DNA of 64,000 nucleotides from Siphonodentalium dalli (lineage: Eukaryota > Mollusca > Scaphopoda > Gadilida > Siphonodentaliidae). The notes under the pieces were generated by a model. The model saw only the letters and a program-made list of their open reading frames with translations, did no database searches and was not told the DNA's origin. Made by a program: the position numbers and the translations under genes. This document shows positions 1 through 64,000 of the stretch, piece after piece (position 1 is the stretch's first letter; each line of letters begins with the position of its first letter). The stretch spans positions 57,806,025 to 57,870,024 of the forward strand of contig CP136068.1 of the NCBI GenBank assembly GCA_032622095.1, read 5' to 3'.

Positions 1-3000
1 AACTGGGAGCTATACTTTAATTGAATTAATTGAAGCAACAAATGTTTCTTACCTTATGAGATCACCTGTTAATCTGTTCGTGTGTATGAGGTTTTTGGTG
101 ACTTTAATTGGGAATGAATGAATGATATTTGTCCATGTTTCAAACATTAGTTAACTCACTCATCAGCCAGCCAGCCTCCAACCCCTTTCTCTGAAAACTT
201 GTGTGACATTCCAAGTTTAATTGATGAATCATTTACTAAATATTTTGGAATCTGTATCAGTGTCTGCAATGTGGAGCGCCAACAGTAGACTTGTACATTA
301 TTACATATTTCCACCTTGATGTAAAAACATTTAATAACTATTGTTTCTTCCTTCCATTTTCTCCTGATAATGCGTATATACGTACAATGTACAAGCATTC
401 ACATGTTAATAGTAATGGGCCAATTTACCGGCACATCCTACTTTGTTCAGTTATAAATCATGGAATTGTGGGGGGGGGGGGGGGGGGTGTGGGGTTATGC
501 CTCCTTGAGACATTCCATATCAAGTTATTCATCCTAGCCGAATTGGTTTTGGCACCAAGGCATTTGAGGTGAGCATGAATACTGATGTGGATGCTGGTTA
601 ATTGTGGGTTAGCTAGTATGCTGGTAAGAGATGTAAGATCCAGACCTGTTTACTTTCAAAATTGTAAATTGGGAGATTTGTCCTCAGAAATAGGGAGATT
701 TAGTTAAAAATAGGGAGATTTTTTTCAATATCAGTATCATGGAAAAAACTTCATATTTTTCATTTAAATGTCACATAGACTGTTTGTTGCATTGGGCTTG
801 TGACTGTCACAATTAACGGCCTTGACAGAGTGTCTCTAAAATCACTGAATCATTGGGAATCAATTACGATTTTCCAGTTACGGATCTCATTTTATTTTGA
901 AGGCAATACAACGATTAAAACTATAATTGTACATTATAAAATTGTGCTCTCGGATAATTTTGTCGCCAAATATATTCAATAACATCAGATAACATCGGTG
1001 AATTTAAAGAGTAGGTATTGAATAGTATTGTTTGAGGTCCACTTCGATTTTCGTTCTGTTATTGCGTAAACAAAACACGGAATACCACCAAGACTGAAAC
1101 AGATCTTTCACAGACACAAAAACAAACAAAAAGGTTAAATCGGCAATATAATAATTTGGCGGTTTTTAAAGCAGTCGGTAGGGATGAGCGGAAACCATCG
1201 CCTTATTTGTTTTATCTTTTCCCGAGCTGGAGCACAAGAGAAATGACACAAAATCAGGAGACTCCCACCAAAATCTGGAAAGTAAACAGGTCTGGTAAGA
1301 TCTCATGCACATCGTCTTACCAGCAGCCAGCAATGTTCCCTGTCAAGTTTGTTATCTGCCATCTTGATTTTGCCAGATGTTATCCTATTGGTCAGTCCTT
1401 GTGTTTCAAAGATAATTGTAACATTGCACACGCTACAAATATACAATTTGACAATTTGTTAGAGAACTTTATATGGATTTGCTAAATGAAATCCTGTGTT
1501 GGAAGTGGATCGCTTTGTAGTTGTATATTGCATCTCATCCTCTAAATAAACTTCAAGTTTGGTGATGAAGAATCGGCTTGATTGATGAGATAAAACACCA
1601 TACTGAACCTGGCATTGACATTTCAAATGCATATTCGCAAGCGAGTTTCGTTATTCAAATCGGTAATAATGCCATGAATGAATGGTTCTAGATTTTATTG
1701 AATTTAGATTGTAGGGCAATTTCTATTTTACAGGGAGCATTGCTATGTGTATGCTGCAAACTGCAGCATCTGAAAGAAAATTTAAAAAAAAAGCAACAAA
1801 AAAAACATAAAAAATGAACTGAGAGTTGGGCTTCTTGGCCAGTCTATTTTATTGTTTTGTTGTATGAGGAATTATTTTTCTTGGATATTTTTGTTCAAGG
1901 TATCAATTGCTTGATATACAGGGTGCCTATCTCTTGTGTTTGTTCATAAAAATTCATTGAACAATGAACATTTATAGATTGTTGTGATGTCAGATATTTG
2001 CTTACAATACCTTCGTAGTGGATAGATGTGAAAAGTCTTAATGTCTAAAACAGCTGTCAACAAGTACATGTAGAAATACATCAACTTAGTTCTCATATTG
2101 ACTGTAAATAATTCTCCGATAATGATATTTCGCTTGTTGAAACTATTAAGTAAACATTACTGTGATTTGTCAACAACATTGCTATCTCGCAGGTAATTTA
2201 GTTATATAAGTCTAAATATGTTTTTCCGAATATCTTTCAATGCTGTGACCTTTTCCAATTTTTACCTTTACGTTTTTATTGGACTTTTTATTTATTTTAA
2301 TGCACTAATTGGACTTTGTATGGCAACGTAGCTGTAGCAGTTATGTTTGCATACCAATGGTTTTGACATGCCGAATCTTGTTAGTGGAGAATTATTGCTA
2401 ATAAAATTAACAATGTTTATCTATATTTACATGTACTTGCAGATGATAGTTGTTTTATGTTCATGACTTTTCAAATGTGCCCACTGCAAAGGCCTTGATT
2501 CCCTTTAAGTTGGGAAATTTACCTTAACATGCAACAGAACCAGAGATATTGTTTTACCCTCCTGTTTGTGAATTTCAGATAAACAATAATCATAGGTCAG
2601 AAAATACAGTCTGCCAAATCAAGGTTGCTTATTGCATCAATATTTACAGAAATTCTCATAGCAAATCCATTGCCTTCTCAAAGCAAGGTTTTATATAATA
2701 CATGCAGTAGAATGTGACATCAGACACCACACAACAAGAACCATAACTCTTATATATAGTTCAACATTGTCCAAAAATGAAGATACAGGAGTTGGCACCC
2801 TGTAAGTTGGTATGATCCTGCCCTAGTGAAACAGACACTCGCTGTTGTATTCTCAGTAAATGCACCGGTTTCATGTGATGTTTCCTCCAGATATGCTACA
2901 TAATTTACATTGCTGAAGGCAATTTCAGAAGTTTGTTATTTAAAAATCATTACAAATGTTGATTGGAAGATCTTTTTATTACTTATGTTTTTTGTTTGGG

Positions 3001-5026
3001 GTAAGCAATGAATATAGAGCTGCACTTGATTTGGAATGGGTTGACAATTTACTCACTCAAGTTGTTGGCTTATTGGCCTTTAATTCTCGTGTTATCCTTC
3101 AGCTAGCTGCTAACAATAATTAATCCAAACCAACACGAGTGAGACTCTGTAATTATAAGCATATGTCCTGAGGAAGGTCCAGATAAGGCCGAAAGCTTGA
3201 TAAAAATAGAGCATTACAAATGATTTGGTTGTTAATATTGCTGTCCCTTCTTTGGACTATGGATTATTCTGATAATATTATCATATGCTTTATCTGAACT
3301 CGTCGCAAATTATCGGAATGATTCTTTTTCTCCCCAATTAATTTCATTTGTTTGCGTTATTGTCCAACAGGGATGAGACTCTTCAGCTAATTAGCTGAAT
3401 TCAGCTATTTTTATATGAAAAATTCAGTGAATTTATTGCAAAACCATGCAGAATTTCAAGAAAACCAGGTGATTTCAACTAATTTTATTAAGAGCTGGTC
3501 ATCCGACTCCAATGTCGAGAGAAATTATCTGAGGAAAGAAGTCTGCCAATCCCGGTCATTTAATTGCCTAGTTGAAACATGTGAAGTGAATTTAACAAAT
3601 ATAAATATTGGCAAGTTTTTATAAAGAAAACTCGCGCTTTGTTGACTATTCCAGTGTTTGTTCTGTTCCAAGTAAAATGTGAGGATTTATGACTCAGCTG
3701 ATTTTGTCTGTTTCACTAGGATTTTTTTTTTCAGCTGCCATCTGTCTTTCATACTGGCTGCTGTTCTGCTATTCTATGTGCTCTTAGTCAGGGCCAGGTA
3801 CCTACATCTCCAATCAAGTCTCTAGCTTGATTTTAAATTTGTTTAAAACATAACGTTTGTCTGAGGCATAAACTAGTAAATGAGCTGTGGAAATTCACAA
3901 CGCACATAAAAAAATCAGTAATCGATAAAAACTTATATTTATAAAGGAAATTTACAAGGAAAATAGGTATTGACTGAGTAACAGTTTTGAACACCAAACA
4001 CAACTCGACCATTTAATAGATGTTTGTCAAATTCAAATAATCCCTTTCATTTGTTATATAATAACTCCTGCAACAACCACTGCATGTGTTCTTGGCAGCA
4101 GTTATCCAAATGTCTTAATCAACGGCTCAGAGATAACAATAGTGACGAGGTTCCTGGTCCTGTTAATGTGGTGTAAACTCTTGGCAGTTTTATCAAATAT
4201 ACCGGTAATACCAGTACATAAATACATAAATTCAATTTTTTTCCTTCAGTGCAGTGTAATTGAATGCAATTTTTGTTTTAACACATCAGGTTGACATTTT
4301 CTGCTTGGCGTGGTTTGATATCCAAAAAATTCTAAATGCACAATTCCACTTTGGTTTGTATGGTCTTGTATTATCAGTATGTGCATATCTATTAAATGAC
4401 TAATTTATTTATGTGGTAGCAGATGCATATGATAATCCAATTTGTGAGAAATTTAATTTCCATGCTAAAGTTAATTGTAAGAGTTCTCTAAAAGGTAACT
4501 TGTTAAGAGTTTGAATACTGCAGCCAGTGTAAGAGATAGGCCAATAATAAAAAAATAAAAAAAATCCAGTTCTTTGTATCATGTCCTACAATTTGTTGAT
4601 ATATATTTTGTTATTTATCAGCATAACTATTCTAGGGGTGCTCACATAAATTTCTAAATTTCATTCATTTGAAGTAACAGTAACTTTCTCGTACTTTGCT
4701 CGAGTGCATCACTTACAATGTTGGTGTTTGTTTCTCCCAATTCAATTATAACTTGGAGCCAGAGCAACCAGATCGGCTCCAAAATAGGCATGTCAGAAAC
4801 TGGATGCAAAGATTGAAGATTTCTAATTGTAACATTTTTAATTTCTTATCTTAGTTCATTTTCAGCAGTTTGTTGTTAAACAGTTTTAGCAACAATTATA
4901 ACTTGTAATATCCATAAAAATGTGGACTTGTGGCACTGCCTTCTAACTGCACTATTTTAGGGCTGATCTAGTTAGTTCTGGCATTAAAAGTTGTATTCAT
5001 TGTTCCAGACTTCCAACCACAATTTT
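1..5026. other. No recognisable gene
   Basis: AT-rich sequence with only short, unconvincing open frames on both strands. Visible details are a run of about 17 G at 471-487 and three copies of an ATAGGGAGATTT-like unit near 670-722. Nothing resembles a known domain or an exon with paired splice sites. It could be intronic or intergenic. Confidence 0.6.
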
Positions 5027-6305
5027 TAGCTCAACTTAACGCAAGTTTGAGCTATTGCCATGGGTTGGCATCCGTCCGTCAAAATTTCCGTTCGCACACC
5101 CTACAGGTCATATCTCTTATCTGATCATCACCAAACTTCATAAGGGTGACCTCTAGATGGGAGCCATCAATTTTTTCTGAATTTATTTTTAAAACATGGT
5201 GGGCAGTAGCCATCTTGGATTTCAAATTTGAATTATTGGAGAATTGTTTTGAAAATTTACATGCATGTTTACGATCACCTCTAGATGGGAGTATCAATTT
5301 TGAACAATTTTCGATGAAAAACGTGGCTGCTGCAGCCATCTTGTATTTTACTCTTTGCATGACTAAATCCTTTGGCACACTACAAACCACGTCCTTCATC
5401 CGATCATCACCGAACTTCATACGGATCTTCAGGGTGACCTCTGTATGCTAGCCATTAAATTTTTTACAAATTTCGTTTAAAAACATGGCCACAAGAAGCC
5501 ATCTTGGATTTTACTAAATCCTTTGGCACACCCAACAGGCCACCTCTCTCATCCAGTCATCACAAAACTTCAAATGGATCTTCTGGGTGATCTCTAACAT
5601 GGCCACTAGCAGTCATCTTGGATTTCAAATTTGATTTCATTGGCACACCGTGTAGACCACAGTTATTGGAAAATTTACTCTTGTCCTCTAGATGGAGGCT
5701 ATCGAATTAGAACATTTTCGATGAAAAATATGGCTGCCGGCAGCCATCTTGAATTTTACTCTTTGCATGACTAAATCCTTTGGCACACTCTACAGATGAC
5801 ATATGTCATCCGATCGTCACTAACCTTCACACGGATCTTCTGAATGACCACTAGATTTGAGTCCTCAAATTTTTCTGAATTTCATTAAAAAAAACTTTGC
5901 AGCCTTTGATTTTACTCTTTGCATGGCTGAATCCTTTGGCACACCCTACAGACCACATCCCTCATGCGGTTGTCCCCAAACCTCATATTGATCTTCGGGG
6001 TGACCATTGGATGGGAGCTATCAAATGTTTTTGAATTTCAGCCAGCAGCCATCTTAGATTTCACTTATATATAGCTCTCTCCATGATGACATTTAGTATT
6101 ACACATTTTAACCACTAGATGGGAGCCATCAAATTTTTCTGAATTTTGTTGGAAAACATGGGACGCCAGTGGCCATCTTGGATTTTACTCTTTATATGAC
6201 TAAATCCTTTGGTACACCCTACAGACGACATCCCTTGTTTGATAATCATTGCTACACATGAACTTAACCCTATCCAAGTTGAGCTACAGTGTCATTGACA
6301 CTTTC
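5027..6305 (+). mobile_element. Family-2 hairpin-headed element, HINE-like, complete
   Basis: It starts TAGCTCAACTT after a T-run, followed by GTTTGAGCTATTGCCATGG, so the 5' tip can fold back on itself. The body is built of diverged repeats with the phrases GGCACACCCTACAG, CATCCGATCATCACC, CCTCTAGATGGGAGC and AGCCATCTTGGATTTTACTC, recurring every ~150-250 bp. The 3' end reads AAGTTGAGCTA, an inverted copy of the 5' tip, then the hairpin AGTGTCATTGACACT and TTTC. A terminal left tip, a subterminal right copy and a 3' hairpin are the layout known for Helentron/HINE elements. No protein is encoded. Confidence 0.72.
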
Positions 6306-7608
6306 ACTTATTGTTGAATTAATACTGTAACAGTAACAGTCCCTCTAAATCGTCAAAAATATATTAAATGGTTGGAACATTATCTAACAAGATGTTGGTA
6401 CTGGTTAATATGTTAAACTGGATCCTGCTTGATCTAAATAAAAACCAAATTGGTTTTATATCTAGACATTAATTGCTGAAAAATAGCCTAGTATTCTGTT
6501 AACAGAGCATATACACTCAGCATTTATCCGTGTGAATATGTGAGCACCTCCTTATTATTAATTGCTACTCAGTATATGCCAAGTTCACTGCTCATGGTGG
6601 TTCTTCATTAAGCCAGGCTAACCTGCTATGTCACATGTTCGTCATGAAGCCAGTCTAAATTAAATGCTACCATCTATTTGTGAATAATTGGGTGTAATGT
6701 CTCCACAGTCTGCATAACTGTGTTAAATGTTATTGTTACATTACATTAATGTGTTCAGACATACCACCATGGGCAAGATGGAATGGTCTATTTCAACTTA
6801 GTCAGGACCCACTATTGATTACATGTTTACTTGCTCTCAAGGGGATTGTGAAGTGACAAATTTTAAATTGGGACTTCCATGCAAATCTTGGGGCAAAAGT
6901 TAAATATGAGAACCAAAGCAGGTATATCATTGAACGGTCCTAACATTTAACTGGTGGGTGCGGTGCGCTAGGTAAATTATTATTAAAAAAAACAGCTATA
7001 AATTTATTTTTATTAGGAATTGCAACACTCTACCTACTTTTGAAAAATCAATATAATTTTTTTTTTTAAATACACAAATATTCTAATGTAACAAGTTTCA
7101 AGCCGCCCCGCCAGATAAATATGTATTGTCTTAATGTTTTAAATACTGCATCAAGTCACACCCATAATTATTTGCAACTAGGTAACTTTTGAGATTTGCA
7201 TTGAAATTCCCATTAAATATTGGTCACTTGACATCCCCCTTATGAACCTCCCCCTTCTTAACCAGTCGATGTGAAGAACTCCCTATTGATGAATTATATT
7301 GAATTACAAAAAAATACTTTGTTACAAAATGTTTGTTACAATGTTCACAGCAAGAAATAATAACCACTCTCTACGCATGTTCTGTTGAACTTGTGAAGAT
7401 ATTCTTGTTTGTAAACCAGCTTCAAGTTTCATATATGATGAGCTATATTCATGTACCTTGCTCAAGTAAGGGTTGGAAATAATTAAACTTATTTTGGGGT
7501 CAGATTCTTTATATGCAAAATATAAAAATTATTGGTACCTCAAGATAAAACAAAACCAATACTATGATAAAAGCTAATGCCAATTAGTCTTGGAGCTGGT
7601 GTAATTTG
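6306..7608. other. No feature seen
   Basis: AT-rich spacer between the first family-2 element and an inverted-repeat element. I see no coding potential and no clear repeat structure in it. Confidence 0.5.
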
Positions 7609-8121
7609 CTAGTCCAAGTCTGCTCGTACTAAAACCAGCTAAGATATTGGGATAGCAAGATACTAGTTTTAGTATGAGTATGTCCTGTTACCATTTGTAT
7701 GACCTGAGTTATGCCCAGGGTCATATGGTTTTTAATCTAACTTTCATGTTAAATTACACATAGAATATTCCGGATTATTAGGACTAATATCGGTTTGTTT
7801 ACGTTTCAACTGAAAGCTGAAGTGTTCCGGAATGTACTCGGCTAAGTTTGGCTTTTATGCCAAGTTTGAATGTGCCCATAACAATTGAATACGCCCATTA
7901 CTCGTTGTTGGGTCGATTCCGGCCAAAGGCCAGGTAGGATGGTCGGACTGCAGTTTGCACGTCCCCTTCGCCCTTTACTCAACTTCGTGTGCTATTAATA
8001 TATCCCACCACAATTATGTCTTTATTTGTATTGTAAGTGGTCCTACATTACTTATTATTAACATTTCTTAAACGATATCCCAATATCTTAGCTTGTTTTA
8101 GTATGAGCAGACTTGGACTAG
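7609..8121. mobile_element. MITE-like inverted-repeat element, 513 bp
   Basis: Two 45-bp arms, 7609-7653 and 8077-8121, are inverted copies with a few mismatches; the tip is CTAGTCCAAGTCTGCTC. The centre (about 420 bp) has no coding sequence. Flanks both contain TAATTTG (left directly adjacent, right a few bases out), so the target duplication is not resolved. This is the shape of a non-autonomous DNA transposon; the superfamily is unassigned. Confidence 0.55.
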
Positions 8122-8338
8122 TAAGTAATTTGCATGACTTGGGGGAGGAGGGTGTCATGTAGATATCTCCCTTGGCTTACTCAGACTGGAGCTGACAACA
8201 GAGTCACTCAGCAGAATTCATTCTATTTCTGTCAGTGCCTTACCAGACATGATACAATGACCTGATTAAAACAATTTTGTTGACATTTTTGTTTATTCCA
8301 ATTCCAAAACAAAGTGGGCATATACTGTATTTACTGTT

Positions 8339-8541
8339 GTTGTCCCCCGAAAAAAAATTCGGGGGACTATTAAAATAGCCGGTGTCCGTGCTTCCGTCCG
8401 GAAATGGTTTCCAGATGATAACTTTAGTTTCGGTTATTAGATCAAAAGCAAATTTCATAGGTGAGTTTATCAGACCAAAATACAGGTCAAGTTCGAATAT
8501 GGGTTTGCTCTGCTCATTTTTGCGAGAGTTATGGCCCTTTT
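8339..8541 (+). mobile_element. Family-3 hairpin-headed element, 5' part
   Basis: It opens with a strong hairpin, GTCCCCCGA-A-run-TTCGGGGGAC, followed by ACTATTAAAATAGCC and CCGTGCTTCCGTCCGG, then GGTTTCCAGATGATAAC. A family-2 element interrupts it at 8542 and the same repeat phrases (GTTTCCGGATGATAAC, GCGAGAGTTRTGGCCC) resume at 9884. It has no coding sequence. Confidence 0.62.
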
Positions 8542-9883
8542 TAAGCTCAACTTACTTTGTAAGTTTGAGCTATTGCCATGGTTTGGTGTCCGTCAACAAT
8601 TTCCTTGGGCGCGGGCTACAGGTCGTACCTTTGGTCTGATCTTTATGAAATTTGTCATGAATGGAGATGGGAACGAGTCATTTTGGGGTCATTCGGCCAA
8701 AAAACATGGCCGCTGGTGGCCATCTTGGATTTCAAAATTCAATCCATTGGCGCGGGCTACAGGTCGTACTGTTCGTCTGATCATCATGAAATTTGTCATG
8801 GATGTTAATATTGACATGTAGATGGGAACGAGTCATTTTGGGGTCGTTCGGCCAAAAAACATGCCCGTCGGCAGCCATCTTGGATTTTACTCTTTGCATG
8901 ACTAAATCCTTTGGCGCGGGCTACAGGTCGTAGTTTTGGTCGGAAGTTCGGAACTTCATGAAATTTGTCATGGATGTTAACAATGACATGTAGATGGGAA
9001 CGAGTTATTTTGGGGTCATTTGTCTAAAAAACATGGCAGCCATCTTGGATTTTACTCTTTGCATGACTAAATCCTTTGGCGCGGGATACAGGTTATACCT
9101 TTGATCTGATCTTTATGAAATTTGTCATGAATGTTGACATTGACATGTAGATGGGAACGAGTCATTTTGGGGTCATCTGGCCAAAAAACATGGCCGCTGG
9201 TGGCCATCTTGGATTTCAAAATTCAATCCATTGGCACGGGCTACAGGTCGTACTGTTCGTCTGATCATCATGATATTTATCATGGATGTTAATATTAACA
9301 TGTAGATGGGAACGAGTGTTTTGGGGTCGTTTGGCTAAAAAACATGTCCGCCAGCAGCCATATTGGATTTTACTCTTTGCATGACTAAATCTTTTGGTGC
9401 GGGCTACAGGTCGTAGCTTTGGTCGGAACTTCATGAAATTTGTCATGAATGTTAACAATGACATGTAGATGGGAAACGAGTCAGTTTGGGGTCGTTCAGC
9501 CGAAAAACATGGCAGCCATCTTGGATTTTACTCTTTTTTTGCATGACTAAATCCATTGGCACAGGCTACAGGTCGTACGTTTGATCAGATCATTATGAGA
9601 TTTGTAAAGGCTGTAGATTGGAACAGGTCATTTTGGGGTAATTCGGAAAAAACATGGCTGCCGGTGGCCATTTTAGAATTTACTCTTTGCATCAATAAAT
9701 CCTTTGGCACACCATAATCACCACATCCCTGATCCGATCATTATGAAACCTGTCATGAATGTTGATATGGACATCTAGTCTTACTTAGACATTTCAATTA
9801 GCACCTTTCCTATTCCTCCATTTACTGTCAACCATTAAATTATTCCCCTACCTAAGTTGAGCTTCAGTGTCATTGACACTTTC
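8542..9883 (+). mobile_element. Family-2 hairpin-headed element nested in family 3
   Basis: The head is TAAGCTCAACTTACTTTGTAAG, and the end is AAGTTGAGCTTCAGTGTCATTGACAC plus TTTC. The body is four to five diverged tandem units carrying GGCGCGGGCTACAGGTCGTA, ATGAAATTTGTCATG, GACATGTAGATGGGAACGAG and AGCCATCTTGGATTTTACTC. This GGCGCGGGC variant differs from the GGCACACCC variant at 5027-6305, so at least two subfamilies exist. Left and right flanks together read as one family-3 copy, which shows it inserted there later. Confidence 0.72.
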
Positions 9884-10312
9884 ATTTACTTAGAATCTTG
9901 TAATTTTCTGGTTTCCGGATGATAACTTCAGTTTGTGTGATCATATAGGAACCAAATTTGGAATGTGGGTTTATCAGCCCTATGTACAGGTCATGTTCGA
10001 ATATGGGTATGCTCCGCCCATTTTTGCGAGAGTTGTGGCCCTTTTTCGACTTGTTTTACTTAGAAAATTTCTCACTTTTTCGGTTTCCGGATGATATCTC
10101 AAGTTTGGATCCTTTAATTGCAAACACCGTTTTTATGTGGATCAGTCATATCAAGATACAGGTCAAGTTCGAATTTGAGTTTGATCCGATGATTTTTCTC
10201 AGAGTTATGGGCTTTTCGACTTAGAAAATTAAATTTTTCTTGTAATTTTCTTCATTTTGTGCCAATTTGAGGTTATATTTGGACTTTAAGAGTTTTTTTA
10301 AGATTTGGTATT
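9884..10312 (+). mobile_element. Family-3 element, 3' continuation
   Basis: It continues the family-3 copy after the nested family-2 element. Two diverged tandem units share TTACTTAGAA, TTTCCGGATGATA and CAGGTCAWGTTCGAAT. The 3' terminus of the family is not recognised. Confidence 0.5.
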
Positions 10313-12139
10313 TAGCTCACCTGAGACGAAGTCTCCGGTGGAGCTATAGTCATCACTCCTCGTCCGTCCGTCCGTCCATCAACAATTCTTTAAACATCTC
10401 CTCTGGAACCATGAGACCAAATGGGTTCATATTTGGTGTGGATGGTCCCTAGATGACTGTCATTCAGATTTGTTCAAATGAGGTCACTGGGTCAAATAGT
10501 TGCGAAGCCAGGGCCATAACTCTGTAATTCTTACAACAACTTCTCAAATTTCATTGGGTTCATATTTGGTACAAAGGGTCTTTGGGAGACTGTTATTCAG
10601 ATTTGTTCAAATGAGGTCACTGGGTCGAATGTGTGCGGAGCCAGTGACATAACTCAAACAAACAAAAATTTTGGTCAAATTCAGATTTTTGGAATTTTCA
10701 CCTTACTCAATTTAACAACAACAAAAATTAAGCATGTTATAAAATTTTAAAAAAGTGACACCATTATAACATCTTCAGAGTTATGAAACTTTAATCTTTA
10801 ATCTTCTGAAATTACAGAAATATTCCATTACCCATCCCCCCTTCCACATGGCACAGACCCTGCAGTGGCCTGCACCCAACCAACATCCCTTCCAATGGAT
10901 ATCATTTTCAGCTTCCAACATTAATACCTGTTCTATTAAAGTTGCAGATATCTCTTTGTGGATAGACAGAGAGAAACACAGGTCATTAATCTAAATTAGA
11001 ATAAATTACTGCTAGCAATTTTAAACAAACTGCCTGAATTTAGTGTGTCTGACATTTGCAGGTCAGAGAATCATTTATAAGAGGCACAATCTATCATGTA
11101 TTGTTCAACAGGGCAAATAGGATGTCTGTCATTTGCAGAATGAGGTCCCTAGATGGTGAATTTAGTGATGCTATCCCACATAGTGGGCTAGCATCACCAA
11201 ATAAACCCTCTGGATACCTCATTCTGCTTAGGCCTCATCTTCTTGGAAGTATCTATAGTATCAAATTAACATTGTTGTTAGTTGCATTTCCCATCTAGGA
11301 AGTTTCTATATCCCCTAATTTGCAGAAGATAAAATTCTTAATTGAGGTGTCCAATGGGTGAACATCAACTTCAACTGGGGAACTTCAATCTTATCCTAGG
11401 TCTGCCATAGCAGTCGAGGGCCTTAGCAGAATGAGGTCCCCAGAGGGTGAATTTAGTGATGCTAGCCCACTGTGCAGGATAGCGCCACTAAAGTCACCCT
11501 CTGGGGGACCTCATTCCGCAAATGACAGACACACTATCACACTATTTCAAGGTTTGATTGTATAATGCATTGTGTTGCTTGAGGCCAGGCACATACAATG
11601 TAGGAATAGGTACACTATTTGCAGGCTTGCTCCTTTGGTGATTGTGGTTCAGATTTGTTCAGTCAGGGTCACCAGGTCAAGTAGGTGCAAGGCCAGCTAC
11701 ATTACTCTTTCTCTACATAGTAATTCATGATGTGTCTTTTATGCAAGAATCAAATGGCCTATTTTGCTTATATTTGGTATGAAATTACCTTGGGTGACAG
11801 GTTTGTGAAAATGGGATCACTAAGTCAAATAAGGGCAGAGCCAGAGACTTAACTATTTCACTTGATAGTAATTCTTAAAATATGTTTGCAAGAATTAGTT
11901 GGCTTATTTAGCTTGGAATGTTCTTGTTTGACTGCAATTCAAATTTTTAGTCTTATTGTTTGACGAGGGACGGTTGGCGGGCGGCAACTGCGGACCTAAA
12001 GAATGCCTTATAACTTTGACATTTGTTAACGGATTCAATTTTGGTATGTGATTTGCTCCCAATGACTATTTACTGCCTGTAGAAAATGGGTCACGTCCGA
12101 ACTTTTTTTTTGACAAGAGTTATCCATCTTTGATGACTT
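10313..12139 (+). mobile_element. Family-1 hairpin-headed element, copy A (5' intact)
   Basis: The head TAGCTCACCTGAGACGAAG folds on CTCCGGTGGAGCTATAG and is followed by a CGTCCGTCCGTCC tract. The body repeats CATATTTGGT, CAGATTTGTTCAAATGAGGTCACTGGGTC and CATAACTCTTTCCCTCCATAGTAATTCTTAAAA in diverged tandem units. An internal segment near 11100-11530 repeats GCAGAATGAGGTCCCYAGA. The family-1 3' terminus is absent; copy B starts directly behind it. No coding capacity. Confidence 0.65.
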
Positions 12140-13680
12140 TAGCTCACCTGAGACGAAGTCTCCGGTGGAGCTATAGTCATCACTACTCGTCCGTCATCCA
12201 TCTGTTCGTCCGTCAACAATTCTTTAAACATCTTCTCCTCTGAAACCATCAGACCGATTGGGTTTATATTTGGTGTGGATGTTCCCTAGGTGACTCTTAT
12301 TCATATTTGTTCAAATGAGGTCACCAAGTCAAATAGTTTTGATGTCAGGACCATAACTATTTTTCCACATAGTAAATCTTAAAACGACTTCTTTTCTGAA
12401 GTTGTCGGCCCGAATGGGTTCATATTTAGTATGAGGGTACCTTGGGTGACTGTGGTTCAGATTTGTTCAAATGAGGTCACTGGGTCAAATGTGGGTGGGG
12501 CTATGGACATAAATCTGAATTTTTTTCATTTTATTTTTATCGATTCAACTTATTGCTCAATTTAACCACAAAAATATATATATATATTATTTTTAATAAA
12601 TATTTGTTTTTTATTAAATAAAATATTTTATTTTTAAATAAAATAAAAAAAAACTCATTAAAATTTTGAAGAACCTATGACATTACATCTTTGGGAGGGG
12701 AGGGGAGGTACCTCTAGTCACTCCACTATATTTGGTTGAAATCAGGGGTTTGGGAGAAATCAGGAACAGGAACTATTTCACTACATAGTAATTCTTAAAA
12801 TATGTTTGCAAGAACTAGTTGGCTTATTTAGCATGGAATGTTCTTCCTTGACTGCAATTCAGATTTTTTTTAATGGGGTCACTTGGTCAAATAGGGGCCA
12901 AACGAAGGACAGTTTCCCTCTTAATATGCTTCCTTCTCAAGGACCATCAGTTCTATTTTGCTGATATTTATCATATGTATGAAGGGTTCTTATGTGTCTG
13001 GGATTCAAATTTATTCAGATGGGGTCACCAGGTTAAATAGGGTGGGACCAGGGACATAACTATGTCTCTATAGTAATTCTTAAAATGTCTTCTCAAGAGA
13101 GGTTGGACTATTTAGCTTACATATAGTATGGAGCAATAAGGAGGATCCTTAAGTGACTGAGATTCAGATTTGTTAAAATGAGGTCAATTTGTCAAGAAAT
13201 GGTGGGGCTATGGGGAGTTAACACTTTTGTGTCTAATAAAATCATTGAAATACCAAATTCATTAAAACATCTACCTGGGAACCACCTGACTGATTAATCT
13301 GACATACATGTATTGTGTTTTGGGTCCATGGATAATTGGGCTTCAAACATGTCTAAATGGTATTGGAAAAAGACACTTGTGAGATTGGAAATTTTCAACA
13401 ATCGAGAAAGTTTGAGGTGTCAGTTGTGAAATTCCAACCTAAGACTGGGAGTCTGTTGAGCTGGAGGAGGAGGGGGTGATCAGTAGTGTACAGTTGGTAA
13501 TTTCAAGGTGGATTTTCACCAATCTACATATGTGAAGTCTCTCTAGCCACATATCCTGTTTAGAGCTATTTCTTTTAAAGTGATTATGAAAAGTTCTGAC
13601 TGTTGTAGTCTCCAGAGTCCCAGTCTTATCCGTCTTTGCAGTCTGGTGAGCGACCCCACAGTCATTGACTGTCTTGTTTG
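12140..13680 (+). mobile_element. Family-1 element, copy B (both ends present)
   Basis: The head is TAGCTCACCTGAGACGAAG. The 3' end has TCTGGTGAGCGACCCC (GGTGAGC is the inverse of the 5' tip) followed by the hairpin ACAGTCATTGACTGT and CTTGTTTG. Near 12708 the sequence GTACCTCTAGTC is uninterrupted. In the paralogous copy D the same site carries a hAT insertion, so copy B shows the empty site. No protein is encoded. Confidence 0.7.
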
Positions 13681-14984
13681 AATGCATGTCAGTAATGAGA
13701 CAATGCACAAGTGTCTTATCCATATAGTATACTTCTACAAAGCCTCCGCTCCAAATGAAGCCACCGGTTCGGTGGACACTGTGGCCGAGCGGCCTTTTAT
13801 TTTTGTTAAGTTGGTCTGGTTTTTGGAACTCAAATTTAACCCAGTTGCCTTCAATGATTTCATATTCCAGTTACTATCCAAATATCTTTGTCACTTTTCT
13901 CTCTAAGAATCATCACACTTCATTATGCCCCGTAAATGAATTTGGGAGGTAAAAACAGTCTTGATTATTACAGTGAAGTAACTTTGGCATGGGGTTCCGG
14001 CACTGTTTAGTATTATTTCCATGTGGTCCATTGAACACTTAATTGACATGGGAAGTTCCAACTTGTTCTACCGCCGACGGGGTATCTCGAAAACTAGAGG
14101 ACTTTTTCGATCAAAGCGCTCTACTATTATGGGGGATGTCAGGCTGGAAATTTTCGACAGTTGGAGAGCTTGAAGTACCAGTTGTAAAATTCCAACCTAA
14201 AACGGAATTGTGTGAACTTTGGACTGTGGTCTGGTTGTCTTGTTTAAAAAGGGTAGCGCGGGTTGGAGATTTGTCAGTTGTGTGCTATTGATAATTTCTA
14301 GGTGAATACCCCTACTCAACGGATAACCTCCAGCTATGCATGTTCATGTCTATAACTACCTGTCTTAAGTTATTTTGACAAGTCCCAGTCTTTACAGTCA
14401 GGTGAGCTACGTACCTGGAGTCATTGACTGTCTTGTTATCTTTAAGTGCCAAGGGCCAGAATTGAATGATCTTTGGTATGTGTGGCCCATGAACCCGGCA
14501 CACAGAAATTAGAATGTTCACATGCAGCAGGTTTTGTCCATTCGGTGTATGCTCGCCAAAAGAAAGCTACACACATCTAGTTCTCGCTCTCCGCAATAGA
14601 TGGTAAACTTCAATATAATATCAAGTTTGCTTGTTGGCATAGCTTTATCGCTGTAAAAATACAATACAGCTGTTCCACTGCATTGCTTTTGACTACTTTA
14701 TTGTAGGTCAGTCGTCGATCGAAAAATGAAACTGCTCGTATCCGGTCAGTGGGGGTGTTGGCGAATATCGGTCTTTCTTTAGACACAAAAATGAGCCCTC
14801 TACGTGCTATATTCATCGAGACATTGGCCGTCCCACGCATTTTCAAATTCTGTTCAGCATTCCGTCCCATCCTGCAGACTGCCATGTCCACACCAATGTG
14901 GCAGTTCTTTCAGTTTTATATACCAGTATATCTAAATCAAAAGCAAAATAATGTGAACCGTAGCTGATAAAACGTCATATATTC
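13681..14984. repeat. Spacer with a diverged family-1 3' fragment
   Basis: At about 14130-14436 a diverged copy of the family-1 3' part ends with CAGGTGAGCTACGTACC and GGAGTCATTGACTGTCTTGTTA, a clearer GGTGAGCTA tip than in other copies. The rest (13681-14040 and 14437-14984) has no feature I can name. A 93-codon minus-strand frame at 14610-14891 shows no recognisable domain. Confidence 0.45.
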
Positions 14985-15945
14985 AGTTCGTTGGGTGTTC
15001 AAGACTTAAAATATAGGGTGTGTGGTCTCCAATTCATCGAAAATTGGTCTTTCTTATTTTGCCGTTCGCTTTTGCAGGCTTTCTGGAACGTGCCCATTCA
15101 TATTAATTGTATATTTCCTGATCGAATAGCATTTTCTCCACACCCTCACACATATATCACATAATTTTAGTTCATGGTATGTTCAAGACCTTCAAATATA
15201 GGGTAGGGGTAACAAAGGCAGTGAAAATGCGCCTTTCGAATTTGCCAGCGGATTATTGCATAGTGTCCCAGACTCCAGGATTCAGGAACCGACACTTCCA
15301 TATACATTTTTACTTCCTGATAGAACCTCTGTCCACACCCTCAGTTAAAATTGAGATCATATCCATTCAGTTCGGTGTTTTTGTGACTTATAATAGCGTA
15401 GGTGTTCACCAAAAACGTTAAAATTGCATTTTTTTATTTGTCAGATGCTTTTTGTAAAGTATCCCAGACTATCCTAAACCAACACAACCGTATAGATGGT
15501 ATGGTGCCTGATATTGATAACCTCTGTTGATAGTGAGAGAATAATCCATTCAGTGTGTGGTGTGTTCAATACTTCAAATAGGGTAGGGGTACATAAAACA
15601 GTGAAAAGTCGCCTTAATATCTGCTAGCAGGTTGTGCCACATGGTCTGTATATCCTGATAGAAACTAACTTTGGTCACACCCTCAGTTAATATTGAGAGC
15701 ATATCATTTCAGAATGTGATGTCTTCAAATAGAGTAGGGGTCATCAAAACAGAAATGTTGCCTTTCTTATTTGCCAGCCACTAATTTCGTAAAGTGCTCA
15801 AGCTTTCTTAACCCAATTCATCTATATAAATGGTGTACTTCCTTATACAACTACCTATTGGCTATACACTCAGTTAATATTGAGAGGATGTCGTTCCAGG
15901 ATGTGTGTTCTAGTATTCAAATTTGGTAGGGGGTCCTAAAATCGC
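14985..15945. repeat. Tandem satellite, about 185-bp unit, six diverged copies
   Basis: Units begin near 14985, 15170, 15365, 15547, 15703 and 15890 (spacings 156-195 bp). Shared phrases are GTTCAAGACTTCAAATA, GGGTAGGGGT, AACAGTGAAAATGCGCC, TTGCCAGC and CACCCTCAGTTAATATTGAGA. The units are diverged, so the array is old. It ends directly before the next family-2 head. Confidence 0.65.
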
Positions 15946-15950
15946 ATTGT

Positions 15951-16993
15951 TAGCTCAACTTTATAACGTAAATTTTTAGCTAATACCATGGGTTGGCGAC
16001 CGTAGTCCGTGCACGCGTGTGTGCGTCAACAGTTTCCCTCGGCACGTCCTACATGCCGTATCCCTCATCCGATCTTCACCAAACTTCTTATGTAGCTTCA
16101 GGGTGACCTACATATTTCCCGAATTTCGTTGAAAAACATGGCTGCCAGCAAACATTTTGGATTTAAAATTTGAATCCATCGACACACCCTACAGCCCAGC
16201 CCGTATAATTATTTAATTTTGCAGGCACGATTGTAATCATCTGTAAATGAGAGCTATCGAATTTGAACGATTCTCGATGAAAAATATGGCCGCCGGCAAC
16301 CATCTTAGATTTTACTCTTTGCATGACTTAATCCCTAATTGGCACAACCTACAGACCACATTCTTCATCCGATCATCACCAAACGTCATATGGATCAATG
16401 GGTTGACCACTAAATGGGAGCCTCTTATTTTGACTAAAATCTATTGAAAAGTGTGGCCGCCAGCGGCCATCTTGGAATTTACTCTTTGTATGACTAAATC
16501 CCTCGGCACACCCTATGCAGGCCACATCTCTCACCCGATCGTCACCAAACTTCATATGATCTCTAGATGGGAGCCTCCTATATTGACCGAAATTTGTTTG
16601 TTTTTTTAAACATGACCACCAACAGCCATCTTGGATTTCAAAGTTGAATCCACCGGCACACCCCGCAGCCCGCATTCATTGGAGAATTGTTTTGAAAATT
16701 TACGTGTATCTGTAGAATCACCTCTAGATTAGAGCTATCAAATTTGAAAAATTTTCGATGAAAAACATGGCCGCCGGTAGCCATTTTCGATTTTACTCTT
16801 TGCATCACTAAATACTTTGGCACACCCTGCATCCAACATTCCTCATCTGATGATCAGCTTCGGGGTGACCTCTAGATGGGAGTCTCCTATTTTGACCGAA
16901 ATTCGTTGAAAAACATGGCATCCAGCGGCCAACTTGGAATTTACTCTTTGTATGATTAAATCCTTTGGCGCACCCTACAGACCACACCCCTCA
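15951..16993 (+). mobile_element. Family-2 element, 5' part, split by LINE-A
   Basis: The head is TAGCTCAACTTTATAACGTAAA, followed by GGCACACCC-type tandem units. The copy breaks at CCTACAGACCACACCCCTCA. The expected continuation (CCGAT.TTCACCAAACTT, AGGGTGACCT.TAGATGGGAGC) appears at about 33454-33617, on the other side of the LINE. It is the outermost host of the nested block. Confidence 0.68.
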
Positions 16994-17407
16994 ACAATAA
17001 TATATAACAATAATATATAAAGAATCAAGTGTAATTATTGTGTGGGAATGGCATAACCAGGATTGGCTGTCTTCCCGTCACCCCCGTTGTCAAATATAAT
17101 AACTAATATATCAATGGCATAATCTCAAGTTGATGTGCTAATAAGAAAATACTGTAATTTATAATATCAAAATATTGTATTAAGTACAGTGTACCGTATA
17201 GTTATGGCTATGTATGCGTGTGCACGGCAATTTAAAGAACACTTTCTAATAGTAAGTTGGACCCTGCTTAAGTAACAATGATAATGCGTATGTGATATTT
17301 AAATCGTGTTAGCAGGGTCCAATAAGGGCGAGTTTTCAGGGTAATCGGCACTCACTACCAGGGAGGCGGCTGGCTTGTTACTCGGGAGTTAAGTATATGT
17401 AGTTTAA

Positions 17408-17827
17408 TTATGAGCTTTTGGGAGGAAAACATTCTCTGCAAGTTTTGTTTTTACATTTAAAGTTTGCATCATATGCATTGATAACATTGACCTTCATTTG
17501 ATATTTAAAGTTTTGTCGGCTTTCAATTGATTTTAGTTTTTTGTCAGTTTCATTCCATAATCTTGGGAATGAATGTTTAGGTAAAACCTCTGAGAATTTC
17601 GTTCGTGATTTAATTTCCCTAATGCACCCAGATTGTCTGGTGATTGATATCTTGTTGTCAAATGCTGTTAGAAATGATGCCGGTAGGTTAAAATGTGTCC
17701 CATCATACATAAACAGACTAACATGACCGGCATGCAAATCTCTGAATTTCAAAATATTTCTTTTTTTGAATAAGGGTTCAGTGTGGCTGTTGTATTTGGC
17801 ATAGCTTATTGTTCTGATAGCTCTTTT
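17408..17827 (-). pseudogene. LINE-A ORF2, C-terminal part
   Basis: This frame of 139 codons ends in a stop at 17408. It starts with KRAIRTISYAKYNSH, the conserved segment that follows the reverse transcriptase thumb in LINE ORF2 proteins, and has PKHSFPRLWN in the middle and CKNKTCRECF near the end. The phase joins the frame left open at 25319, where the reading stops at SNKAFPL. The two pieces are therefore one gene split by the family-1 array. There are no internal stops, so the insertion may be fairly young. Confidence 0.8.
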
Positions 17828-20713
17828 TAGCTCACCTGAGACGATGTCTCCGGTGGAGCTATAGTCATCACTCCTCGTCCGTCCGTCCGTCCGCCACTCT
17901 CACGAGAGCGTACTTGTGGGGTGCGATGAAATTAACATTTTTTTTTCCTAACTGTTTTATTCCACAAACATCTCCGTTATTTCGTTAATATAACATTTCT
18001 CAGATTATGTGTTTTTTTCTGAAATACGTATTTAGAGAAAAAAAATATTTAGAAAAAACGTAATATTAACGAAATAACGGAGATGTTTGTAAAACAGTTT
18101 ATAACACCACTATTGACCGGTTGCAACCCACAAGTCACTCAAACAAAAGATCGCACCTCACAAGTATACTCACGTCGGTCCGTCCGTCCGTCAACAATCA
18201 TCTTCTTCTCCAGTATCATACGGCCAAATGAGTTCATATTTGGTGTGGATGTTCCCTGCTTGACTCAGACTCAGATTTGTTAAAATAAGGTCACTGGGTC
18301 AAATAGTTGCGAAGCTAGGGCCATAACTCTTTCCCGCCATAGTAATTCTTAAAACAACTTCTTTTCAAGAACCATCAGGCCTATTTAGCTTATATTTGGT
18401 ATGGAAGGTCCTTGAGTGACTGGGGGTCAGATTTGTTCAAATGGGGGCCGTGTCAGGAACATAACTTTAAAAAAAAAAATATTGTTAAATTTAAATCCTT
18501 GCTCAATTCAAAAAACAAATCACAATTCAAAATGAACCAATACAAATTGTTTTTTTTTTATTTTAACCCCTGATTTTTTGTATTTTTTTAGACACAAAAC
18601 ACCCCATTCCATCCCTTTCCCTCCTCACCCCTCTACACCCCTGTCCCCACTACCACCCCCCCCCCCCCCAATCTGCGCCGCCCTGCACCCACTGCAGTCA
18701 AGAAAAAATTAATTAGAAAAACTGACACCTTGTAACATCCATAAAGTATGGTATTAGCCCCAGACAGAAAGAGTTAATAACAGTCATCAATTCAGATGTT
18801 ATCTAGCTGGCTGACAGGTAGGTGTAAACAGTCATGCTCTGTGTATCATTAACATATCATATCAAAACAAACTGCTGTATGTCTGACATTTGCAGAATGA
18901 GGTCCCCAGAGGGTGAATTTAGTGATGCTACTCTGCACAGTAGGCTAGCATCACCAAATACACTCCAGGGACCTCATTCTGCTTAGGCCTCATCTTCAGG
19001 CAAGTATACAGGTCTTAAATTGACATTTCTACTTACTTTTTCCCTTCTGTTCAGTTTCTATATTCCCTAATTTGCTGTCAGAAGATAAAATTGATAATTG
19101 AAGTGCCCAATGGGTGCACACTTCAATCTGTTCCTATGTCTCCCATGGCAGTTGAGGCCTAAGCATAATGAGATCCACAGAGGGTGAATTTGATGATGCT
19201 AGCCCACCTTACAGGATTGCAGCACTAAATTCACCCTTTAGTGACCTCATTCTGCAAAAGTCAGACACTATATTCAGGCTTGGCTGTTCCACTATTATAT
19301 TCTTAACCACCACCTATCCAGTTGTACTCATTATACCCTGATTTGCAAAGAAAACTTGGGGGGGGGGGGGTATATTGGATTGAATTTGTCTGTCAGTATG
19401 TCCTCCCGTCCATCCCTCTGTTGGGATGTTTCCATCCGTCCATCAATTTTGTTCTTCTCCACATACATATTAAAGACCGAAATGGTTTATATATTTTGAC
19501 TCGCATTCAGATTTGTTCAAATGAGTTCATCAGGTCATATAGGTGAGAAGCCAGGGCCATAACTCTTTCCCTCCATAGTAATTCTTCAGAAACCATCAGG
19601 CCTATTTAGCTTTTGGTATGGAGGGTCCTTTGGTGAGTGGGGTTCAGATTTGTACACGTGAGGTCATTTTTAGGAAACTTTTGAGGAAAATCAGTTTTCT
19701 TCAACTCTTAAAATCTACCGTTTGAAATTTCTAGATGAATAGATCTCATAGATGGGGATTCACATTTGTTCAAATAAGGGCAGAGATAAGAGATTTAACT
19801 CTCAACCACCCACCCTACCTGTATGTATGCTGTTTGATACTGGTATAATAATATATAGATTCCTATTGATTTCTAAGCTGCCTGGGTGGAGGCAATGAGG
19901 CTGTCCACATTTTCCTACTTCGGGTTAAACTATTCGACCGAAATCGCCACAAATGTTAACAGGTCTATTTTGCTGATATTTAGTATGAAGGGTTCTTTGG
20001 TGTCTGGTATTGAAATTTATTCAGATGTGGTCACCAGGTTAAATAGGGTGGGACCAGGGACATAACTGTATGTCTCTATAGTAATTCTTAAATTGTCTTC
20101 TCAAGAGAGGTTGGACTATTTAGCTTACATATAGTATGGATGATCCTTTATTGACTGATATTCAGATTTGTTAACATCAGGTCAACCTGTTAAGAAATGA
20201 CGGGGGGCTATGGGGAGTTAACAATTTTGTGTTTAAAAAATCATTGAAATACCAAATTCATTAAAACATCTTCCTTGGAACTACCTAACTGATTAATCTG
20301 ACATACATGTATGGTGTTTTGGGTCCATGGATAAATGGGCTTCAAACATGTCTAAATGGTTTTATAAAAAAGTGCTTGTGAGATTGGAAATTTCCAAAAA
20401 TTGAGAAAGTTTGAGATGTCGGTTGTGAAATTCCAACCCAAGACTTGGGAGTCTGGAGCCCGGTCGTGATGGGACTTGTTGAGCTGGAGGAGGGGGGGGT
20501 GATCAGTAGTGAACAGTGGGCAATTTCATGGTGGATATTCACCTTGAAATTACCCACTGTACACTACTGAAGCCTCTCTAGCCACATATCGTGTTTAGAT
20601 CTACTTTTTTCAAAGTGCTTATGAAAAGTTTTGACTATTGTGGTCTCCAGAGTCCCAGTCTCATCAGTCTTTGCAATCTGGTGAGCGACCCCACAGTCTT
20701 TGACTGTCTTGTT
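17828..20713 (+). mobile_element. Family-1 element, copy C (both ends present)
   Basis: The head is TAGCTCACCTGAGACGATG and the end is CTGGTGAGCGACCCC with hairpin ACAGTCTTTGACTGT. A TA-flanked MITE lies at 17913-18164. Near 19330-19460 an internal module, ATACCCTGATTTGCAAAG to GGGGGGTATATTGGA followed by CCGTCCATCC tracts, resembles another hairpin-headed family. The body also has the GCAGAATGAGGTCCCCAGAG segment seen in copies A and D. Confidence 0.66.
17913..18164. mobile_element. TA-flanked MITE (Tc1/mariner type), 252 bp
   Basis: The ends CTTGTGGGGTGCGAT and ATCGCACCTCACAAG are inverted repeats, and both are flanked directly by TA (17911-17912 and 18165-18166). An inner inverted pair of about 50 bp carries CAAACATCTCCGTTATTTCG. 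A TA target duplication is the hallmark of Tc1/mariner elements. It has no coding sequence and interrupts the CGTCC tract of family-1 copy C. Confidence 0.75.
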
Positions 20714-21392
20714 TTTTAATTTGGCCAAAAAAAAATTGGCCAAAAGATTTTTCAGCCCAGCGTGAACACTGGTTGCGATCATAGCTGAAGTTAACTAACA
20801 CTCAGTCTACAGTCACACTTTTTAGCTCACCTGAGACGAAGTCTCCGGTGGAGCTATAGTCATCACTCCTCGTCTGTCCGTCCGTCCGTCAACAATTCTT
20901 TAAACATCTTCTCCTCTGAAACCATCAGACCGATTGGGTTTATATTTGGTGTGGATGTTCTCTAGGTGACTCTTATTCAGATTTGTTCAAATGAGGTCAC
21001 CAAGTCAAATAGTTTTGATGTCAGGACCATAACTATTTTTCCACATAGTAATTCTTAAAACGACTTCTTTTCTGAAGTTGTCGGGCCGATTGGGTTCATA
21101 TTTGGTATGAGGGAACCTTGGGTGACTGGTTCAGATTTGTTCAAATGAGGTCACTGTGTCAAATGTGGGTGGGGCTATGGACATAAATCTGAAGAAATAT
21201 TTTTTTTTTTAGATTTAACTTATTGCTCAATTTAACAAACAAAAACAAAATTATATATATTTTATTTTTAATAACAATTTTTTTTTTATTAAATAAAATC
21301 TTTTTTATTTAAATAAAATAAAAATAAAATTTAATTAAAATTTTGAAGAACTTATGACATTACATCTTCGGGGGGGGGGTATGTACCTCTAG

Positions 21393-23062
21393 CAGGGATG
21401 GGGTAATTGTAATTGATTGTAATTAATTACATTTTTTCAAGTAATTGCATGTAATTGGTAATTGAGTTTATTCTCAATTACATGTAATTGCAATTGTAAT
21501 TGGTTTGGATGTAATTGTAATTGTAATTAGGGTTTAATTTCAATTACATCAAAATCACAGGTACTTGTTTCTTCTCAAAGTTCTCTTTCATGATTCACCC
21601 AATGGTTTCTTCAAATGGTTTTTTTTCCAAAATTTCAAAGTGTAAGACTGGTGACTGGCTATCACTATGTTGTCACAACACTGAGTTTTTATCCACTGTG
21701 TCTCAATGGTGAATTCTGTTGACACATCCTGTTTGTTTGCTTAAGCATTGGTTAACCTTTTAGTAGGCTTGTTTTTTGATAAATACAATGAGAAACCAAC
21801 TTAAAATAATAGACAATATATCACTATAATATATCACTCTTATGATAATGTTTCATTATCTCCATCTGATATGGTATATATGCTATGGTAGAAATTCATA
21901 CCAACCATTGCTAATGCTATGAGCATGTTTACAAAAAATCTGGCATCATTTTAATTTGCAGAAACACACATCGTGTCCTATGAAAGCGAAGTGCAAACTT
22001 TGCCCAACTACAATATCCAGTTCCAAAAAAGTTACCTCCAATTTTGTGACACATCTGAAGGTAAGTTTCCATTTCTATGTATTAGCTTTGTTTCATTCCA
22101 TTGACATATAACTTCCGTCATATGGTGGTATTGGTAATTTAATTTATTTTTGTAATTCTTTTTCACCATTTGTACCACGATTGTGGTTTATGTGAATAAA
22201 CAATTTGATTTGATTTGGTATATGCATTGTTTCTTGTGCCTTCTAATTTGCAACTGAATGACAAAGAGGGGACACATATCTGCTTCAGTAATCCCCCAAT
22301 TAGCACTGTCTATTGGAGGCATTGTGTTACCAATAAGCTGGTGGCTACAAAGGCTAATTAAGATTATGACTCTAATTAACAATCAGAGTGTTGATTATCT
22401 CATTGTCCTTTACAATTGGCCTGACTGTGTGTCTGGCTTACTGAGATAGTCTTATTCCCTTAATAATTAAATGATGGATACATGTGTGTTACTAAAATAC
22501 TCTATTATTTTCATTTTATAGCGAAAGCATCAAGATGTCTATGAATCAACAGTCACCCAGGCACCATCAGCAAGTGATCAACAACCTACTAGGATCTATC
22601 AGTATGCAAAAACATCGGTCAAGAATGCGGAAAGCATTGAAGATAGTTAGCAAAGTTCATAAATGTCTTATATCATTCCAATTTTTAGAAGATCAACACC
22701 GACTACAAGCTGCCAATGCAACACACTGGAATTGCCAGCTATAAATCATGATTCGCTCAGTTCTACGAACACCTATACTGGACTCAGTACATTGGCTGCT
22801 CTGCACCAAGTGTGCTTCACCATGTATTTCATCTTGCTTGTATTAAATTTATGTTTTGTTATCAAATAAAGTTTATATAAATAAAAAGTGTTCCTACATC
22901 AATTATGTGCTGAAATGTAATTGTAATTGAATTACATTTCAAAGTAATTGTAATTGTAATTAATTACATTGTGAAATAGATGTAATGGGAATTGTAATTG
23001 AAAAATGTTGAAGTAATTGTAATTGTAATTAATTACATTCACAAGTAATTGCCCCAAGCCTG
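21393..23062 (+). mobile_element. hAT-type DNA transposon, 1,670 bp, partly decayed
   Basis: The termini are CAGGGATGGGG and CCCCAAGCCTG (inverted, imperfect), flanked by the 8-bp duplication ACCTCTAG at 21385-21392 and 23063-23070. Eight-bp duplications with CAGGG-type ends define hAT elements. Subterminal AATTGTAATTAATTACA-like repeats occur at both ends. The paralogous family-1 copy B has a single ACCTCTAG at the same place. Only a BED zinc-finger part of a transposase remains. Confidence 0.85.
21962..22650 (+). pseudogene. BED zinc-finger N-terminal remnant of a hAT transposase, two exons
   Basis: Exon 21962-22060 follows TTTGCAG and ends at AAG|GTAAGT. It encodes CPMKAKCKLCP, then SSKKVTSNFVTHLK, the Cys-x2-Cys and His half of a BED finger. 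Exon 22522-22650 follows TTTTATAG and continues in phase 0 with RKHQDVYE, the usual end of a BED finger, then a Ser/Gln-rich linker to a stop at 22648-22650. BED fingers bind transposon ends in many hAT transposases. The catalytic core is missing, so this is a truncated gene or a non-autonomous derivative. The first exon with the start codon is not identified. Confidence 0.72.
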
Positions 23063-24424
23063 ACCTCTAGTCTCCCCACTAAATTTGGTTGAAATCAGTG
23101 GTTTGGGAGAAAAGATGAACAGACAGATGTACAGAAATGTTCAGTAAATTCCTTTTAATGCTAGTATCTGTGCATTCCCATTACAAGCCAACTCTGCTCT
23201 GAACTGGCAGACATGACACATGTTGTTTATAATCAGGGCCAGATAGAAAGATAAGAGAACTTCTGTAGATATAGGCAGAGTCCCCAGGGAGTGTATTCAT
23301 GTCATTCATAATTTAAATGAGATTAATGGTGTTGTACATTTGTTTTCTGAAGTTGTCAGTAGCACCATCATTGTTTACAATACAATGGTCATTAATATCA
23401 GATTAAATTAATTTTCTCAGAGCTTTAAGTGTGTCTGGCATTGTAGAATGAGCTTCCCAGAGGCTAGCATCGCCAAATACATCCTATGAGACCTCATTCT
23501 GCTTAGGCTTCATCTTCTGGGAAGTATCTAGAGTCTCAAATTGACATTTTTAGCAGCTCTTTTCCCTTCTGTTCAGATTTTAAAATCCATAATTGAGGTG
23601 TTAAATGGGTGCGCATACTGTCATATGTCAGTAATGTCACCAACTTCAGCTGGAGAACTTCTGTCTGTCCCTAGGTCTCCCATAGCAGTTGAGGACTAAG
23701 TAAAATTGGGTTCCCAGATGGTGAATTTGGTGATGCTAGCCTACCTTACAGAATAGCATCACTACATTCACCCTTTTGGGACATCAGACACACTAAATTC
23801 ACGCTTGGCTGTTCCAATATTATTTTCTTAACCACTTAGCTATGTGATCTCATTATACCTTATTATGGACAAAAAAGTGTGGGGGTATATTGGATTAAAT
23901 CTGTTGGTCTGTTGGAGTGTCCTTCCATCCATTGTTCTGTCCATCCATCCATCAACAATTGTTTTCTTCTCGAGATCTATATGAATTCCCTACCTGTATG
24001 TGACTCACATTCAGATTTGTTCAAATAAGTTCACCAGGTCAAATAGGAGGGGTGCCAGGGCCATAACGTTTTCCCTCCATAGTAATTCTAACAACTATTA
24101 CTACTCAAGAACCATCAAGTCTATTTAGCTTATAGTTGTGTATGCAGGGTCCTTGGGTGGCATGTTTAAATCTGTTCCAATGGGGGCCTTTTTTTGAAAA
24201 TCAATTAACTTCAACTCTTAAAAGCGAATGTTTATAATTATAAGATGAATAGATATCAGAGATGGGGATTCATGTTTGTTCAAATAGGGACAGAGACCCC
24301 ACCCACACTACCTGTATCTATGCTGTACGCTACTGGTATAATAAGATAATGTCATATTCTTGCAGGGATGTCCCCACAGTGTTGGGGAGGTGATTTACAG
24401 ATTTGTTCAATGAAATGTAATTTT

Positions 24425-25318
24425 TGAGCTCACCTGAGACGAAGCTATAGTCATCACTTCTCATCTGTCACCTGTTCATCTTTCTGTCCGTCCATCAATC
24501 TGTCAACAATTCTGTGAACATCTTCTCTAGATCATAAGACTGAATGGGTTCATATTTGGTGTGGATTTTCCCTAGGTGATTCATATTCAGATTTGTTCAA
24601 ATGAAGTCACTCTTTCAAATGGTTGTGAAGCCAGGTCCATAACTCATGCCCTCCATGGTAATTCTTAAAAACGACTTCTTCTCATCTACCATCAGATATA
24701 GGGTGGGACCCGAGACATAACTGTATGCCTCTATAGTAATACTTAAAATGTCTTCTCAAGAGAGGTTGGACTATTTAGCTTACATATAGTATGGAGGATC
24801 CTTTAGTGACTGAGATTCAGATTTGTTAACATAAGGCAACCTGTTAAGAAATGACGGGGCTATGGGGACTTAACACTTTTGTGTCTAATAAAATCATTAA
24901 AATACAAAATTCATTAAAACATCTACCTTGGAACTACTTGACTGATTAATCTGGCATACATATATGCTGTTTTTGGGTCCATGGTTAATTGGGCTTCAAA
25001 CATGTCTAAATAGTTTTATAAAAAGGTGCTTGTGAGATTGGAAATTTCCAACAATAGAGAAAGTTTGAGATGACAGTTGCCAATCTAAGACTTGGGAGTC
25101 TGGAGCCTGGTCGGGAAGGGACATGAACTGGAGGAGGGGGGGGTGGTGATCAGTAGCGTACAGTTTGTATATGAAGCCTCTCTATCTACATATCCTGTTT
25201 AGATCTACTTTTTTAAAGTGATTATGAAAAGTTCTAACTGTTATGGTTTTCAAAGTCCCAGTCTTATCAGTCTTTGCAGTCTGGTGAGCGACCCCACAGT
25301 CGTTGACTGTCTTGTTTG
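24425..25318 (+). mobile_element. Family-1 element, copy E (short, internally deleted)
   Basis: The head is TGAGCTCACCTGAGACGAAGCTATAG, a shortened hairpin, and the 3' end is CTGGTGAGCGACCCC with ACAGTCGTTGACTGTCTTGTTTG. At about 0.9 kb it lacks the middle of the other copies. Its 3' end is the right junction of the array with LINE-A. Confidence 0.65.
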
Positions 25319-26881
25319 TAGTGGGAAGGCCTTATTGGATGATACTGAGTGCCCCCAAATTTGAATTCCATAGACAAGACGGCTTTGAATTAAGGCATAA
25401 TATAGCGTTCGAAGGGCATCTCCTGGGAAAAATTTCCTCACCTTGTTCATACCATATAGGGCTCTTGCCATTTTAGAACATACCGCCGAGGTATGGTCTT
25501 TAAACGTGAGGTTTTCATCGATTGTAATTCCGAGAAATTTTAGGGATGTTTCATCACTTTTGTTTCCAACACGCTTGAGTTCTACGTCGTTTATGTATAT
25601 CTTTAGAAAATTCCATTTGTCGTCATTGTTTTTTGGATGAAGAAGCATATATTTACTTTTAGTTTTGTTTATGGATAGGCAGTTACAACAACACCATTTG
25701 TAGACATCTTTTAGCTCATTGTTCACGATGTTTTCAATAAGATGGCCGTTATTGCCGGATGTGTATAGCGTAGTATCATCGGCGAATGATAACAATTTCA
25801 ATGAAGTTGCAGCAGACACATCATTCACGTAAATGAGGAAAATTGTCGGACCGAGTATGGAGCTCTGGGGTCGGACCGAGTATGGAGCCCTGGGGCACTC
25901 CGTTGAGTATACCATTAAGACTAGAAATACTACCATTGAAGTCAGTAAACTGTCATCTTTCGGACAAATAGTCTCTGAACCAATCATTCACAATGCCACG
26001 TATTCCATAGTGATCCATTTTACTTAGTAGGATATCATGACTAATTGTATCAAAAGCTTTTGAAAGGTCAATGAAAATGGCTAAGGTGGAGTCTCGAGTG
26101 GGTTCATCATTTTGTTCGACTACATCTTCAAGTAAGTGCATAACGGGATGTATTGTTGAGTGACTTTTTCTGAAACCATACTGATGTTCATACAGGGTAT
26201 CTAAATCATTTAAGAAATCTACCAATCTTTTAGACATTATTTTTTCCAATATTTTTGAGAAACAAGGCAATATACTAATGGGTCTATAATTACTGAATTC
26301 ATCCTTATTACCGCTTTTGTAGATCGGGACAACTCGGGACAATTTCATTTTTTGGGGAAATATGCCATATTTGAGTGATAAATTGAATATATGTTTTAGG
26401 GCGATTGCTATCTCTTCTACCGTTGCCTTCATTATCTTACTCGTTAAACCATGCACGTCTTTGCTATTTTTGCTTTTAAAATTTAGGCAAGTCAGTATGA
26501 TTTCTTGTTCATTAGTGGGGGCTAATTTTAATACATCTGTTTCCCTGTAAAGAAGATAATCTGAGTAATTTGCACTATGTTCATGTATGACTCTTTCACT
26601 TGTTTGTTGACCAACACTTGAAAAATAATCATTAAACTTTTCTGCTATATCTGTTTTATGAGTGATTTTTATCTGGTTATCTACAAATATAGAAGGAATT
26701 GAGTTTGCATTAGAAGTTTTATTGATCGCTCCATTCAATATCCTCCAGGTAGCCTTTATATCTCTCTTGTTTTGTTCCAATATATCACAATAGTACGTTT
26801 TCTTGCTTAGTCTTATTGTGCTTCTGTACGTCTGGCAGTACGACTTATATCTGTTTTTGTTTACTTCTGTTGGTGTCTTCA
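25319..26881 (-). pseudogene. LINE-A ORF2, reverse transcriptase
   Basis: The motifs in order are VVPIYKSGNKDEFSNYRPIS, YGFRKSHST, FIDLSKAFDTISHDIL (first catalytic Asp), GVPQGSILGP, SFADDTTLY (catalytic Asp pair) and ALIQSRLVYGIQIWGHS. Two lesions are visible: a TGA at 25953-25955 after DYLSER, and a 25-bp tandem duplication at 25845-25894 that repeats the SILGP region and shifts the frame. Catalytic residues are retained. Upstream it abuts the family-2 insertion at 26887; downstream it is cut by the family-1 array. Confidence 0.85.
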
Positions 26882-26886
26882 ATTTT

Positions 26887-27771
26887 TAGCTCAACTTTAC
26901 TTTGTAAAGTTTGAGCTATTGTCATGGCTTTGTCGTCCGTGTGTGTGTGTGTGTGTGTGTGCGTGATGCGTCAACAATTTCCTTTAGCACGGGCTACAGG
27001 TCGTACCTTTGGTCGGATCATTATGAAATTTGTCATAGCTGTTGACATTGACATGTAGATGGGAACGAGTCATTTTGGGTTCATTCGGGAAAAAAAACAT
27101 GGCCGCCAGTGGCCATCTTTGATTTCAATATTCAATCCATTAGCACGGGCTGCAGGTCGTACTGTTCGTCTGATCATCATGAAATTTGTCATGGATGTTA
27201 ATATTGACATGTAGATGGGAACGAGTAATTTTGGGGTTATTCGGCCAAAAAACATGGCCACCGGCAGCCATCTTAGATTTTACTCTTTGCATGACTAAAT
27301 TCTTTGGCACGGCCTACAGGTCGTACCTTTGGTCGGATCATCATAAATTTTTTCTTGGATGTTAACAATGACATGTAGATGGGAACGAGTCATTTTGGGG
27401 GTCATTCGGCAAAAAAACATGGCCGCCAGCAGCCATTTTGGATTTTACTCTTTGTATGACTAAATCCTTTAGCACGGGCTACATGTCGTACCTTTAGTCT
27501 GATCATCATGAAATTTGTCATGGCTGTTGAAATTGGAATGTAGCGGCCATGTTGGATTTCAAAATTCAATCCATTAGCACGGGCTACAGGTCATACTGCT
27601 CGTCTTTTTGGGATCATTTGGCAAAACAAACATGGCTGCCAGTGGCCATCTTAGATTTTACTCTTTGCATAACTAGGCCTTTCAACTTTCCACATTCCTA
27701 ATCACTCCATTGACTTTAACACATGAAATTATTCCCTTTCCAAGTTGAGCTACAGTGTCATTGACACTTTC
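26887..27771 (+). mobile_element. Family-2 element, 885 bp, precisely inserted in LINE-A ORF2
   Basis: The head TAGCTCAACTTTACTTTGTAA is followed by GTTTGAGCTATTG, a GT microsatellite, GGCACGGGC-type tandem units, and the end AAGTTGAGCTACAGTGTCATTGACAC plus TTTC. ATTTT occurs on both sides (26882-26886 and 27772-27776). Keeping one copy restores LINE-A's reading frame across NKLYIK and KTPTEVNKN. This gives exact element limits. The ATTTT could be a 5-bp duplication, or part could be T-run element ends with no duplication. Confidence 0.8.
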
Positions 27772-27776
27772 ATTTT

Positions 27777-28512
27777 ATATAGAGTTTATTTTTTTCCAGA
27801 GAGGATTTAAGAATTCCATTTGTAATCCATGGTTCTCGTTTGATGTACTTTTTGGGGACTTTCCTATTTGTCAACGGGAATGCTTTTTCAAAGGCATCCA
27901 TATATAGTTCCAAGAATATATCATATGACTCGTTCACTGATTTACAGTTTAAGACTGGCTGAAAGTTACAATTTTTTAATATATATTTGAAAGTTCTAGT
28001 ATTTTTGTCATTAAAGACTCGATATGGTTTTATGTTGTCACCATCCGGCGTACGTGAAGGTTCTGTGCCTCGTGATGGTTCGAGAAAGAAGATAGCGAGA
28101 TGGTCCGATACATCAGTGAGTATTATACCAGATTTGCTGCCCGCAGTTGCACTGTTGGTATATATATGGTCTATGAGGGTTGCCGAATGTTCGGTAAGTC
28201 GTGTCGGCCTAGTTATACTAGGTATGAAAACAAAGGAAAATATATTACTTAAGAAATTGTCCGTTTTCTCGTGGGTTTCAAATTTTAGTAAATCAATATT
28301 AAAGTCGCCAATTAAAAATGCCTTAAGATTTGATTTATTTATTTCGCCCATAATACCTTCAATATCTTTCGTAAATGTATCAAGGTCAGCGCGTGGTGCA
28401 GTGTTGGGCCTATATATACATCCAACTAGGTAAGAATTTGTGCATCCTGGATTTATCTCAACAAATATAGTTTCTATGATGTGTGGTTTAAATATAGACA
28501 AATCTTTCCTCA
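27777..28512 (-). pseudogene. LINE-A ORF2, endonuclease middle and C-terminal part
   Basis: An uninterrupted frame of about 245 codons. It begins RKDLSIFKPHIIETIFVEI and carries GCIYRPN, the apurinic-endonuclease motif FLIGDFNIDLL and SDHLAIFF, then PWITNGILKSS leading into the linker before the reverse transcriptase. These are the hallmarks of the EEP nuclease fold that nicks target DNA in LINEs. Its 5' side is cut at 28512 by the palindromic element and its 3' side by the family-2 element. Confidence 0.85.
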
Positions 28513-31500
28513 TAGTCTGGTCGACAAAAGGTTTGACCTAGAAAAAATTTGGACTAAGTTGGTTTGTATACCATTTTGAAGAGGAATATATCCTCTATAA
28601 CATATCTAAAATCCGCTTTGAGCATTTTTTGTAATTCAAGATGGCGTCCAAGATGGCTGCCATTTTCCTATAAGTCAGCTTGATGCAATTATAGTGAGAA
28701 CATCTTGTCATATGTATACACATGTATACAATTTTGTGACGCTAAGACATAACGTCATCTTTATGTGCCAAAATTGGAACTCCCCATCCAAGATGGCCAC
28801 CAAATTGGCGACCGGAAGTGGAATTTTTACGCATTTTACTAATATCTTTAAGATATGTCTCTGTGGTTTGGAACTGGTTCAGAATTGTGACTTTATTTTG
28901 TATTTAGCATGTTAACTGACCATTGGAGCAATGGAATATATTGTTCGTTGGGTCCACACCCCTTCCGATCACTCAAAAATTCGATTTTACAAAATGCGGT
29001 ATAACATTTCACAAAAGATCCCCATTGTGATTCTAGTCATATTTCATCAAGAAGTGGGAAGAACTGTGCAATGTAAGTGATGCATTCTATATCTTATTGA
29101 TATTCGAACTCAATGGTACCAAAATTGTGACTTTGGCTCAAAATGGCTGCCAAAATATGGAAAATGGTAATTATTATCCCAGCGTGCCATGCAACCGCGT
29201 ACAAGTTGTGGTGATGCACACAATTGACTATTCTGTCTTATATAGCTTAACTACTAACATTTCTGATGTACCCTGGGTATTTGTTACTATTTTAACCACT
29301 GAAATTACCAGAATTATTCGAAATTTTCTGTCACAAACCTGATATCAAAATCGGCAAAAAAATCGCTGTTCAGGTTTGAGCCAATTGTTAAAAGTAAAAT
29401 GGAACTATGTTTGGTATCAAAGATATTTATTATTTTGATATGTGTTACATGTGTCACACTGAGTTGTTTTAGACAAAATTACTCTAGATGGCTTCCAAAA
29501 TGGCAACCAAATTTGGTAAACATTATTATATACATATGTGTATATACGTGGTGTATATGTATACATAATCAATTGTGACTCACATGCTACTTAATCAACT
29601 AAATGTTCTATTCTGGTTGTCCCGGTACCCTACGAGGCATGACAAGTTCATTTTGAGGAATACAATATGGATTTTGCCAAAAACTTCCTTGTTTTTTGAA
29701 TGGAAATGGGCAGAACGTTGAAACGTAACTGAGAGGGATCATATTATGTGGCTATTCTGGCCCATTAGCATCAACATTGTTCCACTTAATACAGTGTGTA
29801 TGTCTGTTGACTGTATTGTCATATGCGAGGTCAGTATGTATACATGGATTTATTGTATTCATGAATGATGTATAGTTATACAATGTGTGACTATATGGTC
29901 ATGCATGGGATGTCCATAGTGAGATGTATAGGTATATAAGGAGTAGCTGTATGGTGATGTGTGAGGTGAACATGTTTACAGTGAGTGGCTGTCTGGTCAT
30001 TGTAGTGGTGTATGGGCATAACGAGAGCAGCTACACTGTCCTGTATGTATATATGGAGTGACTGTGTGGTCAGGGTAGGCTGTACATATGTACATTGGGT
30101 GGCTGTATTGTCATGGGTGGGTCTATACATGTATGTATACATATGTTGGATGTATGGTAATGGATGGTGTATAAATAGGGTGTGGTCTATGGTTATGGGC
30201 AATGTGTATATGTGTACATGGAATGACTGCACGGTCATTGTTGAAGTGTATATGCATACCTGGAGTACACTTGGATGGCCATTGGCGGCTAGTGTATATA
30301 TATAGTGACCTCATGGTGATGGTGGGAATGGGATGTATATGTTTATATGTAGGGCCTATTGTATTGTCATTGGTGTTGTGTACAAGCAAACAGTGAATAG
30401 CTGAATGCTCATGGAGAGGGTGTAAAAGTATACAGCGAGTGGCTGAATTGTCACGGTTGAGCTGTATATGCAAGTCTGAAGTGTACGAATGGCCGTATGT
30501 GCGGGGTATTGGTATATCTAGAAGGGCCTTATGACCATTGCTGAGGTATATATATACACCTGGAGTGACGCTGTGGTCATGGGTGAGGTGTATATATATA
30601 TCATGAGTGACTATATGGCCATGGCACGGCCAATATGTATATAGGGATTAAAAGTACATATGGCAAAATTAATGGTAGGGTGAATTGATATACAAGGAGT
30701 GAATATGATCACGAATGTGGTTTATGCTTATAGAGCGACAGGCTGAATTGTAATGGATCAGGTGTATATACAAGTCTGGAGTGTATGAATGGCCGTGTGC
30801 GCGGTACGGGACATTGATATATCTAGAAGGGCTGTAAGGCCATTTGTGATGTCTATATGTATATACCTGAGTGACTCTATGGTTTTGGGTTGTGTGTATA
30901 TCTTGAGTGGCTATATGGCCACGGGCGTCGCAAATATGTATATATACAGGGAGTGAGACTGTATGACCACTGGTGAGGCAAATAGGTATACACGAAATGA
31001 TGTATGATCATGGCTGTAGCGAACAGGTATACCAGGAGTGACTGTATGGTCACCGGTGAGGTGAATATGTATATCTTTAGTGGCTATATAGCTATGCACG
31101 TGGCAAATAACTATACATGGTGTGACTGTATGGCCTATGGTGAGGCAAATATGTATACAAGAGGTTACTTTATGTATACCTGGTGTGCCTGCATGGTTAT
31201 TCACGGCTATAGGGCCATGTGTTGGTGTATGGGTAAATCCAAGTGTGGCTGTATGGTAATGGACGTGCCACGTGGCCATTTATGTGGTGTTCATGTATAT
31301 ATGGAGTGACTTCATGCTCATGTGTGCTTTGTACTGGTGCACATTTGGGTGACTATCGCTTTCCACAATAACTCAAGGATATGTTAATCGATAGAGGTAA
31401 TATCAGAGTGTTCTCCACATTAATTGCGTTTTATATGCAATGTGAAGAAAACTGTTTTCCTGACAATAGTTTATAAGTTAATCAATTTCGATGCTAATGG

Positions 31501-32764
31501 GCCAGAGTAGCCAAATAATATGATTCCTTTCAGTTCAGTTTCAACGTTATGGCCGTTGCCGTTAAAAACATGGACAGAATCCCAAAAGAGGTGTTCGGAA
31601 AAATCCATACTGCAATTCCCTTAAAATGAATTTGTCGTGCCTCATAAGAATATAAGATTTAGTTGTCAGTTGATTAAGTAGCATGTTTAATAACCAAGTG
31701 AGTCACAATTTGCTAACATTTCGGAACAGCTGAGAATAATGTTCGGAATATAAGCTTTTTATCAAATTTGGTTGCCATTTTGCAAGTCATCTCGAGTAAT
31801 ATTGTCTATAACACCACACTATGACATATTTAAGGCATATCAAAATAAAAAGAACCTTTGATATTTACTTTTAAAAAATGGTCCAAACATGAAAAGTGAT
31901 TTTTGCCGAGTTTGATGCTGTTTGTGATAGAAAACCCCATAATTCTGGTAACTTCAGAATAGTAAATAGTAAAAATGAATCAAGGTGCATAAGAAATGTT
32001 GGTATTCAATGTATATAAGACATAATAATCAATTGTGTGCATCACCACAACTTATAAGCGGTTGCATGGCACGCTTGGATAATAATTGCCATATTCCATA
32101 TTTTGGTGGCCATTTTGAGCCAAAGTGACAATTTTGGTACCATTGAGTTCGAATATCAATAAAATATAGAATGCATCACTTACATTGCACAGTTCTTCCC
32201 ACTTCTTTGTAAAATATGACCAGAATCCCAATGGGGATCTTTTGTGAAATGTTATACCGCGTTTTGTAAAATCGAATTTTTGAGTGATCGGAAGGGGTGT
32301 GGACCACACGAACAGCATATTTCATTGTTCCAATGGTCAGTTAACATGCTAGATACAAAATAAACTCACAATTCTCAACCAGTTCCAAACCACAGACACT
32401 TATCTTAAAGGTATTTGTAAAAAAACGCAAAAAATCCACTTCCGGTCGCCATTTTGGTGGCCATCTTGTACGATGAGTTCCAATTTTGGCACATAAAGGT
32501 GACGTTATGTTTTAGCTTCACAAAAATGTATACATTTGTATGCATATGACAAGATGTTCTCACTATAATTGCATCAAGCTGACTTATAGGAAAATGGCAG
32601 CCATCTTGGACGCCATCTTGAATTACAAAAAATGCTCAAAGCGGATTTTAGCGGATTTTGGATATGTTATAGAGGAGAGCTTCCACTTCAAAATGGTATA
32701 AAAACCAACTTAGTCCGAATTTTTTCTAGGTTGACCCTAAAATTTGAGTTTATCGACCAGACTA
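28513..32764. mobile_element. 4.25-kb palindromic (fold-back) element with minisatellite core
   Basis: Arms of about 1.27 kb (28513-29778 and 31490-32764) are inverted copies starting TAGTCTGGTCGA. The 1.7-kb centre is a degenerate minisatellite. TCA flanks both sides (28510-28512 and 32765-32767). Removing the element with one TCA joins LINE-A codons DSLQYIL to RKDLSIF in frame. It has no transposase. A 3-bp duplication with very long arms suggests a non-autonomous DNA transposon of unassigned superfamily. Confidence 0.85.
29779..31489. repeat. Degenerate minisatellite core
   Basis: Units of roughly 45-75 bp contain variants of GGAGTGACTGTATGGTCATGG, GTGAGGTGTATATRTATA and ATATATACATGG. The array runs from about 29830 to 31330. 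Frames of about 100 codons on both strands come from the repetition and show no domain. Unit length and sequence vary strongly. Confidence 0.7.
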
Positions 32765-32767
32765 TCA

Positions 32768-33205
32768 GTATATATTGTAGACTGTCGCGGATGAATAGGC
32801 CAACTCCTCCTCTCCCATCATCCCTTTCTGGACGAGTTTTAAATTCGAGGTTATGGTACCCAGTTAGCTCAAATTCAGTTTCGTGTACCTTAAATATTTC
32901 TGTGAGAGAAATAATATCAAAGAGATTTTGGCTACTTTGAATACTTAGTAGTAGGTATTTAATTTATCCCAGTTTGCATTCAAACTACGACAATTCAACC
33001 CAAAAAATGATTTATCATACTGTCTACCCCCAAATTTGTTCTGAAGTTGTTCAGGAGAGTAATAGTTACAGTTTCTATTCATATTAAGCAAATCCATCTT
33101 AGTATCTTCTATATCATCCTGGCCTAATTCATCGAGCTTATAAGCTAGGTCATAATGTGTTGAGCCCTGAATCTCGCCCAGACTTAGATTACCCGCAATC
33201 GACAT
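32768..33205 (-). pseudogene. LINE-A ORF2, N-terminus and first part of endonuclease
   Basis: It starts at ATG 33205 (MSIAGNLSLGEIQG). FFGLNCRSLNANWDKLNTY is the typical beginning of the nuclease domain. A single missing base near 32950 shifts the frame; reading then resumes with LLSIQSSQNLFDIISLTEIF, DDGRGGVGLFIRDSLQYIL, up to the TCA target of the 4.25-kb element. The segment is otherwise open. Confidence 0.78.
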
Positions 33206-33453
33206 TTGTCAAAGATAATTCAACAATTAAGTAAATTGCCGTGCACAAACCAGTCATTTCATTGCTATATTCATCAGTGATACTATAAGTTCCTTTTCTC
33301 ATGAATAAATAATTGTTTGGTATTTCTTCGCGACTGGAGTATATCAGACTGTTTAATTGTGTAAGCCACAATAATTTAGAAAGTGTGTGACAAACTATTT
33401 GAACAAATAACATATTACGCAAGTTGTATAGTGTATGTAACATAAAGTTTGAG

Positions 33454-33617
33454 ACCGATATTCACCAAACTTAATATGGAGCATCAGGGTGACCTATAGA
33501 TGGGAGCTATAATTTTTCCGAATTTCGATGAAAAGCATGGCCGCCAGCAGCCATCTTGGATTATAAATTTGAATCCATCGGCACACCTACAGCCCGTATT
33601 TATGGCCGGATCATTTT
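33454..33617 (+). mobile_element. Family-2 element, continuation beyond LINE-A
   Basis: CCGATATTCACCAAACTTAA, GGGTGACCTATAGATGGGAG and AGCCATCTTGGATT continue the copy broken at 16993. The LINE therefore inserted into a family-2 body. Confidence 0.6.
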
Positions 33618-33740
33618 TAGCTCATGCAACTTTACATGTAAAGTTTGAGCTATTGCCATGGGTTGGTATCCGTCGACCTTGTGTGTGTACGTGCGTGTGT
33701 GATGGATGGTATGTGTGAGGGTGTGTGTGTGTTAAGGTGG
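33618..33740 (+). mobile_element. Family-2 5' head fragment
   Basis: TAGCTCATGCAACTTTACATG and AAAGTTTGAGCTATTGCCATGG form the usual head hairpin, followed by a GT-rich microsatellite to about 33735. The body units are absent, so it is a truncated copy or a recombinant. Confidence 0.55.
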
Positions 33741-35329
33741 GATAATGCTCTGGGTTAGGGATATACCTTGTCGACGAGAGTGGATTAGGACAGGAGGCTC
33801 ATTCTCGGCGAAAACTGCGAGTTCAGTCTAAAATTATATGTCAAAATGTAGGTCTAGGTTTGGAGTATCAGAAACCAGTGGCATTTTCCGGGAATGTAGT
33901 TAAGTGGAGAAATTTGTCTTCGAAAGTAGCCTTTGGCATTCGTACGCAAACAATTCAAAACCGCATTTTACCCAAAACATAACTTAGTGACATGTGGCCA
34001 CGTGTCCCAACTACAATTCCATTTGAAAATATTTAACGTTTCCCCAAATAGACTACCCACAGAAACGAATTTACCAAACCCACTAAACACGTGGTTTCGG
34101 AATCTATTATATCGATTCATTTGCTACCTGCACACGGCTACAAAGTTCAATCTCGCGCATCACTACATGTATGGAAGCCCATAGATGTTAGTTAACTTTT
34201 ATCTTCAGTGTACGACAACTGTGTCGTGATTTATCTCCATTTCCAATATTGTGTTCGTTGTGTGGTTCCGTGACAGTGAACGTATTATTACAGGCTTGTT
34301 AAGGATGATTTCAGGCTTCCAAACCTCCAGTTACAACAACACATACAGATAGCAACCATTATCGCGTTATGTCACTGCAGTTAATTTTGAAGAAGTGTGG
34401 TTCCCCAAATGACATTTCTTATACTTTTAGCTTTCCTCGAGACCATTTGACCCACATGTGAGGTCCGTAAACTGTCTTTGCTTCGGGTATATAGCCATCG
34501 TGCTGTCGCTTTTATTTTTCTCGACATCTATCGAAGTTACATGTACATTTGTATATATGTGCACGAGCTCCATGTTCATAACCTACAATTGTGATGCGTA
34601 CCAGTGTTTAAGTGTTATTATCTTAGATATTGATATTATGATTGTCTAATAATAAATATATCAGAATATATTATTTATCATGGAAATTCATGGCCATTCA
34701 CGTTTCGATCGGAATGGCATATTGACATGCTCCTCAACTCAGATAAAGCTTTATTCCGGAGAATAACAAAACAATATAACAAAAGTCAAAAGTTCAAACG
34801 GTCAGTGGATGGATGCGCACGCGTAAGCTGGTGGTGCGTATACTATAGTACGACATGCCATATTATACAACACGCCATCCAACATTTGTTCAACGCGCGC
34901 ACGCTCTTAATTTTAAGTTTGGTCGCATAATATATATACATATAAGGCCACCATAATTTGCTCAGAATCCATCCTCCATGCATGCACAACATGATAATTC
35001 CAATTCACAAAGTATATAATTATATAGGTTTATAAGAGTAAAAAAAAATTAAATTAGTTATTTTGACACATTCGTTTATGTGTTATTTGATCTTCTATTT
35101 TCTAAGTAAGATTCAAATAATTTTGCAAGTTTATGTAAGCTGTATTAAATACAATACCGTTCTAAGACATTGACAATAATCTTACAGAATGCCTATTTTC
35201 GATCAGAAATGAGAATTACTATTGATAACTGATTATTTGTTTTTGATTAAAATTATATTATTGACAAATGTTACCAATAAATAACACAATAGACGTCAAA
35301 TAAAGACGAAACTAAAAGGGACTATATTT
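33741..35329. other. No feature seen
   Basis: AT-rich sequence without coding frames, exon signals or repeats that I can support. Confidence 0.5.
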
Positions 35330-35492
35330 CTTCGCGCGTGTAGCGCAGTACTGACGTATAGTGGTGAAGCGTCTGAGCCAACACAAGACTTGTATACAGT
35401 TTGCGTGTTCTCTATAGAGCTGATGTTGTTAAAACGGCATAAAGCTTTTATTCAAGTTCATCGACAACTATAGCGATATACAACGAACATCC

Positions 35493-36044
35493 GTGGACAG
35501 TGACGATCCTGCTCATAATTTGTCAACACATGGCGAACGTAGTAGGGATTACCCTACACAAAGACCCCCTCATCGACAACATGCTGAGCATGTGAACACT
35601 AACGGTCCGCCTGATTCTTATGCCGATGCTCTGAGCGCACCGAGGCAAATTCAAACTCTAATACGGAACGACCAACGTCCTGCGGCATTAAAGAGGAACC
35701 CCAGTCGCAAATCCGCACGTATTTCTGACCGGAATCCTCGTTCAGATAATGACCGAAATGTATTCTCAGTCGTCCACCGGACAAGAACAGTGCGTCTTTT
35801 CGTAGGCGGTATCGATGGAAGTTCTACAGAGAATGGCCTCGCTCACTTTCTCTCTGAAAGAGGTATCAAGCCAACGTTCTTGAAGCTCATGGCTAGTTCC
35901 AGAATTGGGACTGTGAGTGCTCGTTTAAATGTATCCAAGGACGAAAGCATCCCACTATTTGACAACCGTTTTCTGGCCCGCAGGCGTCTACTGCAGGGCT
36001 TGGTACTCAGAAGCTCCCAGCTCAACAAACAATGGCTATTATAA
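35493..36044 (+). CDS. LINE-B ORF1 (RNA-binding-type protein), start uncertain
   Basis: 183 codons. The N-terminal half is polar and rich in Arg/Pro/Ser (GERSRDYPTQRPPHRQ, YADALSAPRQIQ). The second half begins VRLFVGGIDGSSTENGLAHF, which looks like the RRM-related or PRE-like fold of LINE ORF1 proteins, which bind the element's RNA. The open frame starts with GTG and has no in-frame ATG for about 130 codons, so the true start is mutated or elsewhere. The end overlaps the start of ORF2 by about 13 bp. Confidence 0.55.
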   Translation: MDSDDPAHNLSTHGERSRDYPTQRPPHRQHAEHVNTNGPPDSYADALSAPRQIQTLIRNDQRPAALKRNPSRKSARISDRNPRSDNDRNVFSVVHRTRTVRLFVGGIDGSSTENGLAHFLSERGIKPTFLKLMASSRIGTVSARLNVSKDESIPLFDNRFLARRRLLQGLVLRSSQLNKQWLL

Positions 36045-36821
36045 ATAAGCTGAATATATGCACCTGGAACATGACAGGTTTCAAGAGGAGTGCTTACCAT
36101 TTAATTGATAGGCTGGCATCGGGCTATTTCCAGATCGTCGGCATTTCTGAACATTGGCTCGACGAATTTTCACTGTTGTCCTTCGGAATTCTCTCACATG
36201 ATTACATTTACATTGCGAAACCGGATCGTTCGATTCGAACTGCGAATGGAGGTTGTCTTGTGAAAGACGGAATAGCTATCCTTGTCCACAAAAGTATCCA
36301 GTGCATCGAGATTGAATCTCCAAATGATAGAATGATTTCTCTGCAGATCAAGATGAATAATAGTTCATTTCTCTCCTTGATCCAAGTATATCTACCCGGT
36401 GCCAATCACGACATTTCTTATTTTCTCGACCACATGTTTATCAGACTTAGCTGACATTAACTCACGCCTGGAACCGAATGGTCCTGTGATATTAATGGGG
36501 GGGGGGAACTATAGAACGACACTTTCAAGCGTAACGTGTACACGTGCTAGAGCATTAGATGCTTTCTTCGAACTGCACAACCTGACAGCACTCACTACAT
36601 TATCATCCTGTACTGGCAGTGACTTCTCATACGCCCCTTACTATGACGGCGCGACTCCTTCGCTGCTCGATCACATTGTCATCTCCGACATGATGGTTAA
36701 CTGTGTATCTAAAATTCATGTCACTGAAGATGCAGCAACTAATAGTTCAAACCACAGACCTGTGTTCTGTTGTATAGATGTAGCTCCTATACACGAGGAA
36801 AAAAAATCGCTGGAAATGTGA
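36032..36821 (+). pseudogene. LINE-B ORF2, endonuclease domain
   Basis: ATG at 36032 (MAIINKLNICTWNMTGF) opens the nuclease domain; GISEHWLDEF carries the conserved acidic residue. The frame shifts near 36440 and continues with GPVILMGGGNYR, DHIVISD and SSNHRPVFCC (the catalytic His region). The family motif GDFN is replaced by GGGN, coded by a nine-G run at 36498-36506. The catalytic Asp is therefore lost here, or the run is misread. Another shift at the A-run 36799-36806 leads into the next frame. Confidence 0.72.
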
Positions 36822-36825
36822 ATAC

Positions 36826-39073
36826 ATGAAGTCTTATCAAGACGATCTAACTTCCCTGTGCAAACCGTTACTGACCAAAGAGATAAACGACAAAAATGAC
36901 ATTGATTCGTATTATCGCAATTGTGTCGACATTTTAATTGCTAGCGCAGAAAGGACTATCCCTCCAATGTCCTACCACGCACACTTGAAACCATTCTGGA
37001 ATAAACAACTCAGCAGACTGAGCTCTGATTGCAAGTCAAAATACAAATTGTGGTCGCTTGCTGGTCGACCACGAGTATTTACCTCCTCCACGTATGTTCA
37101 GTATAAAGACGCTAAAATGACCTTTATAGGAAAGCTCACCACTCTGCGTTCAATGCGTACCTATATATCCAATCAACAAAACAAACTTGAGTGCGACTCT
37201 GCCTCCAACCAAACGTCCTTCTGGCGGTCTATCAACCGAAACCGTTCGCATGTCTCTCAAATCGGATCGGTTATGGAATTCAACGGGTCTCTGACACGTG
37301 ACGCGGATGAAACACTTTCTGGCTGGTCTGAGTACTTCAGAGAATTGTTCAATCCACCACCCCACTCTGAGCCAGAGTTTGAGGACCACGTTACCAGAGA
37401 AGTTGATAGCTATATGTTTCCCTTGCTGAGGAAACTGAAAAAGAACAAAGCGGGTGGAGCAGATGACTTATCGAATGAACTTTGTTGCACGCTCGGACTT
37501 CCTTCATAGAATGCATCAAAAGTCTATATGCCGGTATATTCCGCATTGGGTGGATTCCACCAACAATGAAAGAAGGAATAGTCATTCCGTTATACAAAGG
37601 ACCGCCTAAACCACCGACTTCTCCTACCGTGCTATAACACTTCTATCGGTCCTATACAAACTATTCGAGTCCATTCTGTTGAGCCGCCTTCTTCAAAGTC
37701 ACCAAATGAAACGATTTCCGAATGCACAACAGATGGGTTTTCAGAAAGGTATCAGCTGTTCGATGACGTCATTCATGCTCACGGAATCTATATCATATGC
37801 CAAAGACAATAACTCCAATTTATATGTTGCCTTCCTTGACTCCAAGAAAGCCTTTGATAAAGTATGGCACACTGGCCTCCTATACAAATTAATTCCGCTC
37901 GGATTTTCGCCTCACCTTGTCAGTTTGTTGGAGAACTTCCATTCGGATGTGACTAGCAAAGTGCTATATGACGGCCGCATGTCGTAAAGTTTCAAAATAC
38001 TGCAATCTACTCGACAAGGTGGCGTTCTGTCGCATCTCTGCTATCTCGTCTTCATAGACGACCTACTTAACGATCTAGCAACTTCTCCATACGGACTAAG
38101 AATCAGTAATAGCCCATGTGGCGCTCCTACTACTGCCGACGACATCGCCCTTCTGTCGCTATCGAAATCCGGTCTCGACTCCTTGTTGAACATATGTATG
38201 CAATATAGCAGGCGGTGGCGATTAGAATTCTCCTCCACGAAGAGCAAAATCGTTGTATTCAACGAGAATAAAAACTCATATGACCGCTCGGGAAGGATAT
38301 GGAGGTTGGGCAATCAAACTATTCAGGAAGTTACAGAATGTGCCCATCTTGGTTTAATTCAGGACAAGTTTGCGAAGCAGGTCAATTCCGCCTCTTCTGT
38401 GTCGACAAAAATGAGGAATAACTTTTTCAATATCATGGGTAACAAACTTATGAAATCCACTACACCCATCACCATGACAAATTTTCTCAAAACTGTTGTT
38501 CTATCGAGAGCTCTTTACGGAGTCGAGGTGGTTACTTTTGATCAAAGTTCCGCCATCACCATTATGAATAAAGCCGCCAGAACATGCCTCAAATACGCAC
38601 AATCCCTCCCAAAACGAGCGTCAACTAGGCTATCGCTAGGTCTTCTTGGATTTCTTACAATTGAATATCAACTGCATATCAAAAGACTTTGCTTCCTGGG
38701 ACGTCTTATCCATCTATCGTTCGACCATCAATTACCATTACGTCTGTTTCTCCCGAAAGCACACCTGTACAGACTATACAATCGCTCCAGTGGTTTTGTC
38801 CAGGAAATGTTCTCCATATTAGCCAAATACGATCTTTTGGACCATTTGAACGACTACCTGGACCATGGGGTCTTCCCAAAACTGTCAACGTGGATAACTC
38901 TTGTGAAGGCAGCTGTCAGGGGCACGTTCATTTCCTCGCGGCAGACCAATGTTTCGTCCGATCCATCCTTGCGAATTCTGTGGAATGTTCACCCTAATCC
39001 CCTATCAAACTGGACAGAATGGACACTTCTCCATGGAAACGCTTACATGTCGAAATATCTAAAAAAAACTTAG
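36826..39073 (+). pseudogene. LINE-B ORF2, linker and reverse transcriptase
   Basis: Frames 36826-37509, then about 37480-37987, then 38183-39073. Motifs: LRKLKKNKAGGADDLSNEL (fingers), GIVIPLYKG, FSYRAITLLSVLYKLFES, FPNAQQMGFQKGISC, FLDSKKAFDKVWHTGLLY (catalytic Asp), RQGGVLS, and TADDIALLSLS (catalytic Asp pair, in the gap between frames), then FSSTKSKIVVFNE and a thumb region. Stops such as TAA after DGRMS at 37985 and small frameshifts break it. Confidence 0.75.
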
Positions 39074-39258
39074 TGCTGCTTTTCAACAGGACAACTTATG
39101 CCAACAATTTAGTGTGTCATCTCTGCAGCGAAGTGTACTCGGACGAAATCGACCACGCCCTGTTCGTATGCTCTTCTCCAGCCGCTCTCATCATCAGAAA
39201 CTCTATTTGGGAAGGGATTATTCAAATAGGGCACCCATGCCATTTCTCGGCCCCTTAA
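39019..39258 (+). pseudogene. LINE-B ORF2, C-terminal Cys/His knuckle
   Basis: The frame overlaps the previous one at the A-run near 39060. It contains VCHLCSEVYSDEIDHALFVC, a Cys-x2-Cys...His-x4-Cys knuckle typical of the C-terminus of many LINE ORF2 proteins. A stop follows at 39256-39258, close to the element end. Confidence 0.65.
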
Positions 39259-39378
39259 CCGATTTATGTCAAATAAAGGGTGTTGTAGGGTGACCCCAAG
39301 CCAAATATAACGCGCTAACACACATCTCAACCCCAGTCCCTCTCTACCAGGGCAGTTACGTCGTAGAGGAATCACTGA

Positions 39379-39570
39379 ACTAAATGGTTTCCCATAGACG
39401 ACAGAGTTAACGTTTCAGCCAAATTCACTGAATTGAAGCCTACAGGTCACTCCAGTGATGTTTACCCAGCTAGATTTACACCAGTTGATCACGAACATGC
39501 AAGAAAAATCATAAGTCATGCATTTACTTTTCAAAATAAATTCCCACAACTACAACAGCTAGTTAAATAA
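39379..39570 (+). other. Short open frame, unidentified
   Basis: 63 sense codons beginning TKWFPIDDRVNVSAKF and ending HAFTFQNKFPQLQQLVK before a TAA. The composition is protein-like, with phrases such as GHSSDVYPARFTPVDHE. I do not recognise the family. It could be a decayed exon, the tail of another element, or chance. Confidence 0.25.
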
Positions 39571-41212
39571 ATTTCCCACTCACAAAAATCCATTCCCCCA
39601 TTAATTCGTGAACTGTTTAAATTATTTAGATATGATGTACAGATCAAATAAACAAGATTTCACCCTTTAATAACGTTCCCATGTATCAGATGTACATTCT
39701 TCAGTTACCTTCACCTCTAGCATTCAACGGTGCACTCTCTTCCCGGCTCTAGAACACATTTAGCTGCCTGATTCCTAGACACTTATAATAGGTATGTTAC
39801 CTTCCATAACCAGACGTTATCAGCCGAAAACCAATACAACGATACATCAGCCCAATCTGATCAAAGTGTCGAAACTCTGGTAAAAGTGAACGGCCGGTTT
39901 CCAATATTGAAGTTGACCTGTATTTTGTGGAATTGAACCTACATACCATCTTACATTCCATTTCGTTCAGTTAAGTTATCATCCGCCCATGATCCGGAAA
40001 CAACAAATGCATAGAAGTGATGCACCGACGGGCGGATGGCTCGATACGTATATGTATGTTGGTTCGCGGTCCACTTGGTCATATACACGGTGGCGAAATC
40101 ACGTGGTTTCGAGCTGATGAGTATCACGCATTCAAAATGGCAGAGGCGACCGCAAACGCGGCCAGAAACGAGGAAAATGCTAATAAACTAGGATACTGAT
40201 ATATTACATGCATAGTATTTTGGCAGCTGCGAGCATATGCTATACTATTTTTCAAACCAGCTGATACGTCATTTCTGTACAAACTCATAGCCGTTTGCTC
40301 TAAAATTCTGACCAAAGTTGTCAGTCGAAGCATTCTCCTAGAAGTCTAGACTTGTGTAATTCACTAACTGGCAACTTTGGTAGGAATGTTATAGAAAACT
40401 ACTCAGTATTTCCAATCAATATTGTTCTAAAAATAAACTAGCATATGCTCGTACCAGTCAAAATGCTATGAATTGTGTCATGCAGTTCCTCATACATTAT
40501 GTTTTAGTGCGTTTGCACTTTTTAAATTCGTGGTACTCACCAACCCCGAAACCATCTGATTCCCCACCGTGATATAGATCTGTTCCGAATAGAAGAAAAA
40601 ACGCCATATTTCCCGTTGGGTCGGTTACTTGGCACGATGTAGTTGATTGTTTGCACCACTTCTCGACTTCAGACCACCCTTATATATAGAAGGGTGGTAT
40701 CCTGAGGTTTTTCTTGATATACAATTAATTTTGACTGTGCGTGGAGCCGATGTATACTGAAGTCCTATTTTTTTAAATAGAGCTCTATAAACAGTGCACG
40801 ATAAAACATAATTCTCAAGCATGTGCATGCTCAAAATCGAGATAAATCGTTAAAGCCTGTATACATTAGCGCATAACTCGCATTTAATTCAACAAGTCCA
40901 TAGATAGATAGATATAACATCAACTTATATTAAAAAAAATATAATTAACAAAAAATATACGAAAAGGAAGCACATTGCAACAACACAATTATTATATGTG
41001 ATATCCACCTTGATATGAACATTTATGAATGTAGGAACAACACAGACATGACTTGTACTTCCGGTACAGATGCATTACTATAAAATAATAATGGATCGAT
41101 TGACAATATTGTTTCCGAAAGTTTCGGCCTCATGACCTTCTTCGGCCAGATGATCTATATCCATTTTAGTTATAACAATGCTTTGTATTTCCTGTTTAAT
41201 AAATCTGCTCCC
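39571..41212. other. No supported gene
   Basis: A 60-codon frame at 40017-40199 (GHIHGGEITWFRADEYHAF, then an Ala/Asn-rich tail) is the only protein-like stretch; I do not recognise it. The rest is AT-rich without clear repeats. Confidence 0.45.
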
Positions 41213-41646
<434 letters not shown>

Positions 41647-43159
41647 TGATCTTGATTGGAGACTCCAGTTTGTATATGTATGAACATGATTGTATGATTA
41701 CATATACACTTATTATAATATGTACACTTCTGTTTACATGTACACTTGAAAAACAAAATGTTATAAACAGTCTGGTCCAATCAAGCAATGAGCAATCAAC
41801 TGGAAATAGGCAACAGTGTTACATATATGGTGGTCAGCAACAGTGTTACAGATATGAGCTTACAAAGAATATATGATATACTTCTAATTTCCTTGCCAAA
41901 ATGGGCTCAAATTCTTAGTCGAAAATGGCCGTCACTCCATGCACTGGTCACTCATGTAAAAATAATTGGACGGAACCCATATTCGAACTTGGCCTGTACT
42001 CCTAGCTCGGAAATACACATACCAACTTTGGTTCAGATCAAATTATCAAAACTGGAGTTATCGGTCGCAACGAAAATTGAGTTGAGAAAATACGGCTCGA
42101 CGATCAGACGGATAGACGGACGTATAGACCAATACAATAATATGTTCCGTTAAAAAAAACCGGCGTATAAAATTTAAATCCCCCCCCCGTCCGCGTGCAC
42201 TCGTGATCTTCAGATATGATGTCATGGGTATACAAGCTGCACTTATTCAATTAGTTCAATTTTGCAAAAGTTCTTGATACAATCATGCATGAAAACAGTG
42301 AAATTTTAACAGATTGTCCATGCCATAAAGTATATTTACAACCCAACATGCATTCGCGCTGTGGAACATGAATGCAGGGCTTTGGTTGGTCGAAATTACG
42401 TCACATGACGTCGCACGCTGACACCAAGCTCCACACAGAGTTCAGTTCGCTGCTACGTCAGCACCTAAAGGCAAAATGAGAGGAAATAACTCATTGTTTT
42501 ACTTGAGACAATTCATTCTGCGTTATTCTGACAAACTGAACTATCCACATTCATTTGAAAATTATCCAGGTCAACCCAGAATGAATTGTAACTGACAATT
42601 AAGAAAATACATGCACATGCCGGCAACGGTCAGACATAGCGTAGCGATGGGACTGAACTCTGTTTTGTAGCTTGCGCTGACCCCTACTTGCTTCAATGTT
42701 TGTGTAGACGCAACTTGCAACGAGCTAGGATAATAACGTTGGAAATGGGCGCTTAATTCAGCTTTAATGCTCTTTTAATCTGGCATGCAACTGACTCGGT
42801 TGGTTGAAAATATAAGTACATGTAATGGATGTTGATTTTGTTGCGTACCATATCGATTTCTTAAACAGATGCTGGGTTATAATTTCCAACTGATTGATTG
42901 TTGTTGAAGAGTATGTCACATTAATCACACGTACCAAATTCCTTAATGAAATTACAGACATATTTTGAGAAAATCCATATTGAAATATCAGGAATTTTGG
43001 GCAAAACGTGCGTCCGAACGGGGCGGAAAGAAGCTTTTGCAATAATATACTGATAATATCGGTATCATCAGGATTTGTCAATACTGATCTGTACTGGTGC
43101 TCATATTGATTGATTGAGAATTCCATATGCGACCACCGAAGACGATCATCATGCCACAG
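41647..43159. other. No supported gene
   Basis: AT-rich with a ten-C run near 42180. ACGTCACATGACGTC near 42393-42410 is palindrome-like, but nothing nearby makes it a supported regulatory site. Confidence 0.45.
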
Positions 43160-44093
43160 GGGCCTGTAACGCGCTCCGCTGTCCGCTCCCTTGTGCGCTG
43201 CCCATATACGCCGCTTCTATATACGCGCCTGCTTCACGTTAACGGTAGTATAATAGGACAAGGGAAACTGTGGAAATTCACCTTTTTACCATCCCTCGGC
43301 AATTGGACAAATTAGGCCATTCACACCAGTAATGCTAACGATATAGCCATTCATAGAATTCATCTTTCAATCAATACCACAAACTCCAATCAGAACCATT
43401 CATATACATAGCATTTGATAAATTTTTAATATTCATTATGACCTGACCTCGATTCTAATACTGAGCGGTGATTGGCTGTTTCTACTATTGCAGTCATGGA
43501 AAGGTCAGGTGATAATGAATATTAAAATGAGGCGCTGCGTGATTCGTAAAGAAAAAAATGAAAAAAAAGGTGGAATTATCGACAGATTTCTCATCTATAG
43601 AAATTGTTTACTGACGATCTGTTGATTTGTATGAGTAAATAAATTATTAGCCGACAAGAAATCTCTGAGCGCTAGATGTTGAGTTGATCGTTTGGCCGAT
43701 TTCTAATTATAGTAAGCCGTGCGGGGGTGAAGTTAGAGGAAGATATCGTCCATTGTATTTTGAGCCGGATCAATCCGAAAATTTAAGGTCTTCGGAGACA
43801 ATATTAGGTGGTTAAAAATTTATCAAATGCTATGTATATGAATGGTTCTGATTGGAGTTTGTGGTATTGATTGAAAGATGAATTATTCGCCGACACATCC
43901 GTGGCTATATCGATAGCATTACTGGTGTGAGTGGCCTACATTTGTCCAATTGCCGAGGGATGGTAAAAAGGTGAATTTCCACAGTTTCCCTTGTCCTATT
44001 ATACTACCATTAACGTGAAGCAGGCGCGTATATAGAAGCGGCATATATGGGCAGCGCAAAAGGGGGGCGGACAGCGGAGCGCGTTACAGGCCC
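43160..44093. mobile_element. Inverted-repeat element, 934 bp, beside the Bsx exon
   Basis: Arms 43160-43435 and about 43810-44093 are inverted copies with tips GGGCCTGTAACGCGCTCC and GGAGCGCGTTACAGGCCC. A second inverted pair (TTTTAATATTCATTATGACC and its complement) lies at 43425-43535. The GGG tips recall MULE elements, but the nine flanking bases on each side do not match. No coding sequence. It ends about 100 bp beyond the homeobox stop codon. Confidence 0.7.
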
Positions 44094-44191
44094 ATGTGAT
44101 CATGCTAACGTGTCTCGAGTTGTCACATGTTTATTTGACATTCTGAATGTCTGCTGGCGATGAGTGCATCTCAGTTCAGCAAGGAAACAGT

Positions 44192-44479
44192 TCAGCAAGG
44201 GTCTGAATCTACTACATTAATCTCATCCACATCGGTCTCTCTCTCGGAAATGAACGGCAAACATTCGGTTCTGTTCGTGTCCTGTTGGTATGCAAGGGAT
44301 TCTGTTTTATCTGCTGACGTCAATGGCGAAATCAGGGAAGCCGCTTGTAAGCTGTATTCTACGCCCATTTCCGAGTCGGAGTGTTCGTCGTGACTCGTCG
44401 TGTCCATCTCTCCTTCATCTGTGTGTTTCTTTTGGGTTTTCTTGTGTTTCATTCTCCTGTTTTGAAACCAAGTTTTGAC
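44192..44479 (-). CDS. Bsx: Bsx-like homeobox gene, last coding exon
   Basis: On the minus strand the acceptor CTAACATTGCTTCAG precedes codon GTC at 44479. The exon encodes VKTWFQNRRMKHKK, the third (DNA-recognition) helix of a homeodomain, then a basic stretch, an acidic/Ser-rich tail (GEMDTTSHDEHSDSEM), and a C-terminus with ERETDVDEINVVDS before a TGA. VKTWFQNRRMKHKK and an acidic VD-rich tail fit the brain-specific homeobox family (Bsx), and the intron just before V47 is common in such genes. Bsx is a nuclear transcription factor of the developing nervous system in other animals. The exon(s) with homeodomain helices 1-2 should lie at higher coordinates; I do not find them in this window. 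Alternative: another ANTP/NK-class gene. Confidence 0.72.
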   Translation of the reverse strand, partial: VKTWFQNRRMKHKKTQKKHTDEGEMDTTSHDEHSDSEMGVEYSLQAASLISPLTSADKTESLAYQQDTNRTECLPFISERETDVDEINVVDSDPC

Positions 44480-44587
44480 CTGAAGCAATGTTAGAAAAAT
44501 GCGTAAGAACGTATGCACGTGTATTGGTTTCATCAAGCCTCGTTCCGTGGTTTCAGAGATTCATCCAGCCCCGGTTGTGTATAGGGT

Positions 44588-44698
44588 TAGTGCTACAGGT
44601 CAAAGTTATAGAGTAGCATTTCCATATATGGAACTTTTGAATATTCATGACTTCCATATAAGGAAATGCTACTCCAGAACTTTGACCTGTAGCACTAA
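44588..44698. repeat. 110-bp hairpin in the Bsx intron
   Basis: TAGTGCTACAGGTCAAAG and its complement CTTTGACCTGTAGCACTA bound a near-perfect inverted repeat with inner arms AGTAGCATTTCCATATA. It may be a small MITE. Two tandem copies of a 32-bp unit with GGTGGATCCAATATGGCC follow at about 44717-44780. Confidence 0.7.
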
Positions 44699-45433
44699 AA
44701 CCACGGAACCATGCCTGGTGGATCCAATATGGCCACGAGTTAGTGACTGGTGGATCCAATATGGCCGCGAGTTAGTGACACGTATATATACACGAAGTTG
44801 ATCGCAAAGAAAAAAACACTAACAAAAAATTAACTCGAATGAAATTCGATATATGAATGCCAAAATCACAGGTCCATGGCGGCGATCAAAGGACATACCA
44901 ATATATACTAGGCGAGCTGGGCTTGTGAATCTTGTTATCTCATAGTATTATATATGTGTATTTAGTCTTTCCCCCATGCAGGGGCATATGCATGTGCATC
45001 TCTCTCATTTTGTGAGGGTAAACAGGTGTTGTTATAGTACTATAGCATATATTGGTTATAAGGATAATGCTTTTTTTCTTCAAATTGATAGTTTGAAATT
45101 GGGATATTTTGAAACTCCACGAATTTCTCAAATCCAATAACTAATATAGAGTCAACCAATCAGACAGTGACGTGTCTAAACTATCGTCGTTGATGTGCCC
45201 AACTTGGGCATTCTGACTTAGAAATCTTGTGTACATGTGGTTTACTCGTGTCCATCTTTTAGTCAATTACACACGACCTAGCTCACACATATATTTGCTC
45301 CTAATTAGTTGAGCGCATTAATCCACATGCCAATAGACGGCAGACAAACAAGGAGAAAAAAAAGGAAGAAAGACGACGAAGGAAGGAGAAAAGGAATTAG
45401 AAGGAAGAACCCGTATAAAAAAGCACCATATAG

Positions 45434-45481
45434 TAGTACCATGGTAAAGTACCATAGCATGATACTTTACCATGGTACTTT
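45434..45481. repeat. Short perfect-arm palindrome
   Basis: AGTACCATGGTAAAGTA and TACTTTACCATGGTACTT form inverted arms around a 12-base loop. Confidence 0.7.
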
Positions 45482-45806
45482 ATACATGTACCCATACATG
45501 TTAATGTTACCATTAACACTTAATCTGATCATTATCATGTTCTTCGTTATTTTATGAACGACTATGTGCATATATTGTTTCCATCGATCTATTCACCATT
45601 GTCTATCATTTTTTTCATGTTTAACACACTCCAATCATGTCATCGTTTCTCTGACCCATAAAATCAACTGTATCTCTCATACATTCTGTTAGCAAACTGC
45701 CAGTTTTCTCTCACTCCAGGACTTCGGTTATTACGCCACCTGTGGTGTTTCTAGCTTCTGAGATTTTGATATTGCGTGGTGGACAGGGCGAATGTATTCT
45801 TGGAGA

Positions 45807-46255
45807 TTGTTTGTACCTTACTTAATCGTACCGATAGAATCACGTAGATGCCGAAATTGTAAAGTTAACGCCACCGGTGTATAATACGTTTATGAAAATA
45901 TGATAAATTGTATCGATAGAGTCAGGACAGGCTCAAATTGTAAACTTAAAGTCACCGGTGTAATAATATGTTGTTGAAAATATAAATAATTTGATAGACT
46001 GAAAATAATATATAACCCATTGGGAGCCCCTGATGTATTCTTGTTTGTACCTTACTCAATCGTACCGATAAAATCACGTAGATGCTTAAATTGTAAAGTT
46101 AACGCCACCGGTGTATAATACGTTTTTGAAAATGTGTTAAATCGTATCGATAGAGTCAGGACAGGCTGAAATTGTAAACTTAAAGTCACTTGTTGTTGAA
46201 AATATAAATAATCTGATAGACTGAAAATAATGTGTTACCCATTTAGAACCCCTGG
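45807..46255. repeat. Tandem duplication, about 235-bp unit
   Basis: Two copies begin at GTTTGTACCTTACTYAATCG (45807 and about 46042). They share AATCACGTAGATGC, AAAGTTAACGCCACCGGTG, GATAGAGTCAGGACAGGCT and AATCTGATAGACTGAAAATAA. The second copy has a short deletion after AAACTTAAAGTCAC. No coding content. Confidence 0.75.
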
Positions 46256-47667
46256 TTTAGTGAAGTGCATTGTGGGAAGTTTAATTATGATTCACCTCCA
46301 TGTTTATTTTCTGGAATTATCACCAAGATTTCTCCAATCTATTCTCTTAAAATGTACCCTGATCGGTCATATTCTTTTGATAATTCTATCTAAATACATC
46401 TTAGCTACTATTCGGATCTGCTGTCCCGGTCGAAGAAGGTTTAGTTTGACCAAAACGGCTATTGACAAAAGTTTGTTTACAAAAATTGAGCATACTCAAT
46501 GACCCGTCATTTTAAGAATATAGTAGTATTATACACATACACACCAAGTTTCAGCTCAAAATTTTGAAAAATGACAGTTTTATAGACATAAATCGATTTT
46601 AATGGGAAATCCTGACCTGTGTTAAATTTATCATCGAAAAAAAAAATTCATTTCTTCGATCTAAGAAATAATTACGTGCTGTACCCTGTCATATTTGACC
46701 GGTTCTACCTGATAATTGTGTGACAGTACAGTCGCGTTACTTTATACGTCAACATTGGTCATTATCACTCGACAAATTTATTTCGGTCTATCGTATCAGT
46801 ATCAACCCCTATTTCCCTGACTAAGTGTCTTTATCGCTCCACTAATTTGTATCGTTTCATCGGTATGAATTCCATATCCAATTATCCACATATAACCAAC
46901 CCAACCTCTAATCCCGGTCCAATTTATTTATTTCTTTCATCGGTATATAGTCATGTTACGTAATATTTTATCTCGTGATACTTGTACTTATATGTCTATG
47001 GTATTACTATAGTATACCGTATATGTATATCAATTGCTATTCCTTTCTATATAATCCTGGTGCCACCTATAGAGATAATTTCAGATCCCCCCCAAATTTT
47101 TTATAATTGCTGCTTTAGTAGTCACGATGCATTACATGGCATCATCGATCCACTAATTTATGTCAGTTCATCAACTTCATCGGTACAAACCCCTTTTTTC
47201 TCCGAGTCCATATAACCAACCCAACATCTTATAGAACTCCATAAATGACTATTCTGGCACTATATAGAGATGACTAAGATTCTGACACCCCCTATTTTAT
47301 AGCCTTGTTGCAACAGTAGAGTTGATATGCATAATATGTCAACATTGGTCGTTATTGCTCTACAAATTTATATCGGTTCAACCCTTAGTTCCCTGTATCG
47401 CCCACCCCTCCCTCAATTTATTTTTTCATTTGTATTATAGTCTCGTCAGATACACATTTTATCTTTTGTAACTTTTGCTTCAAAGCGTCGAGATCCGCTT
47501 TTTGAAATGTAAGCAGGCTTCAAACTCATCTTATCCAAGAAAAACTATGGTTACATAAAAAATTTGTGTATACGGTGTACGCGCATTTGTTGCGTTAAAA
47601 ACCAAAGGTCCCAAGTCAAGGTCCAAATCCCCAACACACTGATGTGAGGTTTAACTCCATCTACATA

Positions 47668-48134
47668 CAGTAATGTCCAAAGTAATTCATCACTTAACCA
47701 CAGCAAAATTGTGTGTATTTTTTCATGATTCTAAATCCTGAAAAATTACCCATAATTATGCTGTGGTTAAAGGGTCAATTACTTTGGGCATTACTGTAAC
47801 CAATACAAGGATTTGAGGTTTAATGATAACTCAATCATCATACAGTAATGTTCAAAGCAATTGACCACTTAACCACAGCAGAATAATGGGTAATTTGAGG
47901 ATTGTAAATGCTGAAAAAATACATAATTCTGCTGTGGTTAAGTGGTCAATTACTTTGGGCATTACTGTAACCAATATAAGGATTTGAGGTTTAATGATAA
48001 CTCAATCCTCATACAGTAATGTCCAAAGTAATTGACCACAGCAAAATTATTGGTAAATTTTCAGGATTTCAAATCCTGAAAAATTACCAATAATTCTGAT
48101 GTGGTTAAGTGGTCAATTACTTTGGGTATTACTG
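47668..48134. mobile_element. Tandem trio of TA-flanked hairpin MITEs (mariner type)
   Basis: Units at 47668-47796, 47843-47967 and 48014-48134 each start CAGTAATGTCCAAAGTAA and end TTACTTTGGGCATTACTG (or close variants), and each is flanked by TA. Arms of about 50 bp include CACTTAACCACAGCA. A linker of about 45 bp (ACCAATACAAGGATTTGAGG, then TAATGATAACTCAATC) is repeated with the units, so the MITE plus its flank was duplicated in tandem. No coding sequence. Confidence 0.8.
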
Positions 48135-48198
48135 TAACCAATACAAGGATGTGAGGTTTAATGAGAACTCCATCCATATAACTAATAATTATGTGTGA

Positions 48199-48372
48199 AA
48201 ATCAAAACAAAATAAATTCCATGATGGCGTCCAATATGGACTGCCTAATTCTGCTCCAAAACATGTATATTCAATATATGGATGTTTATTGGGGGAAACC
48301 GATTATTTCAATGATATTTTCATTAACTGGGATCCAAAACCCGACTTACGGGAGCGTGCGACTGTATCTTAA
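48199..48372 (+). other. Short protein-like open frame, unidentified
   Basis: 57 sense codons containing YGLPNSAPKHVYSIYG and YFNDIFINWDPKPDLRER, then a TAA. The Trp/Pro/Arg content looks coding rather than random, but I do not recognise a family, and there is a stop right upstream. Possibly a remnant of a transposon or gene. Confidence 0.25.
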
Positions 48373-48534
48373 GCATATGTGCCTATTTAATGAGCCAACA
48401 ATTGGAATCCCAACAGAGAAGATTGGCGTGGGTCCCTTGCGCGATCTGTCCATCGAAAACTATTTAGACATCTCAAGACACGTAAGACCCAATAAGTTAA
48501 TATACAGAATAGATACATCTATTGCCTGAGTGAC

Positions 48535-49010
48535 TAATATTTATATTTGTTACAATGAGGTCAAATAGTTGCGAAGCCAGCACCACAATTCTTTCCCTCC
48601 ATAGTAAATCTTAAAACAACTTCTAAAGAATTAATAATTCACCTTATATTTGGTATGAAGCGTCCTTGGTTAACTGGAGTTCATATTTGTTAACATCACG
48701 TCACCAAGGTAATTACTTGCGAAGCCACAACTATTTCCCTCCATAGTAATTATCAAAACAACTTCTTAAGAACAATTGACCAGGTCAGTCGCGCAATTAT
48801 TGGAAGAGCCACGGTCAATCATTTTTTTTAAACCAAATGTTACATTTAAATTATTGCTTTATTTAACCAAAACAAAAATGAGAAAATTTAACTTTTACTA
48901 CTTGCTAAATTTTATCTTTTAATTATTTCATTTAAATTTTAGTATTTACAGTATACTATGTCCAAGTCTTTATAATCTGTTGAGTGACCCCACGGTCGTT
49001 TACTTTGTTA
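48535..49010 (+). mobile_element. Family-1 element, 3' fragment
   Basis: The body phrases (AATAGTTGCGAAGCCAG, CCTCCATAGTAATTATCAAAACAACTTC) and a decayed 3' end, CTGTTGAGTGACCCCACGGTCGTTTACTTTGTTA, match families at 13680 and 25318. The head is missing. Confidence 0.6.
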
Positions 49011-49378
49011 GTAATAATTTGAAGGATTACTTGTTTAAACGCAATTGTTATCAAAATATTTTATGTATTTTTTATAATTTCTCTTTATATGTAATACCAT
49101 AATCTTGGTGGCGTTACCATTTCTGACTATGGTTTTCTTGTTTCAGCTGCTAGCCGGTGTTGGGCTGCTTCGCTGTGAGTATTTGATGGGGATCTCAGCA
49201 ATGCAGCACCGTGTCGCGATTGGCAGCTTTAATATATATAACAAAATATAAAAACAGGCCGAAATAGATTTATATCGAAAAAGATAATTTTACAAAATTC
49301 CCAAGGGAGGTAACCTTATAGACTACCACTTGTCCTTGTCGTCATAATAATCCTGCTTCTAAGTTCGGGATCCGTCCC

Positions 49379-49621
49379 ATGGTAACCCGGGAACATGCAA
49401 ATTCACAAACTGACATAACAGGGAACATTACTGTTTTTCAATACAATATCCGCGGTATTAGAAATAAGCTATAACATATTGTTGAAACTATAAACGAATA
49501 TGACATTCTCTGCTTCACCGAAACACACCTCGACCAAACCTATCCTACGGAACAAAATTTAATTGAAAACTTCCATCATCCGTTTAGATCTGACCGTAAT
49601 TCGTATGGCGGTGGAATTTGT
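49379..49621 (+). pseudogene. LINE-C ORF2, endonuclease N-terminal part
   Basis: ATG at 49379 (MVTREHANSQTDITGN) leads into ITVFQYNIRGIRNKL, the start of the nuclease fold. A TAA follows at 49472, then the same frame continues with HIVETINEYDILCFTETHLD (the conserved Glu) and SYGGGIC. The MULE-like element begins here. One copy of its 9-bp target duplication restores GGICVYFANHL. Confidence 0.75.
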
Positions 49622-51030
49622 GGGAACATGTCTCTATTCCGAAGGTTCGCTATTCCGAAGGTTTACTATTCCGAAGGTTCGTTATTCCGAAGGTTCGCTA
49701 TTCCGAAGGTTCACTATCCCGAAGGTTAATTCCGAAGGTTCACTATTCAGAAGGTTTTTGTTATTTTATAGGTTAATTCTATATTCTAAAGTATTGAGAG
49801 GGTTCTTTATCACGAAGACTCCTTTTATGAAAGAAATAACTTAAAACAATAAAACATTAAATGTGATTTTGTTTGTTTTCGCGGGTTTCCTTGGGATTTA
49901 ATGTCATTACGTATCACGTTATTCCTCAATACATATTCACATCAAGCAGATCACACAATTGCTATGTTTCCATACGATTTAATGTCATTGCGTATGACGT
50001 TATATCTCAATAATAAGAATACGTCAACTAAAGATGAATTATACCAGTGGGGCTATAACGCTTAATGAATACTGGAGCGCCATAACATACTGCATAGCAG
50101 AATATCGCTGAATAGACGGATATGAGATGAACGTAACTGCAATTGTGACTTTGTATTGACTTTAATGCCCACTTAATTTCCGAGTCACCTATTATTTTTG
50201 ATAGTGCCTTGATATACGGTTTTAATAACAATCTATGCCATAACATATTCATCACCATTTGAAACGTCTGTGTCTCGGAAGAAATAGAAAACAGCTGAAA
50301 TAATAAAGATTCCCCCGTTATGGCTCCCAGAACGCAACAGAATTCAAACTAAAAATGAATTTTCAAAGAAAGGGGAATAACTCTATCTTTAAAATAGTTA
50401 TTCCCCTCCATTCAAAATAACACACTTTGAGCAACAAAACCATATGAAACTTAAGCACAAAAGCACGTCGGTAACTCACAAAAAAACATGTTTATAGTTT
50501 ATTACACCGGATAAGTTGATAATACAATGAGAGCTTCCTATTTCAAATGGTGTGTAATATGACATATATTATAAATATGTGATTTGGGGGTTCGAAAGGC
50601 CTGGGCCTTTAATGTTGATGTTTCTTTCAAGTACAGATTGCCAGTTCGGACAGACTGTATCTCTTACATGTAGTTTATTTCAGTCACGCAGTCATCGTGT
50701 TTTCAAATTGCCATAATACACGATAAACTGATATTGTCTTCTTGCTATTAATAACCGACATCTGGAACAAATTGGGAATTAGAATGGGGTGTATAATTGT
50801 ACTATATGTGAATACTAGCGAAAGTATTTTTCATTCCTCGTGTGTTTTTGTGGGGGGGGGGGGGTGCAAATTTTTATTCATTTCTGGTTAATTACGCCCA
50901 GAATAGAAAAACGTCGGAATAGCGAACCTTCGGAATAATGAACCTTCGGAATAGGGAACATTCGGAATAATGAACCTTCGTAATAGCGAACCTTCGGAAT
51001 AATGAACCTTCGGAATAGAGAACCCTACCC
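49622..51030. mobile_element. MULE-like element with tandem-repeat tips, 1,409 bp
   Basis: The ends GGGAACATGTCTCTATTCCG and CGGAATAGAGAACCCTACCC are inverted, both starting GGG, and are flanked by the 9-bp duplication GGAATTTGT (49613-49621 and 51031-51039). Inside each tip sit tandem copies of a 16-bp unit, CTATTCCGAAGGTTCG (left 49634-49757; inverse at right about 50906-51022). A 9-bp duplication with G-rich tips is typical of Mutator-like elements. The interior has no transposase. An AGGGGAATAACT hairpin lies at 50370-50408. Confidence 0.82.
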
Positions 51031-51814
51031 GGAATTTGTGTATATTTCGCTAATCATCTGGTTTACCAACGCAGAACCGAAATCGAGTTTGACGCCTCTA
51101 TTTTTTGGTTTGAGATCGCAAATAAATCGAATCGAGTCCTCCTCGCATTAACCTACAGATCTGAGCAATTCTGCCACATAAACTATTGGGACTTCTTTGA
51201 AGAATCAAAAGACGATGCCTTAAAATAAGTGAAAATGAATTTAATTCTACTCGGTGTTTTAACTCCATTCTGCTAAATCCACATTCGAAACTCAGTGAAA
51301 TAGTTGGTCATTATACATTCAAGGAGGTAATTAAAAAACCAACAAGAGTCACGTCAAGAGAACTATATAGAAATATAAACACGGAGATTATACCAGGACT
51401 TACAGTATGTTAGATGCTATTAATTGGCAAGAAGAATTAAATACAGTTGAAGATATAGACCAGGCTGTCGGCCGATTCTGTAAACTATTCATCACAGTAA
51501 TGGAAGAGACAATCCCCAAATCAACAGTCACGATACGAACAAATGACAAGTTTTTGATCTTTTGAGAAAAATAGCCATAAAACGAAATTCAGATGTCTCA
51601 TGGAGAAACTATAAAGATATCAAAATAAAGTAAACAACATGAAGAAATTCGCTAAAGCACAATTTCACTCCAAACTTGAAGAACGAGTAAATGAATCCCC
51701 ATCCCCTCGCGATTTTTGGCAAACAATAAATTATTTGCTGAACAAAAAGAAATCCACATGCATCCCACCGTTATATAGCCAACACGGAGATGTTACTATT
51801 GACGGAAAACCAAT
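51031..51814 (+). pseudogene. LINE-C ORF2, endonuclease C-terminal part and linker
   Basis: It continues with VYFANHLVYQRRTEIEFDAS and FWFEIANKSNRVLLALTYRS. NLILLG followed by FNSILLNPHSK marks a frame-broken GDFN motif, and KEVIKKPTRVTSRELYRN a conserved nuclease segment. WQEELNTVEDIDQAVGRF and EETIPKSTV belong to the linker before the reverse transcriptase. Several frameshifts and stops make it non-functional. Confidence 0.68.
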
Positions 51815-52572
51815 GTGATAGACGATCGAGAGAAAGCGAAGTGTTTGAACGAGGTCTTCATTTTAAATTCAAATATCGATGATTGTGGTCACGAAATTCC
51901 AACCCTTTCAAGTAGACGCTCCAAATCGCTCTCCAATATTATATTCACCAGAGATAAGATAATTACTGCAATTAAATCACTCAAAATTAGCAAAGCCAAT
52001 GGATTTGATGGCATGAGCCCAAAAATGATCCACGCTACTGCTGATTCGATTGTTGTTCCCTTGAAATTTATTTTTAAAAAGTCGGTAGAGCTCGGCCATT
52101 TCCCATCAGACTGGAAAAAAGCAAACGTTATCCCCATATTTAAAAAAGACGATCCTGCCGAGTATACAAATTACCGTCATATTTCCCTCCTCCCGAACCT
52201 CGACAAAGTGTTTGAAAAAATAATTACTCAACATCTTATGACATTTTTCCAAGATAACAAACTAATGTACCAACATCAATCAGTTTTATTACCGGACATA
52301 GCACGACCTTCCAATTAACAGATCTACATGTTTATCATCACCTCTGTCAGACTCTCGATAATGACTTATACACATGTTCAATTTTTTTTTTGCGATATCA
52401 AAGACATAGGGGACTGATGAGCTAGAACAATACGGTATATCCCGCCCCTTTTTGAAATGGCTGGAAGACTACCTCAGTAATCGGAAACAACGTGTCTTGA
52501 TAAACAACTCATATTCCAACTTCCAACCCATTCCAGCCGGAGTTCCACAGAGATCTATACTCGGACTTTTCC
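51815..52572 (+). pseudogene. LINE-C ORF2, reverse transcriptase N-terminal half
   Basis: Motifs: KISKANGFDGMSPKMI, LGHFPSDWKKANVIPIFKK, AEYTNYRHISLLPNLDKVFE, then after a frameshift GFITGHSTTFQLTDLHVYHH, the decayed catalytic segment SIFFCDISK, WLEDYLSNRKQRVLIN and AGVPQRSILGLFL. The reading stops exactly at the TTTTCC target of the 10.5-kb element. Confidence 0.75.
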
Positions 52573-52977
52573 TATGGGCGGCCATTCGGTTGGAAATTAC
52601 ATGAAATAAAAGTTAATGGTGGTTTGTGAAAACAATTACATGCATCGCACATTCAATAGCAATCTATTTCAATCCAATAGCTTCCATTTTCAAACCAATA
52701 GTCGTTCTTGGATTCAATAAGAGACAATTCCGTTTTAATAGATATAGATTCATAATCAATGTTGACCGATGCCGAATTAATGTTCTAATTTAATTTAATA
52801 GTATTCATTGTTCAACTAATATCTAATAACAAACAATTAGTATAGCTATCGCATATTCAATAAACGTACATTCCGTTTCAATAGCCATATTTTTAAATCA
52901 ATAGACATATTTCAAACCAATAGACGAATTCCCACGATCAGTGATTATCGTTATCAAACTAATAGACCTTATTGTAA

Positions 52978-53200
52978 AACTAATAACTTATTGTAAAACT
53001 AATAACTAAAACCGTAATTAACTTATTGTAAAACTAATAACTTATTGTAAAATTAATAGACCTTATTGTAAAATTAATAGACCTTATTGTAAAACTAATA
53101 ACTTATTGTAAAACTTATATCTAAAACCGTAATTATCTTATTGTAAAATTAATAGACCTTATTGTAAAATTAATAGACCTTATTGTAAAACTAATAATCA
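52978..53200. repeat. Minisatellite in left arm of the 10.5-kb element
   Basis: Repeats of CTTATTGTAAAACTAATAA and the variant CCTTATTGTAAAATTAATAGA, with AAAACCGTAATTA between some units. The inverse array is at about 62525-62725 in the right arm. Copy order differs between the arms, so the arrays changed after the element formed. Confidence 0.75.
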
Positions 53201-53479
53201 ATAGACATATTTCAAAACCAATAGACTATTTCCAACGATCAATGATTATCGTTATCAAACTAATAGACCTTATTGTCATTCTTATATTTAATATATATAA
53301 ATTATCACCAATGCACAATTAATGACGTTCTATTTCAATGAAATAGGTTTCGTATTCGAATCAATATCTAATAGCGGAATCAACTATTTCCGGTAAAACC
53401 AATGACTAAAAATGCTAAATTAATAACTGCCGTTTACAAACCAATAACCAATTCACGAATTAACGATAGGGGCGCTGGT

Positions 53480-55519
53480 CACCAATTATGCTCGAGTCAC
53501 GTGACCGCAAAATCCGTGACGTCAACGTGGGATATCCCCGCGAGCAACAAAAAAAAATGCAAGTTCTCGCACATTTTCGCGTCAGAAAGTTACCATGAAC
53601 ATGAAAAATGCGATGACATACGGACTGTGGACTATATCTTGCATCTGTAGCAGATACAGAAGATGCATTTGAGAGCTTGTTTTTAAATATTGGCCCATAT
53701 TTACATGAACCAGATGCCGACGAAGTTGGTCACGAGGACAGCTAGACCAGAAATTCATTGTCAGCAATCATTGAATCGATCAAATTATACAACTATCAAA
53801 TTATCAATGTCATTCATTGTTGAAGTCGATTGTCATAATAACTGATTGTTATTCTACAACTGAACATTCTATATCTAATTCTAACAAAAAAATTCTAAGA
53901 CCTAAGGAAAATAAAGCAACCGAATTTGAGGACTGTATCACTGTCAGTATCTATCACTCATTCACTGTCAGTGTTACTGTGATTGTCACTGTTACCAGTG
54001 TGGCAGGGAGTGTCTGTCAAAACCCGGTGGATAACTTATGAGGTGTGTAATAAGTACAACAACACCGTAAGATAATCGTTCGATCAAATGCGTACTAGCA
54101 CTGTACATTACGATGACTTCTTCTTAAATACAACCATTGAGTGGAACCGCCTTGAACAGTCAGGTGTTGATTCTGGCGATTGGTAGCACTGAATGTCTGA
54201 AGGATTTATATTAAATATGGATTCTATTTTCTAGACGTTTCATACCAGTGTCGTGGGATAGGATTCTGAACATTGCTGGAGTATTGATCGAGTACACCTG
54301 ACAGTGGCGCGAAGAGCACTTCATAACTCAATCATAAGCCAACCAGAACAGAGGTCATGTCAACTCACAGGTTGCATTATATATATTGTGACCATATAAA
54401 TGATATACAACTATAGTGACTTCTTCATTATTTCACTATCCGATACCATAACCATGGTCGTGCCATACCATATTTTTTGGTTACATACCGGATTGTTTGG
54501 TTACTTTTTTTTATTTCGTACTTTGTAGAAAATCATTTATTTGTTTCCCTATGGTGTGACATACATGAAGTAACATGGTACGAAATGACCAATTGATTTC
54601 CTACATGGTACGAAGCGAACAAACAGTAAGGTACGAAACTACCAAAATGTGGTACGAAATGACTTAAGACGATACAAAACGTCCTGTACCCATTTATATC
54701 TCCTCGGCAAGGGGAACAACCAGACAGTGACCATGTAGACTAGCAGCGCCAGCATCTAACATCATCAGACTCCAACAAAGTGCCTACTCTTGTGTGCCAA
54801 ATAATTGTACCTGTACATGTATGTTTATTAATTTTATGAGAAAAATCCACCCTGCATGATGCTTATTACATGTACATGTAGGTCTGCACATTAATTTTTT
54901 TTTTATGGCTCTGTTCTAAATTTAATTAACTAATGCTATACAAATAGTTTAATTACAAATACTAGTACAAGAGACTGGATTTTTCATTTGAGATGTTGCG
55001 CACATGGGGCATGTAGACACCGATGGTTACATTTTCCCGTGCATATATAAATTTTAAGCATGTCAATTGCGAAAACTTGCTTTATAATCAAGTCTAGATA
55101 CAAAAATAAGTGTTTAAGTTATTAAATATTGAAAAAGTCCATCTTCCACATGATATAAACTTTTTTGTGAGAATTTATATGTTCCCACAGTGATCACACA
55201 CAGTGACATACTTCTATTCCACCCTGCACTATTAATTTTTTTCCAGAAATGTTCACCCTGCACTTATATTCCACTCTCTATTTGACACACAAGAATATAG
55301 CTGTAAACAGTAGCGTCTAAAGGTTTTATACCGAATCACAAACAGTGATTTTAATATCAGTTTGCGATCAGCATTTGAAGACGGATTTATTTCTAGAGCT
55401 TCCTAAATATGTTTTATATAATTCCCAGGGTATCAAATAATAAAATCGAGTCGAAGACACATGTCCGGAAATGCTTATATCAATTAGCAATATTCATACC
55501 CCCTTTTACAAAAAATAGA
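53480..55519. other. Interior of the 10.5-kb element, no gene
   Basis: Only short frames. Near 54570-54665 and again near 58190-58210 the phrase TGGTACGAAATGAC recurs in loose copies. Otherwise nothing nameable. Confidence 0.45.
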
Positions 55520-55670
55520 GGTATACTGTTTCACACCTGTCTGTCCATCCGTGCATCTGTCCGATGTCTGTTCGGGACATAACTTGAACAGTAGGGCTAA
55601 TTACTGCTTGGATCTCAATGAAATTTGGTATACATGTAGATGTTCACCACTATGAGGACATTCAATCTCA
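55520..55670 (+). repeat. Diverged hairpin-headed repeat with CCGTCC-like tract
   Basis: AGAGGTATACTGTTTCACACC, then CTGTCTGTCCATCCGTGCATC, GGGACATAACTTGAAC and TCTCAATGAAATTTGGTATA follow the same layout as the heads of families 1-3 and likely mark a fourth family. Confidence 0.45.
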
Positions 55671-56394
55671 TATACATGTAATGTGATTCTCAATTGGGAC
55701 ACATTTTTTTTTACTATTTTTATAACAAACCGTCATGTCATAAAACTTTCATGTGATCTCATATAGAGTTCTCCCGCTTGCTACTCTCCAAACATTTTTG
55801 CAAACTATAAAATGTCCCAAATTGGTTGTACGGTATGTATCTAATATACCAGAAAATATGAAATAAAATCAATATTGTCAGATAGAAGCATTTCCGGACA
55901 GGGGTTTTAGATTGATATTTATTATTTTTAATATTTCATACATATTTCAGGAAACTGCTGCATATAAAACTTGGTTTAGGGAGAGATCTTTAAACTATTT
56001 ACATTCAAAACCAAGATTATTCCTTAAATGATAATCTTGAGAGGGGGGGGGGGGCACTGATATTTTAATCTTTCAACCAAAATCAAAGTATACCGGTACA
56101 TGTAATTAGACGGTGGCACAAGTTTGAAGTCAGAATCTCTGTAACTCCGGGAACTTAAAACAAATCTTTATCTTTACCTATATTTGTGAATGTCTGTATT
56201 CTATATAAATTCACGAGGGACCTTCTACGTGGCTCCAAATGGGTCTAATAGGGGTAATTTCTTACGAGAAAGATAATCATAATGGAGCAGATTAGAAATG
56301 TACATGTACACATCACTTGACGGTATTGGGGTAAGGGACAAAAAGTGGGAGGGGCAAAACAATTCCACACTGCATTAACCTGGGAAATGACGGG

Positions 56395-56915
56395 TCACCA
56401 TGCTAGTTATATACTATTTAGAGGATATTTCTTGGTTGGTTTGATATTAGACCCTATATCAGCTTGAGGTGACCTCATACATGTATCTCTATCAGCCTGA
56501 GGTCGAAGGCTGATATGAGGTTACCGAGGGGGCTGAAATAAGACCTATACATTCAAACCAACCAAGAAATACCCTATCTATTAATTAGTTATTTCTTACG
56601 AGAAAGATAATCATCATAATGGTGTTTATTAGAAATGTCTACACTGGTGGTATTGGGCACAGGGACAAAAAGTTGGAGGGGCAAAAAATTCCACACCGCA
56701 TTAACCTGGGCAACGACGAGTCACCCTCCTAGTTATATAATACATGTACATGTATTTATAGGATATTTCTTCGTTGGTTTGATATTAGGCCCTATATCAT
56801 CCTGAGGTAACCTCATATCACTATCAGCCTGGCGTCGAAGGCTGATATGAGGTTACCGAGGGCTGAAATCAGGCTATAACATCAAACCAACCAAGTAATA
56901 CCCTATCAATTAATT
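56395..56915. repeat. Two copies of a palindromic repeat, about 200 bp each
   Basis: The copies at about 56415-56575 and 56758-56905 each start GATATTTCTTSGTTGGTTTGATATTAG and end CAAACCAACCAAGWAATACCCTATC, the inverted partner. The centre pairs CAGCCTGAGGTCGAAGGCTG. The preceding 100 bp (TAATTTCTTACGAGAAAGATAATCAT and GGGACAAAAAGTKGGAGGGGC) is duplicated too, so a ~340-bp block was copied. Confidence 0.7.
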
Positions 56916-58639
56916 ACGATAGTTCATCTCTTAGTAACAGTGCAATATTGACAACTCTTTCAAGTGAGTGACATCACAAAAAATCGGTATCTACGCATTA
57001 TTTAACAGTGAAATAGCATTATTCCATGTCATAAAGACATATTACTCGGATCCGTGATGTCATAAAATCATATTACTCTAATTAGTGATGTCGTAAAACG
57101 ATATTACTCGATTTAAGGCAAATTGAAGTGATATTCACCTAAGTACAATTGGAGTTTGATAACAAGCCATACCGTGCAAAAATGTCATATCTAATTAATA
57201 ATTTTCGAACAAATTTTGGACATATATACATGTACCCTGTAGCCATCTGTAGGAAACTTCCTTCCAAGGGCTGCTGTCGGAACATACATGTATCAAGGTG
57301 GACCCCCTCCCCAATGGGATACTCTCTACCCATGCCCCTGATTTCATTGGAAATAAATTATAATGTGCAATGGAATGAATAGCCAATAGGTTGCTGGCAT
57401 TTCATACCATGGAAGTTTGACATAGAGATGTTTCCCCACCAGGGTTCTGGACATTTAATACCAGTTCCTGTATCATTTCGACAATTCGTACCATTGAGTA
57501 TACCGGTATTATTTAAAAAAAATAACATTAAAGGTACTCAATCCGATTCGATGGGTCCCATATCATCAGATTCCAACAACAACACAATTTTTTTTTGAAA
57601 TGCCGCTTCGTTTACCAGAATCGATTAATGGCCCAAAAAATAATGCTAACCAGTCAAATATAGTATACAATTGCCCAAAACCTATTATTTATCAACATTT
57701 TGTTCAATGAAATTTTGCCGGTTTGTCAAATATCTGACACAAAAAGCCACTTGCTTTTAGAATTATCCATCTTCATCCGCAATTTGGTCCGAGACCGTCT
57801 TCTCGTCGACTTTTTACTGGGCCACTAAAAATTAACGATGGTGAAAAATAATAGATATCAATAATCGATATGTGATCACTCTCAGCTTTGATGGGTGGGT
57901 TCCTCGACTCAATTCAAATATGTTTTACCCCCGAAGCCAAGGAAATAGTAATATTCAATCGTTAATTCGGATTATGCATCTTTAACTTTGTCGCCACAAT
58001 TTCAATTTGTTAATTTGTTTTCGCAAAAAAAAGAAAGAAATATATTAACATGTAAATGTCGGGCTGTCATCATCATGAACGTTAAATCATGAACATGTTC
58101 GCTTTCATTAAGTTAACAAAATTAAAATAATTTTTCACATACGAATGACCAATCATCATTTGTGGGAACCGACTAAACATACCGGTATATGGTGTGAAAT
58201 GACCGAAAACATGGTACGTAACAATTAAACGTGTCGTTCTAATTAGGGGTACAAACTGGCCATAGTAGGAAAAGTCGTTTGAGCCATCCAACGGACCTGG
58301 GTGAATCGCCGAGCGATCGGTCGTCCACATGCATCTGGGAAGAGGGGAGTCAACCTAATTAACTGTTATCAATAACCAATACTTAAAAACATTAACAATT
58401 TATTCTGATTTCTTTTGAAACATGTGCACATAAAAAATTATTTACAGAGAATATTCAATATAAACATGTACAAATTCTCAAACAAACGGAATTTCAATGT
58501 TCAAGAAATTTAGAGGTCCCGCTCTTTTCACATTTATTATTTGTTAGCGCTTAAACGCAAATATGTGTCTATCAATTTATTTGCGTTTAAGTAGTAGGGG
58601 CACATAGTAGTAGCCCCATACAGACTCGAAAGTTGAAAA

Positions 58640-59000
58640 GTCGAAAGCATCTCTCTCCCTGGTGTCACAAGAATTGGTGCCTCACTCCCAGAGCTCTAGT
58701 ATATTTTATTAAAGGGTCATCTCCTGCACATATATATACCATTTCCATGGCCATAAAAGTGGAATTATGGGTTACTGGGGGCTTGCTTCCCTCATATGGT
58801 GTACTTATTGAATTGAAATAGGGAAAAAACCCATATTTTCATATTATCAGCATCCCTGTCCCCAAGAATTTGTGTCTCCATCCCAGAGATCTAGTATATT
58901 TTATAAAAGAGACATATCCTGCACAGATCTATACCATTTCCATGGTCATAAAATGTATCTAGGGGTTACTGGGAATTGCTTCCCTCATATGATGGGCCTA
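58640..59000. repeat. Tandem duplication, about 190-bp unit
   Basis: Both copies contain CAAGAATT.GTG.CTC, CCCAGAG.TCTAGTATATTTTAT, TACCATTTCCATGG.CATAAAA, GGGTTACTGGG and TTGCTTCCCTCATATG. A 62-codon frame over the first copy has no support as a gene. Confidence 0.7.
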
Positions 59001-59075
59001 TATAGACTTGAGTGATGTGTTTATGCCTATGCCATTTAAAATTAATTCAGGGGGATCAATGCATATTAATTTTTA

Positions 59076-59162
59076 TTTGCGCTTAAGCGCAAATTATTTG
59101 TGCTTAAGCGCAAATATGATCTATTTGCGCTTAAGCGCAAATGATTTGCACTTAAGCGCAAT
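59076..59162. repeat. Cluster of four 18-bp GCTTAAGC palindromes
   Basis: TTTGCGCTTAAGCGCAAA occurs at 59076 and 59124, with one-base variants at 59097 and 59145. The starts are 21-27 bp apart. Half or variant copies lie at about 58543 and 58578. The regular spacing is two to two-and-a-half helical turns. Confidence 0.85.
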
Positions 59163-59184
59163 AATTCATAAGTAATTGTATGAC

Positions 59185-59545
59185 TCATATAATTTGCACA
59201 GTCCTGTCAAATTCTTGTTAAAATATGACTAGATTCATAACGGTGATTTTTGGTGAAATTTCATACGGGGTTTTGTATAATCAAATTATTGAGCGATCGG
59301 AAGGGACTGGGATCACACGAATGACATACTTTATTGCTCCATTGATCACTTAACATGGACAATACAAAATGAAGTCACATTTCCGAACCAGTTCCATACA
59401 GCAGAACCTGATCTAGAAGATATTAGCGAAAAAACGTCAAATTTCCTCTTTCAGCTGCAATTTTGACGACCATCTTGGACGGGGAGTTCCAATTTTACCC
59501 TAAAAATGTGGCATTATATCTCTCAGAGTCATACGTATTGAATAT
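59185..59545. repeat. Diverged relic of the 4.25-kb palindromic element arm
   Basis: GAGCGATCGGAAGGGRYTGGGRYCACACGAA-like sequence, CATTGATCACTTAACATG, GAACCAGTTCCA, CATCTTGGACGGGGAGTTCC and AATTTTACC follow the order of the right arm at about 32210-32510. The similarity is clear but diverged, so this is a separate, older family member. Confidence 0.65.
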
Positions 59546-59933
59546 GCCTAATTTCAAATCGTATATTTCATGGTAAGATTAATTGCGACATTTAGTAAAT
59601 TATATAATCACGAAACGCTCTATAAAGTTGGAAAACCCTTAAAAGAGGGGTTAAAGTGAAATTTCAGCGTGGCTCCATATCTAATATCAATAAGTATGTG
59701 AATATGTACATATGTGCAAAGTTTCATGCTTTAGTAACAATATGAACAATTGCCTTGAAAAATTTACTTAACCTACTCCACTATATTATAGTGAATATTT
59801 ATCGTCGAGTGAACTACTGCAAATCGTCACACCGACATGACATTGGGAATTCCCATGTTTATTTATATATTTCTGGCGTCACATGAATAAAGTTTCTTCA
59901 AACAGAGACCTCTAGCGTTAGTTCGTGAATTAG

Positions 59934-62303
59934 GGGTGTGTCTTTTTACCGGATTCCGGATCCCGGATTTCGACCCGGATTTAGGTGTCTTTTTACCGGA
60001 TTCGTGTATGAATTTCATGCTTGTTTTATCACACATTTAACCCATTAAAAGCCGTTTCTGACACGATTAAACCAATATAGGGCTGTCGTGCTCATTCAAC
60101 CCGATTAATCGTATTTAAAGGTACATATCGTGCCCGGATCAGCATACTTCTTATTTGTTCATATAGACACGACGGTTGGATTGATTTTACGTGATCATGA
60201 TGGCATTTAAGGGAACACACCACGTCCGGATCCGAATTAATTATCTCGTAAGTATTGATCATATTTAAAGGTAGATATCATGCCCGGATCCGGTTTTTTT
60301 CTCTCTATTTTTGCCATATAAATTATCGTCTTTTTGATATATTAAATGTCACGTGGAACAAAGTTATAAGTTTATTTTGAGACGTTATACTAGGCTGTTG
60401 GATTGATTTCATGGAATGATTATCGCATTTAAAGGTACACACCATGTGCGGAACCGAATTAATTTCCACGTATTTACTGATAATATTTAAAAGTACAGAT
60501 TATGCCAGGATCCGGATTTTTTTTCTTATAAAGTAATGCTTATTTAATACAATAAATGTAAACTGAGTCGCGTGGAACCTGGTTCCACGTGACTCCGCTG
60601 GCATTTAATGTATAAAATAGTAGTTAATTTATAAGCGAAAGGAGAACAATCGGGATCCGGGCATAATCTGTACCTTTAAAAATGATTAATAAATACGCGA
60701 TAATTAATTCGGATCCGTGCATGGCATGCACCTTTAAATGCGATCATCGTGATCGTGATCCGTGAAATAAATCCAACAGCCGGGTCTAACATCTCAAAAT
60801 CAACTTCTAACTTCCTCTTAACTCAGCTGACATTTAATATATTAAATAGGCGTTAATTTATATGGAGATTTTTTTTTTTAAACCGGATCCGGGCATGGTC
60901 TGTACCTTTAAACTAGATAATCACTGTATAAACTGTAGCTGGCTGCAACGGGATGAATATGCTAGCAGTGTTTTTATAACGATTCGGGCGGCCAGACTAT
61001 ATAATCACTGTATAAACAGTAGCGGGCTGCAATGGGATGAATATCCTATCCGTGTTTTTATAACGATTCGGGCGTCGTGACATAAAACGCTTAATACAAG
61101 TCGTACATCTATCTCACTTAAACCGGCTTAAATATCGAATTTACAATAGTAATACTACTAGTATCACAAATATAATCGTTTATAATCGAACTAAAACAAT
61201 AAACCATTTAAACTGCACCAGGTTTTTTTTGTGGGCTGGAGAACAAAAAATCTTCACAAAAGCAAGTCAATTTATTTCAATCCGAATGATATTACTGTTA
61301 AACGCAACCTGTGCCATGTTTTCGCGGGTCTGAAATGTCTTTTAATGTGTTAAACATGGGTTATAATAAACATAAAATTGAGATCAGGGTTCGGGTCGAA
61401 ATTAGAAAAAGACACATAAAATCCGGATCCAGATCCGGGCATAAAGTTTGTCTGCAAATGGGCTCATTCTCGCGTGAAATCAATCCAAGCGCCATGTTCA
61501 CCGTTTCCAAATAAACTGAGTTCCGCGTGGCTCAGCTGCCATTTAATGTATTAAATACTTGACTATTTATATGAAATAGAAAAGAACTATTCGTATCCGA
61601 ATCCGGGAATGATATGACCTAAACATCAACATCTATAACCTAGTTCCACGCGACTCAGTTTACATTTATTGTATTAAATAAGCATTACTTTATAAGAAGC
61701 AAAATCCGGATCCGGGCATAATCTGTACCGTTAAATATTATCAGTAAATACGTGGAAATTAATTCGGTTCCGCACATGGTGTGTACCTTTAAATGCGATA
61801 ATCATTCCGTGAAATCAATCCAACAGCCTAGTATAACGTCTCAAAATCACCTTATAACTTTGTTCCACGTGACATTTAATATATCAAAAAGACGATAATT
61901 TATATGGAAAAAAGAGAGAGAGAGAGAAAAACCGGATCCGGACATGATATCTACCTTTAAATATGATCAATAATTACGAGATAATTAATTCGGATCCGGA
62001 CATGGTGTGTTCCCTTAAATGCCATCATGATCACGTAAAATCAATCCAACCGTCGTGTCTATATGAAAAAATAAGAAGTATGCTGACCCGGGCACGATAT
62101 GTACCTTTAAATACGCTTAATCGGGTTGAATGAGCACGACAGCCCTATATTGGTTTAATCGTGTCAGAAACGGCTTTTAATGGGTTAAATGTGTGATAAA
62201 ACAAGCATGAAATTCATACCAGAATCCGGGTCGAAATCCCGTAAAAAGACACCTAAATCCGGGTCGAAATCCGGGATCCGGAATCCGGTAAAAAGACACA
62301 CCC
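59934..62303. mobile_element. MULE-like palindromic element, 2,370 bp, nested in the 10.5-kb element
   Basis: The tips GGGTGTGTCTTTTTACCGG and CCGGTAAAAAGACACACCC are perfect inverses. The 9-bp duplication GTGAATTAG lies at 59925-59933 and 62304-62312. Arms of about 650 bp are packed with CCGGATCCGG-type palindromes and TACCTTTAAAT phrases, with nested inverted pairs such as GGTTCCACGTGACTC. A 76-bp unit (ATAATCACTGTATAAAC, GGCTGCAAYGGGATGAATAT) is doubled at 60915-61075. No transposase is encoded. Confidence 0.85.
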
Positions 62304-63078
62304 GTGAATTAGTTATTAATTTTGCATTCTTAGTCATTGGTTTGACCGGAAACAGTTGATTCCGCTATTAGATATTGATTCGAATACGAAACCTATTGCA
62401 TTGAAATAGAACGTCATTAATTGTGCATTGGTGATAACTTATATCTATTAAATATAAGCTCTATTAGTTTGATAACGATAATCATTGATCGTGGGAAATA
62501 GTCTATTGGTTTGAAATATGTCTATTGATTATTAGTTTTACAATAAGGTCTATTAATTTTACAATAAGTTATTAGTTTTACAATAAGTTAATTACGGTTT
62601 TAGATATTAGTTTTACAATAAGTTATTAGTTTTACAATAAGGTCTATTAATTTTACAATAAGTTATTAGATTTACAATAAGTTAATTACGGTTTTAGTTA
62701 TTAGTTTTACAATAAGGTCTATTAGTTTGATAACGATAATCACTGATCGTGGGAAATCGTCTATTGGTTTTAAATATGTCTATTGATTAAGAAAATATGG
62801 CTATTGAAACGGAATGTACGTTTATTGCCTGATTGAATATGAGCGAATCTGTGTTAATTGTTTGTTATTAGATATTAGTTGAACAATGAATGCTATTAAA
62901 TTAAAAAGAAGATTAATTTTGCATTGGTCAACGTTGATTATGAATCTATATCTATTAACACGGAATTGTCTCTTATTGAATCAAAGAACGACTATTGGTT
63001 TGAAATAGATTGTAGTTGTTTTCACAAACCACCATTAACTTTTATTTCATGTAATTTCCGACCGAATGGCCGCCCATA

Positions 63079-64000
63079 TTTTCCTTTATATAATATATTT
63101 TAAATTCCGAAACAAGAATGTATGCAGATGATACATGTCTCACGACGAAACACTGTGACACTATAAGCTGCTAGAAAGAAGTATAAACCAAGACCTTAAT
63201 AAAATATCAGATTGGGCCACCAAATGGCTTGTAAACTTCAATCCAATCAAAACTAAGGCAATAGTGTTCTCTTTTACCCCATGTGATGTTTCTCTAGATT
63301 TAACCTTCCAAAAATAAAAGAATTGTCATAATTGAGTCGCATAAGCTCCTTGGTCTCGAAATACAAAGCAATTTAAATTGGAATATTCAAATTGAATCTA
63401 TCGTCAAATAAGTTGCCCCGCGGCTATCGATACTCAGAAGATAAAAGTCCAAATTAGATCGAAGAACACTTGATAAGATATATAAGGCATGTATCTTGCC
63501 TATATATCCTAGATTATGCGGACGTAATATGGGAAAACGCGCGGCATATTTACTAAAGAAACTTGACCGGATTCACGTTGATGCCGCTAGAATATAGTAA
63601 CATGGCTCACGCGCTCAGTTCCCAATAATTCGGTCTGATGCGAAGCAGGCTGGCCTTCTCTGAACATACGCAGAGAGAAGCACCAACTACAAACTATGTT
63701 CAAAATTATAACTAACGACACACCATATTATTTATCTTGCTTACTCCCACCTCGTTCGGTACAAGTCTCCAGCTATAACATGCGAAACACAGGAAGATTC
63801 CATTCATATTATAGTAGAACGGAAGTTACGGAACATTTTAAAGCAAAAACATTCTTCCCTTTCGTTTTCGTTTCGTTGTAACTTCGTGAAACAAACTACC
63901 CAAGTATATAACGGATGATGAAAATCTGCTAGATTTCAAGGATAACCTGAATATGATAGAACTCATCAGAAAGCCGCCTAAATATTTTGATTCAGGAAAT
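63079..64000 (+). pseudogene. LINE-C ORF2, reverse transcriptase C-terminal half and thumb
   Basis: MYADDTCLTTKHCDT carries the catalytic Asp pair and lies about 40 bp past the insertion. Then come INQDLNKISDWATKWLVNFN, KTKAIVFSFTP, HKLLGLEIQSNLNWNIQIES, ACILP, and DRIHVDAARI, after a shift KHQLQTMFKIITNDTPYYL, SYNMRNTGRFHSYYSRTEV and NKLPKYITDDENLLDFKDN. Numerous stops and frameshifts. The frame is open at the window end. Confidence 0.75.

Follow-up and report, generated by a model that had tools for sequence, protein, structure and literature searches.

Two repeat families with Helentron-type ends and a common 3' hairpin core in the scaphopod Siphonodentalium dalli

The window analysed here, a 64,000-nucleotide stretch of Siphonodentalium dalli DNA (assembly GCA_032622095.1, contig CP136068.1, positions 57,806,025 to 57,870,024), carries copies of two repeat families, some of them lodged in a LINE (Table 1). 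Family 2 left ends begin at 5027, 8543 (with A as first base), 15951 and 26887, and right ends lie at 6278-6302, 9856-9880 and 27744-27768. Family 1 left ends begin at 10313, 12140, 17828 and 20823, with a decayed one at 24426, and its right hairpins begin at 13659, 14418, 20694 and 25297. The ends that the earlier note had quoted for both families are thus present at the positions it gave. Within the window, GTCATTGAC occurs five times (shuffle mean 0.76) and TAGCTCAMC ten times (shuffle mean 0.52), counts that were reached in 0 of 100 shuffles in either case. A literature search for the string GTCATTGAC returned no related paper among the matches listed.

Table 1. Repeat copies and host LINE segments in the window
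Feature	Position	Strand	Remarks
Family 2 HINE	5027..6307	+	left-end hairpin TAGCTCAACTT, monomers of ~155 bp, GTTGAGCTA + AGTGTCATTGACACT + tail
Family 2 HINE, first base A	8543..9885	+	~6 monomers of 155 bp
Family 1 element	10313..14436	+	left end 10313, variant right end 14418-14436; probably the outer of two nested elements, 12140-13677 being the inner one
Family 1 HINE	12140..13677	+	both ends present
Family 2 left end and monomers, truncated	15951..16995	+	right end not found; right limit approximate
Family 1 HINE A	17828..20712	+	first member of composite block
Spacer separating A from B, ~108 bp of non-LINE DNA	20713..20822		edge T's not assignable
Family 1 HINE B	20823..25315	+	second block member; nested transposon 21393-23062; decayed second left end 24426
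Host LINE, reverse-transcriptase part	25316..26886	-	frame resumes at 17823 with block omitted
Family 2 HINE	26887..27773	+	within EN-RT frame of minus-strand LINE
Host LINE, endonuclease part	27774..28510	-	LINE match
Variant family-2-like left end	33618..33652	+	TAGCTCATGCAACTTTACATGTAAAGTTTGAGCTA

Both families share one layout: a 5' repeat folded as a hairpin, a subterminal copy of it near the 3' end, a 3' hairpin with a 6-bp stem and a 3-nt loop, and a short tail. Folding of three window copies shows a hairpin at the left end as well (z -3.5 to -5.2); the 3' hairpins, taken by themselves, are only slightly more stable than shuffled sequences (z -1.4 to -1.9). The 3' terminal hairpin claimed previously is present in both families but is not the very 3' end, since the short tail lies beyond it. 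In family 2, a 65-row alignment, in which 6 rows are sites seen twice in overlapping loci, shows columns conserved for about 6 nt past the hairpin (TTCATT; to +6/+7) and flat thereafter; because most of the aligned copies were picked by the exact hairpin pattern, only the tail conservation is independent. The family 1 hairpin is followed by CTTGT.

In family 2 the 3' copy AAGTTGAGCTA complements the left arm exactly, and the two subTIRs (TAGCTCAACTT/AAGTTGAGCTA) are 11/11 identical. In family 1 the 3' copy is GGTGAGC, and identity with the left end extends over about 12 bp in the 14401 copy only and about 7 bp in the other three window right ends; the rule of Thomas for members of one family is identity over at least 11 bp. 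The hairpins of both families share a 9-nt core, GTC-ATT-GAC, while their outer pairs differ in a compensatory manner. Two window copies of family 1 have TTT or GTT as loop, and the outer stem of the 14418 copy is broken because GGA replaces ACA there. Four window pieces per family gave no blastn match between families 1 and 2, which agrees with the earlier observation that their bodies differ.

Genome-wide, exact 3' ends number 13,526 for family 2 and 5,215 for family 1 in 2.23 Gb, and reversed-pattern controls gave 0 for each. Among the 40 family 1 candidates scored, of 3,562, all 40 end matches stopped just outside the proposed ends (28 of 28 on the right, 12 of 12 on the left). In family 2, right-end conservation is lost just beyond the tail. 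At these scored and aligned ends, copies elsewhere have the boundaries that had been proposed from the window.

Both families insert inside T runs. Positions -4, -3 and -1 are T in all 25 family 2 left flanks (one of them, in L045, counted twice), and the seven family 1 left flanks carry T at -4 in six, -3 in five, -2 in six and -1 in seven. Joined-flank queries found a spanning match in 3 of 32 cases, one of them too diverged for use. The only clean empty site (L052) has a 6-T run in all three paralogues and allows at most 2 T to have been duplicated. At a second usable site (L037), two of three paralogues have a 7-T run, and the paralogues show 7 T or a broken run against the 8 predicted by the end model. 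The window copy at 8543-9885 sits in a diverged repeat, and the joined-flank search gave no clean empty site for it. Across the 26887-27773 insertion, the LINE frame is open for about 200 aa when either 4 or 7 T are kept (3-7 T tried). At the tested sites we thus saw T-run insertion and no duplication of non-T bases, fixed-length duplication being the pattern that the earlier note had linked to a cut-and-paste transposase. A duplication of a few T may still occur: the LINE frames also allow smaller counts (4 T here, 3 T at the block described below), which would mean about 3 T duplicated. We rejected a 3-bp TTW duplication, as position -2 and the position 7 nt beyond the hairpin hold different bases in 8 of the 23 family 2 copies with paired ends, for example T and A in L028 and A and T in L039 at 3400.

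This combination of features matches the published ends of HINE/DINE-1 and Helitron2 elements (PMC4067079, PMC7492417, PMC3627910), as had been suggested from the window. HINE/DINE-1 elements have a palindromic left subTIR, a subTIR copy before the 3' palindrome of the right end, an unmodified T-rich TT target and, in some copies, tandem repeats (Thomas 2014, PMC4067079). In our families, too, the 5' subTIR/ATIR lies within 0-4 nt of the end and folds as a hairpin, the 3' subTIR lies upstream of the 3' palindrome, and the target is T-rich and, apart from a possible few T, free of target-site duplication. They differ from HINE/DINE-1 in that two families share a hairpin core, and family 2 has its hairpin and ATIR nearer the 3' end (5 and 21 nt) than do mite HINEs, with the palindrome at 8-35 nt and the subTIR at 38-60 nt (PMC4067079). 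Cg_HINE of Crassostrea gigas likewise has a left module with a subTIR, a complementary inverted repeat and a GTCY-type microsatellite, a satellite-like monomer array, a right module of subTIR and palindrome, and a T-rich target without duplication (PMC7492417); the likeness is one of description, as its main text contains neither GAGC nor CTCACC, and the autonomous partner of the oyster element is given as unresolved (PMC7492417). In Helitron2 elements (Bao and Jurka 2013, PMC3627910), the 5' ATIR sits within a 5' hairpin and the 3' ATIR directly before the 3' hairpin, at 20-30 nt from the end; insertion is after TTTT, and related families show compensatory changes. The 3' ATIRs of family 1 (about 26 nt from the model 3' end) and family 2 (about 21 nt) fall inside this range and outside the 38-60 nt of the mite. 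The Helitron2 group also takes in elements lacking an endonuclease (PMC3627910); the likeness drawn here is one of ends.

We therefore consider both families to be, very probably, HINEs (non-autonomous rolling-circle transposons of the Helentron/Helitron2 type) whose bodies are rich in repeats, newly found members of an already known kind of element. Canonical Helitrons (Helitron1: 5'-TC, CTRR-3', A/T insertion) were rejected, since the ends here read TAGC ... TTTCAT or CTTGT and lie in T runs. The high copy number and the short inverted repeat at either end would also suit elements of the cut-and-paste MITE or foldback kind, with the hairpin ends as terminal inverted repeats, but this is highly improbable given that the right repeat is subterminal, the hairpin and a conserved tail lying beyond it (in copies picked by the right-end pattern), and that terminal inverted repeats with a fixed-length target duplication were not found, non-T duplication being absent at the tested sites.

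The mover of both families is probably a borrowed rolling-circle enzyme. Of 29 frames of at least 180 aa in the window and loci, the 10 scanned yielded a LINE, an integrase, a TatD DNase that is probably a host gene, and two frames without a match. The genome holds at least 151 matches to the Rep domain (PF14214), and 11 of the 150 listed, among them those at C8:82475387, C8:4875782 and C1:214418025, lie in frames of 1,835-2,864 aa and score 90-111 bits. No autonomous element carrying these ends turned up. None of the five listed Reps on C1 up to 70.9 Mb, the reach of the family 1 end list, has an exact family 1 right end within 100 kb, and the one listed Rep on C1 up to 21.7 Mb, the reach of the family 2 list, has no exact family 2 right end within 100 kb. 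Ten right ends were viewed as possible long elements (L034, L035, L036, L038, L039, L040, L044, L047, L050 and L051); several have no left end in the sequence examined around them, and most upstream frames are short (frame length alone considered).

Because both families keep the layout and the GTC-ATT-GAC core, we infer that one enzyme may serve both. It is unlikely, though by no means negligible, that the families have different drivers and that the core reflects chance or old common descent: the subTIRs differ (AAC versus ACC), the outer stems are unlike and window copies lack body similarity, against which stand the common layout, the T-run target and a 9-nt core flanked by compensatory pairs. 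Copying would proceed by single-strand rolling circle: a Rep/helicase from an autonomous relative would nick the T run ahead of TAGCTC and peel off one strand, with the 5' hairpin as start signal and the 3' ATIR plus the 6-bp/3-nt hairpin as stop signal, and the copy would enter another T run (about TTWT^T), where perhaps a few T, and no other target bases, would be duplicated.

At 17828-25315, a single LINE site is filled by two family 1 elements and about 108 bp of non-LINE DNA. The LINE frame across it is open for about 280 aa with the whole block removed and 3 or 6 T left (1-8 T tried), and not with the spacer kept. Extending the HINE explanation, we put at about even the chance that this block is a single transposition product, in which the terminator of A was bypassed and copying ran through the old 3' flank and B, stopping at the terminator of B. 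In Helraiser, a Helitron of bats, such bypass has been demonstrated together with 3' transduction (PMC4778049), and the Discussion of PMC4067079 suggests it for Helentrons. The first 60 bp or so of the spacer also resemble L041:9082-9196, where the sequence follows an unbroken T run; this likeness is short and T-rich (86% over 43 bp, 74% over 61 bp). Alternatively, two independent events may have hit a single T run. Right end, spacer and left end occur together in none of the 42 other matches (40 scored of 3,562 family 1 candidates). A motif search of the examined loci found no other LINE copies spanning the join.

The Helraiser 3' hairpin offers a possible parallel for how the terminator may be read. 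Its loop holds ATT, stem exchange kept about 90% of activity, and changing the loop and loop base acted like hairpin deletion (PMC4778049); both of our families likewise keep ATT and change their outer stem pairs in compensation, although two decayed family 1 copies have other loops. Helraiser differs in being a canonical Helitron with TC/CTAG ends and a 19-bp palindrome (PMC4778049). We tentatively suggest, at somewhat less than even likelihood, that the block preserves a natural instance of a Helentron-type machinery bypassing a terminator, with two HINEs and about 108 bp of former flank moved as a unit into one T run of the LINE, and that the terminator is read through the GTC-ATT-GAC loop core, the outer stem merely having to pair.

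One way in which tandem repeats spread is through HINEs that have satellite-like bodies. A genome with two families that share a terminator core but differ in their bodies provides a natural experiment on the hairpin bases that the machinery reads, and the LINE-framed composite, if confirmed, would be a precise case of Helentron-type read-through and DNA capture.

Both families carry the layout proposed in the earlier note, a short left-end repeat copied subterminally at the right end in front of a 3' hairpin, and every family end quoted there was found in its place in the window. The sequence GTCATTGAC occurs five times in the window and TAGCTCAMC ten times, numbers reached in none of 100 dinucleotide shuffles each. 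An outer family-1 element with ends at 10313 and 14436 probably encloses the family-1 copy at 12140-13677. A variant left end whose stem has additional bases follows family-2-like monomers at 33618-33652.

Copies of the two HINE families in the window
Feature	Position
Family-2 copy, both ends	5027-6307
Family-2 copy, both ends	8543-9885
Family-2 copy, both ends	26887-27773
Family-2 partial copy, left end and monomers only	from 15951
Family-1 copy, both ends	12140-13677
Family-1 copy, both ends (A)	17828-20712
Family-1 copy, both ends (B)	20823-25315

The left end is itself a hairpin (TAGCTCAACTTTACTTTGTAAAGTTTGAGCTA in family 2 at 26887, TAGCTCACCTGAGACGAAGTCTCCGGTGGAGCTA in family 1 at 20823). 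As DNA, these two copies fold at -9.6 and -9.4 kcal/mol, respectively, and none of 200 shuffles did as well; the 5027 copy folds at -6.9 kcal/mol, which 1 of 200 shuffles matched. Two forms are common in family 2, CTT...AAG and CTTT...AAAG, one whole stem base pair apart, and a microsatellite-like GT/GTCC stretch comes after the left hairpin. At the family-2 right end, AAGTTGAGCTA, which complements the left arm exactly, precedes a hairpin of 6-bp stem and 3-nt loop, and TTCAT(T) comes last; family 1 has GGTGAGC in front of its hairpin and CTTGT behind it. Across 65 family-2 right-end rows (59 sites, six of them counted twice through overlapping loci), columns are kept to 6-7 nt beyond the hairpin and are flat thereafter, and because most rows were chosen by exact hairpin, only this tail conservation counts as independent. 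On a looser count, 54 of 56 family-2 right ends are exact, which has little bearing on decay given selection by exact hairpin.

The two 3' hairpins, AGT-GTC-ATT-GAC-ACT and ACA-GTC-ATT-GAC-TGT, share an identical core and loop; in the outer stem two pairs differ, with both partners of each replaced. The loop is not strictly kept (TTT and GTT in two family-1 window copies), the family-1 copy at 14418 has lost its outer hairpin pairs, and, taken alone, the 3' hairpins have only a weak folding advantage over shuffles (z -1.4 to -1.9). In Helraiser, stem exchange kept ~90% activity, and altering the ATT loop and its base had the effect of hairpin deletion (PMC4778049); by analogy, the compensated outer pairs and retained ATT seen here would fit those results. 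Compensatory end changes between related Helitron2 families have already been published (PMC3627910).

Genome-wide (2,226,750,531 bases, nine contigs), there are 13,526 exact copies of the family-2 right end GTTGAGCTNCAGTGTCATTGACACTT (6,828 + 6,698) and 5,215 of the family-1 right end ACAGTCATTGACTGTCTTGT (2,644 + 2,571); the reversed patterns of both, used as a control, had no occurrences. We searched with a 421-base boundary query comprising a family-1 right end, the ~108-bp spacer between copies A and B (20713-20822) and a left end, which gave 43 matches among the 40 scored of 3,562 candidates: besides the window itself, 28 right ends, 12 left ends and two internal pieces. All 28 right-end matches end at query positions 156-172 (26 at 156-163; model end ~153), and all 12 left-end matches begin at 253-260, with TAGC starting at 264. 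Identity is 95-99%, except for one left end (80%) and the internal pieces (92% and 77%). Within this scored sample, family-1 boundaries coincide with the proposed ends to within the flanking T run.

Several family-2 ends lie close together. Paired right ends are 92, 138 and 156 bp apart in L011, L016 and L029 (overlapping L012, L017 and L030), loci taken from the same genome; no left end was detected between them, and they are either nested copies or duplicated terminators. On the minus strand of L036, a right end at 4252-4276 sits within another family-2 repeat array, whose outer right end follows 597 bp later, and reads as a nested insertion. Left ends at 2472 and 3105 on the minus strand of L045, 633 bp apart with an identical 30-base upstream flank, are either a local duplication or a rolling-circle by-product.

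A hairpin-pattern search of the loci and window gave 25 family-2 left ends, one flank (L045) being included twice; every one has T at -4, -3 and -1, and -2 is T, A or G (15, 8 and 2). At seven family-1 left ends, T occupies -4 in six, -3 in five, -2 in six and -1 in all seven. We model the target as TTWT^T, close to the TTTT^T/C of Helitron2 in Chlamydomonas and the TNAT^T of FoHeli1/2 (PMC3627910 and PMC5148889, respectively).

Among 32 joined flanks used as empty-site queries against loci and window DNA (27 elements and five other pairings), three had spanning hits. At L052 the element lies within a tandem repeat, the three other copies of which carry an unbroken CCA-TTTTTT-AAT; its flanks total exactly six T with the element taken as TAGC...TTTCAT, so a hidden duplication is at most two T. 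At L037, where eight T are predicted, two unbroken paralogues have seven and one has a broken run, the copies being 87-91% alike; the hit for 8543-9885 was too diverged for use. The copy at 26887-27773 interrupts a LINE reading frame with EN and RT domains; across the insertion, this frame is stop-free over ~200 aa only with 4 or 7 T (3-7 tried); the end model predicts seven, and four would imply about three duplicated T. At the sites examined (L052, L037 and this LINE frame) there was no sign of duplicated non-T bases, and no fixed-length duplication of such bases that would point to cut-and-paste transposition.

The family bodies differ, as had been claimed, with no blastn hits at E 0.01 between four window pieces of each. 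Family-2 bodies contain arrays of 155-165-bp units, and 23 paired copies range from 681 to 3,815 bp; family-1 bodies hold scattered related units of ~140 bp, and Tandem Repeats Finder reported no ~140-bp-period array in them. HINEs (PMC4067079), Cg_HINEs with satellite-like monomers (PMC7492417) and Helitron2 ATIR elements (PMC3627910) agree in layout with both families, whose right-end features lie closer to the 3' end than those of mite HINEs (PMC4067079) and inside the Helitron2 range (PMC3627910). Ends, target and copy number together support well the assignment of both families to the known HINE kind.

As candidates for an autonomous partner, which may serve both families, matches to the Helitron Rep domain PF14214 number at least 151 in this genome, a lower bound from 150 of 457 candidates scored, and none in 14 control genomes. 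Among the 150 listed matches, 99 reach 160-216 bits, and their frames are at most 1,697 aa long. Another eleven score 90-111 bits and have frames of 1,835-2,864 aa; further matches with similar scores are short or partial. We take the eleven as candidate Helentron-type Reps because of their length and because their modest score resembles that reported for the mite Helentron Rep domain (E 1.6e-19 against PF14214; PMC4067079). As weak negatives, the five listed Reps on contig C1 below 70.9 Mb lack an exact family-1 right end within 100 kb, and the one listed C1 Rep below 21.7 Mb lacks an exact family-2 one within that distance. Same-strand Rep clusters at C2:141795020 and 141803591 and at C1:179793298, 179805394 and 179817053, the latter near-regularly spaced, are perhaps tandem rolling-circle products.

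Two further elements accompany the HINEs in the window. A foldback-like element at 28511-32768, with arms of ~1.26 kb (28529-29788 and 31474-32738), lies in the same LINE as the HINEs, and a transposon at 21393-23062 that we take to be hAT-like, bounded by CAGGGATGGGG.../...CCCCAAGCCTG and showing an 8-bp duplication ACCTCTAG, is nested in B.

Copies A and B, together with the spacer, form a composite block (17828-25315) beyond which the same LINE resumes. When 25318 is joined to 17823, a ~280-aa frame is unbroken only with 3 or 6 T (1-8 tried), six being the number that the model ends predict, and it is broken when the spacer is kept. These results imply that A, spacer and B occupy one T-run site and that the LINE coding sequence does not include the spacer. 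Over its first ~60 bp, the spacer is similar to L041:9082-9196 (86% over 43 bp, 74% over 61 bp, T-rich), where this sequence comes after a T run that holds no element. On the simplest reading, the spacer would be A's former 3' flank, brought along when A's terminator was missed; alternatively, the block may represent two insertions at one T run, or the spacer may be a separate small insertion. Right end, spacer and left end occurred together in none of the 42 other boundary-query matches (40 scored of 3,562 candidates). A second close pair resembling that of the window lies at C3:59255385-59255855, where a family-1 right end is followed by a left end 175 bp on, on the same strand. The composite block is the part of these findings most worth pursuing.
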